Of a stretch of 64,000 nucleotides of DNA, positions 1-64,000 are shown piece after piece. Position 1 is the stretch's first letter. Every line of letters begins with the position of its first letter. The translations under genes and the position numbers were made by a program. The stretch is from Devosia sp. (GTDB lineage: Bacteria; Pseudomonadota; Alphaproteobacteria; Rhizobiales; Devosiaceae), in contig JAHCJW010000002.1 of the NCBI GenBank assembly GCA_026126125.1, positions 18,470 through 82,469 on the forward strand. Direction: 5' to 3'. Below the pieces are notes generated by a model. The model was not told the origin of the DNA. It did no database searches and saw only the letters and a list, made by a program, of their open reading frames with translations.

Positions 1-15
1 CCGACGTCCAGCCAT
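1..15 (-). CDS. start of the next ABC-transporter gene (probably permease), cut by window edge
   Basis: Read on the minus strand, the ATPase stop codon is followed by a GGAGG (positions 27-31) and then an ATG at 15, giving the first five codons MAGRR before the window ends. The binding protein and ATPase of this importer are present but no permease is, so a permease here is the expected next gene. The identity is inferred from context only. Confidence 0.4.
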
Positions 16-36
16 CAACGGGTTTGCCTCCGATCT

Positions 37-1122
37 TCAATCGCCCGCTCCCCGCATGACCGACACGCCGCTGGCTGCGTCGAAAAGGGTCAATTGGTCG
101 GTGTCGACCTCGAGGAACACGCGGTCGCCCTGGGTCCACAGCGCCGAGCGCCGGGAGAATTCGAGGAACTCGATGATGTCGCCGCTCTCGAGCCGCGCCC
201 GAACCTGTGAGTGCGAGCCCAGAAAGGTTTCGTCGACGACTTCGGCGGCAAGACCGCTGCTCGCCGCCTTCACCGCCTCTGGCCGCACAGAGATATGCAC
301 CTTGCCCGTGGCCGAGGGCCCGACCAGATCCGTCACATCGAGGCGCTGGCCCGCGCTCAGCTCGACCAGCGTCCGGCCATCCTGCCGCACGAGATCGCGC
401 TCGAGAATATTGGTCTTGCCGATGAACTCGGCGACAAAACGATTGGCCGGGTGCCGATAGATTTCGGCCGGCGAGCCGACCTGCTGCACGACGCCCAGAT
501 TCATCACCGCGATGCGGTCGGAAACCGCCATCGCCTCTTCCTGATCATGGGTGACGTAAACCGTGGTGATGCCAGCGGCGCGCTGCGCCTGGCGAATGGT
601 GTCGCGCATTTCTACGCGCAGCTTGGCATCCAGATTGGACAAGGGCTCGTCCATCAGCAAAAGCGCCGGCTGGATGACGAGGGCGCGCGCCAAAGCGACA
701 CGTTGCTGCTGGCCGCCCGACATCTGGCCGGGCAGCCGATCCTTGAGATGGCTCATGCGCACCGATTCCAGCGCCTCACCGACCCGCCGCTCAGCCTCCG
801 CCCGCGCAATCTTGCGCGTCTGCAGACCGAAACCAACATTCTTGGCGGCGGTCATCTGCGGAAAGAGCGCGTAGTTCTGGAAGACCATGCCGATATTGCG
901 CTCCGAGGCGGGGCGGTCATTGATGACCGTCCCGTCGAAGGAGATCGTCCCGGCTTCAATCGAGTTGAAGCCGGCGATCATGCGCAAAAGCGTGGTCTTG
1001 CCGCAGCCCGAAGGACCGAGCAGGGTGAAAAATTCCCCGTCCGCGATCTCGAGATTGAGATCGGGGATGGCCACCTGCCCGGCATATTCCTTGCGGAGCG
1101 CGTGAAGCGCTATCGTCGTCAT
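37..1122 (-). CDS. ABC transporter ATP-binding protein (iron/polyamine/hexose-phosphate type)
   Basis: This is the ATPase subunit of an importer of the PotA/FbpC/AfuC class, 361 residues from the chosen start. Walker A GPSGCGKT lies at residues 36-43, followed by the Q-loop (FQNYALFP), the signature [15 protein letters not shown], Walker B LLLMDEPLSNLDAKL, the H-loop VTHDQEEAM and a C-terminal TOBE-like regulatory domain. The longer reading frame adds 30 residues of low-complexity sequence that no family member has, so the ATG at 1122 (MTTIALHALRKEY) is preferred. It lies 25 bp downstream of the binding-protein gene on the same strand and is followed by the start of a further gene at the window edge. 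It would energise uptake at the inner membrane. The substrate cannot be read from the ATPase. Confidence 0.93.
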   Translation of the reverse strand: MTTIALHALRKEYAGQVAIPDLNLEIADGEFFTLLGPSGCGKTTLLRMIAGFNSIEAGTISFDGTVINDRPASERNIGMVFQNYALFPQMTAAKNVGFGLQTRKIARAEAERRVGEALESVRMSHLKDRLPGQMSGGQQQRVALARALVIQPALLLMDEPLSNLDAKLRVEMRDTIRQAQRAAGITTVYVTHDQEEAMAVSDRIAVMNLGVVQQVGSPAEIYRHPANRFVAEFIGKTNILERDLVRQDGRTLVELSAGQRLDVTDLVGPSATGKVHISVRPEAVKAASSGLAAEVVDETFLGSHSQVRARLESGDIIEFLEFSRRSALWTQGDRVFLEVDTDQLTLFDAASGVSVMRGAGD

Positions 1123-1147
1123 AGAGCTTCTCCGTGCGGCACCGAGC

Positions 1148-2176
1148 TTACGAGCGGGCTTCGAGAATGGCGCGATACTTCGCCACGATCTCTTCGCGAT
1201 GGGCCGACACATAGGCGCCGTCTTCCTTGACGGTCGGGATGTCGGACAGAACCGGCAGGCCTTCCTTCACCACACCTTCGCGCAGCGGACGGCCCGCAGT
1301 TTCCTGGGCGATGATGGTCTGGCCCTGCTCGGAGATGATGAAGTCGATAAAGGCTTCGGCTGCCGACTGATTGGGGGCGCCCTTGATGATCTGGATGGTC
1401 GCGGGCAGGAAGGCCGCGCCTTCCGCCGGGTAGACGATCTCGACCGGCGCGCCGCTGCGCACGAAGTTGAGCGAGAGCGGTTCATAAGTGAGGCCCACGA
1501 CATATTCGCCATTGGCGACGTCGGCCGCGACCTGGCTCGAAGAGCCGATGGTGATGCCATCGAGCTGGTCGACCAGAGCGGTGACATAATCCCAGCCGGC
1601 GGCCGCTTCATAGTCGCCGCCCACCGCCTTGAGCATATTGGTCAGCTGGGCGAAAGCCGAAGAGGAGCCAGTGGGGTCGCCATAGGCAATCTTGCCCTTG
1701 AGCTGGGGCTGCAGGAGATCCGCATAGCTCTTGATTTCAAGGCCCAGGCTGGCCAGCGCCTCGGTGTTGACGAGAAGGTTCGATCCGTCCGCCTGATAGG
1801 GCGTGAAGGCGCCGGTGGTGTTCTTGCCGGCTTCGACCATCGCCGCGTCTTCGGGCGAGGTGTATTCCTGCCACAGATCGATATTGGCAGCGGCCTGCGC
1901 GGCGCCACCGCCAAACATCACGTCGCCCTGGGGATTACCGGCTTCGCTGCGGATGCGCGAATAGAGTTCGCCCGTGCCGGCGGTGATCAGTTGCACCTGC
2001 ACGCCGGTGTTTTCCTCAAACAGCGGGATCAGGCTTTGCAGCATGCCTTCTTCGTTGGGCGTATAGACGGTCAGCGTCGTGCCGGAGATATCCTGACCCT
2101 GCGCGCTCGCCAGCGCGGCCAGCGAAACGGCGGAGGCGAAGACGGCTGCGACAGCCATTTTGGAGAAATTCTGCAT
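1148..2176 (-). CDS. ABC transporter extracellular solute-binding protein (Fe3+/hexose-phosphate-like)
   Basis: Periplasmic binding protein of 342 residues. A Sec signal peptide (MQNFSKMAVAAVFASAVSL to ASAQG) is followed by the mature start DISGTTLTVYTPNEEG, typical of the FbpA/AfuA/PhnS group (type 2 fold, SBP family 1/8). The ATG at 2176 is chosen because AAGGGAGCT stands just before it; the frame extends 13 codons further without support. It is the first gene of the leftward operon and precedes the ATPase. Members of this group carry ferric iron, hexose phosphates, 2-aminoethylphosphonate or polyamines. The conserved iron-binding tyrosine pair of FbpA is not obvious to me, and a sugar-phosphatase-like HAD protein is encoded close by, so a phosphorylated organic substrate is possible. 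Confidence 0.88.
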   Translation of the reverse strand: MQNFSKMAVAAVFASAVSLAALASAQGQDISGTTLTVYTPNEEGMLQSLIPLFEENTGVQVQLITAGTGELYSRIRSEAGNPQGDVMFGGGAAQAAANIDLWQEYTSPEDAAMVEAGKNTTGAFTPYQADGSNLLVNTEALASLGLEIKSYADLLQPQLKGKIAYGDPTGSSSAFAQLTNMLKAVGGDYEAAAGWDYVTALVDQLDGITIGSSSQVAADVANGEYVVGLTYEPLSLNFVRSGAPVEIVYPAEGAAFLPATIQIIKGAPNQSAAEAFIDFIISEQGQTIIAQETAGRPLREGVVKEGLPVLSDIPTVKEDGAYVSAHREEIVAKYRAILEARS

Positions 2177-2631
2177 CGATAGCTCCCTTGTGTGCACGCG
2201 TGAAACTGACACCAACTCAGTCGGCTTGCGTATATTTATGATGGAAGAAAAGCGGTTGGTGAAGGGTCCGGACCGTGGCGGCGCGAGGCTCGAACGCCTC
2301 GCCTTCGGCTGGGCGGCCTGGGTCTTGCACTTCTTTGCTCGGCACTAGACCAGCTCCCATAAGCCCTCGCGAGTGCCTGACATGCAACCCTATGCAAAGC
2401 CTTGCACGGATTTCATGCCATTTCCATACCTCTGCACCGGCATTTGTGGCGCCGTTGCCGAATTGGTATGGAATAGGTATGCTTTAGCGGTGGATAAAAG
2501 CGCGCTAACGGCTCCTCTCCGCCTCGGCGCGGGACCTGCACCTCGATAGTGCGGACGGGCGGCGCTGGCGCAATTGTCATCGGCTGGCCTATCCCCGACC
2601 CTCACCGCACCCCCAATATTGGACGGATCTC
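2177..2631. promoter_or_regulatory. intergenic region between divergent ABC operon and HAD gene
   Basis: No gene is supported in these 455 bp. They must hold the promoter of the leftward ABC operon and probably that of the rightward HAD gene. Visible structure is a 7-bp stem with a 6-nt loop at 2283-2302 (GCGAGGC/GCCTCGC) and the long-spaced inverted repeat at 2422-2473 listed separately. I could not place a convincing -35/-10 pair. Confidence 0.5.
2422..2473. promoter_or_regulatory. 9-bp perfect inverted repeat, possible operator pair
   Basis: TTCCATACC at 2422-2430 is the exact reverse complement of GGTATGGAA at 2465-2473, and a further GGTATG follows at 2476-2481. The 34-bp spacing between arms fits two regulator half-sites better than an RNA hairpin. 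It sits between the ABC operon and the HAD gene and could control either. Confidence 0.35.
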
Positions 2632-3282
2632 TTGCATCTTACAGGCGGAATTATCTTACCCGCGAAGGCCATGGCTTTCGACATGGATGGCACGCTCATC
2701 GACTCGACCGCTGCAATCGAGAGCATCTGGGAAGGGTGGGCGGCGCGACATGGCGTCGATATCGATGCGCTGCTTGCCCAATCGCATGGCCAGCGCGGCA
2801 TCGATACGATCCGGATGTGGGCGCCCGAAGGGCTGGACCACCAGAAAGAACTGCAATCTCTTCTCGCAGAGGCGGCAATGCGCCTCGACGAGCTTCAATT
2901 GGTTCCCGGCGCCGCAGAGCTGTTGCGCTCCCTACCCACGGATCGCTGGGCGATCGTTACCTCCTCGGACGGGGTTGTGGCGCGGCGCTGGCTCAACCAT
3001 CTCGATATCGCCATTCCCCAGATTTTGATCACCGCAACTGACGTTGCCAACGGCAAGCCGGCGCCCGATGGTTATCTGATGGCGGCCGAGCGGCTCGATG
3101 TCGCGCCCGCCGAACTGCTGGTCTTCGAAGACGCGCATAACGGCTTTATCGCCGGCGACAGCGCCGGCTCGCCGGTGATCGCCCTGGCCACTCGACTGAC
3201 CGGCAGCGCCCTCGGCGGGCGACCCTGGATCGCGGATTATTCCAATGTCCGCTATGCCGAGGGCGCTCTGCATTTCGGCTGA
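2632..3282 (+). CDS. HAD-superfamily phosphatase (subfamily IA, sugar/glycerol-phosphatase-like)
   Basis: A 216-residue HAD hydrolase. Motif I is FDMDGTLID (nucleophile and acid/base aspartates), motif II is the VTSSDG segment, motif III is the lysine in NGKPAPDGYLMAAERL, and motif IV is VFEDAHNGFIAG. The helical cap between motifs I and II makes it subfamily IA, like GPP/YcjU/YniC phosphatases that remove phosphate from small sugar or polyol phosphates in the cytoplasm. The frame opens with TTG at 2632; an internal ATG at 2671 (MAFDMDG) would leave only two residues before the motif and is less likely. Its location beside an AfuA-like importer hints at dephosphorylation of an imported phosphate ester, which is inference. 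Confidence 0.85.
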   Translation: MHLTGGIILPAKAMAFDMDGTLIDSTAAIESIWEGWAARHGVDIDALLAQSHGQRGIDTIRMWAPEGLDHQKELQSLLAEAAMRLDELQLVPGAAELLRSLPTDRWAIVTSSDGVVARRWLNHLDIAIPQILITATDVANGKPAPDGYLMAAERLDVAPAELLVFEDAHNGFIAGDSAGSPVIALATRLTGSALGGRPWIADYSNVRYAEGALHFG

Positions 3283-3294
3283 GAGCAACAAGGT

Positions 3295-3315
3295 TCGGCC
3301 CGCTATGCGGGCCGA
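3295..3315 (+). terminator. strong hairpin after the HAD gene
   Basis: TCGGCCCGC (3295-3303) pairs perfectly with GCGGGCCGA (3307-3315) over a 3-nt loop, 13 bp after the HAD stop codon. There is no downstream T-run, so it may be a weak or Rho-assisted terminator or a 3' mRNA-stabilising stem. Confidence 0.5.
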
Positions 3316-3329
3316 CGCCACTCCACATA

Positions 3330-3431
3330 AAGCATGTCTCCCGAAAGTGGCCCCGGTTTCGGGACTAAAGACATGCTGCAAAACAAAGGGCTAAAGCGCA
3401 GGGAGCGAATCTGAAAGATCGCGACGCGCTT
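3330..3431. repeat. 102-bp MITE-like element with IS630-type ends and TA flanks
   Basis: The element begins AAGCATGTC and its other end, reverse-complemented, begins AAGCGCGTCGCG; both are flanked by TA (3328-3329 and 3432-3433). The IS630-family element at 19851-20897 has ends AAGCATGTCGCG and AAGCGTGTCGCG, also flanked by TA. The left half is itself a nested hairpin (AGCATGTCT/AGACATGCT and CCCGAAA/TTTCGGG, 3331-3377). It has no coding capacity. The features fit a non-autonomous derivative mobilised by the IS630-type transposase. The left half also resembles intergenic palindromes common in Hyphomicrobiales genomes. Confidence 0.6.
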
Positions 3432-3565
3432 TAGGCCGACGTCAAAACCTCATCCTTTAGACATTTTTGAAGTGCTGCCCCTGGGCGCTGCCCGTCTTCC
3501 TATGCAGGGGCGGCAACACTCTTTTGTGACCCCCTCGCCCCGCTCTGGGGTTGCCCAGCGCATAA

Positions 3566-3661
3566 AGCGGCATGCGTTCCGTCGAACGCAAATCGCCGCT
3601 CTAATCCCTTGTTTACACATCAGATTATCCAAAGCCGTGAGGACACTTTTCGGCCCGATGC
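3566..3661. repeat. dispersed intergenic repeat, copy 1
   Basis: About 95 bp starting AGCGGCATGCGTTCCGTCGA share roughly four bases in five with 44796-44893. Shared blocks include the palindromic core GCGTTC-N-GTCGAACGC, the stretch CCCTTGTTT and ACACTTTTCGG. It lies in the non-coding 3283-3787 gap; apart from this, the MITE and the terminator, I see no other gene or RNA in that gap. Confidence 0.6.
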
Positions 3662-3687
3662 TTCAGACAAAAGAATCTTATTAACAC

Positions 3688-3697
3688 ACTTGAGTTA
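3688..3697. promoter_or_regulatory. ACTTGAGTTA box upstream of PIG-L gene, shared with the ROK promoter
   Basis: The reverse complement TAACTCAAGT followed by NNNTTANT also occurs at 12180-12196, upstream of the ROK regulator and its PIG-L operon. Here it lies about 90 bp before the Tat-exported PIG-L gene. A shared regulator site is plausible but rests on two copies only. Confidence 0.35.
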
Positions 3698-3787
3698 AGT
3701 TAATGGCTCTGCATAGTTGCTCCCATGACCGTTGCAAACGGCCGTGGAGGGCCGGCGCGCAAGACGGTCATGGAGAGGAAAAGATCA

Positions 3788-6292
3788 ATGACACGTTTGA
3801 CCCGGCGAACCTTTATCGCTTCCGTTCCCCCTTTGCTGGCGGCTACGCAGATTCCGGCCTGGGCGGCTCCCGCCTCCAATCTGGAACTGATCGCGGCTCA
3901 GAAGGGAGAGCCCGCAATCGTCAAGCTCTACCGCCAGTTGGAGCGCCTGACGTCGACCGTGACATTGATGACCACGGGCGCCCATCCGGATGACGAGCCG
4001 AGCGGCATGCTGGCTGCACTGCGCCATGTCTATGGCATCCATCCAGTGCTCTATTGCATCACGCGCGGCGAAGGCGGCCAGAACGCCATTGGCCCGGAGC
4101 GGGGTTCGGTTCTCGGCGTGTTGCGCACCCGCGAAATGACCGAAGCCTCGCGCGCGCTCGACGCCTCGCTGGCCTTTGGTGGCCAGGGCCACAATGACAG
4201 CGTGCACGATTTCGGCTTCTCCAAGGACCCCAACCAGACCATTGACCGCTGGGGCCGCGACCGCGTCATCGAGCGCATGACCTGGGCGTTCCGCTACTAC
4301 CGCCCCGACGTGATCATGAACTGCTTCCTCGACGTGGGCGGCCAGCATGGTCATCACCGCGCCGCCAATGTGGCAACCTTCGTGACAGCCGGAATTTCCG
4401 GCAATGCGGCCGAATTCCCCGACCAGATCGCCGCCGGGCTCAAGCCCTGGAGCGTGCCCAAGATCTACCAGCCCGCATGGGGTGGCGGCGGTGGCGTCTA
4501 TGACGACGAAACTCCGCCACCGCCACAGACCCTGGTGGTCCGTGCGCCCGAGCGCGATCCGATCTCCGGCGCCACTTTCCCGCAAATGGGCGAATGGTCC
4601 CGCTCCTGCCACCTGACGCAGGGCATGGGGTCCTGGCGCCCCGATCCACAGACCGAATGGCCGCTCAACCTGAGCTGGGCCGCCAATGGCCAGGCTGGCG
4701 TCGAGGAAAACGACATTCGTGACGGCCTCATCGCCACGGTCGGCCACGTCGCCGAACTCGACGGCATGCCCGCTTCGGCGGCCGATGCGCTGCGCAATGC
4801 CCATGGCGTGATCGAAGAAGCCATTTCCGACTATGGCGACCCGGTTGTAGTCACCAAGAAGCTGGCCGAAATCGGCAAGGCCATCGCCGAAGCCCGCGCC
4901 AGCCTGCCCGAGGAACTGGAACTGCAGGCCGGCCACCGGCTCGACCGCAAGATCAAGGAAGTCGATCTGGCACTGGCCACTGCTGCCGGCATGCATATCC
5001 GTGCCTTCACCGACGGCGGCGATCTGCGCCCGGGCCAGGACATCGTGGTCAAGGCCATCGTCGATGCGCCGGACAGCGTCACAGTGGAATCGGTTGCGGT
5101 CATCGCTCGCGACGGCATCAACAGCGAGCCCGCAGAAGGCGGCGTCAAGGTTTCGATCGCCGCCGATTCGGCGCTGACCAACCCGCTCAACGAGCAGTTC
5201 GACCCGCTCGGGGGGAATGGCGATGCTTATGTGCGCCTCACCGCCAACATCGCCGGCTACAAGGCCGTGCTCGATATCGACCTCGAAGACGCACTGCGCG
5301 TGCTGCCCGAAGCGTCGCTGGAACTGAAGCCCGACGCCGTGGTATTCAACACGGAAGCGGAAATCGTTCCTGTGGAAATGACCGCCGTCGTATCGGGTGC
5401 GACCACGGCCGATCTCGACTTCAACCTGCCCGAGGGCTGGTCGATGACGGCAACCGGCGAGAAGGGTCTGGAAGCGGGCACGTTCGAGCTGGCGCCGCCG
5501 GAGGAACTTGGCACCGAGCGCATCACCATCGCACCCAAACTGCTCGACAAGCAGGCCTATGCCATCAATGTCTTCTCCTATCCCCATATCGGCCGCTCGG
5601 TAGTGCCTACGGAAGTGGCAGTGCCGGTGCAGTCGGTTGGGGCGGTGATTCCGGAAGGCAAGATCGGCTATATCGGCGGCGGCAACGACAACGTGGCCAT
5701 CTGGCTCAAGCGTCTCGGCGTCAAGCTCAAGGAACTCAGCCCGTCCGATATGGAGGCGGGGGCCTATCGCGACCTCGATACCTTGGTCGTGGGCATTTTC
5801 TCCTTTGGCCGCCGCAAGGATCTGGTTGCCGCCCTGCCCGGCGTGCATGAATGGGTGAAGAATGGCGGCCACCTGGTGACCCTCTACCACCGACCGTCCG
5901 ATGGCTGGAACAACGACACCGTGCCGCTGGCCTATCTCAAGATCGGCACGCCTTCGATCCGCTATCGCGTCACGGATGCCAAGGCGCCGGTGACCATGCT
6001 CGAGCCCGATCACCCGTTGCTGACCTATCCGAATGCGATCAGCGAAGCAGATTGGGCCAACTGGGACAAGGAGCGCGGGCTCTACTTCGCTTCCGAATGG
6101 GACGAAGTCTATAAGCCGCTCCTGGCGATGAGCGACGCCGGCGAAGAGCCGCTGACCGGCTCGCTGCTTTCCGCCGAGATCGGCGAAGGCCGCCACACCC
6201 ATACCAGCCTCGTGCTGCATCACCAGCTCGACAAGCTGACACCGGGTGCGTTCCGCATCATGGCCAACCTGATTCAGCCAGCGAAACGCTAA
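3788..6292 (+). CDS. Tat-exported PIG-L (LmbE) family N-deacetylase with long C-terminal region
   Basis: PIG-L family zinc deacetylases remove the acetyl group from N-acetylglucosamine conjugates (MshB, BshB, PIG-L). This 834-residue protein starts with a twin-arginine signal (MTRLTRRTFIASVP to IPAWA), so it should act folded in the periplasm. The zinc motif AHPDDE is at residues 65-70 and the second histidine cluster HGHH at 187-190. The C-terminal half holds beta-rich segments and a ThuA/amidotransferase-like part (IGYIGGGNDN, VKNGGHLVTLYHRP), far longer than the about 250-residue core of the family. The ATG at 3788 is chosen over 3725 because the Tat signal starts there and GAGAGG precedes it. 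The gene is a paralogue of 8496-10859, which lacks the signal. Substrate unknown; context suggests an amino-sugar conjugate. Confidence 0.88.
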   Translation: MTRLTRRTFIASVPPLLAATQIPAWAAPASNLELIAAQKGEPAIVKLYRQLERLTSTVTLMTTGAHPDDEPSGMLAALRHVYGIHPVLYCITRGEGGQNAIGPERGSVLGVLRTREMTEASRALDASLAFGGQGHNDSVHDFGFSKDPNQTIDRWGRDRVIERMTWAFRYYRPDVIMNCFLDVGGQHGHHRAANVATFVTAGISGNAAEFPDQIAAGLKPWSVPKIYQPAWGGGGGVYDDETPPPPQTLVVRAPERDPISGATFPQMGEWSRSCHLTQGMGSWRPDPQTEWPLNLSWAANGQAGVEENDIRDGLIATVGHVAELDGMPASAADALRNAHGVIEEAISDYGDPVVVTKKLAEIGKAIAEARASLPEELELQAGHRLDRKIKEVDLALATAAGMHIRAFTDGGDLRPGQDIVVKAIVDAPDSVTVESVAVIARDGINSEPAEGGVKVSIAADSALTNPLNEQFDPLGGNGDAYVRLTANIAGYKAVLDIDLEDALRVLPEASLELKPDAVVFNTEAEIVPVEMTAVVSGATTADLDFNLPEGWSMTATGEKGLEAGTFELAPPEELGTERITIAPKLLDKQAYAINVFSYPHIGRSVVPTEVAVPVQSVGAVIPEGKIGYIGGGNDNVAIWLKRLGVKLKELSPSDMEAGAYRDLDTLVVGIFSFGRRKDLVAALPGVHEWVKNGGHLVTLYHRPSDGWNNDTVPLAYLKIGTPSIRYRVTDAKAPVTMLEPDHPLLTYPNAISEADWANWDKERGLYFASEWDEVYKPLLAMSDAGEEPLTGSLLSAEIGEGRHTHTSLVLHHQLDKLTPGAFRIMANLIQPAKR

Positions 6293-6300
6293 ACGCTTCC

Positions 6301-6383
6301 GGCTCGCGGTCCCCTCCCTCCGCGAGCCGTCCCCGCCGCACTCGCGGCAGAAAACCTCCGATCCGGCGCCGGATCGGGGGTTT
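6301..6383. terminator. two hairpins between convergent genes, bidirectional terminator
   Basis: GGCTCGCGG (6301-6309) pairs with CCGCGAGCC (6320-6328). A second stem has 16-nt arms with one mismatch (6352-6367 with 6368-6383) centred on CCGGCGCCGG, flanked by AAA on the left and TTTAACTTTTT on the right. It separates the rightward PIG-L gene from the leftward solA-like gene and could end both transcripts. Confidence 0.75.
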
Positions 6384-6447
6384 AACTTTTTGTGGCCTTG
6401 GAGCAAGTCTGCCCAAAGTGGGAGCCAATTTTGGCGGTGCGCGTAAC

Positions 6448-7620
6448 TCAGTCCAGCAAACGGGCGAGATTAAAACTCGAAAGGTCGATTGCCGATCGCC
6501 CGTCCACAGCCCATTGCGCCACGCTTTCACCAATTGCGGCGGAATGTTTGAAGCCGTGGCCGGAGCACGGCGAGACCACCAGAACATTGTCATGATCGGG
6601 ATGGTGATCGATGAGGAACATGCTGTCGGCGGTGGCGGTGTAGATGCAGGTGGTGGTGCGTACCGCTTGGCGGACGGCCCCGGCCATCCGCCCGGAAATA
6701 TGGAAGTCGAACATGCGCTGACTGTCGCTTTCCGGTACGTCGCGGTCGATATTGTCCGGATCGCTCGCAGCACCATAGAACTCGTCGGCGGTCTTGAAAC
6801 TCAGCCCGTCGAGCGAGGGAAAGCCGTAGAAAAAGCCATCCTGGGTATCCCCATGCGGCCACATAAAAACCGGCGACTTCGTCCAGGCGGCAGGGGCGTC
6901 GGGGGCCAATGCGAACCAGTGCATGACCTGACGGGTTGGCTTTAAAATACCCTCATAGGGCGCCCCCAGCAAATGAGCAGCCCATGGACCAGCGGAGACG
7001 ATAAGCTGTGCCGCACCGATGGTTGATCCGTCGGCGAGATGGAGGGTGACGCCATTGGGCTGCGCATCGATCCGCACCACCTGGTGGCCGAACTGCAGCA
7101 CCGCGCCCATCGCCTTCGCCCGATCGAGTTGCGCGGATACGCAATTTTCGGGCACGAGATAGCCGCCGCCGGGCTCGTAATAGCCGATCTCGGACTCCAG
7201 CGGCATCAGGTTGGGGAAACGATAGCGGATTTCAGCGGCCGAAAGAATTTCATGGGGAATGTCGTAGCGCTCGGCGGCGGCGATGGAGCGGCGGATGAAG
7301 CCGGTGCGACCGGGCCGTTCGACATCGTCATTGTGTTCGGAGACGATGATGCTGCCCACCTTATGCAACAGGCTCCGCCCGGTTTCGGCTTCCAGTTGCC
7401 GCCAGATCTCATGCGAGCGTTTGGCCAGAGGCACATAGGCCTCGCCCTCGCCGATGCCGCGCCTGGTGATGCGGGTTTCGCCATGAGTGGAGCCATGGGC
7501 ATGGGGTGGCTGGAACCGATCTATGCCGATGACCCGCACTCCGCGCCGGGCCAGTTGATAGAGCGCGGCACTGCCCATGGCCCCGAGGCCGATGACGGCG
7601 AGGTCAAATGTCTGAACCAT
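6448..7620 (-). CDS. solA: FAD-dependent amine oxidase, SolA / monomeric sarcosine oxidase / amadoriase family
   Basis: A 390-residue flavoenzyme, close to the usual 370-390 of SolA (N-methyltryptophan oxidase), monomeric sarcosine oxidase and bacterial fructosyl-amino-acid oxidases. The dinucleotide fold VIGLGAMGSAALYQLARRG is at the N-terminus, RHGSTHGETRI-type motif follows (AHGSTHGETRITR), and CSGHGFKHSAAIG near residue 360 contains the cysteine that binds FAD covalently in this family. It oxidises a secondary amine, producing hydrogen peroxide and an aldehyde or ketoaldehyde. It overlaps the DMT permease gene by 17 bp and is the last gene of the ROK/PIG-L operon. Given the amino-sugar context, an Amadori or N-alkyl amino compound is a reasonable substrate guess, so the symbol denotes family only. 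Confidence 0.85.
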   Translation of the reverse strand: MVQTFDLAVIGLGAMGSAALYQLARRGVRVIGIDRFQPPHAHGSTHGETRITRRGIGEGEAYVPLAKRSHEIWRQLEAETGRSLLHKVGSIIVSEHNDDVERPGRTGFIRRSIAAAERYDIPHEILSAAEIRYRFPNLMPLESEIGYYEPGGGYLVPENCVSAQLDRAKAMGAVLQFGHQVVRIDAQPNGVTLHLADGSTIGAAQLIVSAGPWAAHLLGAPYEGILKPTRQVMHWFALAPDAPAAWTKSPVFMWPHGDTQDGFFYGFPSLDGLSFKTADEFYGAASDPDNIDRDVPESDSQRMFDFHISGRMAGAVRQAVRTTTCIYTATADSMFLIDHHPDHDNVLVVSPCSGHGFKHSAAIGESVAQWAVDGRSAIDLSSFNLARLLD

Positions 7621-8494
7621 TATTGGATACGTCCTTGGCTGGGTAGCGACGGTCGAGACGCGCGGTCAGGGCCAGCGCAAAAAGAATAATGACAATACCA
7701 AAGATGGTGGTCCAGGCCGGCACTTCGCCAAAGGCGAAGAAGCCGGCGAAACTGGCGAGAACGATCGAGAGATAGCCGAGCGGAGCCAACACATTGGCAG
7801 GGGTCGATTGGTAAGCGCGCAGATAGCAATATTGCGCCACCTGGGCGATGACGCCGATGCCGAGCAATAATGGCCAGGATGAGGGCGCAACCGGCTGCCA
7901 GGCAAAGGCAGCGGGAATGGCGGAAAAAATGGTGAGACCGACCGTATAAAATACCATGAGAACAGTGGTGTTTTCATCCTTGAGCGCGCGGGTCTGCACG
8001 GTTGCGAGCGAACCGAAGAGAACCGCGGCCAGGGCGGCGAGAATGCCGGCATTCCAAGCGACTTCGCCCGGGGCGACCATGACCATAACCCCGGCAAAAC
8101 CGATAGCCGCGCCGATCCAGCGCCAGGGGCCTGAACGCTCGCCGAGCATGAAGGTGGCCAGGGCCAGCACCACCAGCGGCCGCATGAAGCCAATGGCATT
8201 GGCCAGCGCCAGTGGCAGGGCGGTGAGCGCAGCGAAATTGGCATTGAGCGCCGCCGTATTGCAAAACACGCGGAAGGCGTGACGGCCCCATTGCTGTGTC
8301 TGGCGCAGGGCGTGACGATGGCGCCACGCCAGCGGCAGCACGCTGACCAGCCCAACCAGCGAGCGGATGAACACCATCTGCACGGCGGGATAATCGGCAC
8401 CTCCGAGCTTGACCAGCACCGTCATGATGGTGACGAGGCTCATGTCGCAGAGCAACCAGACCATCCCCTTATCGGGCGCGGCGGGCTTGGACAT
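7604..8494 (-). CDS. DMT/EamA family transporter
   Basis: A 296-residue membrane protein with about ten hydrophobic helices in two EamA repeats (first repeat includes FIRSLVGLVSVLPLAW and GFMRPLVVLALATFMLGE; second includes YLSIVLASFAGFFAFGEVP). The drug/metabolite superfamily moves small metabolites across the inner membrane, often as exporters. The ATG at 8494 follows the PIG-L stop codon by one base, so the two are likely translationally coupled, and its own end overlaps the oxidase gene. Within this operon it could export a product or move an amino compound; the direction and substrate are unknown. Confidence 0.87.
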   Translation of the reverse strand: MSKPAAPDKGMVWLLCDMSLVTIMTVLVKLGGADYPAVQMVFIRSLVGLVSVLPLAWRHRHALRQTQQWGRHAFRVFCNTAALNANFAALTALPLALANAIGFMRPLVVLALATFMLGERSGPWRWIGAAIGFAGVMVMVAPGEVAWNAGILAALAAVLFGSLATVQTRALKDENTTVLMVFYTVGLTIFSAIPAAFAWQPVAPSSWPLLLGIGVIAQVAQYCYLRAYQSTPANVLAPLGYLSIVLASFAGFFAFGEVPAWTTIFGIVIILFALALTARLDRRYPAKDVSNNGSDI

Positions 8495-8495
8495 C

Positions 8496-10859
8496 TCAGG
8501 CTGGTTGCAGGAGATTGGCCATGATGCGGAAGGCGCCGGGAACCAGGCGATCGAGTTGATGATGCAGCACGAGACTGGTGTGGGTGTGGCGGCCCTTGCC
8601 GATTTCCGCCGAGAGCATAGAGCCGGTGAGCGGGTTTTCGCCTTCGTCGTGCATGGAGAGGAGCGGCTGATAGGCCTTGTCCCAATCCGAGGCGAAATAG
8701 AGGCCGCGCTCCTTGTCCCAGCCGGCGAAATCATCCTGGGTGATGGCGTTGGGGCCGGCCAGCAATTTGTGGTCGGGGGCAAGCACGGTGACCGGCGCCG
8801 CCGGATTGGTGACGCGCCAGCGCAGCGAGGGCGAGCCGATGACGAGACGTCGCGGTGGCGTGGTCTCGGGCGTCCAGCCATCGGTGGGACGATGATAAAG
8901 GGTGACAAGATGCCCGCCCTGTTCGACCCAATGGTGAAGACGCGGCGCGGCAGCGGCAAGATCGGGCCGGTTGCCGAAGGCGAAAATACCGACGACGATA
9001 GTGTCGAATTCGGCAAGGCTGCCGGAAAGGGCGTCCGCTTCCAGCATTGTGGGATTGGCGCCCATGCGGTCGAGCCAATGGCCGACGCGGTCGCTGCCGC
9101 CGCCGATATAGCCGATGCGGGATTTGGGCAAAGTGAGATCTAGGGCCAGAATGTCGAGGGCCAGCGGTTTGACGAAACGGGTGCGCCCGATATGCTGATA
9201 GGCAATCGGCGTCACCTGATGGGCCACCCGACCGGCAATACGAACGGGCAGGCTATGACGGCCCGGCGCCAGAGCTGGCGTAGCTGTGAGGCGAAAACCG
9301 TCTGTCTCAGCGGTGAATTCGACGCCCTGAGGAGCTTCCAGCGCCATCTGTGTCAGATCGGGCTGCGGCTTGACCGCGACGTGATGACTTGCCTCGGCCG
9401 GAAGCGGGATAATCAACGCCTCGGGGGCAAGGGTCAGCGAATGGGGCGGCTGGACCTGGAATTGCTCTTCGGTATCGACGCTGAAACTGATGGTTTCCCC
9501 TATGAGGGCAGCGGTGACGGAGAGCCAGAGGGTGCCATTGCCGCCCAGGCTTGACCAATCGGGGGCAAAGGCATTGGTGATCTGGGCGTCGGCGCGAACC
9601 TTGAGGGTGAGGTTGGCCCGGGTCTCAACCTCGACGGGCCCGGCGGGGTCGAGTGCGGCGCCGCCTATGGGCTGGACGGCAATAGTATCGGCAAGGCCGG
9701 GCTCGACTTCGACCATGAGGTCGACGCTGCCGCCCGGTACGACATCGGCCGAGGCCAGGCCGACGTAAACGCGGATATTGGCGGCTGCGGCGATGGCCGC
9801 GTCGATCTCGACCAGCTTGCGGGCGAGACGGTGGTCATGGAGGTCGAGCACCTTGGCATCGAGCGCGGACTGGGCTTCGCCGATGTGGCTCCGGGCAGCC
9901 AGAAGGGCCCGGATGGCGGCCCTGGCATCGGGGAAAGACGCGATGGCTTCGGCGAGGGCGGCATCAGCGGCGCCGAGAGCGACATGCGGGGCGAGATCGG
10001 CCAGCCGGGTTGGCAGTTCGGCCAGAATATCGGGTTCCAAACCGCCCGCGAGCAGATGCAGGTCCCAGCGGGCCGGCGCGGGGTGGATCCAGTGCCCCAT
10101 GTTCTGGCTCGCGTGATAGGCACGGGAAATCTCGCCCAGCCGATCATAGGCGAGGCCGGTCGCCGGATCGAAACTCCGCGCGATGACTGTGGTGGTGGCT
10201 GGCGGCGGCGGCACTTCGTCGTCGTAGTAGCCGTTTTCGCCGCCGGTCCAGGCGGGGAGATAGTATTTGGCAACGCGCCAGGGTTTGAGGCCCTCCGCAG
10301 CGTGTTCCAGGAAGCACGCGGGGTCGGCGGCGAGCGCCAGGGCGGTTTCGGCGGCCTGTGTCATGGCGCGGTGATGGCCATGCTGGCCGGGCACGTCGAG
10401 GAAAGTGGGGATGACGATATCGGGCCGGAACTGGCGGTAGGCGCGAACCAAACGCTCGATGGTGCGGTCCTTGCCCCAGCGCGACAGCGTATCGGGGCCG
10501 GATTTGGAGAAACCGAAATCGTGGACCGGGTCATCCGGACCATGGCCGAGCCAGGCCAGGTCGGCGTCGATGACACGAGCGGATTCTTCCATTTCACGGC
10601 TGCGCATGACGCCCAGCACACCGCCACGCTCGGGACCCAGAATGTTCTGGCCGCCTTCGCCGCGGGTCGAACAGGCGATCACCACCCGCATGCCATGCTG
10701 GTGGCGGAGGGTGGCGAGCAGGCCGTTCTGCTCGTCATCGGGGTGGGCGCCGGTGTTCATGACGGTCAGCGGCGAGGCGAGGCGACCAAGGGCGTGACGG
10801 AAGGTGACGAGATAGGGCTGGGCCGCCTGTCGGCGGAGGCGTTCGCGACTGGTGAGCAT
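8496..10859 (-). CDS. cytosolic PIG-L (LmbE) family N-deacetylase, paralogue of the exported one
   Basis: A 787-residue paralogue of the protein at 3788-6292, matching along its whole length, from the zinc motif GAHPDDEQNG and GQHGHH to the ending HTHTSLVLHHQLD..PGAFRIMANL. It has no signal peptide: the protein begins MLTSRERLRRQ directly before the catalytic domain, so it should stay in the cytoplasm. The frame stays open upstream into the ROK gene but that part is unlike the family, so ATG 10859, 25 bp after the ROK stop, is used. Likely reaction: hydrolysis of an N-acetyl group from an N-acetylglucosamine-type conjugate. Together with the exported copy this implies deacetylation on both sides of the inner membrane or two related substrates. 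Confidence 0.87.
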   Translation of the reverse strand: MLTSRERLRRQAAQPYLVTFRHALGRLASPLTVMNTGAHPDDEQNGLLATLRHQHGMRVVIACSTRGEGGQNILGPERGGVLGVMRSREMEESARVIDADLAWLGHGPDDPVHDFGFSKSGPDTLSRWGKDRTIERLVRAYRQFRPDIVIPTFLDVPGQHGHHRAMTQAAETALALAADPACFLEHAAEGLKPWRVAKYYLPAWTGGENGYYDDEVPPPPATTTVIARSFDPATGLAYDRLGEISRAYHASQNMGHWIHPAPARWDLHLLAGGLEPDILAELPTRLADLAPHVALGAADAALAEAIASFPDARAAIRALLAARSHIGEAQSALDAKVLDLHDHRLARKLVEIDAAIAAAANIRVYVGLASADVVPGGSVDLMVEVEPGLADTIAVQPIGGAALDPAGPVEVETRANLTLKVRADAQITNAFAPDWSSLGGNGTLWLSVTAALIGETISFSVDTEEQFQVQPPHSLTLAPEALIIPLPAEASHHVAVKPQPDLTQMALEAPQGVEFTAETDGFRLTATPALAPGRHSLPVRIAGRVAHQVTPIAYQHIGRTRFVKPLALDILALDLTLPKSRIGYIGGGSDRVGHWLDRMGANPTMLEADALSGSLAEFDTIVVGIFAFGNRPDLAAAAPRLHHWVEQGGHLVTLYHRPTDGWTPETTPPRRLVIGSPSLRWRVTNPAAPVTVLAPDHKLLAGPNAITQDDFAGWDKERGLYFASDWDKAYQPLLSMHDEGENPLTGSMLSAEIGKGRHTHTSLVLHHQLDRLVPGAFRIMANLLQPA

Positions 10860-10884
10860 TCTTGATTTCCAGAAAAGGCAGGGA

Positions 10885-12141
10885 TCAGGTCGTCGGATCG
10901 GCGACGCTGAGATGGGGCGAAACGGTATCGAGCAGCGGCAACGCGGCCGCGCCCAAGGCGGCGGTGAGCAAGCCGGTCTGGCCACGCAGGACGCGCGGCA
11001 GGGAACGCTGGCCGCGGGTCGCAACCGAAACGGGCAAAGGCGAGAGAGCGTTGATAACCGAATCGAACACCGAGTCGGGCAGGCCGCCGCCAAAAATCAC
11101 CGTTTCTGGATCGAAGATATTTTCCAGCAGGGCAACGGTGGGCGCCAGATAATCGGCGGCCATGGCGATCCAGTCGTTGAGCGACTGGTCGTTATTGTCG
11201 TGCAGTTTCTGGATATCTTCGACGCTGGCGGTGTAGATGCCGGACATGGCGAGGCGTTCGCGCAGCGCGAATACGGAAACGAAGCGCTCCAACGCACCAG
11301 CGGGGCCATAGACGGCCCGTCCCTTGCGCGGGGTCAGGCCGATATGGCCGATTTCGCCGGCATTGCCGAACGCGCCGCGCAGCGGGCGGCCATCCTGAAT
11401 GACCCCGAGGCCCAGACCAACACCAAAATAGAGGTAACAGAAATTGCTGAGCTGACGGCCTGCGCCATAAAGGCGCTCGCCCACAACGGCGGCGGTGGCG
11501 TCGTTTTCCACAACCACATGCTGGCCGGTGGCCTTGGCGAATAGCTGGACCGGGTCAACGCCCGTCCAACCCGGTAGCGTGGCCGGACCAACCGAGCTCA
11601 TGCCTTCGATCTCGAAGGGACCGGGCATCACCACGCCGATGCCCAGCAGAGAACTGCTGCTGGCGCCAAGCGAGGCCTGAAGCTTGTGCACTTCATTGGC
11701 AGCCAGCCCCGGAACAACATCGGGACCCTGGCTATCGGGCGTCAGATCGACGATCGACTGGCCACGAATGCCGCCGGAAAGGTCGAGCAACACGGTGACC
11801 ATGTGGTCGGCCGCAACTTCGATCCCGGCGGTGAGCGGACCGTTTGGATTGACGGCGAACTGAATGGGAGGCTGGCCTCGACCGGAGCGCAGGCGGCCCA
11901 ACTCGATCAGCAGGCCCTCTTCAAGCAGTTCCTCAACAATATTGGCAACGGCCTGCGGGGTCAGCTGCGCGCGACGTGCGATCTCGGTGCGCCCAAGATG
12001 CTCATGCATACGGATCACTTCGAGCACGACACGACGATTATGAGCCCGGTTGCGTTCCGGATTGGAGCCGATGGCCACGCGCTGGCGCAGGATTTTCTTG
12101 CTGCGACTGTTCACTGTGTCCGGCCCTCCAAACTCACGCAT
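10885..12141 (-). CDS. ROK-family transcriptional regulator (NagC/Mlc-like)
   Basis: A 418-residue regulator with an N-terminal winged helix-turn-helix (GRTEIARRAQLTPQAVANIVEEL) and a C-terminal ROK sugar-kinase-like domain (AGIEVAADHMVTVLLDL; GVVMPGPFE; ENDATAAVVGE; GNAGEIGHIGLTP). The CxCGxxGC zinc motif after the conserved histidine, normal in NagC and Mlc, is absent: this stretch has no cysteines. ROK repressors sense free or phosphorylated sugars, often amino sugars. It is divergent from the CUT1 importer operon and is the first gene of its own operon with PIG-L, DMT and the oxidase, so it probably controls both. Two operator-like palindromes lie in the intergenic region. Confidence 0.92.
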   Translation of the reverse strand: MREFGGPDTVNSRSKKILRQRVAIGSNPERNRAHNRRVVLEVIRMHEHLGRTEIARRAQLTPQAVANIVEELLEEGLLIELGRLRSGRGQPPIQFAVNPNGPLTAGIEVAADHMVTVLLDLSGGIRGQSIVDLTPDSQGPDVVPGLAANEVHKLQASLGASSSSLLGIGVVMPGPFEIEGMSSVGPATLPGWTGVDPVQLFAKATGQHVVVENDATAAVVGERLYGAGRQLSNFCYLYFGVGLGLGVIQDGRPLRGAFGNAGEIGHIGLTPRKGRAVYGPAGALERFVSVFALRERLAMSGIYTASVEDIQKLHDNNDQSLNDWIAMAADYLAPTVALLENIFDPETVIFGGGLPDSVFDSVINALSPLPVSVATRGQRSLPRVLRGQTGLLTAALGAAALPLLDTVSPHLSVADPTT

Positions 12142-12310
12142 ACACGACGTGGAAAAATCAGACTAGACGCCAAACAGAATAACTCAAGTAGATTATTTTA
12201 TTGACAAGCCGGTGTCGCATATCTCACGCTAGAGATGGATTGGCGGTCGTGCGCCTATCTCGCACCAGAGATGACCACTGAGGGATCGGTGGCTTTAAGA
12301 GAGGGATTGA
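12142..12310. promoter_or_regulatory. divergent promoter region with tandem ROK-type operators
   Basis: Two near-identical palindromes, consensus TATCTCRCRCYAGAGATG, have arms ATCTC at 12221-12225 and 12257-12261 and arms GAGAT at 12232-12236 and 12268-12272, each with a 6-bp spacer and their centres 36 bp apart. A TTGACA lies at 12201-12206 on the plus strand and a TAACTCAAGT box at 12180-12189. The palindromes sit between the promoter and the binding-protein gene, a place suited to repression by the neighbouring ROK protein. I could not fix a -10 box. Confidence 0.65.
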
Positions 12311-13549
12311 ATGTTCACCAAAGCAAAGATGGCTGCGCTGGCAGCAAGCATCAGCTTTCTCGCCCTGAGCTCTGCCCAGGCCGTGGAAATTGAATATTGG
12401 CAGTATGTGTTCGACAGCCGCGTCCAGGCCATGGACAAGCTGATCGCGAACTTCCAGGCAGCAAACCCGGACATCACCGTCAAGCACACCACCTTCCCCT
12501 ATGCCGACTACCAGACCCGCGTCGTCGCGGCCAAGGTTGCGGGCCAGGGCCCCGATGTTGTGCAGCTGTTCTACGGCTGGACCGACCAGTTCGTGAATGG
12601 CGGCCTGATCAAGCCGCTCGACCCGGCCGTGTTCCCGCATGACGAGATCGAATCCGAGTTTTTCCCGATCGTTTCGGCGATGAAGCGCGGCGAAGACTAT
12701 TACGGCCTGCCCACTGCCGTGCGCTCGCTCGCCCTGTTCTACAACAAGGCCCTGCTCGATGAAGCCGGTGTCCAGCCGCCGAGCACGCTCGATGAGTTGC
12801 TGGCTGTCGCCGAGGCCACCACCAAGCGCGATGGTGGCGGCAACATCACCACGGCCGGCATCACCATGGATATGGCTGGCCAGGACCACCATTGGTGGCG
12901 CGAGACCCTGATCCGCCAGTTTGGCGGCGCTCCCTACGACGCTGAAGGCAATGTCGCCTATGACGACGCGGCCGGCGCTGCGGCGCTGAAGTTCTACACC
13001 GACCTTCAGACCGAGCATAAGGTCGGCCTCATCGGCTTCATGGACGAAGGCCAGGCTGCATTCCGCGCCGGCATGGCCGCCATGACCATCGACGGCACCT
13101 TCCGTCTCGGGGCTTTTGCCAACAACCCGTTCGAATGGGGCGTGGTGGAACTGCCGGCCAATGCCGAAGGCCTCAAGTCCAACTATTCGAGCTATTTCGC
13201 CAACGCCATCGGCGCGACCGCCGAGGGTGAAGAGCTGGAAGCCGCCCAGAAGTTCCTCGCCTATATCTCCTCGCCCGAAGCGATGGAAATCTGGCTCGCA
13301 ACCGTGGGTGAACTCCCTGCTCGCCGCGACGTCGCCCTGACCGAAGCCAATCTGGCCGACCCGATCCGTGGCCCGTTCCTCAAGGGCCTCGAATACGCGC
13401 AGACCACCCGCTTCTATGACGAAGCCGCACAGCGCCAGACTTCGATCGACATGGTCAACCGCGTTCTGCTCGAGGGCCAGTCGATCGAGGATTCGATCGC
13501 TCAGGCCGCTGCTGCCGAACAGGGCATCATCGACGCCGGTCGTCAGTAA
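12311..13549 (+). CDS. CUT1-family sugar ABC transporter, solute-binding protein
   Basis: A 412-residue periplasmic binding protein of SBP family 1. It has a signal peptide (MFTKAKMAALAASISFLALSSAQA) followed by VEIEYWQYVFDSRVQAMDKLIANF, the usual opening of sugar- and oligosaccharide-binding proteins. It is the first gene of a rightward operon with two permeases, a lyase, an ATPase, a kinase and a NagB-like deaminase. The companion enzymes suggest an amino-sugar derivative as ligand; the protein itself only supports a carbohydrate or glycerol-phosphate-like compound. AGAGAGGG precedes the ATG. Confidence 0.92.
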   Translation: MFTKAKMAALAASISFLALSSAQAVEIEYWQYVFDSRVQAMDKLIANFQAANPDITVKHTTFPYADYQTRVVAAKVAGQGPDVVQLFYGWTDQFVNGGLIKPLDPAVFPHDEIESEFFPIVSAMKRGEDYYGLPTAVRSLALFYNKALLDEAGVQPPSTLDELLAVAEATTKRDGGGNITTAGITMDMAGQDHHWWRETLIRQFGGAPYDAEGNVAYDDAAGAAALKFYTDLQTEHKVGLIGFMDEGQAAFRAGMAAMTIDGTFRLGAFANNPFEWGVVELPANAEGLKSNYSSYFANAIGATAEGEELEAAQKFLAYISSPEAMEIWLATVGELPARRDVALTEANLADPIRGPFLKGLEYAQTTRFYDEAAQRQTSIDMVNRVLLEGQSIEDSIAQAAAAEQGIIDAGRQ

Positions 13550-13567
13550 GCCTAACGTCAAACCATA

Positions 13568-13598
13568 GATCGGTGGCGGCGTGGCGCCGCCACCGATC
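13568..13598 (+). other. intercistronic mRNA hairpin between binding protein and permease
   Basis: GATCGGTGGCGGC (13568-13580) and GCCGCCACCGATC (13586-13598) form a perfect 13-bp stem over a 5-nt loop with no T-run. Such stems after the binding-protein gene of ABC operons, as in malE-malF, partly stop transcription and protect the upstream message, so the binding protein is made in excess. Confidence 0.7.
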
Positions 13599-13620
13599 AT
13601 CGGCTTCCCAAGGAGCGATC

Positions 13621-14553
13621 ATGGCGTCGGCAAACGCAACTTCCCCCGCAGGCCCGTCTCGCTTTTGGGATCGCCTGAATATCAGCACCAAGCGTTTGAT
13701 CTGGGCCTGGGCCTTTCTGGCTCTGCCCATTCTGTTCTACGCTGGCATCCGCTTTTACCCCACCTTCCAGGCCTTCTGGCTGTCCCTGACCAATTGGGAC
13801 CTGCTGCGGCCGGCCCAATTCATCGGCCTGGCGAACTATCAGAAAATGTTCGCCGATCCGATCTTCTGGAAAGTGTTTCAGAACACCTTCCTCTATCTCA
13901 TCATCGGCACGCCGATCAGCCTGCTGATCTCGTTTGTGATCGCCTATTACCTTGACCGCGTTAAGGTGATGCACGGCTTCATTCGGGCGCTCTATTTCCT
14001 GCCCTATTTGACCACGGCCGCGGCCATGGGCTGGGTATGGCGCTGGTTCTATCAGCCGGTTCCGATCGGTGTGATCAACAGCTTTCTCTCCACGCTCGGC
14101 ATTGCTCAGCAGCCGTTCCTGCGCTCGGTCGATCAGGCGCTGATTTCCATCCTTATTCCGGCAATCTGGGCGGGCCTTGGCTTCCAGATCATCATCTTCA
14201 TGGCCGGTCTGCGCGCCATTCCCTCAACCTTCTACGAAGCCGCGCGCATCGACGGGCTGGGGGAATGGGCAATCCTGCGCAAGATCACCATTCCGCTGCT
14301 GAAGCCGACAACCGTTTTCCTGGTCGTGTTTTCGTCCATCGGCTTCCTGCGCATTTTCGACCAGGTCTACAACATGACCACCAATGATCCGGGCGGGCCG
14401 CTGAACGCGACCAAACCGCTGGTGCTCATGATCTATCAGACCGCCTTCTCCTCCTATCAGATGGGCTATGCCGCGGCGCAGACCGTGGTTCTGTTCACCA
14501 TCCTGCTCATCGTCTCGCTGCTCCAGCTTTACGTGCTGAGGGAAAAGAAATGA
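13621..14553 (+). CDS. CUT1-family sugar ABC transporter permease (MalF/UgpA-like)
   Basis: A 310-residue inner-membrane permease with six predicted helices and the EAA loop EAARIDGLGEWAILRKITIPLLKP that contacts the ATPase. The start at 13621 is supported by AAGGAG ten bases upstream; the frame is open a further 16 codons through the hairpin without an initiation signal. Its stop overlaps the next permease start (ATGA). It forms the heterodimeric channel with the following gene. Confidence 0.92.
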   Translation: MASANATSPAGPSRFWDRLNISTKRLIWAWAFLALPILFYAGIRFYPTFQAFWLSLTNWDLLRPAQFIGLANYQKMFADPIFWKVFQNTFLYLIIGTPISLLISFVIAYYLDRVKVMHGFIRALYFLPYLTTAAAMGWVWRWFYQPVPIGVINSFLSTLGIAQQPFLRSVDQALISILIPAIWAGLGFQIIIFMAGLRAIPSTFYEAARIDGLGEWAILRKITIPLLKPTTVFLVVFSSIGFLRIFDQVYNMTTNDPGGPLNATKPLVLMIYQTAFSSYQMGYAAAQTVVLFTILLIVSLLQLYVLREKK

Positions 14554-15407
14554 CCGCCATCACCGAAACCAGGGAATTGGCGGCCAATCGCCGCGACATT
14601 CGCCCCGGCCGCATCATCGCCTGGACCCTGCTGCTGATCGGCGGGCTGATCATGATCACGCCTTTGCTGTTCATGTTCTCGACCTCACTCAAGACCTCAG
14701 GCCAGGTCTATGACCTGCGCCTGATCCCGGCAGCGCCGACATTTGAAAACTACATCAAGGTTCTGGGCGATGGCCGCTTCATGCGGTGGTTCCTCAACTC
14801 GACCTTCATCGCGCTGACCGTCACGCTCTCCAACGTGTTCTTCGACAGCCTTGTCGGCTATACGCTGGCCAAGTTCGAGTTCCGTGGCCGCTATTTCATT
14901 TTCCTCGCCATTCTCTCGACCCTAATGATCCCGACCGAAATGCTGGTGATCCCGTGGTATCTGATGTCAAGCCAGCTTGGATGGATCGACAGCTATTGGG
15001 GCATCATGTTCCCCGGTATGATGACGGCCTTCGGCACTTTCCTGATGAAGCAGTTCTTCGAGGGCGTGCCCAACGACTTCCTCGAAGCGGCACGTGTCGA
15101 TGGGCTCAACGAGTTTACCATCTGGTGGAAGATCGCCATGCCCATGGTTGTGCCCGCCATCTCGGCTCTGGCCATCTTCACCTTCCTTGGCAATTGGACC
15201 GCGTTCTTCTGGCCGCTGATCGTGACCACCTCCAAGGAGCTTTATACGCTGCCCGTGGGCATCTCGAGCTTCTCGGCGGAATCGTCCATTCAGTGGGAGC
15301 TGATCATGACCGGCGCCGCCATCGGCACCATCCCCACGCTCCTCGTGTTCCTGGCTCTGCAGCGGTTTATCGTGCGCGGCGTCATGCTGGCCGGCCTCAA
15401 GGGTTAA
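14550..15407 (+). CDS. CUT1-family sugar ABC transporter permease (MalG/UgpE-like)
   Basis: A 285-residue permease with six helices and the EAA motif EAARVDGLNEFTIWWKIAMPMVVPA. It begins inside the stop codon of the first permease (ATGA at 14550-14553) and ends three bases before the lyase gene, so all are translated as one unit. The short C-terminal end (VRGVMLAGLKG) is typical for the MalG branch. Confidence 0.92.
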   Translation: MTAITETRELAANRRDIRPGRIIAWTLLLIGGLIMITPLLFMFSTSLKTSGQVYDLRLIPAAPTFENYIKVLGDGRFMRWFLNSTFIALTVTLSNVFFDSLVGYTLAKFEFRGRYFIFLAILSTLMIPTEMLVIPWYLMSSQLGWIDSYWGIMFPGMMTAFGTFLMKQFFEGVPNDFLEAARVDGLNEFTIWWKIAMPMVVPAISALAIFTFLGNWTAFFWPLIVTTSKELYTLPVGISSFSAESSIQWELIMTGAAIGTIPTLLVFLALQRFIVRGVMLAGLKG

Positions 15408-15410
15408 GCA

Positions 15411-16918
15411 ATGACCGATCCCCGTCTTTCCGATACTTCCGTCTTTCCGGACCCCGTTTACAAAAAGACCGTTCTGGCGCCGCTGTTTGATGGCGCCAAG
15501 AACCACCATGTCGAGGGCTTCCGCGCCATTGACCGCGCGCACCTGGTGATGCTGGCCGAAACCGGCATTGTCGGAGCCGATCAGGCCAGCGCCATTGCCA
15601 AGGCGCTCGATAGTATCGATGCCGAAATCGAGCCATCCGAACTGGTCTATACCGGCGAGGTGGAAGACTTCTTCTTCCTCATCGAGAAAGAACTAAAGAA
15701 GCGCGTCGGCCCGGATCTGGGAGGACGCCTGCACACGGCGCGCTCGCGCAACGATATCGACCACACCCTGTTCAAGCTCGGCCTGCGCGAACGGCTCAAT
15801 GTGCTGATCGGCAAGGCGCTGGCCCTGCATAAGGCCCTGATCGAGGCCGCCGAGCGGGAAAAGGACACGCTGATCGTGGCCTATACCCATGGCCAGCCGG
15901 CGCAACCGACCACTTTCGGGCACTATCTCTCGGCCATTGTGGAATTCGTCGAGCGCGACATCGGGCGGCTGTTCGATGCCTATGCCATCGTCGATCTCTC
16001 GCCCATGGGCGCCGCCGCGATCACGACGACCGGCTTTCCAACCGACCGGGCGCGCGTTGCCGAGCTGCTCGGTTTTGCCGGCCCGCTACAGAATTCCTAT
16101 TCCTGCATTGCCGGGGTCGATTACATCACCTCGACCTATTCGGCGATCGAGCTGATGTTCCTCCATCTTGGCCGTCCCATCCAGGACTTCCAGGTCTGGA
16201 CCAGTTTCGAGGTTGGACAGATCTATGTGCCCAATAGCCTGGTGCAGATCTCCTCCATCATGCCGCAGAAGCGCAATCCGGTGCCCATCGAGCATTTGCG
16301 CCATCTGGCCAGCCAGACCGTGGGCAGGGCTCATGCCATGCTGACGGTGATGCACAATACGCCCTTCACCGACATGAATGACAGCGAAGGCGAAACCCAG
16401 TCCATGGGCTATGGCGCCTTTGACAGCGCTTATCGGGTGCTGGACCTGCTGGCGGCTCTGGTCGGTCAGATCCGCATCGATCCGGCACGGGTGGCGCAGA
16501 ATATCCGCCGCTCCTGCATCACCATCACCGAACTGGCCGACAGCCTGGTGCGGCGGGAAGGCCTGTCCTTCCGCGAGGGGCACGAAATTGCCGCGGCGGT
16601 CGCCAAGGCCGTCGTGGCCATGGGCGGCGATCTGATGAGCGATGGCTATGGCCCGTTCGGTGCTGCCTTTGAACAGGCAACCGGCCGCACCTCGAGCCTC
16701 GACGCGGCAACATTCGCCGAGCTGGTCTCGCCTGAATACTTCGTTGCCGTCCGCACGCGCTTCGGTGGCCCGGCACCGGAGCCGCTGCTGGCGGCCATCG
16801 CCGGATACAAGGACCGCTCGGCCCAATTGAACGAACAATTTCAAACTCTGCTGCGCCGTCAGTCCGATGCCGCGCGCCTGCTCAAAGAGCGTTTCGACGC
16901 ATTGAAGGGAACAGCCTG

Positions 16919-16919
<1 letters not shown>
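15411..16919 (+). CDS. argininosuccinate-lyase superfamily C-N lyase (ArgH paralogue, possibly EDDS-lyase-like)
   Basis: A 502-residue member of the fumarase/aspartase superfamily, ArgH branch. Visible motifs are HTARSRND (108-115), the TH pair at 159-160 (AYTHGQPAQPTTFGHYL) and the flexible signature loop SSIMPQKRNP at 281-290 that carries the catalytic base serine. Enzymes of this branch split an N-substituted aspartate into fumarate and an amine. True ArgH is about 460 residues and usually reads MPQKKNP; the MPQKRNPVP form, the greater length and the position inside a sugar ABC operon argue against arginine synthesis. Ethylenediamine-disuccinate (EDDS) lyase is a characterised member acting on other N-substituted aspartates. 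With a PfkB kinase and NagB-type deaminase next door, an aspartate-amino-sugar adduct is a possible substrate. Its stop overlaps the ATPase start by one base. Confidence 0.85.
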
Positions 16920-17982
<1,063 letters not shown>

Positions 17983-17986
<4 letters not shown>

Positions 17987-18882
17987 GTTCAACACCTTCC
18001 AAAGCCAAGGCTGTGCTCAGCCTCGGCCGTATCTATTGCGACATGGTGTTTCGCGGTCTCGATGAGATGCCGCAATTGGGCCGCGAGCTGTTCGCGCGCG
18101 ATTTCACCATGACGCCGGGCGGCGGCGCTCTTATCACTGCCGCGCATCTGTCGGCAGGCGGGCGGGCTTCGGCTTTGCTGGCTCGTTTCGGCACCGACGC
18201 CCTCTCCATGGCGCTGGCCGGCCAGATCGAGGCGCTGGGGCTGGACCTTCAGTTCCTCGATCGCCACGAAACCGCTGGCCCGCAAATGACCGTGGTGATG
18301 GTCAAGGACAATGATCGGGCCTTTCTGTCCCGGCGGGCTGGGCATGCGCGCCCGGCCAGCTTCGAGGACGCGCTGGCCTGGCCCGAGGCGGGGCACCTGC
18401 ATATTGCCGAATACGCGACCTTGCATGAAATGCGCGATGCGATCAGCGCGGCCAAGGCCAGGGGGCTCACCATCTCGCTCGACCCGAGTTGGGATGATGA
18501 GCTGATCCGCGATCCGCTTTTCTTCGAGCGAACCACCGGTGTCGATATTTTCCTGCCCAATCAGGAAGAGGCCCGGGCCTTGACCGGGCGCGAAGACCCA
18601 CGCGAAGGCTTGGCGATCCTGGCGCAGCATTTCCCCATAGTCGCCCTCAAATGTGGTGGCGATGGCGCCATGCTGGCCATGGATGGGAAGGTGATCTCTC
18701 TGCCCAGTCCACAGGTTCGTGTCATCGACACGACCGGTGCCGGCGACGCCTTCAATGCGGGCTTCCTTAATGCCTGGCTTGATGGCGCGGAGCCTGAGGC
18801 CTGTCTTGCAGCGGCCATTGGCGCCGGTTCCTGCTCCGTACAGGCATCGGGTGGCACCGGCTCGCTTGTCGGCCTTGCTTAG
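17983..18882 (+). CDS. PfkB-family carbohydrate kinase
   Basis: A 299-residue ribokinase-like kinase. The C-terminal signature DTTGAGDAFNAGFLNAWLDG contains the catalytic aspartate and anion hole; the N-terminal part has the GGGALITAAHLSAGG substrate-binding motif. Family members phosphorylate ribose, fructose, 2-keto-3-deoxygluconate, fructoselysine and similar sugars with ATP. It overlaps the ATPase gene by four bases and precedes the NagB-like gene, so its likely job is to phosphorylate the sugar released from the imported compound before deamination. Confidence 0.9.
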
Positions 18883-18917
18883 TCCTATCTCCATCGCCTA
18901 TGCCTGGAAGCATGATG

Positions 18918-19655
18918 ATGACCAAACCTGAATTCCGTGTGTTCCCCACGGCACAAGCGACCACCCATGCAGTTGCGGCTCACCTCGCCGCTGCCCTCAA
19001 GCAACACCCTGCCCTGCGCCTGGGCCTTGCCACCGGCAATACTTTCGTGCCGGTCTATGCCGCACTCGTCGATCTCTACCGGGCGGGGGGCTTTTCCTTT
19101 GCCCAGAGCATGAGTTTCAATCTCGACGAGTATATCGGCCTGCCCCCAGAGCATCCTGCCTCGTTCGGGGCCTATATGCGGCGGCATTTCTTCGACCATG
19201 TCGATATGCCCGCCGGCAAGGGACGGCTTCCCATTGTCGAGGGCGATATCGATCAGGCGTGCCAGGATTACGAGGCGGCCATCGCCGCTTCGGGAGGCAT
19301 CGACCTGCAAGTGCTCGGCATTGGCCGCAATGGCCATATCGGTTTCAATGAGCCGGGCTCGGCCTTCGACAGCCGAACCCGCCAGATCGACCTGGCCCCA
19401 TCCACCCTTGAAGCCAATCAGGGCGACTTCCCGCCCACGGAGAGCGTACCGCCATCGGCGGTCACCATGGGCATCGGCACCATTCTCGATGCCCGGGAAA
19501 TCGTGCTGGTCGCGAATGGGGCCTCCAAGGCGGAAGCGCTCCGCGCCGCATTCCTGGCACAGCCATCGACCGACTGCCCTGCCTCCGCCCTTCAGTCGCA
19601 TGGCAGGGTTCTGGTATTCTGTGACGAGGCCGCGGCCGAAAAACTGGATCGCTGA
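18918..19655 (+). CDS. nagB: glucosamine-6-phosphate deaminase family protein (NagB-like)
   Basis: About 245 residues. The NagB family motifs are LRLGLATGNTF (phosphate loop), SFNLDEYIGLPPEHPASF with the catalytic aspartate, and GIGRNGHIGFNEPGSAFDSRTR. NagB converts glucosamine 6-phosphate to fructose 6-phosphate and ammonia. Several ATGs compete (18900, 18912, 18915, 18918); GGAAG at 18906-18910 gives good spacing only to 18918. It is shorter than E. coli NagB (266). It follows the kinase by 35 bp, ends the rightward operon and links it to glycolysis. A related phosphosugar amine may be the real substrate. Confidence 0.88.
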   Translation: MTKPEFRVFPTAQATTHAVAAHLAAALKQHPALRLGLATGNTFVPVYAALVDLYRAGGFSFAQSMSFNLDEYIGLPPEHPASFGAYMRRHFFDHVDMPAGKGRLPIVEGDIDQACQDYEAAIAASGGIDLQVLGIGRNGHIGFNEPGSAFDSRTRQIDLAPSTLEANQGDFPPTESVPPSAVTMGIGTILDAREIVLVANGASKAEALRAAFLAQPSTDCPASALQSHGRVLVFCDEAAAEKLDR

Positions 19656-19804
19656 TCGGCGGCGAGACGACAAACCTCCATGCATTGCCGCCCGACAGTC
19701 GCAACATTTGCGGCCCGCCGGGCGGCGATCCACGCCCTAGCTAAAGCCCCATCCGCCGCCTGCTAGATTGACGCGCAAGATCGAGGATAACGAGACAGCG
19801 TCCA

Positions 19805-19846
19805 GCAAGCGTATCGGCGGCCGGCAAGCGTATCGGCGGCCGGCAA
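19805..19846. repeat. 19-bp tandem repeat (two full units plus partial)
   Basis: GCAAGCGTATCGGCGGCCG occurs at 19805-19823 and 19824-19842, and GCAA begins a third unit, ending three bases before the TA flank of the insertion element. The 193 bp between nagB and the element hold no gene. Confidence 0.7.
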
Positions 19847-19928
19847 ATTAAAGCATGTCGCGGGTTAACGGATTCGGGATTCCCGGCGGGGTGGATTGGT
19901 GCTTCACTGCGGTTGAAGGAGAACCGCG

Positions 19929-20336
19929 ATGGGCAAGCCGTATCCACTGGAGTTGCGTAGTCGTGTTGTTGCGTTTGTCGAGGAAGGCCATAGCAATCGG
20001 GAGGCATCGCGACACTTCCGTGTTTCGCCTCGATTTGTGAACAATCTGATCCATCTCAAGGCCGAAACGGGCTCGCTTGCGGCACGCCGGCAAGGTCACG
20101 GCATGGGCGGGGGCAAGCTTGCCGGGCATACCGCGTTTGTGCTCCAGCGCCTGGAGGAGAACGGCGATCTGACGCTGGATGAGTTGTGCATCGAACTTGG
20201 AGGGCGCGGCGTAAGCGTTCACCGCTCCAATGTCGGGCGTCTGCTGCACCGGCTTGGCCTCAGTCCCAAAAAAAGAGCTTACGGGCCAGCGAGCAGCGCC
20301 GCCCAGATATCCGGGACGCGCGCCACCATTGGATGA
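19929..20336 (+). CDS. IS630-family transposase, OrfA (DNA-binding part)
   Basis: 135 residues beginning MGKPYPLELRSRVVAFVEEG, with a helix-turn-helix (NREASRHFRVSPRFVNNLI) and a second DNA-binding segment (LDELCIELGGRGVSVHRSNVGRLLHRL). GAAGGAG precedes the ATG. The frame meets a run of seven A at 20268-20274 in the LSPKK region, where the downstream catalytic frame (-1) takes over. Past this point OrfA continues out of phase with the transposase and ends at 20336. Confidence 0.85.
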   Translation: MGKPYPLELRSRVVAFVEEGHSNREASRHFRVSPRFVNNLIHLKAETGSLAARRQGHGMGGGKLAGHTAFVLQRLEENGDLTLDELCIELGGRGVSVHRSNVGRLLHRLGLSPKKRAYGPASSAAQISGTRATIG

Positions 20337-20884
20337 CGGCCCGCAAGCCCTTCTTCGCCAAAGCATTGGCACGTCTGGTCTTTATCGATGAAACCTCGAC
20401 CAATACCAGACTGACCAAGCAAAGCGGCTGGTCGCCCAGGGGCGAGCGCTACCGCAGCCATGCCCCATTCGGCGGCTGGAAGACGCAGACCTTCATCGCC
20501 GGTCTGCGCTGCTACGGTATGGTCGCGCCGTGGATCATCGATGCACCGATGAACAGGGCCCGCTTCGAGGTCTATATCGAGACCCAACTTGCACCCACTC
20601 TCTCGCCTGGCGACATCGTCATCCTCGACAATGTCGCCTTCCACAAGAGCGAACGCGCCGCCGAACTGGTGCGCCAGCGCGGCGCCTGGCTTCTGCCGCT
20701 GCCGGCTTACTCGCCCGATCTCAATCCCATCGAGATGGCCTTCTCAAAACTCAAGACAGTGCTGCGAAAGCGCGCCGCAAGATCCTTCGACGCCATCTGC
20801 AATGCCCTCAAGGACATCTGTGACCTCTTTGAACCACAGCAGTGCAGGAATTACTTCAAAGCTGCTGGATATGAGGCCGATTAA
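20273..20884 (+). CDS. IS630-family transposase, OrfB (DDE catalytic part, reached by -1 frameshift)
   Basis: This frame reads KSLRASEQRRPDIRDARHHW and carries the DDE triad: FIDETSTN, VILDNVAFHKS and the acidic residue in PDLNPIEMAFSKLK. It has no good start of its own near the A7 run, so the normal product is probably an OrfAB fusion of about 318 residues made by -1 slippage at 20268-20274. The catalytic residues are intact, so the element may still be active. Confidence 0.83.
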   Translation, partial: KSLRASEQRRPDIRDARHHWMTARKPFFAKALARLVFIDETSTNTRLTKQSGWSPRGERYRSHAPFGGWKTQTFIAGLRCYGMVAPWIIDAPMNRARFEVYIETQLAPTLSPGDIVILDNVAFHKSERAAELVRQRGAWLLPLPAYSPDLNPIEMAFSKLKTVLRKRAARSFDAICNALKDICDLFEPQQCRNYFKAAGYEAD

Positions 20885-20938
20885 ACGCGACACGCTTTAA
20901 GCGAAATCGCGCTCAGAACGCCTGGGCGCCGACCGGCT

Positions 20939-22348
20939 CTAACTATAGCTACGCCCGGCGCGGCGCTTGTCGAGGTCGCGCGCTGCGGCGTGTCGCAGCT
21001 CGGGGTCGACAACAGCCTTCATGCCTGTGCCAGCCATGACAGCAGCGGCCCGGACCATGGCGCGGTGGGCTGCACCAGATTGGCCCTGCGCGACCGCCTG
21101 CCAGCTGTGGCTTGGTGTTCCAGCCGCCCAGGTCGCCGTAGAGCACTCGACCACCGGAACAACCCAGCTCACGTCGCCGACATCGGTCGAGCCGGTGCCT
21201 TGCGACATTCGCCCATCATAGGCGCGCAGCCCCGCATGAAGGGGTGTCAGCCCTCGCCCATCGCTCAAAAACAGGTCATCAAACCCGGCGTCGCGCCGGT
21301 CGCTTGCGGCAGTATTCAAGGTCGAACGGATTTCGTGGGCAAACGCACGCTCCGCTTCCGTAAAGTCCAGCGGACCCAAATCGAGCATAACATCATGCAT
21401 GGCCGCGCAAAGTGGCGCATTCGGTATCACATTAGCCGCACCGCCCTGGTCGGTGATGTCCACCTCCGTGCCGGTCATCAGCGCCGCTCCCCGCGCGATG
21501 TCATCAACGCGGTGGACAAGATCGTCGCGCTCATCGAGTTCGGGAGCGCGGATCATGTAGAGCACTTCGGCCCTTGACTGCACGACGCCCGGCGCAATGC
21601 CGCCGGCATCGGTGATGGCGTAATGCAGCCGGGCGTCTTGCGGCATGTGCTCACGCAGGAAATTGGCCCCGACATTCATAAGCTCCACGGCATCAAGCGC
21701 GCTTCGGCCAAGATGGGGCGCCATGGCAGCATGCGCGGCCTTGCCCCGGAACCGATAGGTGCGATTGGAAATCGCCAGCGTCGAACGGGCACGCACGCCA
21801 TTGAACGTGCCGGGATGCCAACCGAGGGCGATATCGACGCCATCAAAGGCCCCTGCCCGCACCATAATGGCCTTGCCCCAGCCTCCTTCCTCCGCAGGAC
21901 AGCCATAATACCGCAGCCGCGCGCTTATGTTGCGCGCCGCCAGAACTTTTGACAACGCCACCGCGGCCAGCATCGAGCCGCTGCCCAACAGGTTATGGCC
22001 GCAGCCATGGCCGTTGCCGCCGGGTTCGAGAGGACGCTCCTCAGCGACATTGGCCGTTTGGCTGAGACCGGGGAGCGCGTCGAACTCGCCAAGGAACGCA
22101 ATGAGGGGCGCCTCAGCTTCAGCGCTGCCCGGAAAAGCCCAATCGGCGATAAAGGCGGTGTCCAGTCCGGCGATACCCCGCGTTACCCTGAAACCGAACT
22201 GCTCCATGATCCGGATTTGCGCCGCCACCGAGCGATGCTCGGCGAAACACAATTCCGGCGTGGCCCAGATTTCGTCGGCCAGCGCCGTAAAGTGCGGCGA
22301 CAGGCGTTCGATTGTTTCGCTCAGCAGATCGGCAAGGGCCTCGTCCAT
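20939..22348 (-). CDS. M20 family amidohydrolase (M20D, AbgB-like)
   Basis: A 469-residue metal-dependent amidase of the M20D group, like the p-aminobenzoyl-glutamate hydrolase subunit B. The metal motif GHGCGHNLLGSG, the acidic CPAEEGGWGK segment, the HPGTFNG motif and the dimerisation domain with KAAHAAMAPHLGRSALDAVELM are all present, and a metal histidine lies near the end (TPSHSWQA). Such enzymes hydrolyse N-acyl amino acids or amino-acid amides in the cytoplasm. It is the last gene of the long GntR-led operon, three bases after the CocE-like gene, so it probably breaks down a compound imported by the oligopeptide-type transporter. Confidence 0.88.
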   Translation of the reverse strand: MDEALADLLSETIERLSPHFTALADEIWATPELCFAEHRSVAAQIRIMEQFGFRVTRGIAGLDTAFIADWAFPGSAEAEAPLIAFLGEFDALPGLSQTANVAEERPLEPGGNGHGCGHNLLGSGSMLAAVALSKVLAARNISARLRYYGCPAEEGGWGKAIMVRAGAFDGVDIALGWHPGTFNGVRARSTLAISNRTYRFRGKAAHAAMAPHLGRSALDAVELMNVGANFLREHMPQDARLHYAITDAGGIAPGVVQSRAEVLYMIRAPELDERDDLVHRVDDIARGAALMTGTEVDITDQGGAANVIPNAPLCAAMHDVMLDLGPLDFTEAERAFAHEIRSTLNTAASDRRDAGFDDLFLSDGRGLTPLHAGLRAYDGRMSQGTGSTDVGDVSWVVPVVECSTATWAAGTPSHSWQAVAQGQSGAAHRAMVRAAAVMAGTGMKAVVDPELRHAAARDLDKRRAGRSYS

Positions 22349-22351
22349 AAG

Positions 22352-24265
22352 CTAGTTCTCTTTCATCACCGGCAGGATCAGCCGCGAGGCATGCACCGGG
22401 TCGTGGTGGATGGCGTTGACGGCCACTCGTGTGTGCGTATGGCGACCGATGGGCTCTCCCGTATTGGGATTGACGTCGAAACGCGGGAATGACGCCGACG
22501 AGACCAACAGGCGCAACCTGTGTCCGGCCTGGAAGCGGTTGGCGATCGGGTACAGTTCGAACCGCACTTTCACAACTTCCCCGGGCGCCATCATCAAGGG
22601 CTTGTCGAAAGCCTCGCGATAACGCAGGCGGAAGATGCTTTCCGTCAGATTCATCCGATAGCCGTCCGGCCAGCTTTCGCTTTCAGGATAGACATCCTGC
22701 AGCTGCACGAAAACGTCGGTATCGGGCGCATCGGAAGAGAAGTAGATTTCCACTTCAGGCGCGCCGACAATATCGAGATCCTCCGCCAGGACTTCCGAGG
22801 TGAAGGTCAATACATCGGGGCGCTCGGCAAGGTCGCCAAAAGGCGCTTCCGCACCATACACACCGGCATGGGTGACTTGGTCCCCGGCGCCCTGCAGGAC
22901 AATGCTCTCCCGCAAGGTAATGGGATCGCCCGTGCGCATCATCCGCGGAAAGGGCGGCAGGTTCTGTGTCATCGAGGAGACGTTTGACGCCACCGTCGGC
23001 ATCGGCTTTTTGGGGTCGAACACGTAACTTGTCGGTGCGTGATCCGCCGGCTGCTGTGGGGAAAGCCCCCCACCCCGATGGAAATGCCAGTCCTCGTTCA
23101 CCACCCCTTGAGGAGGCCATTGATCGGCAGTCTTCCAGCTGCCGCCATGCACGAGACGGCCGGCCGGATTGCGGGCGCCATCACCGCCCATATGGAAATA
23201 GCGGATATTGGGCTGATCGTTCCAGGCCTTGTCGTCGCCTCGCAGGAAGCGATCAAAGAAGGCCAACATGATTTCGCGCCGGTCCTTATGGATATTGCCC
23301 TTGATCGGCGCGCCCTTGCCCATATCGACATCGCCGGCCACCGGATTATCGAAATTGGGGCCGCCATGCACACCTCCACCCATCAGCAGATATTGGTGCG
23401 ACAGCCGGTCGGCCAGATCGGTGTAGTTCTTGATCGAAGCGCGTGGATATGTGTCGTACCAGGCGCCTGCATACATGGTTGGAATGTCGGCCGTCTGGTC
23501 CCGATAGGCTTCCGGGTTCAGCGTTGGGTTCATCCAGAATTCGCTGAAATCGCCATTGCGATAAAAATCCAGCGCGCGCTTCTCCCATTTTGGCAGTGGC
23601 GCAAGCGGGCTGTTGCCTTCGCTCCAGGGCAGGCGCTGGAACCAGTCGAACATGTTTTCGGCGTTGCGCACCAATTGCGCCTGCAGCGCCGGGTTCGCAT
23701 GGGCCTCCTGAGAATGAATGGCATTGGTGACAAGCCAAGCCAGCCAGCGCAGTTCCAATGTGCCGTGATGGCGCAGCGAATGGAGGAAGCCGTTCGAGCC
23801 GGACTGGTTAACCCACATGGCCTTGAGGTGCGGCGGGCGCTGGATAGCGGTTGCGGTCTGGTTCCAGGCGCGCAGGGACGAGCCTTGCGTGCCGATCATG
23901 CCGTTGCAATAGGACTGAGCGGCAAGCCACTCGATCACGTCATAGCCATCTTCTCCTTCCTTGGCATCGAGAAGGACGAAGTCGCCTTCCGAGCCAAACC
24001 GGCCTCGGCAATCCTGCACCACGTAGAGATAACCGCGACTGGCGAAATACTCGCCATTGCCCGCCTGCCCCGAGGGGCCTTTGCCGGAGCGCGTATCGTA
24101 AGGAGAGCGGGTGATGATCGCCGGGAATGGCCCGGGCAAAACCTCTCCATTCCGTGCCGGGCGATAGATATCGAGCGACAGCTTAACGCCGTCGCGAGCC
24201 ATGCATTTGACCGATCGCGCGATCACGACATCGTAGGGCGCGGCGGAGGTGCTCGTGTCAGTCAT
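22352..24265 (-). CDS. CocE/NonD family hydrolase (X-Pro dipeptidyl-peptidase S15-like)
   Basis: A 637-residue serine hydrolase. The N-terminal alpha/beta-hydrolase domain reads MARDGVKLSLDIYRP..PFPAIITRSPY and VVQDCRGRFGSEGDF; the nucleophile serine is in IGTQGSSLRAW. A cap and a C-terminal jelly-roll (VEIYFSSDAPDTDVFVQLQDVYPE) complete the family architecture of cocaine esterase and glutaryl-acylases. These enzymes cleave ester or amide bonds of acyl compounds. No signal peptide is seen, so the action is cytoplasmic. It sits between the acyl-CoA ligase and the M20 amidohydrolase. Confidence 0.88.
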   Translation of the reverse strand: MTDTSTSAAPYDVVIARSVKCMARDGVKLSLDIYRPARNGEVLPGPFPAIITRSPYDTRSGKGPSGQAGNGEYFASRGYLYVVQDCRGRFGSEGDFVLLDAKEGEDGYDVIEWLAAQSYCNGMIGTQGSSLRAWNQTATAIQRPPHLKAMWVNQSGSNGFLHSLRHHGTLELRWLAWLVTNAIHSQEAHANPALQAQLVRNAENMFDWFQRLPWSEGNSPLAPLPKWEKRALDFYRNGDFSEFWMNPTLNPEAYRDQTADIPTMYAGAWYDTYPRASIKNYTDLADRLSHQYLLMGGGVHGGPNFDNPVAGDVDMGKGAPIKGNIHKDRREIMLAFFDRFLRGDDKAWNDQPNIRYFHMGGDGARNPAGRLVHGGSWKTADQWPPQGVVNEDWHFHRGGGLSPQQPADHAPTSYVFDPKKPMPTVASNVSSMTQNLPPFPRMMRTGDPITLRESIVLQGAGDQVTHAGVYGAEAPFGDLAERPDVLTFTSEVLAEDLDIVGAPEVEIYFSSDAPDTDVFVQLQDVYPESESWPDGYRMNLTESIFRLRYREAFDKPLMMAPGEVVKVRFELYPIANRFQAGHRLRLLVSSASFPRFDVNPNTGEPIGRHTHTRVAVNAIHHDPVHASRLILPVMKEN

Positions 24266-24274
24266 GATCTGTCC

Positions 24275-25942
24275 TCAGGCTGGATTGTTGATGGAGGGCG
24301 CGTGGCCGGCAAATTCACGCAAACGCAGGTCACGCCGCTGGATCTTGCCGACGGCGTTCTTGGGCAATTCATCGATGAATTCGATGCGGCGCGGATATTT
24401 GTAGGGCGCTGTCATGCCCTTGACGAAGTTCTGCAATTCCTTGGCAAGCTCAGGACTGCCCTCGAAGCCGTCATGCAGCACGATGAAGGCTTTCACCACC
24501 TCACCACGCTCTTCGTCAGGGCTGGGCACAGCGGCCGCCTCGCGCACCATCGGATGCTCGATCAGCGCGTTTTCGACCTCCTGTGGACCGATCCGGTAGC
24601 CGGCCGAATTGATGACGTCGTCCGCCCGGCCCTCGTAATAGATGTAGCCGTCCGCATCTGCGCGGGCATTGTCCCCGGTCATGAAGTATTCGACGCCAGC
24701 GATCACCTTGCGGGTCGATGCCGTACGCGCGTCATCCTGCCAATAGCCCAGCATGATATTGGGGCTGGGTAGTCGCAGGGCCAATTGACCGGTTTGACCG
24801 GGCTCGGCAACGTGATCGTCCGCCGTGATGATATCGAGATCGACCCCGGGCAAGGCGCGCCCCATGGCACCCGGGCGCACCTCGGTGCCGCGATAATTGG
24901 CTACCAGCATCAGCGTTTCGGTCAGACCGTAGGCTTCAAGCACCGGTCGAGCGGTCATCGCGCTCCACGCCGCAAGCACGGGAGGATTAAGCGATTCCCC
25001 GGCCGACACGGTGATGCGAAGCCTGGAAATATCCTTGTCGGTCAGATCTAGGGCCACCAATCGACGCAATTCTGTCGCGGCCGCGCAATAGACGGTGACG
25101 CCATGGCGGGCGATGAGCTCGACGCGATAGTCGGCATCGAAGGGACCATCGTAAAAGAGCACCGTGGCCCCCCGGCCCCAGGGGCCGAACAGGATCGACG
25201 TGCCAGCCTTGGACCAGCCGGTATCGGCCGTGCAAAACATGACATCGTCTTGGTCAAGATCGAGCCAGTATTCGGCCGAACCCGACCAGGCATGGAGAGC
25301 GCGCGAAGCGTGCGTGACACCCTTGGGCAGACCGGTAGAGCCGGAGGTATAGAAGATCAATGCCGGATCTTCGGCCTGCACAATGGCCGGCTGGAAACCG
25401 CCTTCGTCTTCCGCCAACAAATCCGCGAATGACAACCACCCAGCCGGGGCGGCGGCAGTGGCATGGCTGCCTGCCGGCTCAGCGGGGTCGACGGCAATCT
25501 GCAGCGCGTCGTCCGGCGCATCCCCAAATTTGGCCACCTCCAGATTGGTGGTGATGATCGTCTTCGCTCCAGAATTGGCGAGACGATAGGCGATGTCCTT
25601 GGGCGTCAGCATGGTGACGCAGGGAATAGCGATCGCACCAAGCTTGAGGATGGCCACCATGGCAATCTGCCAGGCCGGGATGCGCGGCAGCATGACCATG
25701 ACCCGATCACCGGCCCCCACCCCCCTGCGTTGCAAGGCAGCTGCCAGACGATCCGTCAGCCTGGCAATATCGGCAAAACTATAGCTATGCGCTGCCCCGG
25801 CGGCATTGCACCAGATCAGCGCCGGCGATGCGTTGTTGCGCTCGGCATTGGCGGCCCAGGCATCAACGACATCCGTGCCGAAATTGAAGGTCCGGGGTGT
25901 TTGTGCCCGGTATTCGGCCCGCAGGCGCTCATATCTGTCCAT
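24275..25942 (-). CDS. AMP-dependent acyl-CoA synthetase (medium-chain/aryl type)
   Basis: A 555-residue ANL-superfamily ligase. The P-loop is FYTSGSTGLPKGVTH, the A5 motif EAYGLTETLM, the hinge region MTGDNARADADGYIYYEGRADDVINSAGYRIGP, and the C-terminal lysine motif NAVGKIQRRDLR. It activates a carboxylic acid to acyl-AMP and then acyl-CoA. The ATG at 25942 (MDRYERLRAEYR) is preferred because the upstream 28 codons overlap the hydrolase gene and are not family-like. In this operon it would capture the acyl part released by the hydrolases. Confidence 0.9.
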   Translation of the reverse strand: MDRYERLRAEYRAQTPRTFNFGTDVVDAWAANAERNNASPALIWCNAAGAAHSYSFADIARLTDRLAAALQRRGVGAGDRVMVMLPRIPAWQIAMVAILKLGAIAIPCVTMLTPKDIAYRLANSGAKTIITTNLEVAKFGDAPDDALQIAVDPAEPAGSHATAAAPAGWLSFADLLAEDEGGFQPAIVQAEDPALIFYTSGSTGLPKGVTHASRALHAWSGSAEYWLDLDQDDVMFCTADTGWSKAGTSILFGPWGRGATVLFYDGPFDADYRVELIARHGVTVYCAAATELRRLVALDLTDKDISRLRITVSAGESLNPPVLAAWSAMTARPVLEAYGLTETLMLVANYRGTEVRPGAMGRALPGVDLDIITADDHVAEPGQTGQLALRLPSPNIMLGYWQDDARTASTRKVIAGVEYFMTGDNARADADGYIYYEGRADDVINSAGYRIGPQEVENALIEHPMVREAAAVPSPDEERGEVVKAFIVLHDGFEGSPELAKELQNFVKGMTAPYKYPRRIEFIDELPKNAVGKIQRRDLRLREFAGHAPSINNPA

Positions 25943-25961
25943 GGTCAGGAATCCACAGTCC

Positions 25962-26810
25962 TTATGCGTTCTGGAGATCCTTGAGGAAGGCGCGCGTCCG
26001 CTGAGCAAGATAGTCCGGCTGGTCACCCCAGATGGTGTGATTGCTGTTCTGGACCATTTCCCGCGTAGCGTTGGGGAACTTGGCCGTCAGCTCCTCAGCC
26101 TGGTTTGCGCTCAGCACATTGGAGCGGTCGGCATTGAGCACCAGAACCGGCACCTTGATTGCTGCGATGTCAGCGGATTGATCGGTCGACAGGTTGAGGA
26201 AGACCTTGGTGATGGCGGGCAGATCGTAAGCCCAGCTCCAGCTGCCATCGGCCTCTTCACGGAAGTCACCCTGATTGGCAAGGCTGTGCAATTCATCGCT
26301 CAGGCCCGAACGCTGCGGGAGCGCGCGCGCGAAGGCTTCAGCTTCCGCCAATGTGGGGTAGTTGCGGCGACGCGTATGATGCGAACGCAGATATTTGACG
26401 ATCTCGCCATCAGAAACAAAGAAGCTCGGATCGGAAAGGACAAGGCCGGCGATCCGGTCGGGATTGGCGGCGGCGAAAGACACGGCAACCTGATTGCCGA
26501 CCGAGCTGCCAACCAAGGTGATGCCCTTGAGGTCGAGCTTGGCGGCCAGCTTGCCGATGTCCTCGGCCAGCTCCTTGATGGCATAGGTGCTATTGGGACG
26601 GTCGGACGCGCCATGACCGCGCATGTCCACGGCGATGACGCGATAGCTGTCACGCAGGCTGGCGGCGAGATGACCCCAGGCATGGGCCGTCATCGAAGTG
26701 CCATGCAGACACACCAGCGCCGGACCAGTGCCACCATTGTCGAGATAGCGGATCTTGACGCCATCGAGATCGGCGATGTGGGAGGTCCAGTTGGGATCGA
26801 TCTTGGTCAT
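25962..26810 (-). CDS. alpha/beta hydrolase
   Basis: A 282-residue alpha/beta-hydrolase-fold enzyme. The oxyanion region is LVCLHGTSMTAHAW, the nucleophile elbow GSSVGNQ, the acid aspartate probably in VLVLNADRSNVL, and the histidine in NSNHTIWGDQPDY. AAGGAG stands before the ATG at 26810, which decides the start over an ATG 21 codons upstream. It lies between the transporter ATPase and the acyl-CoA ligase and likely hydrolyses an ester or lactone bond of the imported compound. Confidence 0.88.
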   Translation of the reverse strand: MTKIDPNWTSHIADLDGVKIRYLDNGGTGPALVCLHGTSMTAHAWGHLAASLRDSYRVIAVDMRGHGASDRPNSTYAIKELAEDIGKLAAKLDLKGITLVGSSVGNQVAVSFAAANPDRIAGLVLSDPSFFVSDGEIVKYLRSHHTRRRNYPTLAEAEAFARALPQRSGLSDELHSLANQGDFREEADGSWSWAYDLPAITKVFLNLSTDQSADIAAIKVPVLVLNADRSNVLSANQAEELTAKFPNATREMVQNSNHTIWGDQPDYLAQRTRAFLKDLQNA

Positions 26811-26829
26811 TATATGTCTCCTTGAGAAA

Positions 26830-27793
<964 letters not shown>

Positions 27794-27801
<8 letters not shown>

Positions 27802-28825
27802 CGTGTCGTTCCAATTCATCGGCGCGCAGACAGCGCATGACGCGCCCGCCGCGAGCGGGTTCAAGGGCCGGTTCCTTGGTCTGGCAGATCGGCATCGCGG
27901 ATGGGCAACGCGGGTGGAAACGGCACCCGGAGGGCATCGCTGCCGCATGGGGAACGGAGCCGGACAAAGCCTCGATCCGGGCGCCGGCCTCGCCGGTGGG
28001 AATGCTGGCAAGAAGCGCCTTCGTGTAAGGGTGGCGCGGTCGGCGAATGATCTCGCCCACGGAGCCGGTCTCGACCACCTGGCCGCCATACATGACTGCC
28101 ACACGGTCCGCCATCGCGGCCACGACGCCAAAATCATGCGTCACCAGCACGAGTGCCAGATTGAGCTCCCGCTGCAGCCGGCGGATGAGGTTGAGCACCT
28201 GCGCCTGAATGGTAACGTCGAGCGCCGTGGTCGGCTCGTCGGCGATCAGCAGCTCCGGTTCAGAGGCCAGGGCAATGGCGATCATCGCCCTTTGTCTTTG
28301 ACCACCCGACAATTGGTGCGGGTAGCGGTCCAACGCCTCTTCGGGGTCTGGCAGGCCGACATGGCGCAGCCATTCCGCGCCCTTCGCTCGCAGCTCTGCT
28401 TTCCCGGTGAGCCCGGTCAGCCGCAACGCCTCATTGAGCTGCTGGCCGATCGTGAAAACCGGATCGAGTGCTCGCGAAGGATTCTGGAAAATCATGCCGA
28501 TCCGCTTGCCGAGCAACTTGCGGTCGCGGCGCTCGCGTTCGGAAAGGCGGGAAATTTCTTCCCCGTCGAGCTTTACGCTGCCGCGCACGATCGTTCCGCC
28601 GCGCCCGAGCAGGCCCGTCACGGCCAAAACCGTGACGGACTTGCCCGATCCAGATTCCCCAATCAGGGCCAGGGCTTCTCCACGTCGGACCTCGATGGAG
28701 ACATCCGAGCAGACTTCAAGCACACCGCTATATGTGACCGCCATGCCCTCCACCGAGAGCGCAACGGGGCTTGTCGCACTCGGGGTGGTTGCCTCGGACA
28801 CGCCGGTTGGGGCCATGGCGGTCAT
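27794..28825 (-). CDS. dppD: oligopeptide/dipeptide ABC transporter ATP-binding protein (DppD/OppD-like)
   Basis: A 343-residue ATPase: Walker A GESGSGKSV, Q-loop FQNPSRALDPVFT, signature LSGGQRQRAMIAIAL, Walker B LLIADEPTTALDVT, H-loop VTHDFGVV, and the C-terminal cysteine region CRFHPRCPSAMPIC. An N-terminal tail of about 20 residues rich in T, S and A precedes the first strand. It follows the binding-protein gene by five bases and overlaps dppF. Confidence 0.92.
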
Positions 28826-28830
28826 CGCGC

Positions 28831-30432
28831 TTATCTTTCGATCCAGACTTCAGACAGGCTCGGGAAACCCTGCGTGATCATCGGGTTCCAGCCGCGGATG
28901 TCGCCCTGCGCCGGGTGCAACAGGACAGCAGCCCAGATCGGCAGGGGGTTCTGGATGTTCTGGTAGACATAGCGCTGGATTTCCCAGATTTTTTCCTGGC
29001 GCTTGGCCACATCCACAATGCCCTGCTGCTCTTCAATCATCGCCGTCAGAGTGGGATCATTGATGCCGGTATAATTGCGCACGGCACCGGGCAGATAATG
29101 GCTGGTGAAGTATTCATCCGCCTCGGCGAACGGGCTCATCATCAGGAACATGGCCTGGAAGTCGCCCTCCTTGCCCATGGCCTGCCCAGCGACGGGGTCG
29201 ATCATCTTGATCTCGGCAGTGACGCCGATTTCTGCCAGGTCCTGCTGGATCCATTCGGCTTCACGAACGAATTCCTCACCATAATTGAGCACGGTGAATT
29301 CAAAGCTGAACCCTTCGGGATATCCGGCTTCAGCGAGCAGCGCCTTGGCCTTTTCATGGTCTGGCGTGCCGTAGAGGGCAATGCGCTCTTCTTCCGGCAA
29401 GGTCTGGGCATTCAGGGCGGGTCCGACCACGCCACCGATGCCACCACCGCCACGCACCACCTCGCCAAGACCCATGCGGTCAAGGGCGAGGTTCATGGCC
29501 TGGCGCACTTCAAGGCTGGCGAAAGGCTCGAAGCCCGGATTGAGATAGAGCTCGCTCTGCGTGTTGGCCGTGGTCTGCACGTCCTGAATGTCGGGCACAG
29601 CCTGCTTCAGCCCTTCCATCTGCGTCAGGTTCAGCGGGCCGAACCAGATGTCGACCTGGCCGGAGCGGAACGCCATGATGCGGGCGTTGAGATCCTTGAT
29701 CGGCAGGATTTCGACCTCGTCGACATAGGGCAATTGCTCGCCGTTCTCGTCCTTGCCGAAATAGTTCTCGTTGCGGACATAGTGGGTGGCAACACCGGCT
29801 TCGTCGCCAGTGAGAATCCACGGGCCGGTGCCGATGACGGTGACGTTGCGGTCATAGCCGCCATCGAAGGCTTCCGTGGGCAAGATCCACATGTTCTGAT
29901 GCGCCAGGTTCTGCAGCAGCACGACATTGGGGCGCTTGAGCGTGATCACCACGGTCTTGTCGTCAGGCGCAGTGATCGCGTCGACAGTGGACAGAAGACC
30001 CTTCTGCACACCGCCCGCAATGATGGCATCATAGGTCGCAACCACGTCGGCCGCCGTAACTGCGCGCCCGGAAACCGGGGCGATATCCTGCCAGACGGCG
30101 TCCCTGATCTTGAACGTATAGGTTAGGCCATCTTCGGAGATTTCCCAGCTTTCGGCGAGGCCCGGCTTTGCTACGAACTGGCCATAGCCGATATCATCGC
30201 CGGTCTTCCACTCAACCAGACGGTTCATGGCCAGGCCCAGCCGCGAATGAACGGCAAACTCGGTGCTGGCGAGCGGATCGAAATTCGGAGCATCGGCGTG
30301 CACGTTGATGACGACCTTGCCACCATGCTTTTCCTGAGCCATGGCCGGCGGCGCCACAACCATTGCCGCCGCGATGGCGAGCGCAGGAAGTGCGGTGACG
30401 AATGCGTAACGGGCGAGTAGTCGTTTTAACAT
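28831..30432 (-). CDS. ABC transporter substrate-binding protein, family 5 (peptide/nickel type)
   Basis: A 533-residue periplasmic protein. The signal peptide MLKRLLARYAFVTALPALAIAAAMVV to AMAQ is followed by GGKVVINVHADAPNFDPL, the usual start of DppA/OppA-type proteins. The long frame extends 37 codons further, but ATG 30432 places the signal peptide at the N-terminus. It lies between the permease and ATPase genes, an unusual but known order. Family 5 proteins carry peptides, opines, glutathione or N-acyl amino acids; the operon's amidase and acyl-CoA ligase favour an acylated amino compound. Confidence 0.92.
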   Translation of the reverse strand: MLKRLLARYAFVTALPALAIAAAMVVAPPAMAQEKHGGKVVINVHADAPNFDPLASTEFAVHSRLGLAMNRLVEWKTGDDIGYGQFVAKPGLAESWEISEDGLTYTFKIRDAVWQDIAPVSGRAVTAADVVATYDAIIAGGVQKGLLSTVDAITAPDDKTVVITLKRPNVVLLQNLAHQNMWILPTEAFDGGYDRNVTVIGTGPWILTGDEAGVATHYVRNENYFGKDENGEQLPYVDEVEILPIKDLNARIMAFRSGQVDIWFGPLNLTQMEGLKQAVPDIQDVQTTANTQSELYLNPGFEPFASLEVRQAMNLALDRMGLGEVVRGGGGIGGVVGPALNAQTLPEEERIALYGTPDHEKAKALLAEAGYPEGFSFEFTVLNYGEEFVREAEWIQQDLAEIGVTAEIKMIDPVAGQAMGKEGDFQAMFLMMSPFAEADEYFTSHYLPGAVRNYTGINDPTLTAMIEEQQGIVDVAKRQEKIWEIQRYVYQNIQNPLPIWAAVLLHPAQGDIRGWNPMITQGFPSLSEVWIER

Positions 30433-30484
30433 TGCAGTGCGTTCCCTTATTGTTATGACTTGGGGCTCGGTCCGCTGGTCTTGG

Positions 30485-31360
30485 CTAGCGGTTGCGAGGG
30501 TCGAGGACGTCGCGCAGGGCGTCACCGATGAGGTTGAGGGCAAGGACGCTGATGGTCAGCATCAGCCCTGGAAAAACGATCAGCCAAGGCGCCTGGCCGA
30601 TAAAGCGCGTGCCTTGAGACAGCATGGTGCCGAGAGACGGATTGGGCGGCGGCGTGCCAACGCCCAGAAAGCTCAGCGCCGCTTCGGTCATGATGGCGAT
30701 GCCAAAGACCAATGAACCAAGCACCAGCATTGTCGGCATCAGATTGGGCACGCCATGGGTAAGCATGATGCGCAGCGGTGAAGCGCCAATCACCCGCGAA
30801 GCCGCGATAAAATCATTGTTGCGTATCTTCATGGTTTCAGAGCGCACCACGCGCACAAAACGGGGGATCTGCGCCAGCGTCACCGCGATGATCACATTGC
30901 GCACGCTCGGCCCCAGCATGGCCGCGATAAACAGCGACAGAACCAGCGAGGGCAGCACGTCGAGCGCCTCGACGATGCGCTGGATGATCACGTCGACCCA
31001 GCCGCCGAAATAGCCGGAAATCATGCCGATGAGACCACCGATCACCATGGTGATGATCACCACCATCAGGCCCACGAGCAAAGAAACCTGGGTGCCGTAG
31101 AGCACGCGGGAGAACACGTCGCGACCGATATCGTCGGTACCGAACCAATGGGTCAGCGATGGCGGCTGCAGGATGGCGCGGCGGTTCTGCACCAGCGGGT
31201 CGAACTGGGCGACCAGTGGAGCAAAAATCGCCAAAGCCAGAACGATGGCCAGGATCACCAATGCGGTGCAGCCAATGGGATCACGAACCAGTGCCTTGAA
31301 GATGGCGAGGGTGCGATTGGTGCGACGGGCCGGGGCCGCCTCCTGGATGAGCGAGGTCAC
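30485..31360 (-). CDS. dppC: oligopeptide/dipeptide ABC transporter permease (DppC-like)
   Basis: A 291-residue permease with an N-terminal cytoplasmic tail, the DppC landmark HWFGTDDIGRDVFSRVLYGTQVSL and the coupling helix VIGASPLRIMLTHGVPNL. Six membrane helices are expected. Its start overlaps the DppB stop by four bases. It pairs with DppB to form the channel. Confidence 0.92.
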   Translation of the reverse strand: MTSLIQEAAPARRTNRTLAIFKALVRDPIGCTALVILAIVLALAIFAPLVAQFDPLVQNRRAILQPPSLTHWFGTDDIGRDVFSRVLYGTQVSLLVGLMVVIITMVIGGLIGMISGYFGGWVDVIIQRIVEALDVLPSLVLSLFIAAMLGPSVRNVIIAVTLAQIPRFVRVVRSETMKIRNNDFIAASRVIGASPLRIMLTHGVPNLMPTMLVLGSLVFGIAIMTEAALSFLGVGTPPPNPSLGTMLSQGTRFIGQAPWLIVFPGLMLTISVLALNLIGDALRDVLDPRNR

Positions 31361-32310
31361 GAGCGGATCCCCCGGATGCGGGGATCGACGAGCCCATAGG
31401 AGAGGTCGACCATCAGGTTGACGATGATGGTGATCAGGCCGTAGGTCAGAACGGCGGCCTGGATCACGGTGTAGTCACGGTTGGCAACCGCCTCGAACAG
31501 AAGATTTCCCAGACCCGGAATATTGAAGATGCGCTCAATGATGACCGTGCCGGAGAGCAGGTTGCCGAACTGAGTGCCAAGAAGTGTGATCACCGGGATC
31601 AGCGCGTTCTTGAGCGCATGGCCGAGATAAAGCCCGGACGAGGAAACACCGCGGGCGCGGGCGGCGCGGATGAAATCAGCGCCGGTCACCTCCAGCATGG
31701 CCGAGCGCGTCAGACGCGACAAGGCCGCGGCCACTCCCAGGGACAGGGCAAGAGCGGGGAAAATAACCTGCTGGAAATTGGCCCAGGGTTCGGCCGAAAA
31801 ACTGCGATAGGGCAGCGGAATGTAATAGCCGATCAGCGCCAGGCCGGTCAGCGTGAGCAGACCAAGCCACAGTTGCGGAATGGCCAGGAAGACGGTCGAC
31901 ATCATGCGCAGCACCATGTCGCCGGCAGTGCCGCGCCACAGTGCCGCCAGAACGCCGGCGCCGACGCCCAAGAGGGCACCCATGACAATGGCAATGATTG
32001 ACAATTGCAGCGTGGGCAGGAGCGCGGCGCCGACCTGAGCTGAAACGGGGCGGCCGGTCCAGAGCGAACTCCCCAGGTCGCCGCTGACGACACCGCTGGC
32101 CCAGACGAGAAACTGCTCGTGGACAGGCTTGTCCAGCCCCATCGCCGCACGCTTTTCCTGCAGCAGCTCTGGAGTGACGGCGCCGGCTTCGGACAATTGC
32201 TGGTTGACGATGTCACCTGGTATCAGGCGGATGGCGACGAAGACCATCAGCGCCACCGCGACCAGGACGAGCACCCCCAGAACTGCGCGCCGGATTGCAA
32301 AAACGATCAT
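31357..32310 (-). CDS. dppB: oligopeptide/dipeptide ABC transporter permease (DppB-like)
   Basis: A 317-residue permease: the N-terminal helix and periplasmic loop (IRLIPGDIVNQQL) are typical for DppB, as are the coupling sequence RAARARGVSSSGLYLGHALKNALIPVI-type region and the ending DLSYGLVDPRIR. It follows the rhodanese gene by three bases and so belongs to the GntR-led operon. Confidence 0.92.
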   Translation of the reverse strand: MIVFAIRRAVLGVLVLVAVALMVFVAIRLIPGDIVNQQLSEAGAVTPELLQEKRAAMGLDKPVHEQFLVWASGVVSGDLGSSLWTGRPVSAQVGAALLPTLQLSIIAIVMGALLGVGAGVLAALWRGTAGDMVLRMMSTVFLAIPQLWLGLLTLTGLALIGYYIPLPYRSFSAEPWANFQQVIFPALALSLGVAAALSRLTRSAMLEVTGADFIRAARARGVSSSGLYLGHALKNALIPVITLLGTQFGNLLSGTVIIERIFNIPGLGNLLFEAVANRDYTVIQAAVLTYGLITIIVNLMVDLSYGLVDPRIRGIRS

Positions 32311-32313
32311 GGC

Positions 32314-32733
32314 TCAGGGCTTCCGCTGCCATTGCGATGTCGCGGCGGCATCCTCGACCGGCTGGCCGGCGCTTTCCCAACCGCCAAAGCCGCCATCGAG
32401 ATGCCAGACATTCTCGTAGCCCATGTCCATCAGCGCCAGCGCGGCAAGAACGGAACGCCCGCCGCCCGCGCAGTAGACGACATAGCGCCCGCTTTCGACG
32501 AAATAGTCCCGATGATAGCCCGTTGCGGGATCAGCCCAGAATTCCAGCATGCCGCGCGGCACGTGACGAGAATTCGGGATTGCCCCCTTGTCGATGCGCT
32601 CTTGAAGTTCGCGGATGTCGATGAGGATCAAGGCCTCGCCATCAGACAGCCGGCGTGCCAATTCATTGGCGGTAAGGGTCGCCACTTGCGGACGCAGACT
32701 GTCCACCCAGGCCATGGTGTTGCGAATAGCCAT
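32314..32733 (-). CDS. rhodanese-like domain protein
   Basis: A single-domain rhodanese of 139 residues. The substrate loop is YCAGGGRSVLAAL with the active cysteine, and LIDIRELQERIDKGAIPNSRHVPRG is the conserved CH2A region. Such proteins move sulfane sulfur between a donor and an acceptor thiol. Its start overlaps the GntR stop (TAATG) and it precedes the permease gene, an unusual position that hints at a sulfur-containing substrate or a sulfur-stress role. Confidence 0.88.
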   Translation of the reverse strand: MAIRNTMAWVDSLRPQVATLTANELARRLSDGEALILIDIRELQERIDKGAIPNSRHVPRGMLEFWADPATGYHRDYFVESGRYVVYCAGGGRSVLAALALMDMGYENVWHLDGGFGGWESAGQPVEDAAATSQWQRKP

Positions 32734-33449
32734 TAGTTTTTTCCCTCAGACGTCTCATCCCTGATCTCGAGCATTGGCGGCGTCAGCGCCCGGCGCAGGC
32801 CATCGAGCGGATCGACTTCACGCACCATGTGCACCTTGGCGTCCCACGTCCCCAGATGGTCGGACATGCAGTCGCAGGCGTGATCCAGCCGACCCGATGC
32901 CAGCGCCTCGACGACCGAGACGTGTTCTTCGTAGGACATGCGGGCATCGCTGGGCGTCTGGTGCCGCATAGTGAAAAGCGTCGTCAGAACAGTGAAATCG
33001 CGCAGCTTTTCGGCCAGGAGGCGATTACCCAGGCACTCAGCGAGGCAGACGTGGAAATTACCCAGCAGATAGCTGCGGCGTCCGACATGACCTTCTGCCA
33101 AAGCCGCCTGTTGCTCTGCCAGATGCGCCCGCAGGCGGAGCAAGAGATGCTGCTCGAGCGGGCGCCCCTTCTGAGCGAAATGGCGCAGAAGACCCACCTC
33201 GACAATCTGGCGAGCATCGTAAAGCTCACGCGCCAACTCGGCGTCGACCTTGGTGAGAAACCAGCCCCGACGCGGACTGACCGTCACGATGCCGCGCGCA
33301 GACAGATCGAGCATCGCCTCACGGACAATGGTGCGGCTGCAATTGAACAGGGCGGCAAGCTCGGATTCACCGAGCCGGGAATCCGGGGTCAGTTGCTGAC
33401 TCAGGATCGCCTCAACGATCTTGCTGCTGATACTGGCGGCAACAGTCAA
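32733..33449 (-). CDS. GntR-family transcriptional regulator (FCD/FadR subfamily)
   Basis: About 238 residues from the TTG at 33449. The winged helix-turn-helix is RLGESELAALFNCSRTIVREAMLDLSARGIVTVSPRRG, followed by an all-helical FCD ligand domain (LGNFHVCLAECLGNRLLAEKL; SYEEHVSVVEAL). TTG is chosen because GGGGAGGG stands six bases before it and the preceding 38 codons read through the operator region. It is the first gene of the long operon ending at 20939 and most likely regulates it and itself through the palindrome at 33465-33489. Confidence 0.88.
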   Translation of the reverse strand: MTVAASISSKIVEAILSQQLTPDSRLGESELAALFNCSRTIVREAMLDLSARGIVTVSPRRGWFLTKVDAELARELYDARQIVEVGLLRHFAQKGRPLEQHLLLRLRAHLAEQQAALAEGHVGRRSYLLGNFHVCLAECLGNRLLAEKLRDFTVLTTLFTMRHQTPSDARMSYEEHVSVVEALASGRLDHACDCMSDHLGTWDAKVHMVREVDPLDGLRRALTPPMLEIRDETSEGKN

Positions 33450-33464
33450 AACACCCTCCCCTAC

Positions 33465-33489
33465 CTTGTATGCAACATTAATATACAAG
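33465..33489. promoter_or_regulatory. GntR-type operator upstream of the Dpp operon
   Basis: CTTGTAT (33465-33471) and ATACAAG (33483-33489) are perfect inverted arms separated by 11 bp, starting 15 bp upstream of the GntR start codon. TTGTAT...ATACAA is the half-site type used by many FCD regulators. Position and sequence support autoregulation. Confidence 0.6.
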
Positions 33490-33647
33490 ATGACCGCCTG
33501 TGCAAGAGGCCGCGCCCCACTTTCACAAGCATGCGCAAACACATCGGAACGGGCAAGAAACACGCTGCTAATTCAATATGTTATAGGGAACGCAAGCACT
33601 GAAAATACGTGCTTGCACGCCAAGAATTTTCGCGTTGGGGAAATTTT

Positions 33648-33663
33648 TTCGAGCGAGCGCTCG
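33648..33663. promoter_or_regulatory. TetR-type operator, copy A
   Basis: TTCGAGCGAGCGCTCG includes the 10-bp palindrome CGAGCGCTCG and differs by one base from the copy at 38727-38742. It lies immediately beyond the TetR stop codon and about 200 bp upstream of the GntR start, so the TetR protein could also touch expression of the GntR/Dpp operon. Confidence 0.55.
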
Positions 33664-34344
33664 TTATCGCGGCGAGATCGCGGCGTTGACGAATGTGTTT
33701 ACCCGCTCGGCATATTGGCCGACGGAAATTCCCGCCTTGCGATATTTCGCGCGCTTTACATACCAATCCTGCAGGAGCGGTTTGATAATCGCGGCCGTCA
33801 GCGGAACATCGTCAATGGCAAAGGCGCCCGAGGCGACACCCCGGCGGAGCACGTCGGCAAAGATGGTTTCCGTAGCCGCTTCGCTCTCAATGGCGATGCG
33901 CTTGGCCGGTTCAGGAAAGGCCTTCGCTTCCATGAAGACAAAGACGAACCAGGGCTGCATGATCTCGGTGAGCTGAATATGCGTTCCGATCAGCCAGTCA
34001 AGATGACGCGCAGGATCATCGGCAATGCCCTCCGGCGCGTCGTTCAGAACATCCTGCGCCGAGGTCGAGACCGCGTCGAGGATCATCAACAGCAGGGTCT
34101 GCTTGTTGTCGAAATAGGAATAGAGTCCACCCATGCTGAGGCCGGCGGTCGTTGCGAGTTCGCGCAATGACATGGCGTGAAAGCCCTGCCGGTTCGACAG
34201 TTTCAGCGTGGACTGAATGATACGGGACAGATTTGCCACGGCCAGATGCGGCTTCTGCACGGAAACAGAGCCGCGATGGCGCTGCAAAAGACGCTCGCAG
34301 ATCGCCTCGGTCGAATAGTCCTGCTGCAATTTCTTCGGCGTCAA
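33664..34344 (-). CDS. TetR/AcrR-family transcriptional regulator
   Basis: A 226-residue regulator. The DNA-binding part is GFHAMSLRELATTAGLSMGGLYSYFDNKQTLLLMILD, preceded by an about 40-residue N-terminal extension (KLQQDYSTEAICERLLQRHRG); the rest is an all-helical ligand domain. It starts with TTG at 34344. It lies at the 3' end of the acyl-CoA operon. A near-identical operator is found just past its own end and at the operon's promoter, so it probably represses that operon and responds to an acyl-CoA. Confidence 0.88.
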   Translation of the reverse strand: MTPKKLQQDYSTEAICERLLQRHRGSVSVQKPHLAVANLSRIIQSTLKLSNRQGFHAMSLRELATTAGLSMGGLYSYFDNKQTLLLMILDAVSTSAQDVLNDAPEGIADDPARHLDWLIGTHIQLTEIMQPWFVFVFMEAKAFPEPAKRIAIESEAATETIFADVLRRGVASGAFAIDDVPLTAAIIKPLLQDWYVKRAKYRKAGISVGQYAERVNTFVNAAISPR

Positions 34345-34395
34345 AATCAGCCCATCCCTGCCCTTAAAACGACATGCGCAAAAGGGCCGGGCAAG

Positions 34396-34549
34396 TCAAT
34401 TGCGAAGTCGCTTCCCGGTTTCGATCATGTGACGGATGCGGTCCTGGCTATTGCGCATGAACAATAGCTCGATGAAGGCGTCGCGCTCCAAGGCCAATAG
34501 ATCGCGCTCACTGACTTCCCGGAACAGGTTACCTTTGTGAAGGCGCCGA
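34396..34549 (-). pseudogene. C-terminal remnant of a FadB/FadJ-like 3-hydroxyacyl-CoA dehydrogenase
   Basis: Directly after the thiolase stop, the minus strand encodes about 45 residues, [20 protein letters not shown] to [14 protein letters not shown], and then stops. This matches the extreme C-terminus of multifunctional enoyl-CoA hydratase/3-hydroxyacyl-CoA dehydrogenases, which commonly end in LEREAF...RIxHMLxTGKPLRN. No start codon or other FadB part is present; the rest of the about 700-residue protein is missing, implying a deletion that joined the thiolase gene to the fadB tail. Confidence 0.65.
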
Positions 34550-35662
34550 TCAGACACGCTCCAATACCATGGCGATCCCCTGACCGCCGCCAATGCATTG
34601 GGTCGCCAGGCCATGACGCCCTGCCCCTTCGGACAATTGCCGGGCCGTTGCGCCGACCAAGCGTGCGCCGGTTGCCCCCAGCGGGTGCCCGAGCGCGATG
34701 GCCCCGCCTGACGTATTAAGCCGGGACGGATCGATACCAAGATCACGACAACAGGCCAGAACCTGCACGGCGAAGGCTTCGTTCATCTCGATGACGTCAA
34801 GCGCGTCGCTGTCGATATTGGCACGGTGCAGCGCCTTGCGCGTCGCTCCGACCGGACCGATACCCATGATTTCCGGATCGCAGCCCGAGGTGGCATATCC
34901 GGCAATACGCGCCAGCGGTTTTAGCCCGAACCGAGCGACCGCATCCGCCGATGCCACCAGCACTGCGGCAGCGCCATCGGTAAGGGGGGAAGCATTGCCA
35001 GCCGTCACCGAGCCATTTGCGTTAAACACCGTATTGAGCGTGCCAAGTTTTTCGAGACTGGTATCGGGGCGAATGCAGCCATCGCTATCGACCTGCCCTA
35101 TGGGAACAAGGGATTGCGTCCCGCGAGACGCTTCGGCCTTGCGATGGCTTTCGAACGCGAATGCATCCTGATCGCCCCGCGATATGCCATAGCGCTCAGC
35201 CAGATTTTCCGCGGTCAGCCCCATATTGAGATAGGCCGCACGGATCGGGTCTGGCCAATCCGGGTTGGGCATGGGGTTGAAACCCATCATCGGCACACGG
35301 GACATGGATTCCACGCCGCCTGCCAGAAACAGGTCGCCCGCCCCCATTGCGATGGCTCCACCCGCCATCTGGATGGCCTGCATGGACGAGCCGCACCAGC
35401 GATTGACCACACAGCCCCCGACGCTGTCGGGCAGGCCGGCGATACGGGCGGCGCAGCGGCCGATATTGAGCCCCTGCTCGCCCTCGGGAAAGGCGCAGCC
35501 GATAATCACGTCCTCGATGGCCGCCGGATCGATACCATTGCGCTCCACCAACGCCTTCAGCACAGTTGCGAGCAAGTCATCGGGCCGCGTCATGGCCAGC
35601 GCACCGCGCTTGGCCGGCGTAAAAGGCGAGCGGGCATAGTCAACGATATAGGCAGCACTCAT
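34550..35662 (-). CDS. acetyl-CoA acyltransferase (thiolase)
   Basis: A 370-residue thiolase. The nucleophilic cysteine is in [14 protein letters not shown], the histidine in [20 protein letters not shown] and the second cysteine in [16 protein letters not shown]. It cleaves 3-ketoacyl-CoA with CoA to acetyl-CoA and a shortened acyl-CoA. It is slightly shorter than the usual 390. ATG 35662 ([13 protein letters not shown]) is chosen; the upstream codons are not family-like. It lies 28 bp after the APH gene in the operon. Confidence 0.9.
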
Positions 35663-35690
35663 CGCGGCACCTTCCACGGGAATTGCGAAA

Positions 35691-36713
35691 TCAGAAGCGG
35701 GCATGATCCGAGACGCCATCGATCACTTCGAGGGCGCGGACGGCAAAGCGGGCGGCAAGCGGCCCCATCGCCTCGGCATTGGCAGCCACGGCATTGCCGC
35801 TGCGCACGCGATCGGCAATACCGACGAAGATCACCGAAAAGCGGAACAGGGCAAAGGCCACGTGAAAGGGCAGAAGCGGCGCATCCGAACCAACATGGCG
35901 ATAATAATGGGCGCAGAATTCGCTCTGGCTGGGAATGCCAAGATCGGCATCGAGCCCCAGAATGCCGCCATATTCATCCGGCGCGGTGTGCCAGGGCATG
36001 CAACAAAAGCCCAGATCGGCATGAGGATGGCCCAGTGTCGACAATTCCCAATCGAGAACGCCGATAACGCGCGGCTCGGTAGGATGGAAAAGCATATTGC
36101 CAAGACGGAAATCGCCATGGGCAATGGCTACCTTGCCATCATCGGGCGGCATCAGCGCCGGCAGGCGGGCTACCAGCGCATCCAGCGCCGCGATGCGTTC
36201 GCCGTCCGATTCATTGTATTGCTTGCTCCATCGTGCGAGCTGACGCTCGAAGTAGTTTCCTGGACGACCATAGTCGCCCAAGCCGATCGCCTCGGGTCGC
36301 ACAGAATGCAGTTTCGCCAGCGCTTCGGCCATGCCGAAGTAAATTGAGCGACGCTCGTCCGGGGCCATGCCAGGCAGGGCGCAATCCTCGAAAACGCGGC
36401 CTTCCAGCCGCTGCATGAGGTAGAATGGAGTGTCGAGCACGTCGGCTTCGGCGTGATAGAGAATAGCCTCCGGGACTGGCACATCCGTTCCGGCAAGGGC
36501 CTTCAATACGCGAAATTCACGGTCAATGGCGTGGGCGCCTCGCAGGATGGGGCCGGAAGGCTGCTTGCGGAGCACCATGCGCCGGCCAGCATAATCGACA
36601 AAAAATGTCGGGTTTGACTGCCCGCCCGAAATCTTCTCGCAAACGGGCGCCTGAGCGGCGCCAAACCGCCCCGCCAGAAAATCATGCAACGCCTTAAGCT
36701 CGCTTTCAGTCAC
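35691..36713 (-). CDS. aminoglycoside-phosphotransferase-like kinase of the ACAD10/LvaA type
   Basis: A 340-residue APH-fold kinase: nucleotide loop GGQSNPTFFVDY, VLRKQP lysine, catalytic loop IAHGDFRLGNMLF and metal motif VLDWELSTLGHPHADLGF. APH-type proteins encoded beside acyl-CoA dehydrogenases (LvaA with LvaC in Pseudomonas; the fused ACAD10/ACAD11 in animals) phosphorylate 4-hydroxyacyl-CoA so that the dehydrogenase partner can eliminate phosphate. It lies between the dehydrogenase and thiolase genes, which supports this role over antibiotic resistance. Confidence 0.85.
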   Translation of the reverse strand: MTESELKALHDFLAGRFGAAQAPVCEKISGGQSNPTFFVDYAGRRMVLRKQPSGPILRGAHAIDREFRVLKALAGTDVPVPEAILYHAEADVLDTPFYLMQRLEGRVFEDCALPGMAPDERRSIYFGMAEALAKLHSVRPEAIGLGDYGRPGNYFERQLARWSKQYNESDGERIAALDALVARLPALMPPDDGKVAIAHGDFRLGNMLFHPTEPRVIGVLDWELSTLGHPHADLGFCCMPWHTAPDEYGGILGLDADLGIPSQSEFCAHYYRHVGSDAPLLPFHVAFALFRFSVIFVGIADRVRSGNAVAANAEAMGPLAARFAVRALEVIDGVSDHARF

Positions 36714-36739
36714 GCCGACCTCCCTTACCCACGTCCGGT

Positions 36740-37951
36740 TCAGCTTTCGGCCACCATGGGCCAGCTCCAGAACTGGCGGCCTTCATCGACGAGGTAGCGG
36801 TTGAGCACCATTTTGTGCACTTCATCGGCGCCATCGACGAGCCGCGCCTGACGGGCATAGCGATAAATCCACTCGAGCACGGTATCGCCCGAATATCCCC
36901 GCGCGCCGTTGATCTGGATCGCACGGTCGGCTGCATCATGCAGCACATTGGCGACCTGTATCTTGGCCATGGACACTTCCTTGCGCGCATACCCGCCCCG
37001 ATCCAGCTCCCAGGCCGCCTTCATCACCAGCAGGCGCCCAACCTCGATCCGCATCGCCAGGTCGCCCATCATCAATTGAATGCTTTCGCGATCGGCAAGG
37101 CGCATGCCGAAGCCGTGGCGTTCGAGCGCATAGGCCTGAGCAATTTCAAGGCAGCGCTTGGCAAGGCCCAGCCACCGCATGCAATGGGTCAGCCGCGCAA
37201 CACCAAGACGAGCCTGCGTCACCTTGAGGCCCCGCCCCTCGCCCACCAGAACATCGTCTTCGGAGACCTCCAGGCCGTCAAAGGCGATCTCACAATGGCC
37301 GCCATGCTCTTCCGGCCCCATGATCTCGATGCGACGTACGATCTCCCAGCCGGGCTGGTCCTTGTGAAACATGAAGGCGGTGAGACCGTAGCGCGGATCG
37401 TCGGACGTACGGGCGATGACGGTGAAATGGCTGGCCTCGGCCGCGCCGGTGATGAACCATTTGCGCCCGGTGATGAGATATTTATCGCCGCGCTTTTGCG
37501 CGCGCGTCAGCATCATCGATGGATCAGAACCGCCACCAGGCGCAGGCTCGGTCATGGCGAAAGCCGAACGTACCGAGCCATCGGCGATGGGGCTGAGCCA
37601 CTTTTCCTTCTGCGCTGGCGTGCCGAGGCTTTCCAGCATCATCATATTGCCGTCGTCGGGCGCAGCCGAATTGAAGACGACCGGGCCGAAGATCGAGCGG
37701 TTCATCTCCTCATAGCACACGGCCATGCCAACGCGCCCCAGCCCTGCTCCACCCGCTTCCGGCTGCAACTGCAGGCACCACAAACCCTCGGCGCGCGCTT
37801 TGGCGCGCAGCGTTGTCAACAGCCCGAGCGTGATATTGCCGTGCGCATCATAGGACGCCTTGTCGCCTTCCAGCGGAAGGATTTCGCGCGCCACAAAATC
37901 GGCGATGCGCCGCCGATAGTCCTCGATGCGGGGCGAAACCTGGAAGTCCAT
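36740..37951 (-). CDS. acyl-CoA dehydrogenase (ACAD10/11-like)
   Basis: A 403-residue FAD enzyme with the family landmarks FAMTEPAPGGGSDPSMM, GRKWFITGAAEASHFTVIART, and the C-terminal segment QINGARGYSGDTVLEWIYRYARQARLVDGADEVHKMVL. ATG 37951 (MDFQVSPRIEDYRRR) follows AAGGACAGG; the frame is open further but overlaps the SDR gene. The pairing with an APH-like kinase suggests it handles 4-phospho-acyl-CoA or unsaturated acyl-CoA rather than only classical beta-oxidation. It sits 10 bp after the SDR gene. Confidence 0.9.
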   Translation of the reverse strand: MDFQVSPRIEDYRRRIADFVAREILPLEGDKASYDAHGNITLGLLTTLRAKARAEGLWCLQLQPEAGGAGLGRVGMAVCYEEMNRSIFGPVVFNSAAPDDGNMMMLESLGTPAQKEKWLSPIADGSVRSAFAMTEPAPGGGSDPSMMLTRAQKRGDKYLITGRKWFITGAAEASHFTVIARTSDDPRYGLTAFMFHKDQPGWEIVRRIEIMGPEEHGGHCEIAFDGLEVSEDDVLVGEGRGLKVTQARLGVARLTHCMRWLGLAKRCLEIAQAYALERHGFGMRLADRESIQLMMGDLAMRIEVGRLLVMKAAWELDRGGYARKEVSMAKIQVANVLHDAADRAIQINGARGYSGDTVLEWIYRYARQARLVDGADEVHKMVLNRYLVDEGRQFWSWPMVAES

Positions 37952-37961
37952 GAGCCTGTCC

Positions 37962-38708
37962 TTAGAGAGAAGAAACGAGATGGCCGCCATCGACGGCCAG
38001 GGTTGCGCCGGTGATGTAGCGGCCAGCATCCGAACACAGCAGCAGCAGCGCGCCATCGAGATCCTGTGGCTGGCCCAACTGGCGCTGCGGAATACGCCGG
38101 ATCAGCGCCTTCCCCTCATCACTGGCGAAGAAATCGCGGTTGAGATCGGTCTCGATATAGCCGGGGCACAAAGCGTTGACCCGAACCGAATACCGCGCCC
38201 ATTCCAGCGACAGTGACTTGGTCATCTGGATGCTTGCCGCCTTTGAGGCCGCATAGACACTGAGATTGCCCGCCACGCGGAGACCCAGGATGGAGGCGAT
38301 ATTGACGATGGCGCCGGGCCGGCCCGTATCTTTCATTCGGCGCGCAACGGCTTGCGCCACCAGAAAGCTGCCTTTGAGATTGGTGTCGATCACCGCATCC
38401 CAATCGGCTTCGCTGAGGTCCAGCGCCCTTTTTGCGACACTGATCCCGGCATTATTGATCAGGATATCGATGTCTCGATCGGCCAAGGCCGCTGCGATGG
38501 ATTGCGCATCCGAAACATCGAGCAAAACCGGCTCGGCACTGCCGCCCGCGGCGGTAATTTGAGAGCAGGCCCGATCGAGCGCCTCCGCGCGGCGCGCCGC
38601 CAGCAGCACTCGTGCACCCTGCCTCGCCAGCACATCAGCGAAATGCAGACCCAAGCCCCCAGAGGCGCCAGTGATCAACGCCGTCTTGCCTGCAATGTCC
38701 TCAAACAT
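37962..38708 (-). CDS. short-chain dehydrogenase/reductase (SDR)
   Basis: A classical SDR of about 248 residues: cofactor loop TGASGGLG, NNAG structural motif, catalytic serine in NIASILGL and the YAASK tyrosine-lysine pair, then the CPGYIETDL loop. Acidic or basic determinants after strand 2 (LLAARR) favour NADP(H). AGG precedes ATG 38708 at a normal distance; ATG 38720 in the same frame would abut it. First gene of the acyl-CoA operon, with a TetR-type operator just upstream. Probably oxidises or reduces a hydroxyacyl or ketoacyl intermediate. Confidence 0.9.
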   Translation of the reverse strand: MFEDIAGKTALITGASGGLGLHFADVLARQGARVLLAARRAEALDRACSQITAAGGSAEPVLLDVSDAQSIAAALADRDIDILINNAGISVAKRALDLSEADWDAVIDTNLKGSFLVAQAVARRMKDTGRPGAIVNIASILGLRVAGNLSVYAASKAASIQMTKSLSLEWARYSVRVNALCPGYIETDLNRDFFASDEGKALIRRIPQRQLGQPQDLDGALLLLCSDAGRYITGATLAVDGGHLVSSL

Positions 38709-38726
38709 GGTCGCATTCACCTATAT

Positions 38727-38742
38727 TTCGAACGAGCGCTCG
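38727..38742. promoter_or_regulatory. TetR-type operator, copy B, at the acyl-CoA operon promoter
   Basis: TTCGAACGAGCGCTCG matches copy A (33648-33663) at 15 of 16 bases and contains the palindrome CGAGCGCTCG. It ends 19 bp upstream of the SDR start codon, inside the expected promoter, consistent with direct repression by the TetR protein encoded at the end of this operon. Confidence 0.65.
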
Positions 38743-38890
38743 ATTTTTAACGTGCTCCATGACCTTTGACAAGTGGGCTTTCGAGCCAAACATCTTGCAC
38801 GAGTGGAAAGGAGAACGCTGCCGTTTCGCCATGAGCAGAAGGCAGCTCCATCAGCATCGGGTGATCCGCACGGTTGCGAAGGTTCGACCG

Positions 38891-39865
38891 TCAGGCCAAC
38901 GCAAAGCGCCAGACGCCGTCATCATCCTGATGCCTTGTCAGCGTAGCGCGATGCCACAGATGATTGGCAAGACTGAGCACCATTCCGGGCAGAAGATAGC
39001 CGAAATGCCTGATTGTCTGCGGCGCAAAGACCAATGGCGCCATTTCGGCGCAACTCATCGCGCCGCGTATCTGTCCGACCAGCCGGGAAAGCCGTTTCTG
39101 GTGCGCCTTGTGTAAATTCAGCGCGTGGGCGGGGATGCCGGCAAAGACAGCACCGTGCCCGGGCAGAACGGTCATCGTCTCCGGCAGCACCGCGAGCCGA
39201 TCCAGAAAAGCAAAATATTCGCTCAACAGGTCGGCCTCCGGCTCATTCAGCCCGACACTGATATGCGGCCCGGCCCCGGCCAAAAGCTGATCACCAGCAA
39301 GCAGGAACCGGCTATCCTGCGAGATAAGGCACGCCGCCCTGGTCGAGTGGCCACCCCCGGTCATCACCTGCCAATTTGTGCCAGCAAGCGACAACATCAT
39401 GCCGTCCTCCAAAGGATGGTAGTCTCGCGGAAACGCCGCCAGAAGCGAATAGTCCGGTGGCGCGGTCAGTCGCGCTTCTGCTGCCGGCACGCCAAGCGTC
39501 ACCAGGAACGCCGAAAGCTGGTGTCGCCGCTGTTCGAGACTTGCCCCACTCGCGGCAATGACTTTGCTATGCTCCTCGGCGGTCATGAACAAAGGGGCGC
39601 CATGGCGCGCCGAAAGGGCAGCAATCTGCCCTGAATGATCCCGGTGCATATGGGTGCAGACAATGGCCTCCACAGCGCCGACGGCGCCGGCGTTTTCGGC
39701 GGCGTGCCAAAGTGCCGCCGCCTCGGCGCCGGGTAGCCCGCCATCGGCGATCATCTGCCTGTCCGGCGCACCGATGATCCAGCCATTTACCGAGCGTGTC
39801 CCGCCCATGGGAAAGACGAGGCGAGAGACGCCCGGTGCGATACTTTCAAGAAAATCCAAGGACAA
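38891..39865 (-). CDS. MBL-fold metallo-hydrolase
   Basis: About 324 residues. The metal motif is CTHMHRDHSGQ, followed by GGGHSTRAACLI (third histidine), LLAGDQLL (bridging aspartate) and VLPGHGAVF (last histidine), the complete set for a di-metal site as in glyoxalase II-like and lactonase-like enzymes. The start is uncertain: TTG at 39865 follows the MalY stop codon by eight bases, while the frame itself stays open another 39 codons into MalY. It is downstream of the MalY gene on the same strand, so probably cotranscribed. Substrate unknown, likely an acyl thioester or lactone. Confidence 0.83.
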   Translation of the reverse strand: MSLDFLESIAPGVSRLVFPMGGTRSVNGWIIGAPDRQMIADGGLPGAEAAALWHAAENAGAVGAVEAIVCTHMHRDHSGQIAALSARHGAPLFMTAEEHSKVIAASGASLEQRRHQLSAFLVTLGVPAAEARLTAPPDYSLLAAFPRDYHPLEDGMMLSLAGTNWQVMTGGGHSTRAACLISQDSRFLLAGDQLLAGAGPHISVGLNEPEADLLSEYFAFLDRLAVLPETMTVLPGHGAVFAGIPAHALNLHKAHQKRLSRLVGQIRGAMSCAEMAPLVFAPQTIRHFGYLLPGMVLSLANHLWHRATLTRHQDDDGVWRFALA

Positions 39866-39873
39866 GGCTGTCG

Positions 39874-41046
39874 TCAGCGGCGCTTGTGCAGCACGCCGAA
39901 AATGCGGTCCAGGGCCTCGTCCAGGATTGGACGGGGCGTTGCCAGGTTCAATCGGAACGAACCGGCGCCCTCGAGCCCGCAATCTTCTCCGCCGGTTACC
40001 GCGACTTTAGCCTCCTCGCGCAGCATCGGAGCCAGATCGCGCCTGTTGGTGAGTTGGCTCACATCGATCCAGGCCAGATAGGTCGCCTCCGGTGCCCGAT
40101 GCACCGCGCCGGGCAATTCGCGCTCTATGCGCTGGGCCAGATGCTTTCTGTTGCCATCAAGATAGGTTGTGACCTCAGCCAGCCAGTCACCACCGTCATT
40201 GTAAGCGGCGATGCTGGCGCGAACGCCGACATTGGAAGCTCCGCGCGTCGTGTGATGGCCCAAGCCCACAAAGGTTTCCGCGTCGGCATCGTTGGAGAAG
40301 ACCATCTGCGCGCAGGCGAGACCGGGAATATTCCAGGCCTTGGACGCGGAGATGGCAGTAATGGTGTGCGCTGCCGTTTGCGCATTCAGCGATGCATAGG
40401 GGATGTGCTGGCCGCCAAAATTGAGCGGCGCATGAATTTCGTCGGCGAAAACCCTTGCGCCGGTGCGCGTGGCGATGGCGGCGACACGCTCCAGTTCCGC
40501 CCGCGAATAGAGCCGTCCGAGAGGATTGTGCGGCGAACACAGCACAAGCAGACCACCCCGCTCGGCCAGCGCCGCCTCGATGCCGGCTTCATCCAGACGC
40601 CAGACGCCATTTTCATCTCGCTGGCAGGGCACCTGGATAACCTCCACCCCCTGCCGCGCCGGCAGGGACATGAAGGGCGGATAAGCGGGCGTCGGCAGAA
40701 CGATCGGCTGATCTGGCTTCCGCCAATAGGTGAAGGCCAGTTCGTATGCCCGGAGCACGTCGCCGAGCAGGCCCACGTGATCGGCTTTGACCTCCCAGGC
40801 AAAGCTGCGTTTCAGGAAAGCGGCACTGGCCTCGCCCAGATCACGCGCAAGCGCCTTGGGCATATAACCGGTCTCGAGCCGATCGGCCGTGGCCCGGATC
40901 GCGTCGGCGACCGGCGGGGCAATGCCGAAATCCATCTCGGCAACCCAGGCGCCAATGGCATCGGGAAACATGGTCCACTTGGTGCTGCCGCGCGCGCGCA
41001 GCTCATCTATGGTCAGGGCATCCCATTGGGCAGCAAGCGTGCTCAC
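39874..41046 (-). CDS. MalY/PatB-family pyridoxal-phosphate C-S lyase or aminotransferase
   Basis: A 390-residue fold-type I PLP enzyme. Landmarks are WVAEMDFGIAPPV near the start, the glycine-rich TPAYPPFMSLP segment, SPHNPLGRLYSR, ADEIHAPLNFGGQ and the cofactor lysine in SASKAWNIPGL, all typical of MalY/PatB cystathionine beta-lyases. They break C-S bonds of cystathionine and cysteine conjugates to thiol, pyruvate and ammonia. GTG 41046 with GAGGA upstream gives the usual 390-residue length. It lies 67 bp downstream of the malonyl-CoA synthetase, an uncommon partner for malonate genes. Confidence 0.86.
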   Translation of the reverse strand: MSTLAAQWDALTIDELRARGSTKWTMFPDAIGAWVAEMDFGIAPPVADAIRATADRLETGYMPKALARDLGEASAAFLKRSFAWEVKADHVGLLGDVLRAYELAFTYWRKPDQPIVLPTPAYPPFMSLPARQGVEVIQVPCQRDENGVWRLDEAGIEAALAERGGLLVLCSPHNPLGRLYSRAELERVAAIATRTGARVFADEIHAPLNFGGQHIPYASLNAQTAAHTITAISASKAWNIPGLACAQMVFSNDADAETFVGLGHHTTRGASNVGVRASIAAYNDGGDWLAEVTTYLDGNRKHLAQRIERELPGAVHRAPEATYLAWIDVSQLTNRRDLAPMLREEAKVAVTGGEDCGLEGAGSFRLNLATPRPILDEALDRIFGVLHKRR

Positions 41047-41113
41047 ATTGTCCTCATTCTGTAGCGGGCGCGCCGTGCTGGCGCTCGAAAAGATATCTCT
41101 TGGTTTACCGGTT

Positions 41114-42625
41114 TTATTCGGAATAGAGCCTGGAAAACCGGTCTCGCAGCAGGTTTTTCTGAACCTTGCCCATAGTGTTGCGCGGCAGGTCGTCCACGAA
41201 GACCACCTGCTTGGGCAATTTATAACGGGCAAGACGTTCCTGCAGCAGCGAGAGAATGGCGGCAGCGTCCTGTGGCGCGTTCTTTTCGCACACCACAACG
41301 GCAGTCACGGCCTCGCCGAAGTCACGATGCGGCAAGCCGATAACGGCGGATTCCACCACACCCTCGAGGACGTCGATTTCTGCCTCGACTTCCTTGGGAT
41401 AGACATTGAAGCCACCCGAGATGATCAAGTCCTTGCCGCGCCCGACGATCCGCACATAGCCGCGCTCGTCGATGCACCCCAGATCGCCAGTGATGAAGAA
41501 GCCATTCAAGCGCAGTTCCTCGGCTGTCTTTTCCGGCATGCGCCAATAGCCCGTGAACACGTTAGGACCGCGCACTTCGATCATGCCGATTTCGCCCGCC
41601 GCCATTTCATTGCCGTCAGCGTCGGCAATCCGTAATTCGACACCGGGCAAGGGCATGCCCACCGTGCCGGCAATACGCTCCCCATCATAAGGATTGGACG
41701 CATTCATGTTGGTTTCGGTCATGCCATAACGTTCGAGGATCGCATGGCCGGTGCGCTCCTGCCAACGACGGTGCGTTTCCTCAAGCAGGGGTGCCGAGCC
41801 CGAAACGAAAAGCCGCATCGAGGCGGTGGCCTGCCGCGTCAGACCCGGCTCATCGAGCAGACGCACATAGAAGGTTGGCACACCCATCAGGACCGTGGCG
41901 CGCGCCATCAAGCCAAGGATGCGCGCCGGATCGAATTTGGCGAGCAGGATCATCGAGGCGCCGGACAATAACGTCACATTGGTGGCGACGAACAGGCCAT
42001 GCGTGTGGAAAATCGGCAGCGCGTGAATAAGGATATCGGCAGAACTGTAATGCCAGGCGTGACGGAGCGTCAGTGCGTTGGACACCAGATTGCCATGCGT
42101 CAGCATCGCCCCTTTCGATCGACCTGTCGTGCCGGATGTGTAGAGCAAGGCGGCCAAATCATCGCGCTCGCGCGGTATCGTGGCAAAGTTCGCCTCGCTT
42201 TCCCGCGCAGCATCGGCAAGCGTGCCGCCATTGCTGGCGTCGAGGGTCACCACACGAGCGCCGCTCGCCTTGGCCACCGGCTGCAGCAGATCGAGCCTTG
42301 CCGGATCGCAGACGAAAATGGCTGGCTCCGCATCGCCCAGAAAATATTCCAGCTCGCGCGGCGTATAGGCGGTATTGAGCGGCAGGAACACCCCGCCCGC
42401 CCGCACCGTCGCGAGATAGAGAATGACGCTGTCGGTGGACTTTTCCACCTGCGCGGCGAGCCGGTCCCCCGGCTTGAGACCAAGCCTGACCAAAGCATTG
42501 GCCATTTTGCCGCTCAACGCCACGACATCGCCATAGGAGAGCCGAGCCCCGCCATCGGTTTCGATGGCAAGTGCGTTCGGGACAGAAATCGAGCTGGAAA
42601 TGACGTCGAAGATATTGTTGCTCAT
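41114..42625 (-). CDS. matB: malonyl-CoA synthetase
   Basis: A 503-residue ANL ligase, the length of characterised MatB. P-loop LLYTSGTTGRSKGAMLTH, then ALPIFHTHGLFVATNVTL, ERYGMTETNMN, FITGDLGCIDERGYVRIVGRGKDLIISGGFNVYPKEVE and the C-terminal NTMGKVQKNLLRD lysine motif. It makes malonyl-CoA from malonate, ATP and CoA. It follows matA by 21 bp and lies divergent from the GntR regulator, the standard matRAB arrangement of rhizobia. Confidence 0.92.
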   Translation of the reverse strand: MSNNIFDVISSSISVPNALAIETDGGARLSYGDVVALSGKMANALVRLGLKPGDRLAAQVEKSTDSVILYLATVRAGGVFLPLNTAYTPRELEYFLGDAEPAIFVCDPARLDLLQPVAKASGARVVTLDASNGGTLADAARESEANFATIPRERDDLAALLYTSGTTGRSKGAMLTHGNLVSNALTLRHAWHYSSADILIHALPIFHTHGLFVATNVTLLSGASMILLAKFDPARILGLMARATVLMGVPTFYVRLLDEPGLTRQATASMRLFVSGSAPLLEETHRRWQERTGHAILERYGMTETNMNASNPYDGERIAGTVGMPLPGVELRIADADGNEMAAGEIGMIEVRGPNVFTGYWRMPEKTAEELRLNGFFITGDLGCIDERGYVRIVGRGKDLIISGGFNVYPKEVEAEIDVLEGVVESAVIGLPHRDFGEAVTAVVVCEKNAPQDAAAILSLLQERLARYKLPKQVVFVDDLPRNTMGKVQKNLLRDRFSRLYSE

Positions 42626-42646
42626 GGCGTCTTTCTTGGGTTCAAT

Positions 42647-43984
42647 TCAGGTGTTGGAGGACAGGCGCCGCAGGGCGTCGGGCGAGGCGATGGCGCCACG
42701 TTCAGCAAAGGCTTCGTGATTGCGTTCAATTTCGTCGAGCGCGTAGAGATAATTGACCATAAGCCCGTATGACTGACGCAACCCACTGTCCGACACGTCG
42801 CCCATGGGGTTGAGCCGTTCCAGCCGCGCACCATTGCCCAGATGAAAGCGCGCCACCGGATCGATCGGTCGGCCGGCTTTGTCCTTGGCCTCAAGAAAAT
42901 ATTGCGCGGCAATGGGAAGCAGCACTTCGTTGACGGTGTTGGACGATGTCACGTCATTGTGCCAGCCGGGCTGGTCCACCAGCGCCAGAGCGCTCTGCTG
43001 TTCGCGGCTCAAATGCCCGGCAGCCTTGTGCTGGGCCAGCCATTTGCTGAAGCCGGGAACCGGCGACAATGTCACAAAGGTCTGGATGCCCGGCAGTTCT
43101 GCCTTGAGCAGTTCCACCACCTGCTTGATGAGGAAATTGCCGAAGGACACTCCGGCCAGCCCGCGCTGGGTATTGGATATGGAATAGAAGACAGCGGTAT
43201 TGGCATCTTCGGCTGCAATCGGCTTGCGCTCGAGATCGAGCAGCGGCGCGATGGCGTCCGGAATGGTCCTGGTCAGCCCCACCTCAACAAAAATCAGCGG
43301 TTCATCCACCAGTTGCGGGTGGAAGAAGGCGTAACAGCGCCTGTCGGTCGGCTCAAGGCGGTTGCGCAGATCATCCCAGTTGCGGATCTGATGCACAGCC
43401 TCATAGCGGATCACCTTTTCCAAGATGCTGGCCGGGGTGTTCCAGTCGATCTGCCGCAGGCTCAGGAAGCCGCGATTGAACCATGACGAAAGAAGATGCT
43501 GGAAATCGGCATTAACCGCATTGAGATCCGGGTTTTCGCGCATGGCTGCGAGCAGGTCCTCACGCATTTTGACCAATGCGCGCGTGCCGCCGGGCGACAT
43601 ATTGATACGCCGGAACAACTCCTGGCGCCGCGGCTCGCTGGCTTTGTGCAAAGCCTCGACGCTACCCGGCTTTCCCTGCTTCCAGGCCAGAAAAGCCGCC
43701 TCGACCTCTGCCGGCTCGGGGCCGAAGCGCTCGGCCAGAACCTTGAGGAACGCGATCCGCTCCTCGGGCGAGGCAATGGCGTAAGCTTCAACCAACGACC
43801 GGGCCAACACCACGCCGGAGGCCTCGCCACGCCGCGATAAAATGAGCTCCCCGAGTTGGGAAAGGTCAGGCGCGGTGACCGGTCCGGCCGATGGGCGCCA
43901 GCCCACCAAAGCACGCCCCCGCTCCGTCATGGCATCGATCAGCTCCAGCAGGAACGCCGGAGGCTCCGCACCGAATACCCGCAT
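42647..43984 (-). CDS. matA: malonyl-CoA decarboxylase
   Basis: A 445-residue malonyl-CoA decarboxylase, recognised from the helical N-terminal domain and the GNAT-like catalytic part with HPQLVDEPLIFVEVGLT, FYSISNTQRGLAGVSFGNFLIKQV, the TLSPVPGFSKWL segment and GNGARLERLNPMGD near the end. It converts malonyl-CoA to acetyl-CoA and CO2. GGGGAGGGG lies just before the ATG. With MatB it turns malonate into acetyl-CoA. No malonate carrier (matC) is seen nearby. Confidence 0.93.
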   Translation of the reverse strand: MRVFGAEPPAFLLELIDAMTERGRALVGWRPSAGPVTAPDLSQLGELILSRRGEASGVVLARSLVEAYAIASPEERIAFLKVLAERFGPEPAEVEAAFLAWKQGKPGSVEALHKASEPRRQELFRRINMSPGGTRALVKMREDLLAAMRENPDLNAVNADFQHLLSSWFNRGFLSLRQIDWNTPASILEKVIRYEAVHQIRNWDDLRNRLEPTDRRCYAFFHPQLVDEPLIFVEVGLTRTIPDAIAPLLDLERKPIAAEDANTAVFYSISNTQRGLAGVSFGNFLIKQVVELLKAELPGIQTFVTLSPVPGFSKWLAQHKAAGHLSREQQSALALVDQPGWHNDVTSSNTVNEVLLPIAAQYFLEAKDKAGRPIDPVARFHLGNGARLERLNPMGDVSDSGLRQSYGLMVNYLYALDEIERNHEAFAERGAIASPDALRRLSSNT

Positions 43985-44107
43985 ATACCCCTCCCCGCCA
44001 ATGAGTGACCGTTGTACTAAACAAGAGTTATGATATATTTATCAAGAGCAATCTTTCATATTTCTGACGAGGTTGGTATCATCGGCCACCAAGGGGATTT
44101 GAAACCA
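43985..44107. promoter_or_regulatory. divergent matA/matR promoter region with palindrome
   Basis: TGATA (44031-44035) and TATCA (44040-44044) form an AT-rich palindrome with a TATT centre, flanked by two CAAGAG copies (44022-44027 and 44043-44048). The site lies between matA and matR and is a candidate binding site for MatR. The frame of matR runs through it, which argues that the true matR start is downstream. Confidence 0.5.
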
Positions 44108-44788
44108 TTGTCCAATACGGCCCGGATCAGGCAGGCGTTGGAAAACGCCATACTCAATGGCGACCATCCGCTCGGCTCCCAACTCGATCCCGATCAGTTG
44201 GCGCGACAATTCGATTGTTCCCGCACGCCCATTCGCGATGCTCTCCAACAGCTTGAAGCCTCTGGCCTCGTCCGCGTGCTGCCAAAGCGGGGCACCTTCG
44301 TCACCCAATGGACATTCGAACAGCTGACCGAGCGGTTTGAGGTGATGGCCGAAATCGAGGCAACCTGCGCGCGCCTTGCCGCACGCCGCATTTCCGAGGC
44401 CGAGCTGATCGACCTGACCAATGCGCAGCAGGCGTGCCGGGAGGCTGCGGAGGCGGATGATCCCGAGACCTATTATGCCGTCAACACCGACTTCCACCAC
44501 TGCCTCTACCGCGCGACGCACAACAGCTTCCTCATCGCCGAAGCGTCGCGGCTGAACACGATGCTGCAACCCTATCGGCGCCTGCAATTGCGCACCCGAA
44601 GGCGGCTCATCACGTCATTAACAGAACACCAGGCCATCCTCGATGCGATCAGCGCTGAAGACGAAATCTCCGCCGCTCATGCCACCCATGCCCATATCAT
44701 CGTGCAAGGCGATCGCTTCCACGACCTCGTCGCAGCCATGGCTGCCCAGACCGCCCCGAAGAGGACGGAGCGCACCAACCCCCGATGA
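44108..44788 (+). CDS. matR: GntR-family regulator of malonate genes (FCD subfamily)
   Basis: About 226 residues from TTG 44108 (alternatives: TTG 44099, ATG 44030). The winged helix is GSQLDPDQLARQFDCSRTPIRDALQQLEASGLVRVLPKRGTFV; the FCD domain follows with NTDFHHCLYRATHNSFL. AAGGGG at 44091-44096 gives suitable spacing to 44108. It is divergent from matA/matB, the position of MatR in Rhizobium, where it senses malonate. Function assigned from this context. Confidence 0.85.
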   Translation: MSNTARIRQALENAILNGDHPLGSQLDPDQLARQFDCSRTPIRDALQQLEASGLVRVLPKRGTFVTQWTFEQLTERFEVMAEIEATCARLAARRISEAELIDLTNAQQACREAAEADDPETYYAVNTDFHHCLYRATHNSFLIAEASRLNTMLQPYRRLQLRTRRRLITSLTEHQAILDAISAEDEISAAHATHAHIIVQGDRFHDLVAAMAAQTAPKRTERTNPR

Positions 44789-44795
44789 GCTCTGG

Positions 44796-44893
44796 AGCGG
44801 CGTGCGTTCTGTCGAACGCAAATTGCCGCCCTTCATCCCTTGTTTGCGCATCGGATGAGCGGAAAACCGTGTGTACACTTTTCGGTCCGAGGC
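44796..44893. repeat. dispersed intergenic repeat, copy 2
   Basis: Starts AGCGGCGTGCGTTCTGTCGA and parallels 3566-3661 through the GTCGAACGC palindrome, CCCTTGTTT, AAACCGT and ACACTTTTCGG blocks. It begins eight bases after the matR stop and ends at the DUF3592 gene's 3' end. It may act as a terminator region for matR. Confidence 0.6.
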
Positions 44894-44895
44894 CC

Positions 44896-45396
44896 TTAGC
44901 GACTGCTATTGTCCGGATTTCCGTCCGCCTTGTGGCTTTTTTGGTTACCGATGCGGTCAGTCCGGGCCAACACCCCGCCGGCAGCGAGAATGATCATGGC
45001 AAACAGGCTCACCCACACGGCGCCCATCAGCTTGAACCAGTCCGTTTTGTCCGCATAGAGCGCATCATTGACGCGCCTGACCGTAACGGTTTCCCCGACG
45101 GTGTAGCCCCGAATGGCAGCCTCGGCGCTACCTTGCCGATTGTCATGGAAGGAGCCGGTCAATCCGCGAAGGTCCACGACTTCGGCCCCGTAACGCACAG
45201 TGATACGCGGAACATAGCGCATCACGCCATTTTTCCTGCCGAACACGACCTCCGCCGAGACGACGCGGACCGTTGCTTTCGGAGCCAGGAAAGTGACGGG
45301 CGCCGGATCGCCATTCGTCCAGCCGGCGAACGCGAATTGCGCGAAGACCAGGCCGAGGCAGATCAGAAAAGCGCCAAGCCATCGCGCCGCGTTCAT
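44896..45396 (-). CDS. DUF3592-like membrane protein
   Basis: 166 residues with an N-terminal hydrophobic segment (WLGAFLICLGLVFAQFAFAG), a periplasmic or extracytoplasmic middle with the pattern VVSAEVVFGR..YVPRITVRYGAEVVDLRG..YTVGETVTVRRV, and a second membrane helix (WVSLFAMIILAAGGVLA). The pattern fits DUF3592, a beta-rich domain of unknown function. It forms a pair with the membrane protein upstream (15 bp apart). Confidence 0.72.
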   Translation of the reverse strand: MNAARWLGAFLICLGLVFAQFAFAGWTNGDPAPVTFLAPKATVRVVSAEVVFGRKNGVMRYVPRITVRYGAEVVDLRGLTGSFHDNRQGSAEAAIRGYTVGETVTVRRVNDALYADKTDWFKLMGAVWVSLFAMIILAAGGVLARTDRIGNQKSHKADGNPDNSSR

Positions 45397-45411
45397 CTCG
45401 ACGGTTTCCCT

Positions 45412-46068
45412 TCATCGCCGGAAGAAGTTCCTGACCACCCAGGCCACCATTCTTGGCGACCTCAGATCGAGCAGGGTCTTCAATCCCGCCAGCAGCACGA
45501 GACCGAGCATGCCACTGCCAGTCAGCATGACACCGCCCGCGCCGAAGATGATGACGATCTGCATGACCGTGACCCGAAGATAGAGATCGGCGACCGTCGG
45601 CAGAGTGGTCGGTGCGTTGCGGTTTTGCCAGAACATCGCGGCGCGCTGGACAAAAAGAAAGGCAAGCGCTGGCCAGATTGCCTGTCCGATCAGAAATGTC
45701 TCGATGAAGGTCGAAACGGACTGCAAATGTCCCGGCCAAGCGTTTCCATAAAGCCGGCTCATCAGGAAAAGGTGCAGCGCCAGCATGAAACCGGTCTGGA
45801 ACAGGATGAGGCCAGGGTTTGTCGGAGAAAATATGGAGCGACGGGCCGACATGCCGGGGGAAGTCCATCCCGTTTCATCGTCATCGTGCAGGGCGGCCGT
45901 GATGATCGTCCAGAATCCAATGATCAGGGTCTCACACCAATAGGCGATGAGCAGCGTATAGATATCCCATCCTGCAAAGAGCACGCCGATGATCGGCAGG
46001 ATATTTCCTGCGATGGTCGAGGCCACACCATTGGCGTCGATGCGAAACTGGCCGTCGGCTATTCTCAT
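45412..46068 (-). CDS. DUF6498-like integral membrane protein
   Basis: 218 residues with about five membrane helices. The N-terminal part NILPIIGVLFAGWDIYTLLIAYWCETLIIGFW matches the DUF6498 pattern (N..P..GV...GW......YW.E). Function unknown. It is followed by the DUF3592-like gene on the same strand and probably cotranscribed with it. Confidence 0.72.
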   Translation of the reverse strand: MRIADGQFRIDANGVASTIAGNILPIIGVLFAGWDIYTLLIAYWCETLIIGFWTIITAALHDDDETGWTSPGMSARRSIFSPTNPGLILFQTGFMLALHLFLMSRLYGNAWPGHLQSVSTFIETFLIGQAIWPALAFLFVQRAAMFWQNRNAPTTLPTVADLYLRVTVMQIVIIFGAGGVMLTGSGMLGLVLLAGLKTLLDLRSPRMVAWVVRNFFRR

Positions 46069-46150
46069 TTGATTTCCGTGTCAGGGAGGTGGAAGCCGGA
46101 CGATCCGCCATTCACTGCTCGAATGAGAGAGCAGTTGGCCGGGTCAGGGC

Positions 46151-46495
46151 TCATGTCGCGTCACCGTCGAGAACGGATCGGGCCTGTGCCGTGAGTGGAA
46201 CGCCTCGCTCTGCAAGTGCCCTCACAAGACAAAGCGCCGCCGCCTTGTCGAAGAAATTGGCGCTGAACGTCCATGGCCCCTTTCGAGGCACCAGGGTCAC
46301 CTGATGGGCCAGACGCCATCGAACATCCACTGTGGCAATGTCGGAAAAGGGCAGCACGCGACGGCCGATCACGCGGATGACGATCGCTTGCTCATCCATG
46401 TCCAGCGCCGGATAAAGCGAATTCCGCGACAGAGCGATGAACGGCACATAGCGCAAGCCACGGAAGGTTGCCGAGGGAGAAAACTGGCGCTTCAT
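46151..46495 (-). CDS. hypothetical protein, PH-like
   Basis: 114 residues without signal peptide. The sequence has alternating beta-like strands (YPALDMDEQAIVIRVIGRRVLPFSDIATVDVRW) followed by a short helix, resembling a small PH-like domain that interprets a conversion of local curvature in membrane proteins, but no family is firmly recognised. It lies seven bases after the upstream secreted-protein gene, so likely same transcript. Confidence 0.55.
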   Translation of the reverse strand: MKRQFSPSATFRGLRYVPFIALSRNSLYPALDMDEQAIVIRVIGRRVLPFSDIATVDVRWRLAHQVTLVPRKGPWTFSANFFDKAAALCLVRALAERGVPLTAQARSVLDGDAT

Positions 46496-46502
46496 CGGCA
46501 GG

Positions 46503-47117
46503 TCAGGGCCCGGCCGGAGCCGGCGGGACCACGAGGCAGCCGCTGAGCTGGAACAGGCCTACCGGCATAGGATCGCGATCGGCGGCTGGATCGTCGGTGA
46601 ACGCTGCCGCCGCATACCACAGCCCCTGCCCCAGTTCGGGCAGCATGATAAAGGCAGGCGCTTCATCGCCCTTCATGGGCGGATCGAAAGCTACGGCGAG
46701 GCTGGCATCAAGGCTCAAGAAGCGCAGCCATCCCCCGATCTCCTCGTCGGTCGCACCGTCAGGATTGTCGCCATAAGGTTCCGCCAGCAGATTGCGCGGG
46801 CCCGCCGCGTTGTAAGGATCGGTGACCGGAAACACCGATATGCCGCCATAACCCTGAGATACGCTGAAGGTGAACCAATAATCGCGCTGCGGCGTGGTCA
46901 GGCGCAGATAGAGGTCGGAGGCCATGCTGGCCATGGTCTTGGCCGGCACCAGGCCCAGCCGCCACGCACCCTCGCTGTCGGGAACACGCAGTTCGTAGAC
47001 CGCCCGCTCCACCGGACACGGGTCCGGATCGAGCACAACGGGTTGGGCCTGCGCGGACAGGCTGGCGGCAAGCATGGCTGCGAGCACAGCCAAGCGCATC
47101 CCGATAGTGTGCAGCAT
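46503..47117 (-). CDS. hypothetical secreted protein
   Basis: About 204 residues with a signal peptide (MRLAVLAAMLAASLSAQAQ) and a cysteine early in the mature chain (DPDPCPVERAVYEL) and one near the end (LSGCLVVPP), which could form a disulfide. No enzyme motif is visible. GGAGGT stands next to ATG 47117. It precedes the PH-like gene and follows another secreted protein gene. Confidence 0.6.
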   Translation of the reverse strand: MLHTIGMRLAVLAAMLAASLSAQAQPVVLDPDPCPVERAVYELRVPDSEGAWRLGLVPAKTMASMASDLYLRLTTPQRDYWFTFSVSQGYGGISVFPVTDPYNAAGPRNLLAEPYGDNPDGATDEEIGGWLRFLSLDASLAVAFDPPMKGDEAPAFIMLPELGQGLWYAAAAFTDDPAADRDPMPVGLFQLSGCLVVPPAPAGP

Positions 47118-47133
47118 CACCTCCAGTCCCCCA

Positions 47134-47685
47134 TCAGTCCGGCCAGACCAGTTCGCCGGCCGCTACATTGGCCGCGTTTATCGTTTCGAGGGCGAAGATG
47201 GTGCGCCAGCAATCCGGGCTCATGCCCAGCGTTTCTTCGGTCAGCTCGATTTCCGCGCGGCGGCCGAAGGGCACGGCCATATAGGCTTCCCAGAAGCCAT
47301 AGCCCCTGGCATAGGCCGCATTGGTCGAAACCGGATCCATCTCGTATCCGGGATGATCCATATCCTCGAACAGCGCCGCCGTAGCGTCCGCCAGGGTCGA
47401 GAGTTCCACGGCATGCGCCTGCGCCATACCGATATCCTGTGCGGTCTGTGTATCGGGCTGCGGATAGGCGGCGCGCAGATATTCGTAATCGTCAGCAAAG
47501 CCATTGGCGGCTCCAACCTGCTGGCCATAGCAGAAGGCGAGGAGGTCATAGTCCGTTTGCGTCGCCCGCTCGAAAGCCGATGCTGGCGCACTGGACAGCG
47601 TAAGGGACAGCACCGCCAGGCAGGCGACCTGGACTGCGGCCGGCACGGTCCGCCCCAAGGCGTCGGTTCTCTCTATGATATTCAT
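47134..47685 (-). CDS. hypothetical exported protein
   Basis: 183 residues from ATG 47685. A signal-like segment (VACLAVLSLTLSSAPASAFE) leads to a helical mature part with two cysteines (LLAFCYGQQVG and SPDCWRTI). No family recognised. The frame extends upstream to 47814 but runs through two hairpins and lacks a start signal. Codon use and direction agree with its neighbours. Confidence 0.6.
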   Translation of the reverse strand: MNIIERTDALGRTVPAAVQVACLAVLSLTLSSAPASAFERATQTDYDLLAFCYGQQVGAANGFADDYEYLRAAYPQPDTQTAQDIGMAQAHAVELSTLADATAALFEDMDHPGYEMDPVSTNAAYARGYGFWEAYMAVPFGRRAEIELTEETLGMSPDCWRTIFALETINAANVAAGELVWPD

Positions 47686-47754
47686 TCCGCCCTGCCCCAT
47701 CGCGCAGTTTCCATTCATGCATCGGGCATGATTGCAGGTCGATACGCTATTCGC

Positions 47755-47820
47755 ATCCCCCCGTTCAGGGGGGCTCGCTGGATCGGATGTGGGGCAACGG
47801 CGCACGATGTTCATGTGCGC
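47755..47820. terminator. two hairpins at the end of the Pxp/Acc operon
   Basis: CCCCCC (47755-47760) pairs with GGGGGG (47766-47771) over GTTCA, and CGGCGCAC (47796-47803) pairs with GTGCGCCG (47813-47820) over a 9-nt loop. They lie 3' of the thioesterase gene, the last gene of the leftward operon. No T-run follows either stem. Confidence 0.5.
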
Positions 47821-47852
47821 CGATCTCTGGGCGAGCGGTATTATTATGCGGC

Positions 47853-48272
47853 TTACGAGAGTTTCCAGGTCGAGTTGGCCACCGCGGCCAATCGGTCGGC
47901 CGCGTCATAAAGCCGTGACTCGACGAAAGCGATGCTGCGCCCACGCCGCAGGAACTGCGCCTCGGCGCGCACCTGGCCGTCGGTGATGGCCCGCAAATAT
48001 TGCACTTTCATTTCCAGCGTTGCGCCGCCCATACCATAGCTATGGTGTAACAAATGCCCCATCGAGATATCCAGAATGGTGGCGATCATGCCGCCATGCA
48101 GGCTGCCCATGACGTTGAACTGGAAATCCCGCACCGGCATGCGCACGATGCATCGATCTTCTTCGTAAGCGATGTCCAGATCGAGCAGGCGCGCGAGAAA
48201 GAAGGTGCCGAAACCGGGAGCTTGGCTTGCCAGCGCCCGTTCGAAGGCTTCTCTCGCTGCGGTTTCGTCCAT
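47853..48272 (-). CDS. PaaI-type hotdog thioesterase
   Basis: 139 residues with the hotdog signature NVMGSLHGGMIATILDISMGHLLHH and MKVQYLRAITDGQVRAEAQFLRRGRSIAFVESRLYD. PaaI-family enzymes hydrolyse acyl- or aryl-CoA thioesters. ATG 48272 is 13 bp after the AccC-like gene, so it closes that operon and may recycle CoA from dead-end thioesters. Confidence 0.85.
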   Translation of the reverse strand: MDETAAREAFERALASQAPGFGTFFLARLLDLDIAYEEDRCIVRMPVRDFQFNVMGSLHGGMIATILDISMGHLLHHSYGMGGATLEMKVQYLRAITDGQVRAEAQFLRRGRSIAFVESRLYDAADRLAAVANSTWKLS

Positions 48273-48285
48273 GTCGTGTCCTTTT

Positions 48286-49629
48286 CTATTTTGCAGCCAG
48301 CACGGCTTCCAGATGGTGGATGGTTGGCCCGCCCTCGCGCACGGCCGGATCGCGCAGCAGGCGGCTATGGAAGGGTATGTTGGTGCGGATGCCCTCGATC
48401 GTTGTTTCGGACAGAGCGTGCTCCATGCGGCGCAGGGCATCGGCGCGGTCGGCGCCATGGGTAATCAGCTTACCGATCATGGCGTCATAGTTTGGCGGCA
48501 CCACGGCGCCTTGCACCATATGCGTATCGACGCGCACCCCTGGCCCGCCGGGCAGATCGATCCGCGCGATGCGGCCCGGTGAGGGCAGGAAGGTCTCGGG
48601 GTCCTCCGCATTGATCCGGCATTCGATCGCATGACCCTCGATGTTGATATCGTCCTGCCGCCAGGGCAAAGGCTGGCCCATCGCCAACAGGATCTGCGCA
48701 CGCACCAGGTCGATACCGGTCACCATCTCGGTCACGGGATGCTCGACCTGTACCCGTGTGTTCATCTCGATGAAGGCGAAGATGCCGTCCTGATAGAGAA
48801 ATTCGAAGGTGCCCAGACCGCGATAACCGATCTGTCGACAGGCGCGGGTGCAGAGCGCGCCCAACTCCTCGATGGCGCTGCGCGGGATGCCGGGAGCAGG
48901 AGCCTCCTCAATCACTTTCTGGTGGCGGCGCTGCAACGAGCAATCGCGGTCCCCCAGATGGATGGCATTGCCGTGATTGTCGCACAGAACCTGAATTTCA
49001 ACGTGACGCGGACGGTCAAGATACTTTTCCAGATACAGCGTAGGGTTGCCGAAGGCCTTGCGGGCCTCCTCGCGCGTCAGGGGAACAGCTGTATCAAGCG
49101 CCTCGGGAGAGTGAACGACGCGCATACCGCGTCCCCCGCCACCGCCCGCGGCCTTGACGATCACGGGAAAACCCAGCGCAACGGCCATGTCCCGGATGGC
49201 GGCCGCGTCCTCGGGCAGCGCGGCGGAAGGACCGGGGACACAGGGCACGCCTGCCGCCTGCATCGCCGCCTTGGCGGCGATCTTGTCGCCCATCTGCCGG
49301 ATCACCTGCGGACCGGGGCCAATGAAGACCAGGCCTTCCGCCTCGACCTTTTCAGCGAAATCGGCGTTTTCCGACAGGAAACCGTAGCCGGGATGGATGG
49401 CGCCGGCGCCGGTTTCGCGCGCGGCATAGAGGATCGCGTTGTGATCGAGATAGCTTTGCCCAGCCGCTGCCGGGCCAATGCACAGCACCTGATCCGCCTT
49501 GCGCAGCCAGGGACTGTCTCGGTCGGCTTCCGAGCAGATGGCGACGACGCGCAGGTCCAGCATCCGGCAGGCCCGCAGGATACGCAGGGCGATTTCGCCG
49601 CGATTGGCGATGAGGACGGTATCAAACAT
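48286..49629 (-). CDS. accC: biotin carboxylase (AccC-like), in a 5-oxoprolinase-type operon
   Basis: A 447-residue ATP-grasp biotin carboxylase: VLIANRGEIALRILRA at the start, the glycine loop KAAGGGGGRGMRVV, ECSLQRRHQKVIEEAPAP-like segment (DCSLQRRHQKVIEEAPAPG) and FAFIEMNTRVQVEHPVTEMVTGIDLV with the catalytic arginine. It carboxylates biotin on a carrier with bicarbonate and ATP. Its start overlaps pxpA by eight bases. Housekeeping accC is normally with accB alone, so this copy is probably dedicated to the Pxp-like enzyme. Confidence 0.9.
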   Translation of the reverse strand: MFDTVLIANRGEIALRILRACRMLDLRVVAICSEADRDSPWLRKADQVLCIGPAAAGQSYLDHNAILYAARETGAGAIHPGYGFLSENADFAEKVEAEGLVFIGPGPQVIRQMGDKIAAKAAMQAAGVPCVPGPSAALPEDAAAIRDMAVALGFPVIVKAAGGGGGRGMRVVHSPEALDTAVPLTREEARKAFGNPTLYLEKYLDRPRHVEIQVLCDNHGNAIHLGDRDCSLQRRHQKVIEEAPAPGIPRSAIEELGALCTRACRQIGYRGLGTFEFLYQDGIFAFIEMNTRVQVEHPVTEMVTGIDLVRAQILLAMGQPLPWRQDDINIEGHAIECRINAEDPETFLPSPGRIARIDLPGGPGVRVDTHMVQGAVVPPNYDAMIGKLITHGADRADALRRMEHALSETTIEGIRTNIPFHSRLLRDPAVREGGPTIHHLEAVLAAK

Positions 49630-50410
49630 CGTGCGCCTGCAATTCTATGTGGTGGAGAGGCACCAACCGCGCGCCCTCGTCCGCCACGGTCTGACGAATG
49701 GTGCGGGCGATGTGGACGGCATCGGGCGTATCGCCATGGATCAGCAGGGTTTGCGCGGGCATTGGCAGTAGCGTGCCTGCCACCGTCTCGACCGTGCCTT
49801 CGCGGATGAGGCGGCGGATGCGGCGGGCCAGCGCTGCCGTGTCGGTCAGGAGCGCCTGCGGATGGTTGCGCGGCAGCAGCCGGCCATCTTCGGCAAAGCC
49901 TCGATCGGCTGAAAAAATCCCAAGACTGCGCAGCCCGTGATGCCCTGCCGCGCGCATCAGCATGGTATCGGGGGAGGTCGACACCACCAGGTCCGGACCG
50001 ACGCTTGCCACCGCCCCGATCAGGCACAAGGCAAGGCTTTCGTCGGCGCAGGCCATGTCACCCAGCGCACCGTGGAAACTGATATGACTGACCCGGGTGC
50101 CGGCCGCGCGGGCGATGCATTGCAGGGCGCCCAGCTGGTAAAGCACGTGGCTGGCAAAGCCGGGGCCGTCGATAGTCATGCGGCGCCGGCCGAAACCGAT
50201 CAGATCGGGCAGGCCGATATGTGCGCCGATGGCCACGCCCAGTTCAGCAGCGCGGGCACAGGTTGCCGCCATGATGCCGGCATCGCCGGCGTGATAGCCG
50301 CAGGCGATATTGGCCGAGGTCAGTTCAGCCAGCAGCGCGTGATCGTCCCCCAGCCGCCAGGCGCCATAGCCCTCACCCATATCGGCGTTGAGGTCAAATT
50401 CATCTGGCAT
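49622..50410 (-). CDS. pxpA: 5-oxoprolinase subunit A (LamB/YcsF family)
   Basis: 262 residues with the family opening FDLNADMGEGYGAW, the ANIACGYHAGD metal-site motif, GAHIGLPDLIGFGRR, SHISFHGALGDMA and LLIHGDTPDAVHIA. PxpA supplies the amidohydrolase-like part of bacterial ATP-dependent 5-oxoprolinase. Canonical proteins read HPGYPDxxGFGRR and VKPHGALYN; here the related sequences GLPDLIGFGRR and SFHGALGDM differ, hinting at changed substrate specificity. It overlaps the degenerate BCCP gene by 11 bp. Confidence 0.9.
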   Translation of the reverse strand: MPDEFDLNADMGEGYGAWRLGDDHALLAELTSANIACGYHAGDAGIMAATCARAAELGVAIGAHIGLPDLIGFGRRRMTIDGPGFASHVLYQLGALQCIARAAGTRVSHISFHGALGDMACADESLALCLIGAVASVGPDLVVSTSPDTMLMRAAGHHGLRSLGIFSADRGFAEDGRLLPRNHPQALLTDTAALARRIRRLIREGTVETVAGTLLPMPAQTLLIHGDTPDAVHIARTIRQTVADEGARLVPLHHIELQAHDV

Positions 50411-50789
50411 GGGGCTCTCCACCGGGCAGGATCGTAGCGACCGGCTGTCCATAGCCGACCAGCTCGTCCGTCCCGACCAGCAGCGCCGACAATGTGCCGC
50501 CGGCCAGGGCGCGCAGCGGGCGCAGGATCGCGCCTGTGCGCAGGAAGCCGATCGCTTGACCTTGGGGCACAAACTCACCGGGTCGCGCCTCGGGCCAGGC
50601 GGGGTGGAAGCGGCCCATGCCGTTAGCGAAGAGCGTCACCGGCTCGGGCGGTGCCGGCCGCGCGGGCGCGGCATGAACACGCCCCGGCTCCAGCCGGAGC
50701 AACCAGTCGTCCCCGGAAATCTCCACGGCGGCGACACGGCAGGCGCGGGCATGGGCAACCAGCTCCTCGATTTGCCTTTCAGTCAGCAT
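50400..50789 (-). CDS. degenerate biotin carboxyl carrier protein lacking the biotin lysine
   Basis: 129 residues shaped like AccB: an N-terminal helix (LTERQIEELVAHARA), VEISGDDWLLRLEPG, a proline/alanine linker, then a hammerhead domain (GQAIGFLRTGAILRPLRA to GTLSALLV). Aligned with the true BCCP of this operon, the biotinylation segment E-V-M-K-L is replaced by R-T-G-A-I, so no lysine can be biotinylated. It is translated between pxpC and pxpA with overlaps, showing it is kept as part of the unit. A structural or docking role is plausible. Confidence 0.75.
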   Translation of the reverse strand: MLTERQIEELVAHARACRVAAVEISGDDWLLRLEPGRVHAAPARPAPPEPVTLFANGMGRFHPAWPEARPGEFVPQGQAIGFLRTGAILRPLRALAGGTLSALLVGTDELVGYGQPVATILPGGEPHAR

Positions 50790-50801
50790 CTGCTCACCCC
50801 C

Positions 50802-51782
50802 TTACCGCGTGAAGCCGGGCAGTTCGGCATAGCGCGCCACGTCGCGGCGCAACGCGGCCACAAGGTCACGCTGCTCGTTCCGGGCGGCGATCGCCTGGGC
50901 TGTCGTGACGCGGTGAAAGCGGATCCGCGTGCCGGGACGGGCCTGTCCAGCGCGCCACATATCGGCCTGGATCACCACCCCGAGACGGGGATAGCCACCG
51001 GCGCTATTGGCGTCGCGCAACTGGATCAGCGGGTCGCCCGAGGGAGGCACCTGCACCACACCGGGCAGAATGCCGCCCGAGCGCAGTTCGGTGGGCTGCG
51101 CCAGTGTCAGTTTTTCACCCGACAGGCGCATACCCATACGGTCGGCCATGGTCGAGACGAGCCAGTCGTCCTGCCAGAATGCGGCCTGCGCCGCAGCGGT
51201 GAAAACGCCATGCTCGGGTCCTGGCACCACGCGAATATCCAGAAAATCGGAGGCGCTGGTGAACGCCAGCGTTTCGTCGGGCGGCTGGGCGCCGAAATCC
51301 TGCGCGCCTGTGCTGTGGGGAGCCGGTCCCACCGGCAGCAGATCGCCATCACGCAGGTCGCGCCCCTCATGTCCCCCAAGGCCGTTGCGCAGGTCGGAGG
51401 CGCGTGAGCCCAGCACCAGGGGGACGTCGATGCCGCCTGCCACGGTAATATAGCTGCGCGCTCCGGTCGTCGGACGCTTGAGCACAAGGTCCTGCCCCGG
51501 TTCCAGCCGCATAACCCAGCAGGGCGGCAGCGGCGTGCCGTCGAGAAAGGCCGAGGCAGCGCCGGTGACTGCCACCAGATGCGGCTGGGTCGTGGTCAGG
51601 CGCATCGGGAAAGTCTGAACCTCGATCCCGGCTGCGTGGTCGGGATTGCCCAGCAGCGCATTCCCCATGGAGAGCGCAAGGTTGTCCATCGCTCCGCCCT
51701 GGCATAGCCCGATATGGCGGTATCCTGGCCGTGCATGATCCTGGACTGAGTTCTGCGGTGGTGTTGCCAGGATTTTCAGCAT
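50802..51782 (-). CDS. pxpC: 5-oxoprolinase subunit C (biotin-dependent carboxyltransferase domain, KipA family)
   Basis: 326 residues of the allophanate-hydrolase-subunit-2/KipA family: SVQDHARPGYRHIGLCQGGAMDNLALSMGNALLGN, the GIEVQ segment, and RVVPGPEHGVF, SMADRMGMRLSG, GGILPGVVQVPPSGDPLIQLRDANSAGGYPRLGVV. In urea amidolyase-type enzymes this domain works with biotin. ATG 51782 sits in the overlap with pxpB; the long upstream frame is a shadow. With pxpB it forms the KipI-KipA pair. Confidence 0.9.
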   Translation of the reverse strand: MLKILATPPQNSVQDHARPGYRHIGLCQGGAMDNLALSMGNALLGNPDHAAGIEVQTFPMRLTTTQPHLVAVTGAASAFLDGTPLPPCWVMRLEPGQDLVLKRPTTGARSYITVAGGIDVPLVLGSRASDLRNGLGGHEGRDLRDGDLLPVGPAPHSTGAQDFGAQPPDETLAFTSASDFLDIRVVPGPEHGVFTAAAQAAFWQDDWLVSTMADRMGMRLSGEKLTLAQPTELRSGGILPGVVQVPPSGDPLIQLRDANSAGGYPRLGVVIQADMWRAGQARPGTRIRFHRVTTAQAIAARNEQRDLVAALRRDVARYAELPGFTR

Positions 51783-52459
51783 GGCAACACCTTCTCGATG
51801 ACAAAGCGGATGCGGTCGCCCACCGCGACCTGCAGCGGCGGCTCGGCATGAGGGTCGAATGGGTGACGGAAGCGGGTGGTGTAGCCCAGCGTGTACCAGC
51901 CGCTGGGGCCCGGCGTCATGCCGATGGTTGCCTGCACCCCCCCGATGCTGACGGTGCCCGGCTCGGGCACCATGACCGGAACCTTCTTGCGCGGCAGCAC
52001 CAGCGCCGGATCGACACCATAGAGATAGCCGAAACCCGGGGTAACGGAGGGCGCAAAGATAATATAGTCCCGCGCGGCGTGCATTCGCGCCGCCTCTTCC
52101 AGCGTCACTCCGGCATGGGTTGCGACAAAGGGCAGGTCGGGTCCGCGCTCGCCGCCATAGATGACGGGAAATTCCCATACCCGACCCTCGATGGCCAAGG
52201 GAGGAAGCCGCACCCATGCGTCGTGCAGCCAGTCTGCCAAGGCCTCGGCCTGCCAGAGGTCAGGGTCGAAGCTGACCAGCAGGTTGGCCATGCCCAAGCC
52301 GGTTTCCACGATGCCCGGCTGCTCCTTCAGCGCGGCGTCCAATGCCCAGATGCGCTGCTGTGCGCCCAGGTCCATGGCGCCGGGTGCGTCCAGCACCAAG
52401 GCCGCCTCGCCAAATTGAGCGATGTGCGGACAGTCGGAGACGGGGTCATGCGAGTTCAA
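51776..52459 (-). CDS. pxpB: 5-oxoprolinase subunit B (KipI family)
   Basis: 227 residues of the allophanate-hydrolase-subunit-1/KipI family: IAQFGEAALVLD, LLVSFDPD, FPVIYGGERGPDLPFVA, APSVTPGFGYLYGVDPALVLPRK, VSIGGVQATIGMTPGPSGWYTLG and a C-terminal GDRIRFV. TTG 52459 with GAGG upstream is the best start; other in-frame starts lie inside accB. It overlaps pxpC by seven and accB by 14 bases. Confidence 0.88.
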   Translation of the reverse strand: MNSHDPVSDCPHIAQFGEAALVLDAPGAMDLGAQQRIWALDAALKEQPGIVETGLGMANLLVSFDPDLWQAEALADWLHDAWVRLPPLAIEGRVWEFPVIYGGERGPDLPFVATHAGVTLEEAARMHAARDYIIFAPSVTPGFGYLYGVDPALVLPRKKVPVMVPEPGTVSIGGVQATIGMTPGPSGWYTLGYTTRFRHPFDPHAEPPLQVAVGDRIRFVIEKVLPC

Positions 52460-52883
52460 GAAGCACCTCGTCGTAAGCGACCTGGCTGCCATCCTCGACC
52501 AGAATGCGGCCTATCGTACCCGCCTTCGGCGCAATAACGGGATAGAGCAGCTTCATAACTTCGATCAGACACAGCGTCTGGCCGGGTTCGACCGAGGTGC
52601 CCGCGGTGATGAAGGCCTCGGCGCCGGGCGCATGGCGGAAATAGATCACCCCGTCAGTGGGCGCACGCACGACCGAGGCCGGACTGGCGTCGACAGGGGT
52701 GGTATCCGCGGCCTGCGCAGACGGAGTCGGCATCAGCGCCGGAACCGTTTGCGGCATCGGGGACTGGACCGCATTGGTCTCGACGCGGACCCGCATCCCC
52801 TCATGCGTGACTTCAAGCACGGCCACCCCGCTCCGGGCGGCCAGTTCGATCATCCGCTTGATTTCGTCAAAACTGATGGGCAT
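52446..52883 (-). CDS. accB: biotin carboxyl carrier protein (AccB-like)
   Basis: 145 residues: N-terminal helix ISFDEIKRMIELAARSGVAVLEV, a proline/alanine-rich linker, and the biotinyl domain with GQTLCLIEVMKLLYPVIAPKAGTI, where the lysine in EVMKL is the biotin site (canonical EAMKM). It carries carboxybiotin from the AccC-like enzyme. Eight bases after the aminotransferase gene and overlapping pxpB, it belongs to the Pxp-type system rather than to fatty-acid synthesis. Confidence 0.9.
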   Translation of the reverse strand: MPISFDEIKRMIELAARSGVAVLEVTHEGMRVRVETNAVQSPMPQTVPALMPTPSAQAADTTPVDASPASVVRAPTDGVIYFRHAPGAEAFITAGTSVEPGQTLCLIEVMKLLYPVIAPKAGTIGRILVEDGSQVAYDEVLLELA

Positions 52884-52891
52884 GGCGCGGC

Positions 52892-54094
52892 TCAGTGCAG
52901 TTCGTGGCAGAATTCGACAATGCGCCTGCACCCTTCACTCAGCTGCGCGGGAGTGGCGGCATAGGAAATGCGGAAATAACCCTCCATGCCGTAGGCCGCC
53001 CCATACACTGTGGCCACATGCTTTTCGCGCAGCAGGGCGAGCACGAAATCCTGGCTGTTGGTGATCTGCGCGCCGGCCTTGCTGCGTTTGCCCAGATGCT
53101 CGGCGATCGAAGGAAAGACGTAGAAAGCACCCTCGGGCCGGTGACACCGCAGACCGGGGGCGTCGGCGATGATGCCCATGACCAGGTCGCGGCGGGCACG
53201 GTAGGAGTCGCGGCGCTCCGCGAGATATTCCTGCGGCCCATCCAGCGCGGCGGCGGCGGCGGCCTGCGCGATGGAACAGATACCGCTGGTGCTCTGCCCC
53301 TGCACGTTCAGCATCGCCGCCAGCAAGGGCTTGGGGCCACCGCAAAAACCCACGCGCCAGCCGGTCATGGCATAGGTCTTGGACACGCCGTTGACGGTCA
53401 GCACCCGGTCCCGCAGTGCGGGCTCGACCTCGGCTATGGTGCAGAACTCGGCGTCATCATAGAGGATATGCTCATACATATCGTCGCTGAGGACCATGAT
53501 CTGCGGATATCGTAGCAGCAGATCGGCGATGTCGCGCATCTCGGCGCGGGTGCAGGCGGCCCCGGTGGGGTTATTGGGGAAGTTCAGCACCAGCCATTTG
53601 GTACGCGGGGTGATCGCAGCCTCTATATCCTCGACGCGCGGTTTGAAACAGTTGGACTCGTGGCACGGCACGGCGACGGGAACACCGGCGGCGAATTTCA
53701 CCATATTGGCATAACTGATCCAGTAAGGCGCGGGGATCAGCACCTCATCGCCGGGATTGACCGAGGCCATGAAGGCATCGAACACGATCTGGGTGCCGCC
53801 ATTGGCAACCATGATCTCGTCCAGGGCATAGTCCAGATTGTTCTCGCGCCGGAATTTGGTCTGGATGGCGGCCTTCAACTCGGCAGTGCCGGTTTGCGGC
53901 GGGTAGCGCGTCTCCCCGCGCAGGGCGGCGGCGTGAGCAGCCTGGACCACATGGGCCGGAGTATCGAAATCCGGCTCTCCCAGGGACAGCGGAATGACCT
54001 TGCCGCCCTGCTGCGTGATCTCCCGCGCCATCTGGGTCAGCGCCGCGGAGGCGGAAATCGGGACATTGTCGAGTCTGCTTGCCTGCTTGAACAT
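52892..54094 (-). CDS. pyridoxal-phosphate aminotransferase (class I/II, aspartate-type)
   Basis: 400 residues of fold-type I: LSLGEPDFDTPAHV, the glycine-rich ANGGTQIVFDAF, NFPNNPTGAACTRAEM, DDMYEHILYD and the cofactor lysine in VNGVSKTYAMTGWRVGF, with FRISYA near the end binding the carboxylate. It transfers amino groups between an amino acid and a 2-oxo acid. It lies between the enoyl-CoA hydratase and accB genes. The amino acid produced by ring opening of a lactam would be a fitting substrate. Confidence 0.9.
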   Translation of the reverse strand: MFKQASRLDNVPISASAALTQMAREITQQGGKVIPLSLGEPDFDTPAHVVQAAHAAALRGETRYPPQTGTAELKAAIQTKFRRENNLDYALDEIMVANGGTQIVFDAFMASVNPGDEVLIPAPYWISYANMVKFAAGVPVAVPCHESNCFKPRVEDIEAAITPRTKWLVLNFPNNPTGAACTRAEMRDIADLLLRYPQIMVLSDDMYEHILYDDAEFCTIAEVEPALRDRVLTVNGVSKTYAMTGWRVGFCGGPKPLLAAMLNVQGQSTSGICSIAQAAAAAALDGPQEYLAERRDSYRARRDLVMGIIADAPGLRCHRPEGAFYVFPSIAEHLGKRSKAGAQITNSQDFVLALLREKHVATVYGAAYGMEGYFRISYAATPAQLSEGCRRIVEFCHELH

Positions 54095-54156
54095 GGTTCT
54101 TGTCTGTCAGATGGAAAGGGGATGTCTGTTGCCTGTCGGCAGCTGGCCCGGAGGGA

Positions 54157-54900
54157 TCAGCCCTTGTTGAACCCGGCCACGCCGGTCTGAATCGAGGCGG
54201 CAACCTCCTTGCGCTGGCGGATTTCGAAGGCGCGCTCGAAGGCAGCCACCAGTTCAGGCAGGCGCAGATCGCGCAACCAGGCCTTGGTTTCCGCATAGGC
54301 GTGAGGCTTTTTCGCCGCCAGCTGCCGGGCAACCTCGAAGGCGCGCTCCAACACCTGCTCGGGTGCGGCAAGTTCCTCGATCAGGCCCAGGGCATGGGCT
54401 TCATCGCCATGAATCATCCGACCCGAGACCGAGATTTCGCGGGTCCGGTTGAGGCCAACCGCCCAGTTCAGGATCGTCGAGCCTGAAACGGTCGGGATGC
54501 CCGAATTGATTTCGGGCAGGCCCATACGGACACCGGCGTGACCAATGCGATAGTCCATCAACAGCACGACCTGAAAGGCCGAGCCCACCGCAATCCCGTT
54601 AAGGGCCGCAACCAGAGGTTTCCGGAACGACAATACAGCTGTGTAAAGCTGCAGAAACAGGTCCATGCGTTTGCGTGCATCCGATGGCACGCCGATGCCG
54701 GACTCCTTGAGGTCCGCTCCGGCGCAGAAGGCGCGCTCGCCCGTGCCCGTAACCACGACCGCTTTTACCGTCTCGTTCTGATCGGCCGCCTCCAGTGCAA
54801 CGCGGAAGGCTTCGCGGGCCGGAGTGTCCCAGGCGTTCAGCTTTTCCGGGCGGTTGAGGCGGATCACCAGAATGTCGCCGTGCAGTTCTTGTTCGATCAT
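54157..54900 (-). CDS. enoyl-CoA hydratase/isomerase (crotonase family)
   Basis: 247 residues. The oxyanion-hole segments are RAFCAGADLKES and ALNGIAVGSAFQVVLLMDYRIG, with the catalytic region EINSGIPTVSG, somewhat unlike the E-x-x-x-G of classical hydratases. The crotonase fold may hydrate, isomerise or hydrolyse CoA thioesters, as CaiD does in carnitine metabolism. ATG 54900 begins a family-like sequence; the upstream frame is a shadow of the oxidoreductase gene. Confidence 0.87.
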   Translation of the reverse strand: MIEQELHGDILVIRLNRPEKLNAWDTPAREAFRVALEAADQNETVKAVVVTGTGERAFCAGADLKESGIGVPSDARKRMDLFLQLYTAVLSFRKPLVAALNGIAVGSAFQVVLLMDYRIGHAGVRMGLPEINSGIPTVSGSTILNWAVGLNRTREISVSGRMIHGDEAHALGLIEELAAPEQVLERAFEVARQLAAKKPHAYAETKAWLRDLRLPELVAAFERAFEIRQRKEVAASIQTGVAGFNKG

Positions 54901-54931
54901 GGTGCTGTCCTTTGACTGATGAGGAAAATGT

Positions 54932-56317
54932 TCAGGGCCGGCCGCTAAGCCAACGGGAGAAGCGGGCAAAGCGCGAGGTCTTGGGGGTGAGGCTGCGCTG
55001 CTCGGAACGATCGGCGGCGCGGAACAGGTGATAGCTGACGCGGGCGCCGAGCCAGCGCAGCGGCTCGGGTTCCCAGTCGGGAGAGCGGCGATTGGTCCAG
55101 GGCAGACGGGTCCAGCGCGTCTCGCCGCGCCCCGCCACCAGGTCCGCCAGGGTATGCCCGGCCAGATAGGCCCCTGCCAAACCCTGACCGGCATAGCCGC
55201 CGGCGCTGCCGATGCCTGTGGCGACATCGAAGCTGACCGCCGGCGCCCAGTCGCGCGGGACGCCGAAGATGCCGCACCAGGCGTGGGCGATTCGTGGCCT
55301 CACCGCCGGGAATAGCGTTGCAAGTCCCTGCTCCAGCGCGCCAACCACCGGGGTGTCGATCCTGCCGTTCTGGTCGAAGGCGGAGCCATAACGATAGGGA
55401 AAACCGCGCCCGGCGATGAGAATGCGGCCATCTTCGCTGCGCGTCGCGAAGAAAGGCGCGTGTTCGGCGCCATAGAGCCCCTCGGCATTCTGCCAGCCTA
55501 TGCTGTCCCATTCCGCCGCGGATAGCGGCTCTGTCGCCAGAATGGAGGAGCGCATCGGAATGATGGCGCGGCGGTGACCGGGTAAAGCCGGGCTGTACGC
55601 TTCGGTGGCCCGCAGCACGACCTTGGCACGGATGGTACCATGGGCGGTGGTGACGCGGCCCGGCGCGATATTGAGTGCAGGTGTCTTCTCGAAAATGGTG
55701 ACGCCTCGAGCCTCCAGCAGGCCCGCGAGACCCACCGCCAGCTTGGCGGGCTGGATACGGGTGCAGTGCGGGCTGTAGAGCCCGCCAAGGACGCCGTCGA
55801 TACGGATATGCTCGCGCAGTGCGTCGGCGCTCAGGTAACGCAGATCCGCCTCACCCAGGCCCCAGCTTTCGCGGTCGGCGACAGTGGCATGGGCCCGCGC
55901 CAACCCTGCGGGGGTACGGGCAAATTGGAGATACCCGCCATGATGCGCGTCGATCTCCACCCCGTGCTGACGCATCAGGTCGGGAATTTCGGTTACCGCT
56001 TCTATGCAGGCCCGACGCAGATCGACGACGGCGGCGTCGCCCCGCGGGTTTTGCGCCAGCCGGCCACGGTGGCCGATCGGTTTGCCCGAGATCCAGCCCA
56101 TATTGCGACCCGAAGCGCCAAAGCCCACATGCTCGGCCTCAATCAGGGTGATGCTGCGCTCAGGACAAGTCTGTCGCAGCCACCAGGCGGTCCACAGTCC
56201 GGTAAAGCCGGCACCGACGATACAGATGTCGGTGTCGATGTTCCCGCCCAGTGCAGGGCGCGATGCGGCGTTGGCGCCGATAGTATGGAGATGGAACGAA
56301 GCATTCCCGTTAAGCAT
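54932..56317 (-). CDS. FAD-dependent oxidoreductase (DAO / PuuB-like)
   Basis: 461 residues with the dinucleotide fold ICIVGAGFTGLWTAWWLRQ, GFGASGRNMGWISGK (FAD region), the C-terminal FAD motif GSAGGYAGQGLAGAYLAGHTLADLV and a conserved IAHAWCGIFGVPRDWAP. This is the glycine-oxidase/gamma-glutamylputrescine-oxidase group that oxidises primary or secondary amines. GAGGG precedes the ATG. An about 35-residue N-terminal extension comes before the FAD fold. Likely role: oxidation of an amine substrate of this island. Confidence 0.88.
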   Translation of the reverse strand: MLNGNASFHLHTIGANAASRPALGGNIDTDICIVGAGFTGLWTAWWLRQTCPERSITLIEAEHVGFGASGRNMGWISGKPIGHRGRLAQNPRGDAAVVDLRRACIEAVTEIPDLMRQHGVEIDAHHGGYLQFARTPAGLARAHATVADRESWGLGEADLRYLSADALREHIRIDGVLGGLYSPHCTRIQPAKLAVGLAGLLEARGVTIFEKTPALNIAPGRVTTAHGTIRAKVVLRATEAYSPALPGHRRAIIPMRSSILATEPLSAAEWDSIGWQNAEGLYGAEHAPFFATRSEDGRILIAGRGFPYRYGSAFDQNGRIDTPVVGALEQGLATLFPAVRPRIAHAWCGIFGVPRDWAPAVSFDVATGIGSAGGYAGQGLAGAYLAGHTLADLVAGRGETRWTRLPWTNRRSPDWEPEPLRWLGARVSYHLFRAADRSEQRSLTPKTSRFARFSRWLSGRP

Positions 56318-56348
56318 CTCACCCTCGAAAAATGATCTGTGAGCGCAG

Positions 56349-56413
56349 CATAATTACTCACATTATGGAAGATCAAGTCAAATAGTGAAATTTATTCCCA
56401 TGCATTTCACTAT
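56349..56413. promoter_or_regulatory. palindromes between the dehydrogenase and oxidoreductase genes
   Basis: ATAGTGAAAT (56382-56391) and ATTTCACTAT (56404-56413) are perfect 10-bp arms with a 12-nt spacer, overlapping the stop codon of the dehydrogenase. CATAAT (56349-56354) and ATTATG (56362-56367) form a second, shorter pair. They could be operators for an internal promoter or an mRNA stem in the 95-bp gap. Confidence 0.5.
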
Positions 56414-57540
56414 CAGGCCGCAGCTGCGGCAACGAAACGATCGAAGCGAGCCAGCAATTCACGCCCGCTGGCCTCGGCCTCCGAGGGGTTCAGGACCGGC
56501 ATGTCATAGCCGAGCTGCACGCGCATGGCCTCGGCTTCGGCCTCGCCCATGCGGATGAGCCCGCCCGGCAGGATGGCATCAATGCCCTCGCCCTGCATCG
56601 CGGCCGTCAACACGGCGTCTCGTTGCGCCGCGGTCACGCCATCGGGCAATACAGAGATGGGGCGGCCGGCATCGAACACGACCTCGATACCGCCACCGAT
56701 GCCGCCCGGAGCTGCGCAATGCACCCTCCTCCCGGCATCCGCGCCCAGCAGGCGCCGAACGTTCCTGGCGGCCGAGACCGCCGCTGGCACGGGGCTCTTA
56801 TGCGGGCAGTTGCGGCGCAACACGGCCTGAAAGCCGCACGCATTCAAGGCCTCGGTCACATCTTGCCCCTTGTGAAGCAGGCGATACCAGAAGGCGCGGT
56901 CGGCCCAGGCACTGTCGTAGTCGAGATTGGCGAGGTGAAAATGGTGGCCGATGAGTTCGGCGTCGACTTCGGCCACCGGCACGCCCAGCATCTCGGCCGT
57001 GGAAATGCGCATGACGGCGTGAATGATCTCCGAATTGCCGGCGCCCAATGTTGGGGTGAGGCCCATGCGATGCAGGACCGGGTTCACGCCATCGGGAAAG
57101 GCGACATTGATTGTAGCGGCGTCCGGGCAGGCGGCAGAGCTGGCCTGCATGAAGCGGACCGCCGGCGCCAGATTGATCGGTAGCCATGGCCCGAAGCGGC
57201 TGGCCCCGTAAAGACTGCGCCAGACGGGGTGCGGCAGCGCCGAGGCGATGGCGAACCACGAGCGCATGGTTGCGGCATTGACCAGAACGTCGGGCCGAAG
57301 CGCCGCCAGCCGCGTGGCGGTGCGGTCGTGATCGAACAGATCGAGGACCTCGGCGCGGATAATCACCTGCTCGTTCCCGGCGCCCTCGGCGGCAATGCGC
57401 AGATCCATCGCCTCAGCCTGCAATCTGGCCGCATTGCCGGCAAAAATGCTGATCTCGCGGATTTCCGGCGCCGCCACAAGCGCGCGCGCCATCACGCTAC
57501 CCACCCCGCCAATGCCAAAGATTGCGACCTTACCGACCAT
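56413..57540 (-). CDS. Rossmann-fold NAD(P)-dependent dehydrogenase, LDH/MDH-like
   Basis: 375 residues. The N-terminal cofactor fold VAIFGIGGVGSVMARALVAAPEIREISIFAGNAARLQAEAMDL follows the lactate/malate dehydrogenase pattern, and DVLVNAATM occupies the usual second-strand position. The catalytic LDH motif with the paired histidine is not clear, and the protein is longer than LDH (about 310), so it may act on an amino acid or opine-like compound instead. It is the first gene of the leftward operon and divergent from the ABC importer. Confidence 0.72.
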   Translation of the reverse strand: MVGKVAIFGIGGVGSVMARALVAAPEIREISIFAGNAARLQAEAMDLRIAAEGAGNEQVIIRAEVLDLFDHDRTATRLAALRPDVLVNAATMRSWFAIASALPHPVWRSLYGASRFGPWLPINLAPAVRFMQASSAACPDAATINVAFPDGVNPVLHRMGLTPTLGAGNSEIIHAVMRISTAEMLGVPVAEVDAELIGHHFHLANLDYDSAWADRAFWYRLLHKGQDVTEALNACGFQAVLRRNCPHKSPVPAAVSAARNVRRLLGADAGRRVHCAAPGGIGGGIEVVFDAGRPISVLPDGVTAAQRDAVLTAAMQGEGIDAILPGGLIRMGEAEAEAMRVQLGYDMPVLNPSEAEASGRELLARFDRFVAAAAA

Positions 57541-57559
57541 GCCCGCCTACCAAAAATAT

Positions 57560-57589
57560 CATATTGTGAGTGGATCATGTCACAATATG
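57560..57589. promoter_or_regulatory. perfect 10-bp inverted repeat upstream of the leftward operon
   Basis: CATATTGTGA (57560-57569) and TCACAATATG (57580-57589) are exact inverted arms with a 10-bp spacer, beginning 20 bp upstream of the dehydrogenase start. The spacing is too wide for CRP. IclR or another dimeric regulator is possible. Confidence 0.6.
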
Positions 57590-57753
57590 CATGATACTGT
57601 CCAGCCACCACAATGCGCTATCCACCCGGCGACGCGATCGCCATTTCCCCAAAAAAAGCGATGCGCCCGCGCAGGATATGAGGGGGGATATCGCGTCCAA
57701 ACTATTGTTATAAAAGGGGTTTTATCTTATAGGGAGGTTTCGCCTGAAGTCTA

Positions 57754-57811
57754 TTGACAGGGCGAAAATTTTTCGCAGTATAAAAAACACAACCACATTG
57801 TGGAATTTTCC
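57754..57811 (+). promoter_or_regulatory. sigma70-like promoter with operators for the ABC/IclR operon
   Basis: TTGACA (57754-57759) is followed at 17-19 bp by AGTATA/TATAAA (57777-57784). The spacer contains the palindrome GCGAAAA-T-TTTTCGC (57762-57776), and just after the -10 lie CCACA-T-TGTGG (57793-57803) and GGAA-TT-TTCC (57802-57811). A repressor bound here would block RNA polymerase. The IclR protein of the same operon is the obvious candidate. Confidence 0.6.
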
Positions 57812-57920
57812 GAACGGAAGATGGTCACAATCTGCGGCCCGCCGATGCGAATGCAGCATGATGCCAGAGGGGATGGCTGAGGGGGCGCAAACATCAGGTC
57901 GACAGAAGGGAAAACGAGCG

Positions 57921-58697
<777 letters not shown>

Positions 58698-58738
58698 CGG
58701 GTTGAGGCCGGACGGATCATGAAAGGGAGGAATCAATC

Positions 58739-59737
58739 ATGACGTATTTCAAGACGGTTGTATTGGGCACGGCCTTGGCGCTTGCAAGCTTCGGGCCGAC
58801 GCTGGCCGAGGAAAGCACCGTGCGCGTGGCGCAGGTGCCGGCGCTGACCTGGGCGGCCTGGATGGGTCTGCCGGATCAGGCCACCAGCGGCGGCAAGGAC
58901 ATCAAGTTCGAGATGAGTGGCTTCCGCAGCTCGGGCGACGTGCTGCTGGCGGTGCAGACCGGCCAGATCGACATCGGCCCGACCGCCTTCAACGTATTGG
59001 CGTCGGCTTATGCGACCACCAATGCCCTGCCGCTGCGCATGGTGGCTGGCCTGGGCGATGGCACGACCGCCGTGGTGCTCAAGCCCGGCTCGGACGTCAA
59101 GACCTTTGAAGACCTGCGCAACAAGCGCGTGGGGCTGGTGCGTGGCTCGAACGAATATTTCAAGTTCCAGATCGCGCTGGCCAGCGCCGGTCTCGACCTG
59201 CACAAGGACATGGAACTGACCACGCTGAGCGGTCCGCCCGACCAGATTCTTGCCCTGCAGCGCGGAGACCTGGACGCCATCGTAACCTACGCGCCGTTCT
59301 CGACCATGGCGGTAAACGTGGGCGGCATCCTTGCTGACGAGATCAACGAGGTGTTGGTGCGCGAAGCCGGGGTCCCCTCCGTCATCATCGCCAACGCCGA
59401 CTTCCTGGCGCGCGATCCCGAAGGCGCGCAGGCTGCCATCGACGCCTATGTCGCCAATTGGCGTGCCTATGAGGCAGACCCGGAATTGTGGGTGGATACC
59501 TATCTCAAGACCGCCTCGGGTGATCGCGATTTGATGATCGAAGCCGTCAAGGACATGCCGATCCAGTGGGAAATGAAGGACCGCGCCATGGTTCGCGTGG
59601 CCGGTAACCTGGCCGCATTCAAGGTGATCCCGGCCGATACCGGCGAAGCGCTCACCGAGTTGATCGAGTATAGCTTCCTCGAAAAGGCCACCGGCCTTTC
59701 CGCTGAAGAACTGGGCAAGGGTGTAGAGGGCAAGTGA
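58739..59737 (+). CDS. ABC transporter substrate-binding protein, NitT/TauT type
   Basis: 332 residues with a signal peptide (MTYFKTVVLGTALALASFGPTLA) and a type-2 binding fold: VRVAQVPALTWAAWMGL, GFRSSGDVLLAVQTGQIDIGPTAFNVLA, LRNKRVGLVRGSNEYFKFQIAL, LQRGDLDAIVTYAPFS. This group binds sulfonates, nitrate, thiamine precursors, aromatic acids or small amides. AAAGGGAGG stands before the ATG. Confidence 0.9.
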   Translation: MTYFKTVVLGTALALASFGPTLAEESTVRVAQVPALTWAAWMGLPDQATSGGKDIKFEMSGFRSSGDVLLAVQTGQIDIGPTAFNVLASAYATTNALPLRMVAGLGDGTTAVVLKPGSDVKTFEDLRNKRVGLVRGSNEYFKFQIALASAGLDLHKDMELTTLSGPPDQILALQRGDLDAIVTYAPFSTMAVNVGGILADEINEVLVREAGVPSVIIANADFLARDPEGAQAAIDAYVANWRAYEADPELWVDTYLKTASGDRDLMIEAVKDMPIQWEMKDRAMVRVAGNLAAFKVIPADTGEALTELIEYSFLEKATGLSAEELGKGVEGK

Positions 59738-59757
59738 CAGCCACCACGATCGACCGG

Positions 59758-59777
59758 CGAGGGGGAAATCCCCCTCG
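59758..59777 (+). other. intercistronic hairpin between binding protein and permease
   Basis: CGAGGGGG (59758-59765) and CCCCCTCG (59770-59777) form a perfect 8-bp stem on an AAAT loop, 20 bp after the binding-protein stop. Its place matches the hairpin at 13568-13598, and it favours a permease start downstream of the stem. Confidence 0.6.
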
Positions 59778-59799
59778 CTCCAACCCGGAGGGACGTATT

Positions 59800-60621
59800 A
59801 TGCGCAAATCCCGCCGTCACGGCGTACAGTTGAACATTTGGCCGCAATACGGCGTTGCCTTCATCTTCCCGCTTTGCGTCATCGCAATCTGGCAATATGT
59901 CGGTGCGAACCGGATGCTGGCGGATGGGCTGTTTCCATCCTTCACCACATCGATGGCCGCTTTCTGGGATTTTCTCACCGGCTCCATCGGCACCAGCCCC
60001 TATTCGGGTGACTGGCTGATGCATCTGGGCGCCAGTTTCCAGCGCATCATGATCGGTTATCTCATCGGCGCGGTCATCGGCGTGACGCTGGGGCTCATGG
60101 TGGGCTTCTACTCCCTGGTGCGCCATTCGCTGCACCCAACCATCAATGCTATCCGTCCGGTTTCGATCACAGCCTGGATTCCGCTGGCGCTGATCGTGTT
60201 GGGCATTGGTGACAAGCCCGCTTATTTCCTGACCGCGCTGGCGACCTTCTTCCCGGTCTATATCAACAGCATGATGGGTGCCGCCTATGCCGATGGCGGG
60301 CTGGTGCGCGCGGCCGAGATGCTGGGCGCCAGCCGTAAACGCATTCTGTTTTCGGTCACCCTGCCCGCCGCTCTGCCCAGCATTGCCGCCGGATTGCGGG
60401 TGGCGCTGGCGCTAGCCTGGACCACGGTTGTGGTGGCCGAGATGCTCGGCGCCCGCTCGGGCATAGGGTATGTGCTGATCGATTCCTATAGCCAGTTCCG
60501 CCTCGACTACGTGATCGCCTGCATGTTCACCCTGGGCATTCTGGGCACGATCAGCGACCGGATCCTGGGCTATGTGCTGGGTCGGCGCCTGCGGTGGGTA
60601 GAGGTCGGAGCGAAGGCTTAG
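59800..60621 (+). CDS. ABC transporter permease, nitrate/sulfonate/taurine type
   Basis: 273 residues with six helices and the coupling motif RAAEMLGASRKRILFSVTLPAALPSIAAGLR. ATG 59800 (MRKSRRHG) follows CGGAGGGA at a normal distance and comes after the hairpin; a GTG at 59734 overlapping the previous stop is an alternative that would add 22 polar residues. It forms the channel with the ATPase at 57921. Confidence 0.9.
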   Translation: MRKSRRHGVQLNIWPQYGVAFIFPLCVIAIWQYVGANRMLADGLFPSFTTSMAAFWDFLTGSIGTSPYSGDWLMHLGASFQRIMIGYLIGAVIGVTLGLMVGFYSLVRHSLHPTINAIRPVSITAWIPLALIVLGIGDKPAYFLTALATFFPVYINSMMGAAYADGGLVRAAEMLGASRKRILFSVTLPAALPSIAAGLRVALALAWTTVVVAEMLGARSGIGYVLIDSYSQFRLDYVIACMFTLGILGTISDRILGYVLGRRLRWVEVGAKA

Positions 60622-60696
60622 CGTTCGGCCTGAAAATTTGCCATATCCTGTCATGCCGCGCGCCGCGCAGTGCGAGACGAGGAAACGGAGCCATAA

Positions 60697-61464
60697 ATGA
60701 CGGACCAGACCAGCCGGGGCACGCAGGCGATAGACCGCGCCTTGGATATCTTGGACATGATCGCCAGCAAGGGAACGGTTTCGCTGCCCGAGATCACCGA
60801 GGAAAGCGGGCTGACCACACCAACCGCCTACCGGCTGGTGAAGTCGCTGACCCGGCGCAGCTTCGTCTCCTATAATGAGGGGACCAAGCTTTACAGCCTC
60901 GGGCCCGAAATCGTGCGCATGGCTGCCGGGATGTTGCGGGGCAACAATTTCGTCGAAGTCTCGCGCTCCGCGCTGGACCGGCTCAACATGTTGAGCAACG
61001 AAACTGTCAGCCTGTTCACCGTGGGCATGATAGAGTTGCTGTGCGTGGCCGAGGCGGAATCGGTGCAGCAGCTCCGCTTCCACAGCGGCATCGGCCGCAC
61101 CATGCCGCTGACCCAGGGTGCGCCAGGCAAGGCCGCCTCGGCGTGGTTCGATGCCACCAGAAAGGAATTCGTCTACAAGCGCGCAGGCCTCAGCAAGCAG
61201 GCAATTCAGGCGCTGGAAGACGAATTGACCAAGGTTCGCGAGCAGGGCTTCGCGCGCAGCTATGGCGAGGTGGTGCCGGAAACCTCGGCGGTCGCCGTGC
61301 CGATCTTCGACGGCTCCGGCCAGGTGATCGGGGTGATGAGCATTGCCGGCCCGCAAGGTCGGTGGAGCGGCGAGAAGGTCGAGCATGCCATCCAGGCCAT
61401 GTTAACCGAGGCCGAAGGGATCACTGCCCAGTTCGGCGGTCAGCCCAAGCAGCCAACAAAATAG
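60697..61464 (+). CDS. IclR-family transcriptional regulator
   Basis: 255 residues: winged helix-turn-helix VSLPEITEESGLTTPTAYRLVKSLTRRSFV and an IclR effector domain with LSNETVSLFTVGMIELLCVAEAES, MPLTQGAPGKAASAW and SYGEVVPETSAVAVPIFDGSGQVIGVMSIAGP. Such proteins sense small carboxylic acids and act as repressors or activators. It sits inside the rightward operon between the permease and the acyl-CoA ligase and probably controls the palindromes at 57754-57811. Confidence 0.92.
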   Translation: MTDQTSRGTQAIDRALDILDMIASKGTVSLPEITEESGLTTPTAYRLVKSLTRRSFVSYNEGTKLYSLGPEIVRMAAGMLRGNNFVEVSRSALDRLNMLSNETVSLFTVGMIELLCVAEAESVQQLRFHSGIGRTMPLTQGAPGKAASAWFDATRKEFVYKRAGLSKQAIQALEDELTKVREQGFARSYGEVVPETSAVAVPIFDGSGQVIGVMSIAGPQGRWSGEKVEHAIQAMLTEAEGITAQFGGQPKQPTK

Positions 61465-61544
61465 TCAAAACGGCCACGGACTGACATTTCCTTGTCTTTT
61501 GCAGCGCCGGCGCCCTGCCGGCGGGACGAGGCAAGCCGTTTTGA
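61465..61544. promoter_or_regulatory. long-spaced inverted repeat between IclR and acyl-CoA ligase genes
   Basis: TCAAAACGGC (61465-61474) and GCCGTTTTGA (61535-61544) are perfect 10-bp arms about 60 bp apart, and a GC-rich stem (GCGCCGGCGCC region) lies between them. It could be two operator half-sites, or a bulky mRNA fold separating the regulator from the enzyme genes. Confidence 0.4.
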
Positions 61545-61577
61545 ACGGACAGGTTTGAAAGATCGAGAGGACGAGCG

Positions 61578-63200
61578 ATGTCGATTGCCCGGCAATTGGA
61601 GCAGGCCGCTGCGCGGCGTGCCGAGACAGAGGCGCGGATATTGCCGCGCAACCTTCCGGCCCTGTGCGACGAAGCGGTGGCCCAATTTGGCGACCGCGTA
61701 TTCTGGCGCGCCGTCGATGGCGACGGTACCGAGCTTACCTATCGCCAGTTTGGGGCGCTGGTGGACCGTTGCGCGCGGGCATTTGCCCAATTTGGCATCC
61801 GAGGTGGCGATCATGTCGCGCTGGCGCTTCCCAACGTACCGGCTATCGCCGCCGCCTGGATCGCGTTGCACCGGCTGGGCGCGGTGGCGCTGGGTGTCAA
61901 CGTCAATCTGGTCGCCCAGGAGGTCAATTATACCCTGCGCAGCGCTGCCGCCGATGCGCTGATCCTCGATGTTGCCCATAGCGGCCTGCTGGACATGACG
62001 GACGGGCCGGATTTCCCCGTGGCGCGCGACCGTATCATCGTCCATGGCGGGCAGGTCGCAGGGCTGGCGCAGTGGGACGAGGTGATGGCCGATGCACCGG
62101 GCGAGGTGCCCGTGGTCGATAGCGATCCCGAGGCCCTGGCCAGCATCCTCTATACGTCCGGCTCGATGGGCCTGCCCAAGCCCGCCATGCTGCCGCATAG
62201 CTGGCACACCGTGTCGGGCTGGGTGCGCTCCCGCCAGGGGCCGGAGCCGCGCAACATCCTCATCGACTCTCCCCTCTACTATATGGGCGCCCAATGGCGT
62301 CTGGCGATGGCGCTCTATATCGGCGCAACGCTATGCGTAGCGCAGAAGCCGACGCTGAACCGCTATGTCCAGCGCCTGCTGGATTACGATATCAATCTGT
62401 GCGCCGTTTCCAGCCAGACTGCCAAACTGCCCGATCACCCGGACTATGCCCGGTTGAACCTCACCTGGGTGACCGCGTCGGGCTTGCCCAAGCAGATGCA
62501 GGCACCGCTGGAAGCGCGGCTCGGCGCGCCGGTGCGCGAAATTTATGGCATGACGGAAATCGGCTCGGCGATCGTCATGCCGACGCTGGTGACCGGCATG
62601 GTCGGCTCCGGCTCGTGCGGATTGCCGGATGCCTTCCGCGAATGCCGCATCATCGATGCCGACGGCAACGATGTGCGTCAAGGCGAGGTCGGCGAATTGC
62701 TGGTGCGCGGTCCCGGTATCGCGCTGGGCTATTGGGGCAATGACGAGGCGACAGCCGAGACGCTGCGCAATGGCTGGTATCACACCGGCGATCTGTTCCG
62801 GCAGGACGAAAACGGTTTCTACTACTGGCAAAGCCGTATCAAGGACATCATCCGCCGCAGCAAGGAGAATATCTCCGCCATCGAAGTGGAGGCGGCGATC
62901 CGCTCCTTCCCGCAGGTACTCGACGTGGCGGCCCTTGCCGTGCCCGACGAATACCGGGACGAGGAAGTGAAGATCTATGTCCAGCTCGTCGCCGATGCCC
63001 GCCGCGACGAAGTGACCCCACAGCACCTGCTGGAGCATGCCGGCGCCTATCTGGCCGCCTTCAAACTGCCGCGCTACATCGAATATGTCGAGCAGTTCGA
63101 GCGCACCGCCTCCAACAAGATTTCCAAGCTGGCGCTGAAAAATGCCAAGCCCGATCTGCGTCTGGGCGCTTTCGATGCTGTCGACGGCACCTGGCGCTGA
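61578..63200 (+). CDS. AMP-dependent acyl-CoA ligase with an unusual P-loop (CaiC-like context)
   Basis: 540-residue ANL ligase. Its P-loop reads ILYTSGSMGLPKPAMLPHSW, where the usual PKG is PKP. Other motifs are normal: EIYGMTEIGSA, YHTGDLFRQDENGFYYWQSRIKDIIRRSKENISAIEVE and the C-terminal RTASNKISKLALK. It activates a carboxylic acid to its CoA thioester. GAGAGGACG precedes the ATG. Together with a type III CoA-transferase and an enoyl-CoA hydratase in the divergent operon it resembles the carnitine CaiB/C/D set. Confidence 0.88.
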   Translation: MSIARQLEQAAARRAETEARILPRNLPALCDEAVAQFGDRVFWRAVDGDGTELTYRQFGALVDRCARAFAQFGIRGGDHVALALPNVPAIAAAWIALHRLGAVALGVNVNLVAQEVNYTLRSAAADALILDVAHSGLLDMTDGPDFPVARDRIIVHGGQVAGLAQWDEVMADAPGEVPVVDSDPEALASILYTSGSMGLPKPAMLPHSWHTVSGWVRSRQGPEPRNILIDSPLYYMGAQWRLAMALYIGATLCVAQKPTLNRYVQRLLDYDINLCAVSSQTAKLPDHPDYARLNLTWVTASGLPKQMQAPLEARLGAPVREIYGMTEIGSAIVMPTLVTGMVGSGSCGLPDAFRECRIIDADGNDVRQGEVGELLVRGPGIALGYWGNDEATAETLRNGWYHTGDLFRQDENGFYYWQSRIKDIIRRSKENISAIEVEAAIRSFPQVLDVAALAVPDEYRDEEVKIYVQLVADARRDEVTPQHLLEHAGAYLAAFKLPRYIEYVEQFERTASNKISKLALKNAKPDLRLGAFDAVDGTWR

Positions 63201-63214
63201 GGGGAGAAGCAAAT

Positions 63215-64000
63215 ATGACCCAACCGCTCTCGGGACTGAAAGTCCTCGATTTCTCCACCACCCTGCCAGGGCCGCTTGCCTCGCTGATGCTGGCGGAGGC
63301 CGGTGCGTGCGTCATCAAGGTCGAACGCCGCGATGGCGGTGATCCGGGGCGCTTCAACAAGCCGCAGCTTGCCGGCGAGAGCCTGCAATTCGCCATGCTC
63401 AATCGCGGCAAGCGCAGTATCGCGGTAGACCTCAAGAACCCGGCGGAGCGCGATATCGTGCTCAAGCTGGCCGGCGAGGCCGACATATTGATCGATCAGT
63501 TCCGGCCCGGCGTGATGGAGCGCCTGGGATTGGGATATGCGGCGGTGTCGGCGCTCAATCCGCGCATCATCTATTGCGCGATCACCGGCTTTGGCCAGAC
63601 CGGGCCGGATGCACAGCGGGCCGGGCACGATCTGACCTATCTGGCGCGCAATGGCGTGTTGTCGCTGGGCGGGGCGGCCGGCGGACAATTGGCCCTGCCG
63701 CCCGCGCTGATTGCCGATATCGGCGGCGGCACCTATCCGGCAGTGATAAATGTGCTGCTGGCGCTGGCGCAGCGCGACAGGACCGGACAGGGACAATTTC
63801 TCGATATCGCCATGGCCGAGCAGGGTTTCCCCTGGATTTCCCGGCAATTGGCGGGGCTGGCCCATGACGGCGCCGCGCCGCTGCCGGGTGAAAGCAGCCA
63901 TACGGGCGGCACGCCCCGCTACGCTCTGCACCGTGCTTCCGATGGCCGCTATGTCGCCGTGGCGGCCATCGAGGAAAAGTTCTGGCAAAATTTCTGCACC
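63215..64000 (+). CDS. family III CoA-transferase (CaiB/BaiF), C-terminus beyond the window
   Basis: 262 codons up to the window end, from ATG 63215 preceded by GGGGAGAAG. The start MTQPLSGLKVLDFSTTLPGPLASLMLAEAGACVIKVE, NRGKRSIAVDLKNP, LIDQFRPGVMERLGLGY and AGHDLTYLARNGVLSL are typical of CaiB/formyl-CoA transferase; the aspartate in AGHDLTY corresponds to the one that forms the acyl anhydride. It moves CoA from one acyl-CoA to another acid. Expected full length about 380-400, so roughly one third is missing. Confidence 0.9.
   Translation, partial: MTQPLSGLKVLDFSTTLPGPLASLMLAEAGACVIKVERRDGGDPGRFNKPQLAGESLQFAMLNRGKRSIAVDLKNPAERDIVLKLAGEADILIDQFRPGVMERLGLGYAAVSALNPRIIYCAITGFGQTGPDAQRAGHDLTYLARNGVLSLGGAAGGQLALPPALIADIGGGTYPAVINVLLALAQRDRTGQGQFLDIAMAEQGFPWISRQLAGLAHDGAAPLPGESSHTGGTPRYALHRASDGRYVAVAAIEEKFWQNFCT

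What the first reader, a model, noticed from the sequence alone, without database searches (positions are those of the whole stretch)
3788..19655. Candidate catabolic module for an N-substituted amino sugar, combining PIG-L deacetylases, an ArgH-type lyase, a PfkB kinase and NagB
Seen: two PIG-L deacetylases, an oxidase of the SolA/amadoriase family and an ROK regulator stand divergent from a CUT1 importer whose operon contains an ArgH-superfamily lyase, a PfkB kinase and a NagB-type deaminase, with overlapping starts and stops from the permeases to the kinase. Known: PIG-L enzymes deacetylate GlcNAc conjugates; ArgH-type enzymes release fumarate from N-substituted aspartates; NagB deaminates glucosamine 6-phosphate. 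Inference: an aspartate-amino-sugar adduct (for example a Heyns or Amadori compound) would be split into fumarate and an amino sugar, phosphorylated and deaminated to fructose 6-phosphate. I know of no described pathway with this gene set.
Basis: partly seen in the sequence, partly recalled or inferred. Interest (0 to 1): 0.8.

Follow-up and report, generated by a model that had tools for sequence, protein, structure and literature searches.

The report
Glucosamine-conjugate breakdown operon with fumarate lyase
A gene cluster found in many soil bacteria looks like an undescribed pathway that imports a glucosamine compound, cuts off its side groups (one probably leaving as fumarate) and burns the sugar; the best guess for the compound is bacillithiol, a protective thiol made by other bacteria.

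Summary
The genes are real. Among the 80 closest lyase loci, a PIG-L is present in 77 of the 77 whose contig reaches far enough; PfkB is in 75 of 80. On plasmids, 21 of 21 PIG-L hits lie near the lyase. SolA, the second PIG-L and NagB are not core. The lyase is a paralogue: the genome has a canonical ArgH elsewhere. Its catalytic residues are intact, but 13 other positions differ from 30 of 30 canonical ArgHs and are shared by 101-102 of 102 alphaproteobacterial and 6 of 6 Deinococcus lyases. Glucosamine-6-phosphate deaminases (NagB, or NagB-II) stand beside the module in four arrangements, which supports the amino-sugar endpoint but argues against Amadori substrates. An amidase, a fumarate-releasing lyase, and kinase plus deaminase fit an N-acylglucosaminyl-malate, with bacillithiol (Cys-GlcN-malate) the best known candidate. 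The substrate is inferred, not shown. Reader: partly supported.

The parts
3788..6292 (+). PIG-L protein 1 (834 aa), N-terminus with an RR-x-F-type (Tat-like) signal judged by eye; accessory, not core
   Evidence: Pfam PF02585 51.4 bits; twin-arginine N-terminus read from sequence; 43.9% identical to PIG-L 2; in 3 of 80 loci within 9.5 kb of the lyase, in 11 of 80 anywhere in the fetched stretch
6448..7620 (-). SolA-type FAD amino oxidase; accessory
   Evidence: NF008425 428.5 bits, cut-off 257; in 4 of 80 loci
7604..8494 (-). EamA/DMT transporter, candidate exporter of the acyl part released by PIG-L (role inferred)
   Evidence: PF00892 114.9 bits; in 49 of 80 loci
8496..10859 (-). PIG-L protein 2 (787 aa), no signal peptide seen by eye: probably cytosolic N-acylglucosamine amidase/deacetylase (substrate inferred)
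   Evidence: PF02585 64.6 bits; invariant AHPDDE and GQHGHHRA; AlphaFold2 pLDDT 91.1, Foldseek to LnmX, MshB, diacetylchitobiose deacetylase, BshB; PIG-L 2 in 75 of 80 loci, some PIG-L in 77 of 77 evaluable
10885..12141 (-). ROK-family regulator, divergent from the importer operon
   Evidence: PF00480 125.4 bits; in 77 of 80 loci
12311..13549 (+). CUT1 solute-binding protein
   Evidence: SBP_bac_8 132 bits, SBP_bac_1 127.7 bits; in 78 of 80 loci
13621..14553 (+). sugar ABC permease 1
   Evidence: ORF and start; relatives annotated as sugar ABC permease; in 79 of 80 loci
14550..15407 (+). sugar ABC permease 2
   Evidence: ORF; relatives annotated as carbohydrate ABC permease; in 79 of 80 loci
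15411..16919 (+). ArgH-superfamily lyase (502 aa), not the genome's canonical ArgH; proposed to release fumarate from a glucosaminyl C4 acid
   Evidence: PF00206 and PF14698; TIGR00838 305.5 bits against 612.5 for the genome's canonical ArgH; catalytic residues intact, 13 signature changes; tree; Foldseek best to EDDS lyase, then ASL
16919..17986 (+). UgpC/MalK-type ABC ATPase
   Evidence: NF008653 460.8 bits, cut-off 432; in 80 of 80 loci
17983..18882 (+). PfkB-family kinase, proposed glucosamine kinase (inferred)
   Evidence: PF00294 132.6 bits; in 75 of 80 loci; a ROK-family protein takes its place in L082, L101, L103, L172
18900..19655 (+). NagB-type glucosamine-6-phosphate deaminase; start may be the ATG cluster near 18912
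   Evidence: TIGR00502 232.1 bits, cut-off 236.9; in 10 of 80 loci

Best explanation
The module is a catabolic pathway for an N-acylglucosamine joined to a four-carbon diacid. The best candidate is bacillithiol (Cys-GlcN-malate) or its relatives GlcN-malate and GlcNAc-malate, scavenged from bacteria that make it. Proposed course: the CUT1 importer brings the compound in; the PIG-L protein hydrolyses the N-acyl bond (releasing cysteine, a cysteine conjugate or acetate), the released part being exported by the EamA protein where present; the ArgH-type lyase removes the malate by beta-elimination as fumarate, leaving glucosamine; the PfkB (elsewhere ROK) kinase makes glucosamine 6-phosphate; NagB (elsewhere NagB-II, or an enzyme encoded elsewhere) deaminates it to fructose 6-phosphate. 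Shown here: gene identities, conservation, paralogy, residue changes, the alternative kinases and deaminases beside the module. Inferred: every substrate and the order of the PIG-L and lyase steps. The confidence given is for the malate/bacillithiol-type substrate; for the broader claim 'N-acylglucosamine conjugate to fumarate plus glucosamine 6-phosphate' I would say about 0.7.
For: (1) Linkage: a PIG-L in 77 of 77 loci with enough left flank, PfkB in 75 of 80. Of 72,556 plasmid records, 21 carry a PIG-L 2 relative at E<=1e-20 and all 21 carry the lyase a few kb away. (2) Deinococcus plasmids carry ROK, lyase, SBP and permeases, a small PIG-L and a sugar kinase in a different gene order in 4 of 7 lyase loci; six of these lyases were compared: about 33-36% identical to the window's, yet grouping with it (ultrafast bootstrap 100) and sharing all 13 signature residues, 6 of 6. 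(3) In 102 of 102 module lyases ten motif residues are kept, while 13 others differ from 30 of 30 canonical ArgHs. That suggests a C4-diacid substrate with a different leaving group. The best structural match is EDDS lyase, and the column changed from D to M in its variant D290M/Y320M (6rx8) is window V291. (4) Kinase and deaminase vary: PfkB+NagB (window and nine Devosia loci), ROK kinase+NagB (L082, L103), ROK kinase+NagB-II (L101), a ROK-family protein with nagB behind PIG-L (L172). (5) A 2014 review says the LmbE/PIG-L enzymes identified to then act on N-acetyl- or N-acylglucosamine cores; Bca acts on bacillithiol conjugates, presumably leaving GlcN-malate (PMC4101496, passages; PMC4360819, passages). 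(6) In three genomes of one genus the lyase and PIG-L stand divergently without CUT1, with peptide-type SBP_bac_5 proteins nearby (shown for L120 and L122).
Against: No substrate was tested. The window lyase passes NCBI's argH cut-off (305.5 against 279.5). PIG-L 2 passes no BshB or Mca cut-off (Mca 40.9 of 277, BshB2 24.7 of 195), and one PIG-L fold member, GalB, is a hydratase (5cgz). Cysteine links are thin: a protein labelled cysteine dioxygenase beside one locus (L116) has no Pfam or NCBIfam match, and relatives of a persulfide dioxygenase half lie near the module in 2 of 107 loci (L075, L117) but outside its operons. Lyase and importer without PIG-L or kinase nearby exist (L102, L107, L108, L109, L113, L121, L127, L175). 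70 of 80 loci have no NagB within 9.5 kb. The module is sporadic: at E<=1e-100 the lyase was found in 12 of 385 sampled genomes of the class, own included. Aspartate-linked or unknown conjugates are not excluded. The 13 signature positions were picked after the fact from 91 fixed differences, of which Deinococcus shares 33 with the module, 14 with canonical ArgH and 44 with neither; the four other paralogues share each of the 13 in 0 to 2 of 4 cases. The 80 loci are the nearest relatives, not independent draws.
Confidence: 0.42

Rival explanations
1. The substrate is another N-acylglucosamine conjugate whose second part is linked so that the lyase gives fumarate (for example an aspartate-linked or unknown plant or microbial conjugate). 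The logic is the same, the compound different.
For: The gene-level evidence above fits equally; peptide-type binding proteins stand in place of CUT1 near L120 and L122, which may mean a partly peptide-like compound (inference).
Against: I know of no abundant compound of this kind other than bacillithiol (recollection); parsimony only.
Confidence: 0.28
2. One reading: N-(2-deoxyglucos-2-yl)-aspartate is split by the lyase to fumarate and glucosamine, then phosphorylated and deaminated to fructose 6-phosphate.
For: Lyase, PfkB and NagB suffice; EDDS lyase, the best structural match, acts on N-substituted aspartates (its specificity is recalled; entry 6g3i holds N-(2-aminoethyl)aspartic acid by title).
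Against: Leaves the PIG-L, present in 77 of 77 evaluable loci, without a step; NagB is near in only 10 of 80.
Confidence: 0.12
3. Amadori version: fructosyl-aspartate is imported and split, as a lyase variant of the frl operon.
For: The B. subtilis frl operon also has an SBP, two permeases, a kinase and an ATPase (PMC12632257, passages); PfkB scores 58.7 bits against fructoselysine 6-kinase.
Against: That model's cut-off is 247 and ribokinase scores higher (88.8); the two SIS proteins tested are NagB-II-like (311-313 bits), not FrlB-like (about 27 bits); PIG-L unexplained.
Confidence: 0.05
4. The lyase is an extra argininosuccinate lyase in a sugar-import operon, with no common pathway.
For: Passes the TIGR00838 cut-off; annotated plasmid records name its relatives argH or argininosuccinate lyase.
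Against: The genome has a canonical argH (612.5 bits), and 39 of the 41 genomes searched, own included, have one in full length; 13 positions differ from canonical ArgH in 101-102 of 102; it lies between permease and ATPase genes even in reduced alphaproteobacterial loci such as L102, L107, L108.
Confidence: 0.05

Closest known systems
frl (fructosamine) operon of B. subtilis, frlBONMD-frlP
   Same: ABC importer (SBP, two permeases, ATPase) with a sugar kinase for an amino-sugar derivative (PMC12632257, passages; that FrlD is PfkB-type is recalled)
   Different: uses the deglycase FrlB; here an ArgH-type lyase and a PIG-L stand in its place, in some lineages with NagB or NagB-II at the end
EDDS lyase (PDB 6g3d, 6rx8)
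   Same: ArgH-superfamily C-N lyase with the same catalytic motif; best structural match
   Different: 27% identical in the structural alignment; here the context is a sugar-import operon
Canonical argininosuccinate lyase ArgH
   Same: fold, SRN, TH and SS-MP-K-N motifs
   Different: 31% identity to the genome's own ArgH; 13 positions fixed differently; no arginine gene among the scanned window neighbours
Bca/Mca thiol-conjugate amidases and BshB/MshB deacetylases
   Same: PIG-L/LmbE fold and metal motif
   Different: PIG-L 2 is about 500 residues longer and scores far below the Mca and BshB2 cut-offs
NagB / NagB-II glucosamine catabolism
   Same: deaminase and kinase classes at the end of the path
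   Different: would enter through a conjugate rather than free GlcNAc; no NagA was recognised among the scanned module genes, and none was searched for

Membership tests
Argininosuccinate lyase (ArgH) | over NCBIfam TIGR00838 cut-off | tested here: met
   305.5 bits, cut-off 279.5; the genome's canonical ArgH scores 612.5
Argininosuccinate lyase (ArgH) | residues conserved in canonical ArgH outside the catalytic motifs | tested here: not met
   13 positions fixed differently, 0 of 30 canonical share them; that they face the arginine part is recalled, not measured
Argininosuccinate lyase (ArgH) | activity on argininosuccinate | not testable with these tools
   needs assay
Fumarase/aspartase superfamily (fumarate-releasing lyases) | SS-x-MP-x-K-x-N, TH and SRN motifs | tested here: met
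   102 of 102 module lyases
PIG-L/LmbE metallo-amidase | AHPDDE plus later His motif, and fold | tested here: met
   PF02585, invariant columns, Foldseek
Bacillithiol/mycothiol PIG-L enzymes (BshB, Mca, MshB) | over family cut-off | tested here: not met
   PIG-L 2: BshB2 24.7 of 195, Mca 40.9 of 277; Deinococcus small PIG-L: MshB 160 of 224, Mca 116-124 of 277, BshB2 84 of 195; no Bca model appeared in the tables
Bacillithiol biosynthesis | BshA and BshC in the genome | tested here: not met
   BshA best 79.8 of 273.7 in own genome; BshC in 0 of 41 genomes, own included, and in 3 of 14 controls: a biosynthetic role is unlikely
Amadori (frl/fra) catabolism | FrlB/FraB-type SIS deglycase | tested here: not met
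   no such match among the ten window proteins scanned; SIS proteins of L101 and L125 are NagB-II-like; no wider search made
Glucosamine-6-phosphate deaminase NagB | over TIGR00502 cut-off | tested here: inconclusive
   window 232.1 of 236.9; L082 copy 257.6, over

The most novel reading that the evidence does not exclude
A dedicated pathway for eating bacillithiol: Gram-negative soil bacteria and Deinococcus import the thiol or its conjugates, strip the cysteine with a PIG-L amidase and release glucosamine from malate not by a glycosidase but by a fumarate-yielding beta-elimination, a new way to cleave a glycosidic linkage.
Probability: 0.33. Interest if true: 0.85.

Novelty: new variant of a known kind. 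Interest (0 to 1): 0.62.

Why it matters
If right, it gives a fate in nature for bacillithiol-type thiols, a new reaction for the argininosuccinate-lyase superfamily (elimination of a sugar from malate) and corrects a misannotation, since many of these lyases are labelled argH in public plasmid records. If the compound is another one, it is still a widely scattered amino-sugar pathway, undescribed as far as my searches show, whose enzymes can be assayed directly.

Tried and rejected
SolA and the Tat-like PIG-L as core parts: rejected, 4 and 3 of 80 loci. Amadori substrate: disfavoured. The lyase as an EDDS lyase: only distant. Cysteine dioxygenase as support: label not backed by Pfam or NCBIfam, so not counted as evidence. 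Further conserved genes: outside the core the widest ORF cluster covered 15 loci and, within 3.2 kb of the module, 11 ORFs (one search looked at ORFs directly following); some of these ORFs are certainly not genes. An ureidoglycine aminohydrolase follows PIG-L in L033 and look-alike ORFs do in L035 and L060; taken as neighbours.

Papers: ten searches listed no paper whose title or abstract start describes this gene set or bacillithiol as a growth substrate; two listings were capped (12 of 79, 12 of 41), and the library holds open-licence papers only.

Other lyase paralogues on plasmids stand in other contexts (Haladaptatus, Haloarcula, Cupriavidus, Geminicoccaceae, A. vitis, Bradyrhizobium) and were left out of the module counts; the Caballeronia record had no annotation there. 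Rows dropped: the tree used 59 of 142 sequences after thinning module and canonical rows at 85% identity (41 of 102 module, 8 of 30 canonical, all 6 Deinococcus, all 4 others). Residue counts used the 30 canonical ArgH loci returned, of 41 genomes searched. L171-L177 came later and are not in the counts. The odds did not need changing.
Full report
What is there. The window lies in a 3.9-Mb genome; the closest lyase relatives in named genomes are from Devosia, 91% identical. From left to right: PIG-L 1 (3788-6292+), SolA-type oxidase (6448-7620-), EamA transporter (7604-8494-), PIG-L 2 (8496-10859-), ROK regulator (10885-12141-), then divergently SBP (12311-13549+), permeases (13621-14553+, 14550-15407+), ArgH-type lyase (15411-16919+), UgpC-type ATPase (16919-17986+), PfkB kinase (17983-18882+), NagB (18900-19655+). 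The plus operon is tightly packed: gaps of 71, -4, 3, -1, -4 and 17 nt.

What is conserved. A scan of 84,980 species genomes with the lyase kept 80 loci, the best of 191 confirmed, by record title mainly Devosia, Rhizobium, Neorhizobium, Agrobacterium, Aminobacter, Chelativorans and Microvirga. Within 9.5 kb of the lyase: ATPase 80 of 80, permeases 79 and 79, SBP 78, ROK regulator 77, PIG-L 2 75, PfkB 75, EamA 49, NagB 10, SolA 4, Tat-like PIG-L 3. The five without PIG-L 2 are three contig ends (L009, L063, L078) and two loci (L019, L021) that carry the other PIG-L, so a PIG-L is present in 77 of 77 evaluable loci. PfkB is missing in L024, L026, L052, L075 and L082; L082 has a ROK kinase and NagB instead. 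More distant: at E<=1e-100 the lyase is in 12 of 385 sampled genomes of the class (own included), and a search of 398 genomes of the phylum with model PRK06705 at E<=1e-90 added one. Of these 12 non-own loci, PIG-L 2 is near in 9, PfkB in 2, the ROK regulator in 5, the importer SBP in 9. On plasmids the lyase at 52% or more identity is on 27 records and PIG-L 2 relatives (E<=1e-20) on 21; all 21 are among the 27 and lie a few kb from the lyase. The six without PIG-L are two Shinella, Bosea, Paroceanicella, Roseomonas and Terrarubrum. Aminobacter supplies 9 of the 21, so records are not independent.

The same set in Deinococcus. Seven Deinococcus plasmids, the query's own included, carry a lyase 55% or more identical to that of D. 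actinosclerus. Four have ROK, lyase, SBP, two permeases, a small PIG-L (about 280 aa) and a carbohydrate kinase; three of these four also have a large PIG-L, with an apparent signal peptide by eye in two. Three have lyase and importer only. Gene order differs from the alphaproteobacterial one, and no ATPase gene was seen there.

The lyase is its own subfamily. Of 41 genomes searched (own plus 40 relatives), 39 have a full-length canonical ArgH at 575-627 bits (own 612.5), one has it split over two contigs (G768) and one, 62% complete, shows only an extra copy (G760); 15 of 41 have an extra copy at 290-328 bits, the window's being 305.3 (the neighbours of the other 14 were not looked at). In a tree of 59 sequences with canonical ArgH as outgroup the module lyases (41; support 87) and the Deinococcus lyases (6; support 100) form one clade with ultrafast bootstrap 100. 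In the alignment, the ten motif residues S112, R113, N114, T159, H160, S282, M284, P285, K287 and N289 (window numbering) are kept in 102 of 102 module, 30 of 30 canonical and 6 of 6 Deinococcus lyases, except T159 in 5 of 6. By contrast F88, F89, D117, A157, Y230, Q279, V291, H295, H315, N316, F319, D321 and N323 are present in 101 or 102 of 102 module and 6 of 6 Deinococcus lyases, in 0 of 30 canonical ones, and in 0 to 2 of four other paralogues. These 13 were selected from 91 fixed differences, where Deinococcus follows the module in 33, canonical ArgH in 14 and neither in 44. That the kept residues hold the succinyl part and the changed region holds the leaving group is recalled from ArgH work, with one pointer here: EDDS-lyase entry 6rx8 is a D290M/Y320M variant, and comparing the printed alignments of variant and native chain, the D-to-M column falls on V291 and the Y-to-M column next to D321.

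PIG-L 2. By eye (no predictor was run) it starts without a signal peptide in the window and in 52 of the 54 representatives printed, whose starts were chosen by script; the other two (L019, L021) are the PIG-L 1 type. The AlphaFold2 model is confident (mean pLDDT 91.1, pTM 0.89). Foldseek matches its N-terminal part to LnmX, MshB, diacetylchitobiose deacetylases, BC1534 and BshB, and also to the hydratase GalB; in the 50 rows shown nothing convincing matches the rest. A 2014 review states that all LmbE-like enzymes identified to then act on an N-acetylglucosamine core or, for Mca and Bca, an N-acylglucosamine core (PMC4101496, passages); GalB shows that this is not absolute.

The end of the path. 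In the window and in nine Devosia loci (L007-L011, L016, L017, L019, L023) NagB lies beside PfkB. In Skermanella (L082) and Paroceanicella (L103) a ROK kinase and NagB follow the ATPase. In Roseomonas (L101) a ROK kinase and an SIS protein follow; that protein and the one in L125 match NagB-II at 313 and 311 bits (cut-off 430) and FrlB at about 27. In Loktanella (L172) nagB lies behind PIG-L in the divergent operon and a ROK-family protein follows the ATPase, by annotation only. No ROK kinase passes a specific cut-off. Two deaminase folds in four arrangements point to glucosamine 6-phosphate as the common intermediate. Most loci have no deaminase beside them; the window's genome has two further NagB-like proteins below the nagB cut-off (128.6 and 105.9 of 236.9).

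Inference. An N-acylglucosamine amidase, a lyase that should release fumarate, and enzymes for free glucosamine together describe a glucosamine bearing an N-acyl group and a malate or aspartate. Bacillithiol is Cys-GlcN-malate, reported from many Firmicutes and Deinococcus radiodurans, and Bca cuts its conjugates to the cysteine part (PMC4360819, passages), presumably leaving GlcN-malate for recycling (PMC4101496, passages). L-malate linked through O2 presents the same geometry to the lyase as argininosuccinate's C2-N bond (own reasoning). The host does not seem to make bacillithiol: no BshC in 41 of 41 genomes, own included, while B. subtilis, Thermus and Deinobacterium among 14 controls have it; own BshA best 79.8 of 273.7 bits. 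An exporter of the EamA type beside PIG-L would suit release of cysteine better than of acetate; this is a guess.

Against it. No assay; no family cut-off for a bacillithiol enzyme is met; cysteine-related neighbours are few and doubtful; reduced loci keep lyase and importer only, so the lyase might act before PIG-L or on another compound there. In three genomes of one genus (L120, L122, L123) CUT1 is absent; SBP_bac_5 proteins stand nearby in L120 and L122, and L123 shows a similar start.

Judgement. I rate the module as a variant of CUT1-importer amino-sugar operons that my ten paper searches (listings only) did not show described.

Noticed in passing
window 19929-20884 (+): Transposase-like ORFs (135 and 232 aa, overlapping in two frames; IS630 type by recollection, not searched) directly after NagB.
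   Followed up: no
L120, L122, L123: Lyase and PIG-L divergently paired without the CUT1 importer; SBP_bac_5 peptide-type binding proteins stand nearby in L120 and L122.
   Followed up: partly
L174 (Geminicoccaceae plasmid), 8923-10437: Another ArgH-like lyase inside an ABC transporter operon followed by CoA transferases: further ArgH paralogues with catabolic-looking contexts exist.
   Followed up: no
L117 1161-2039: Persulfide-dioxygenase half of Blh (561 bits) near the module on an Aminobacter plasmid; on the opposite strand to the EamA-PIG-L operon.
   Followed up: partly
L116 333-986: Protein annotated 'cysteine dioxygenase family' next to the EamA and PIG-L genes; no Pfam or NCBIfam match.
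   Followed up: yes
L102 13717-17101: nadA, L-aspartate oxidase and nadC follow shortly after the lyase-importer operon in Terrarubrum; relation unknown.
   Followed up: no
window 2632-3282 (+): HAD-family hydrolase upstream of PIG-L 1.
   Followed up: no
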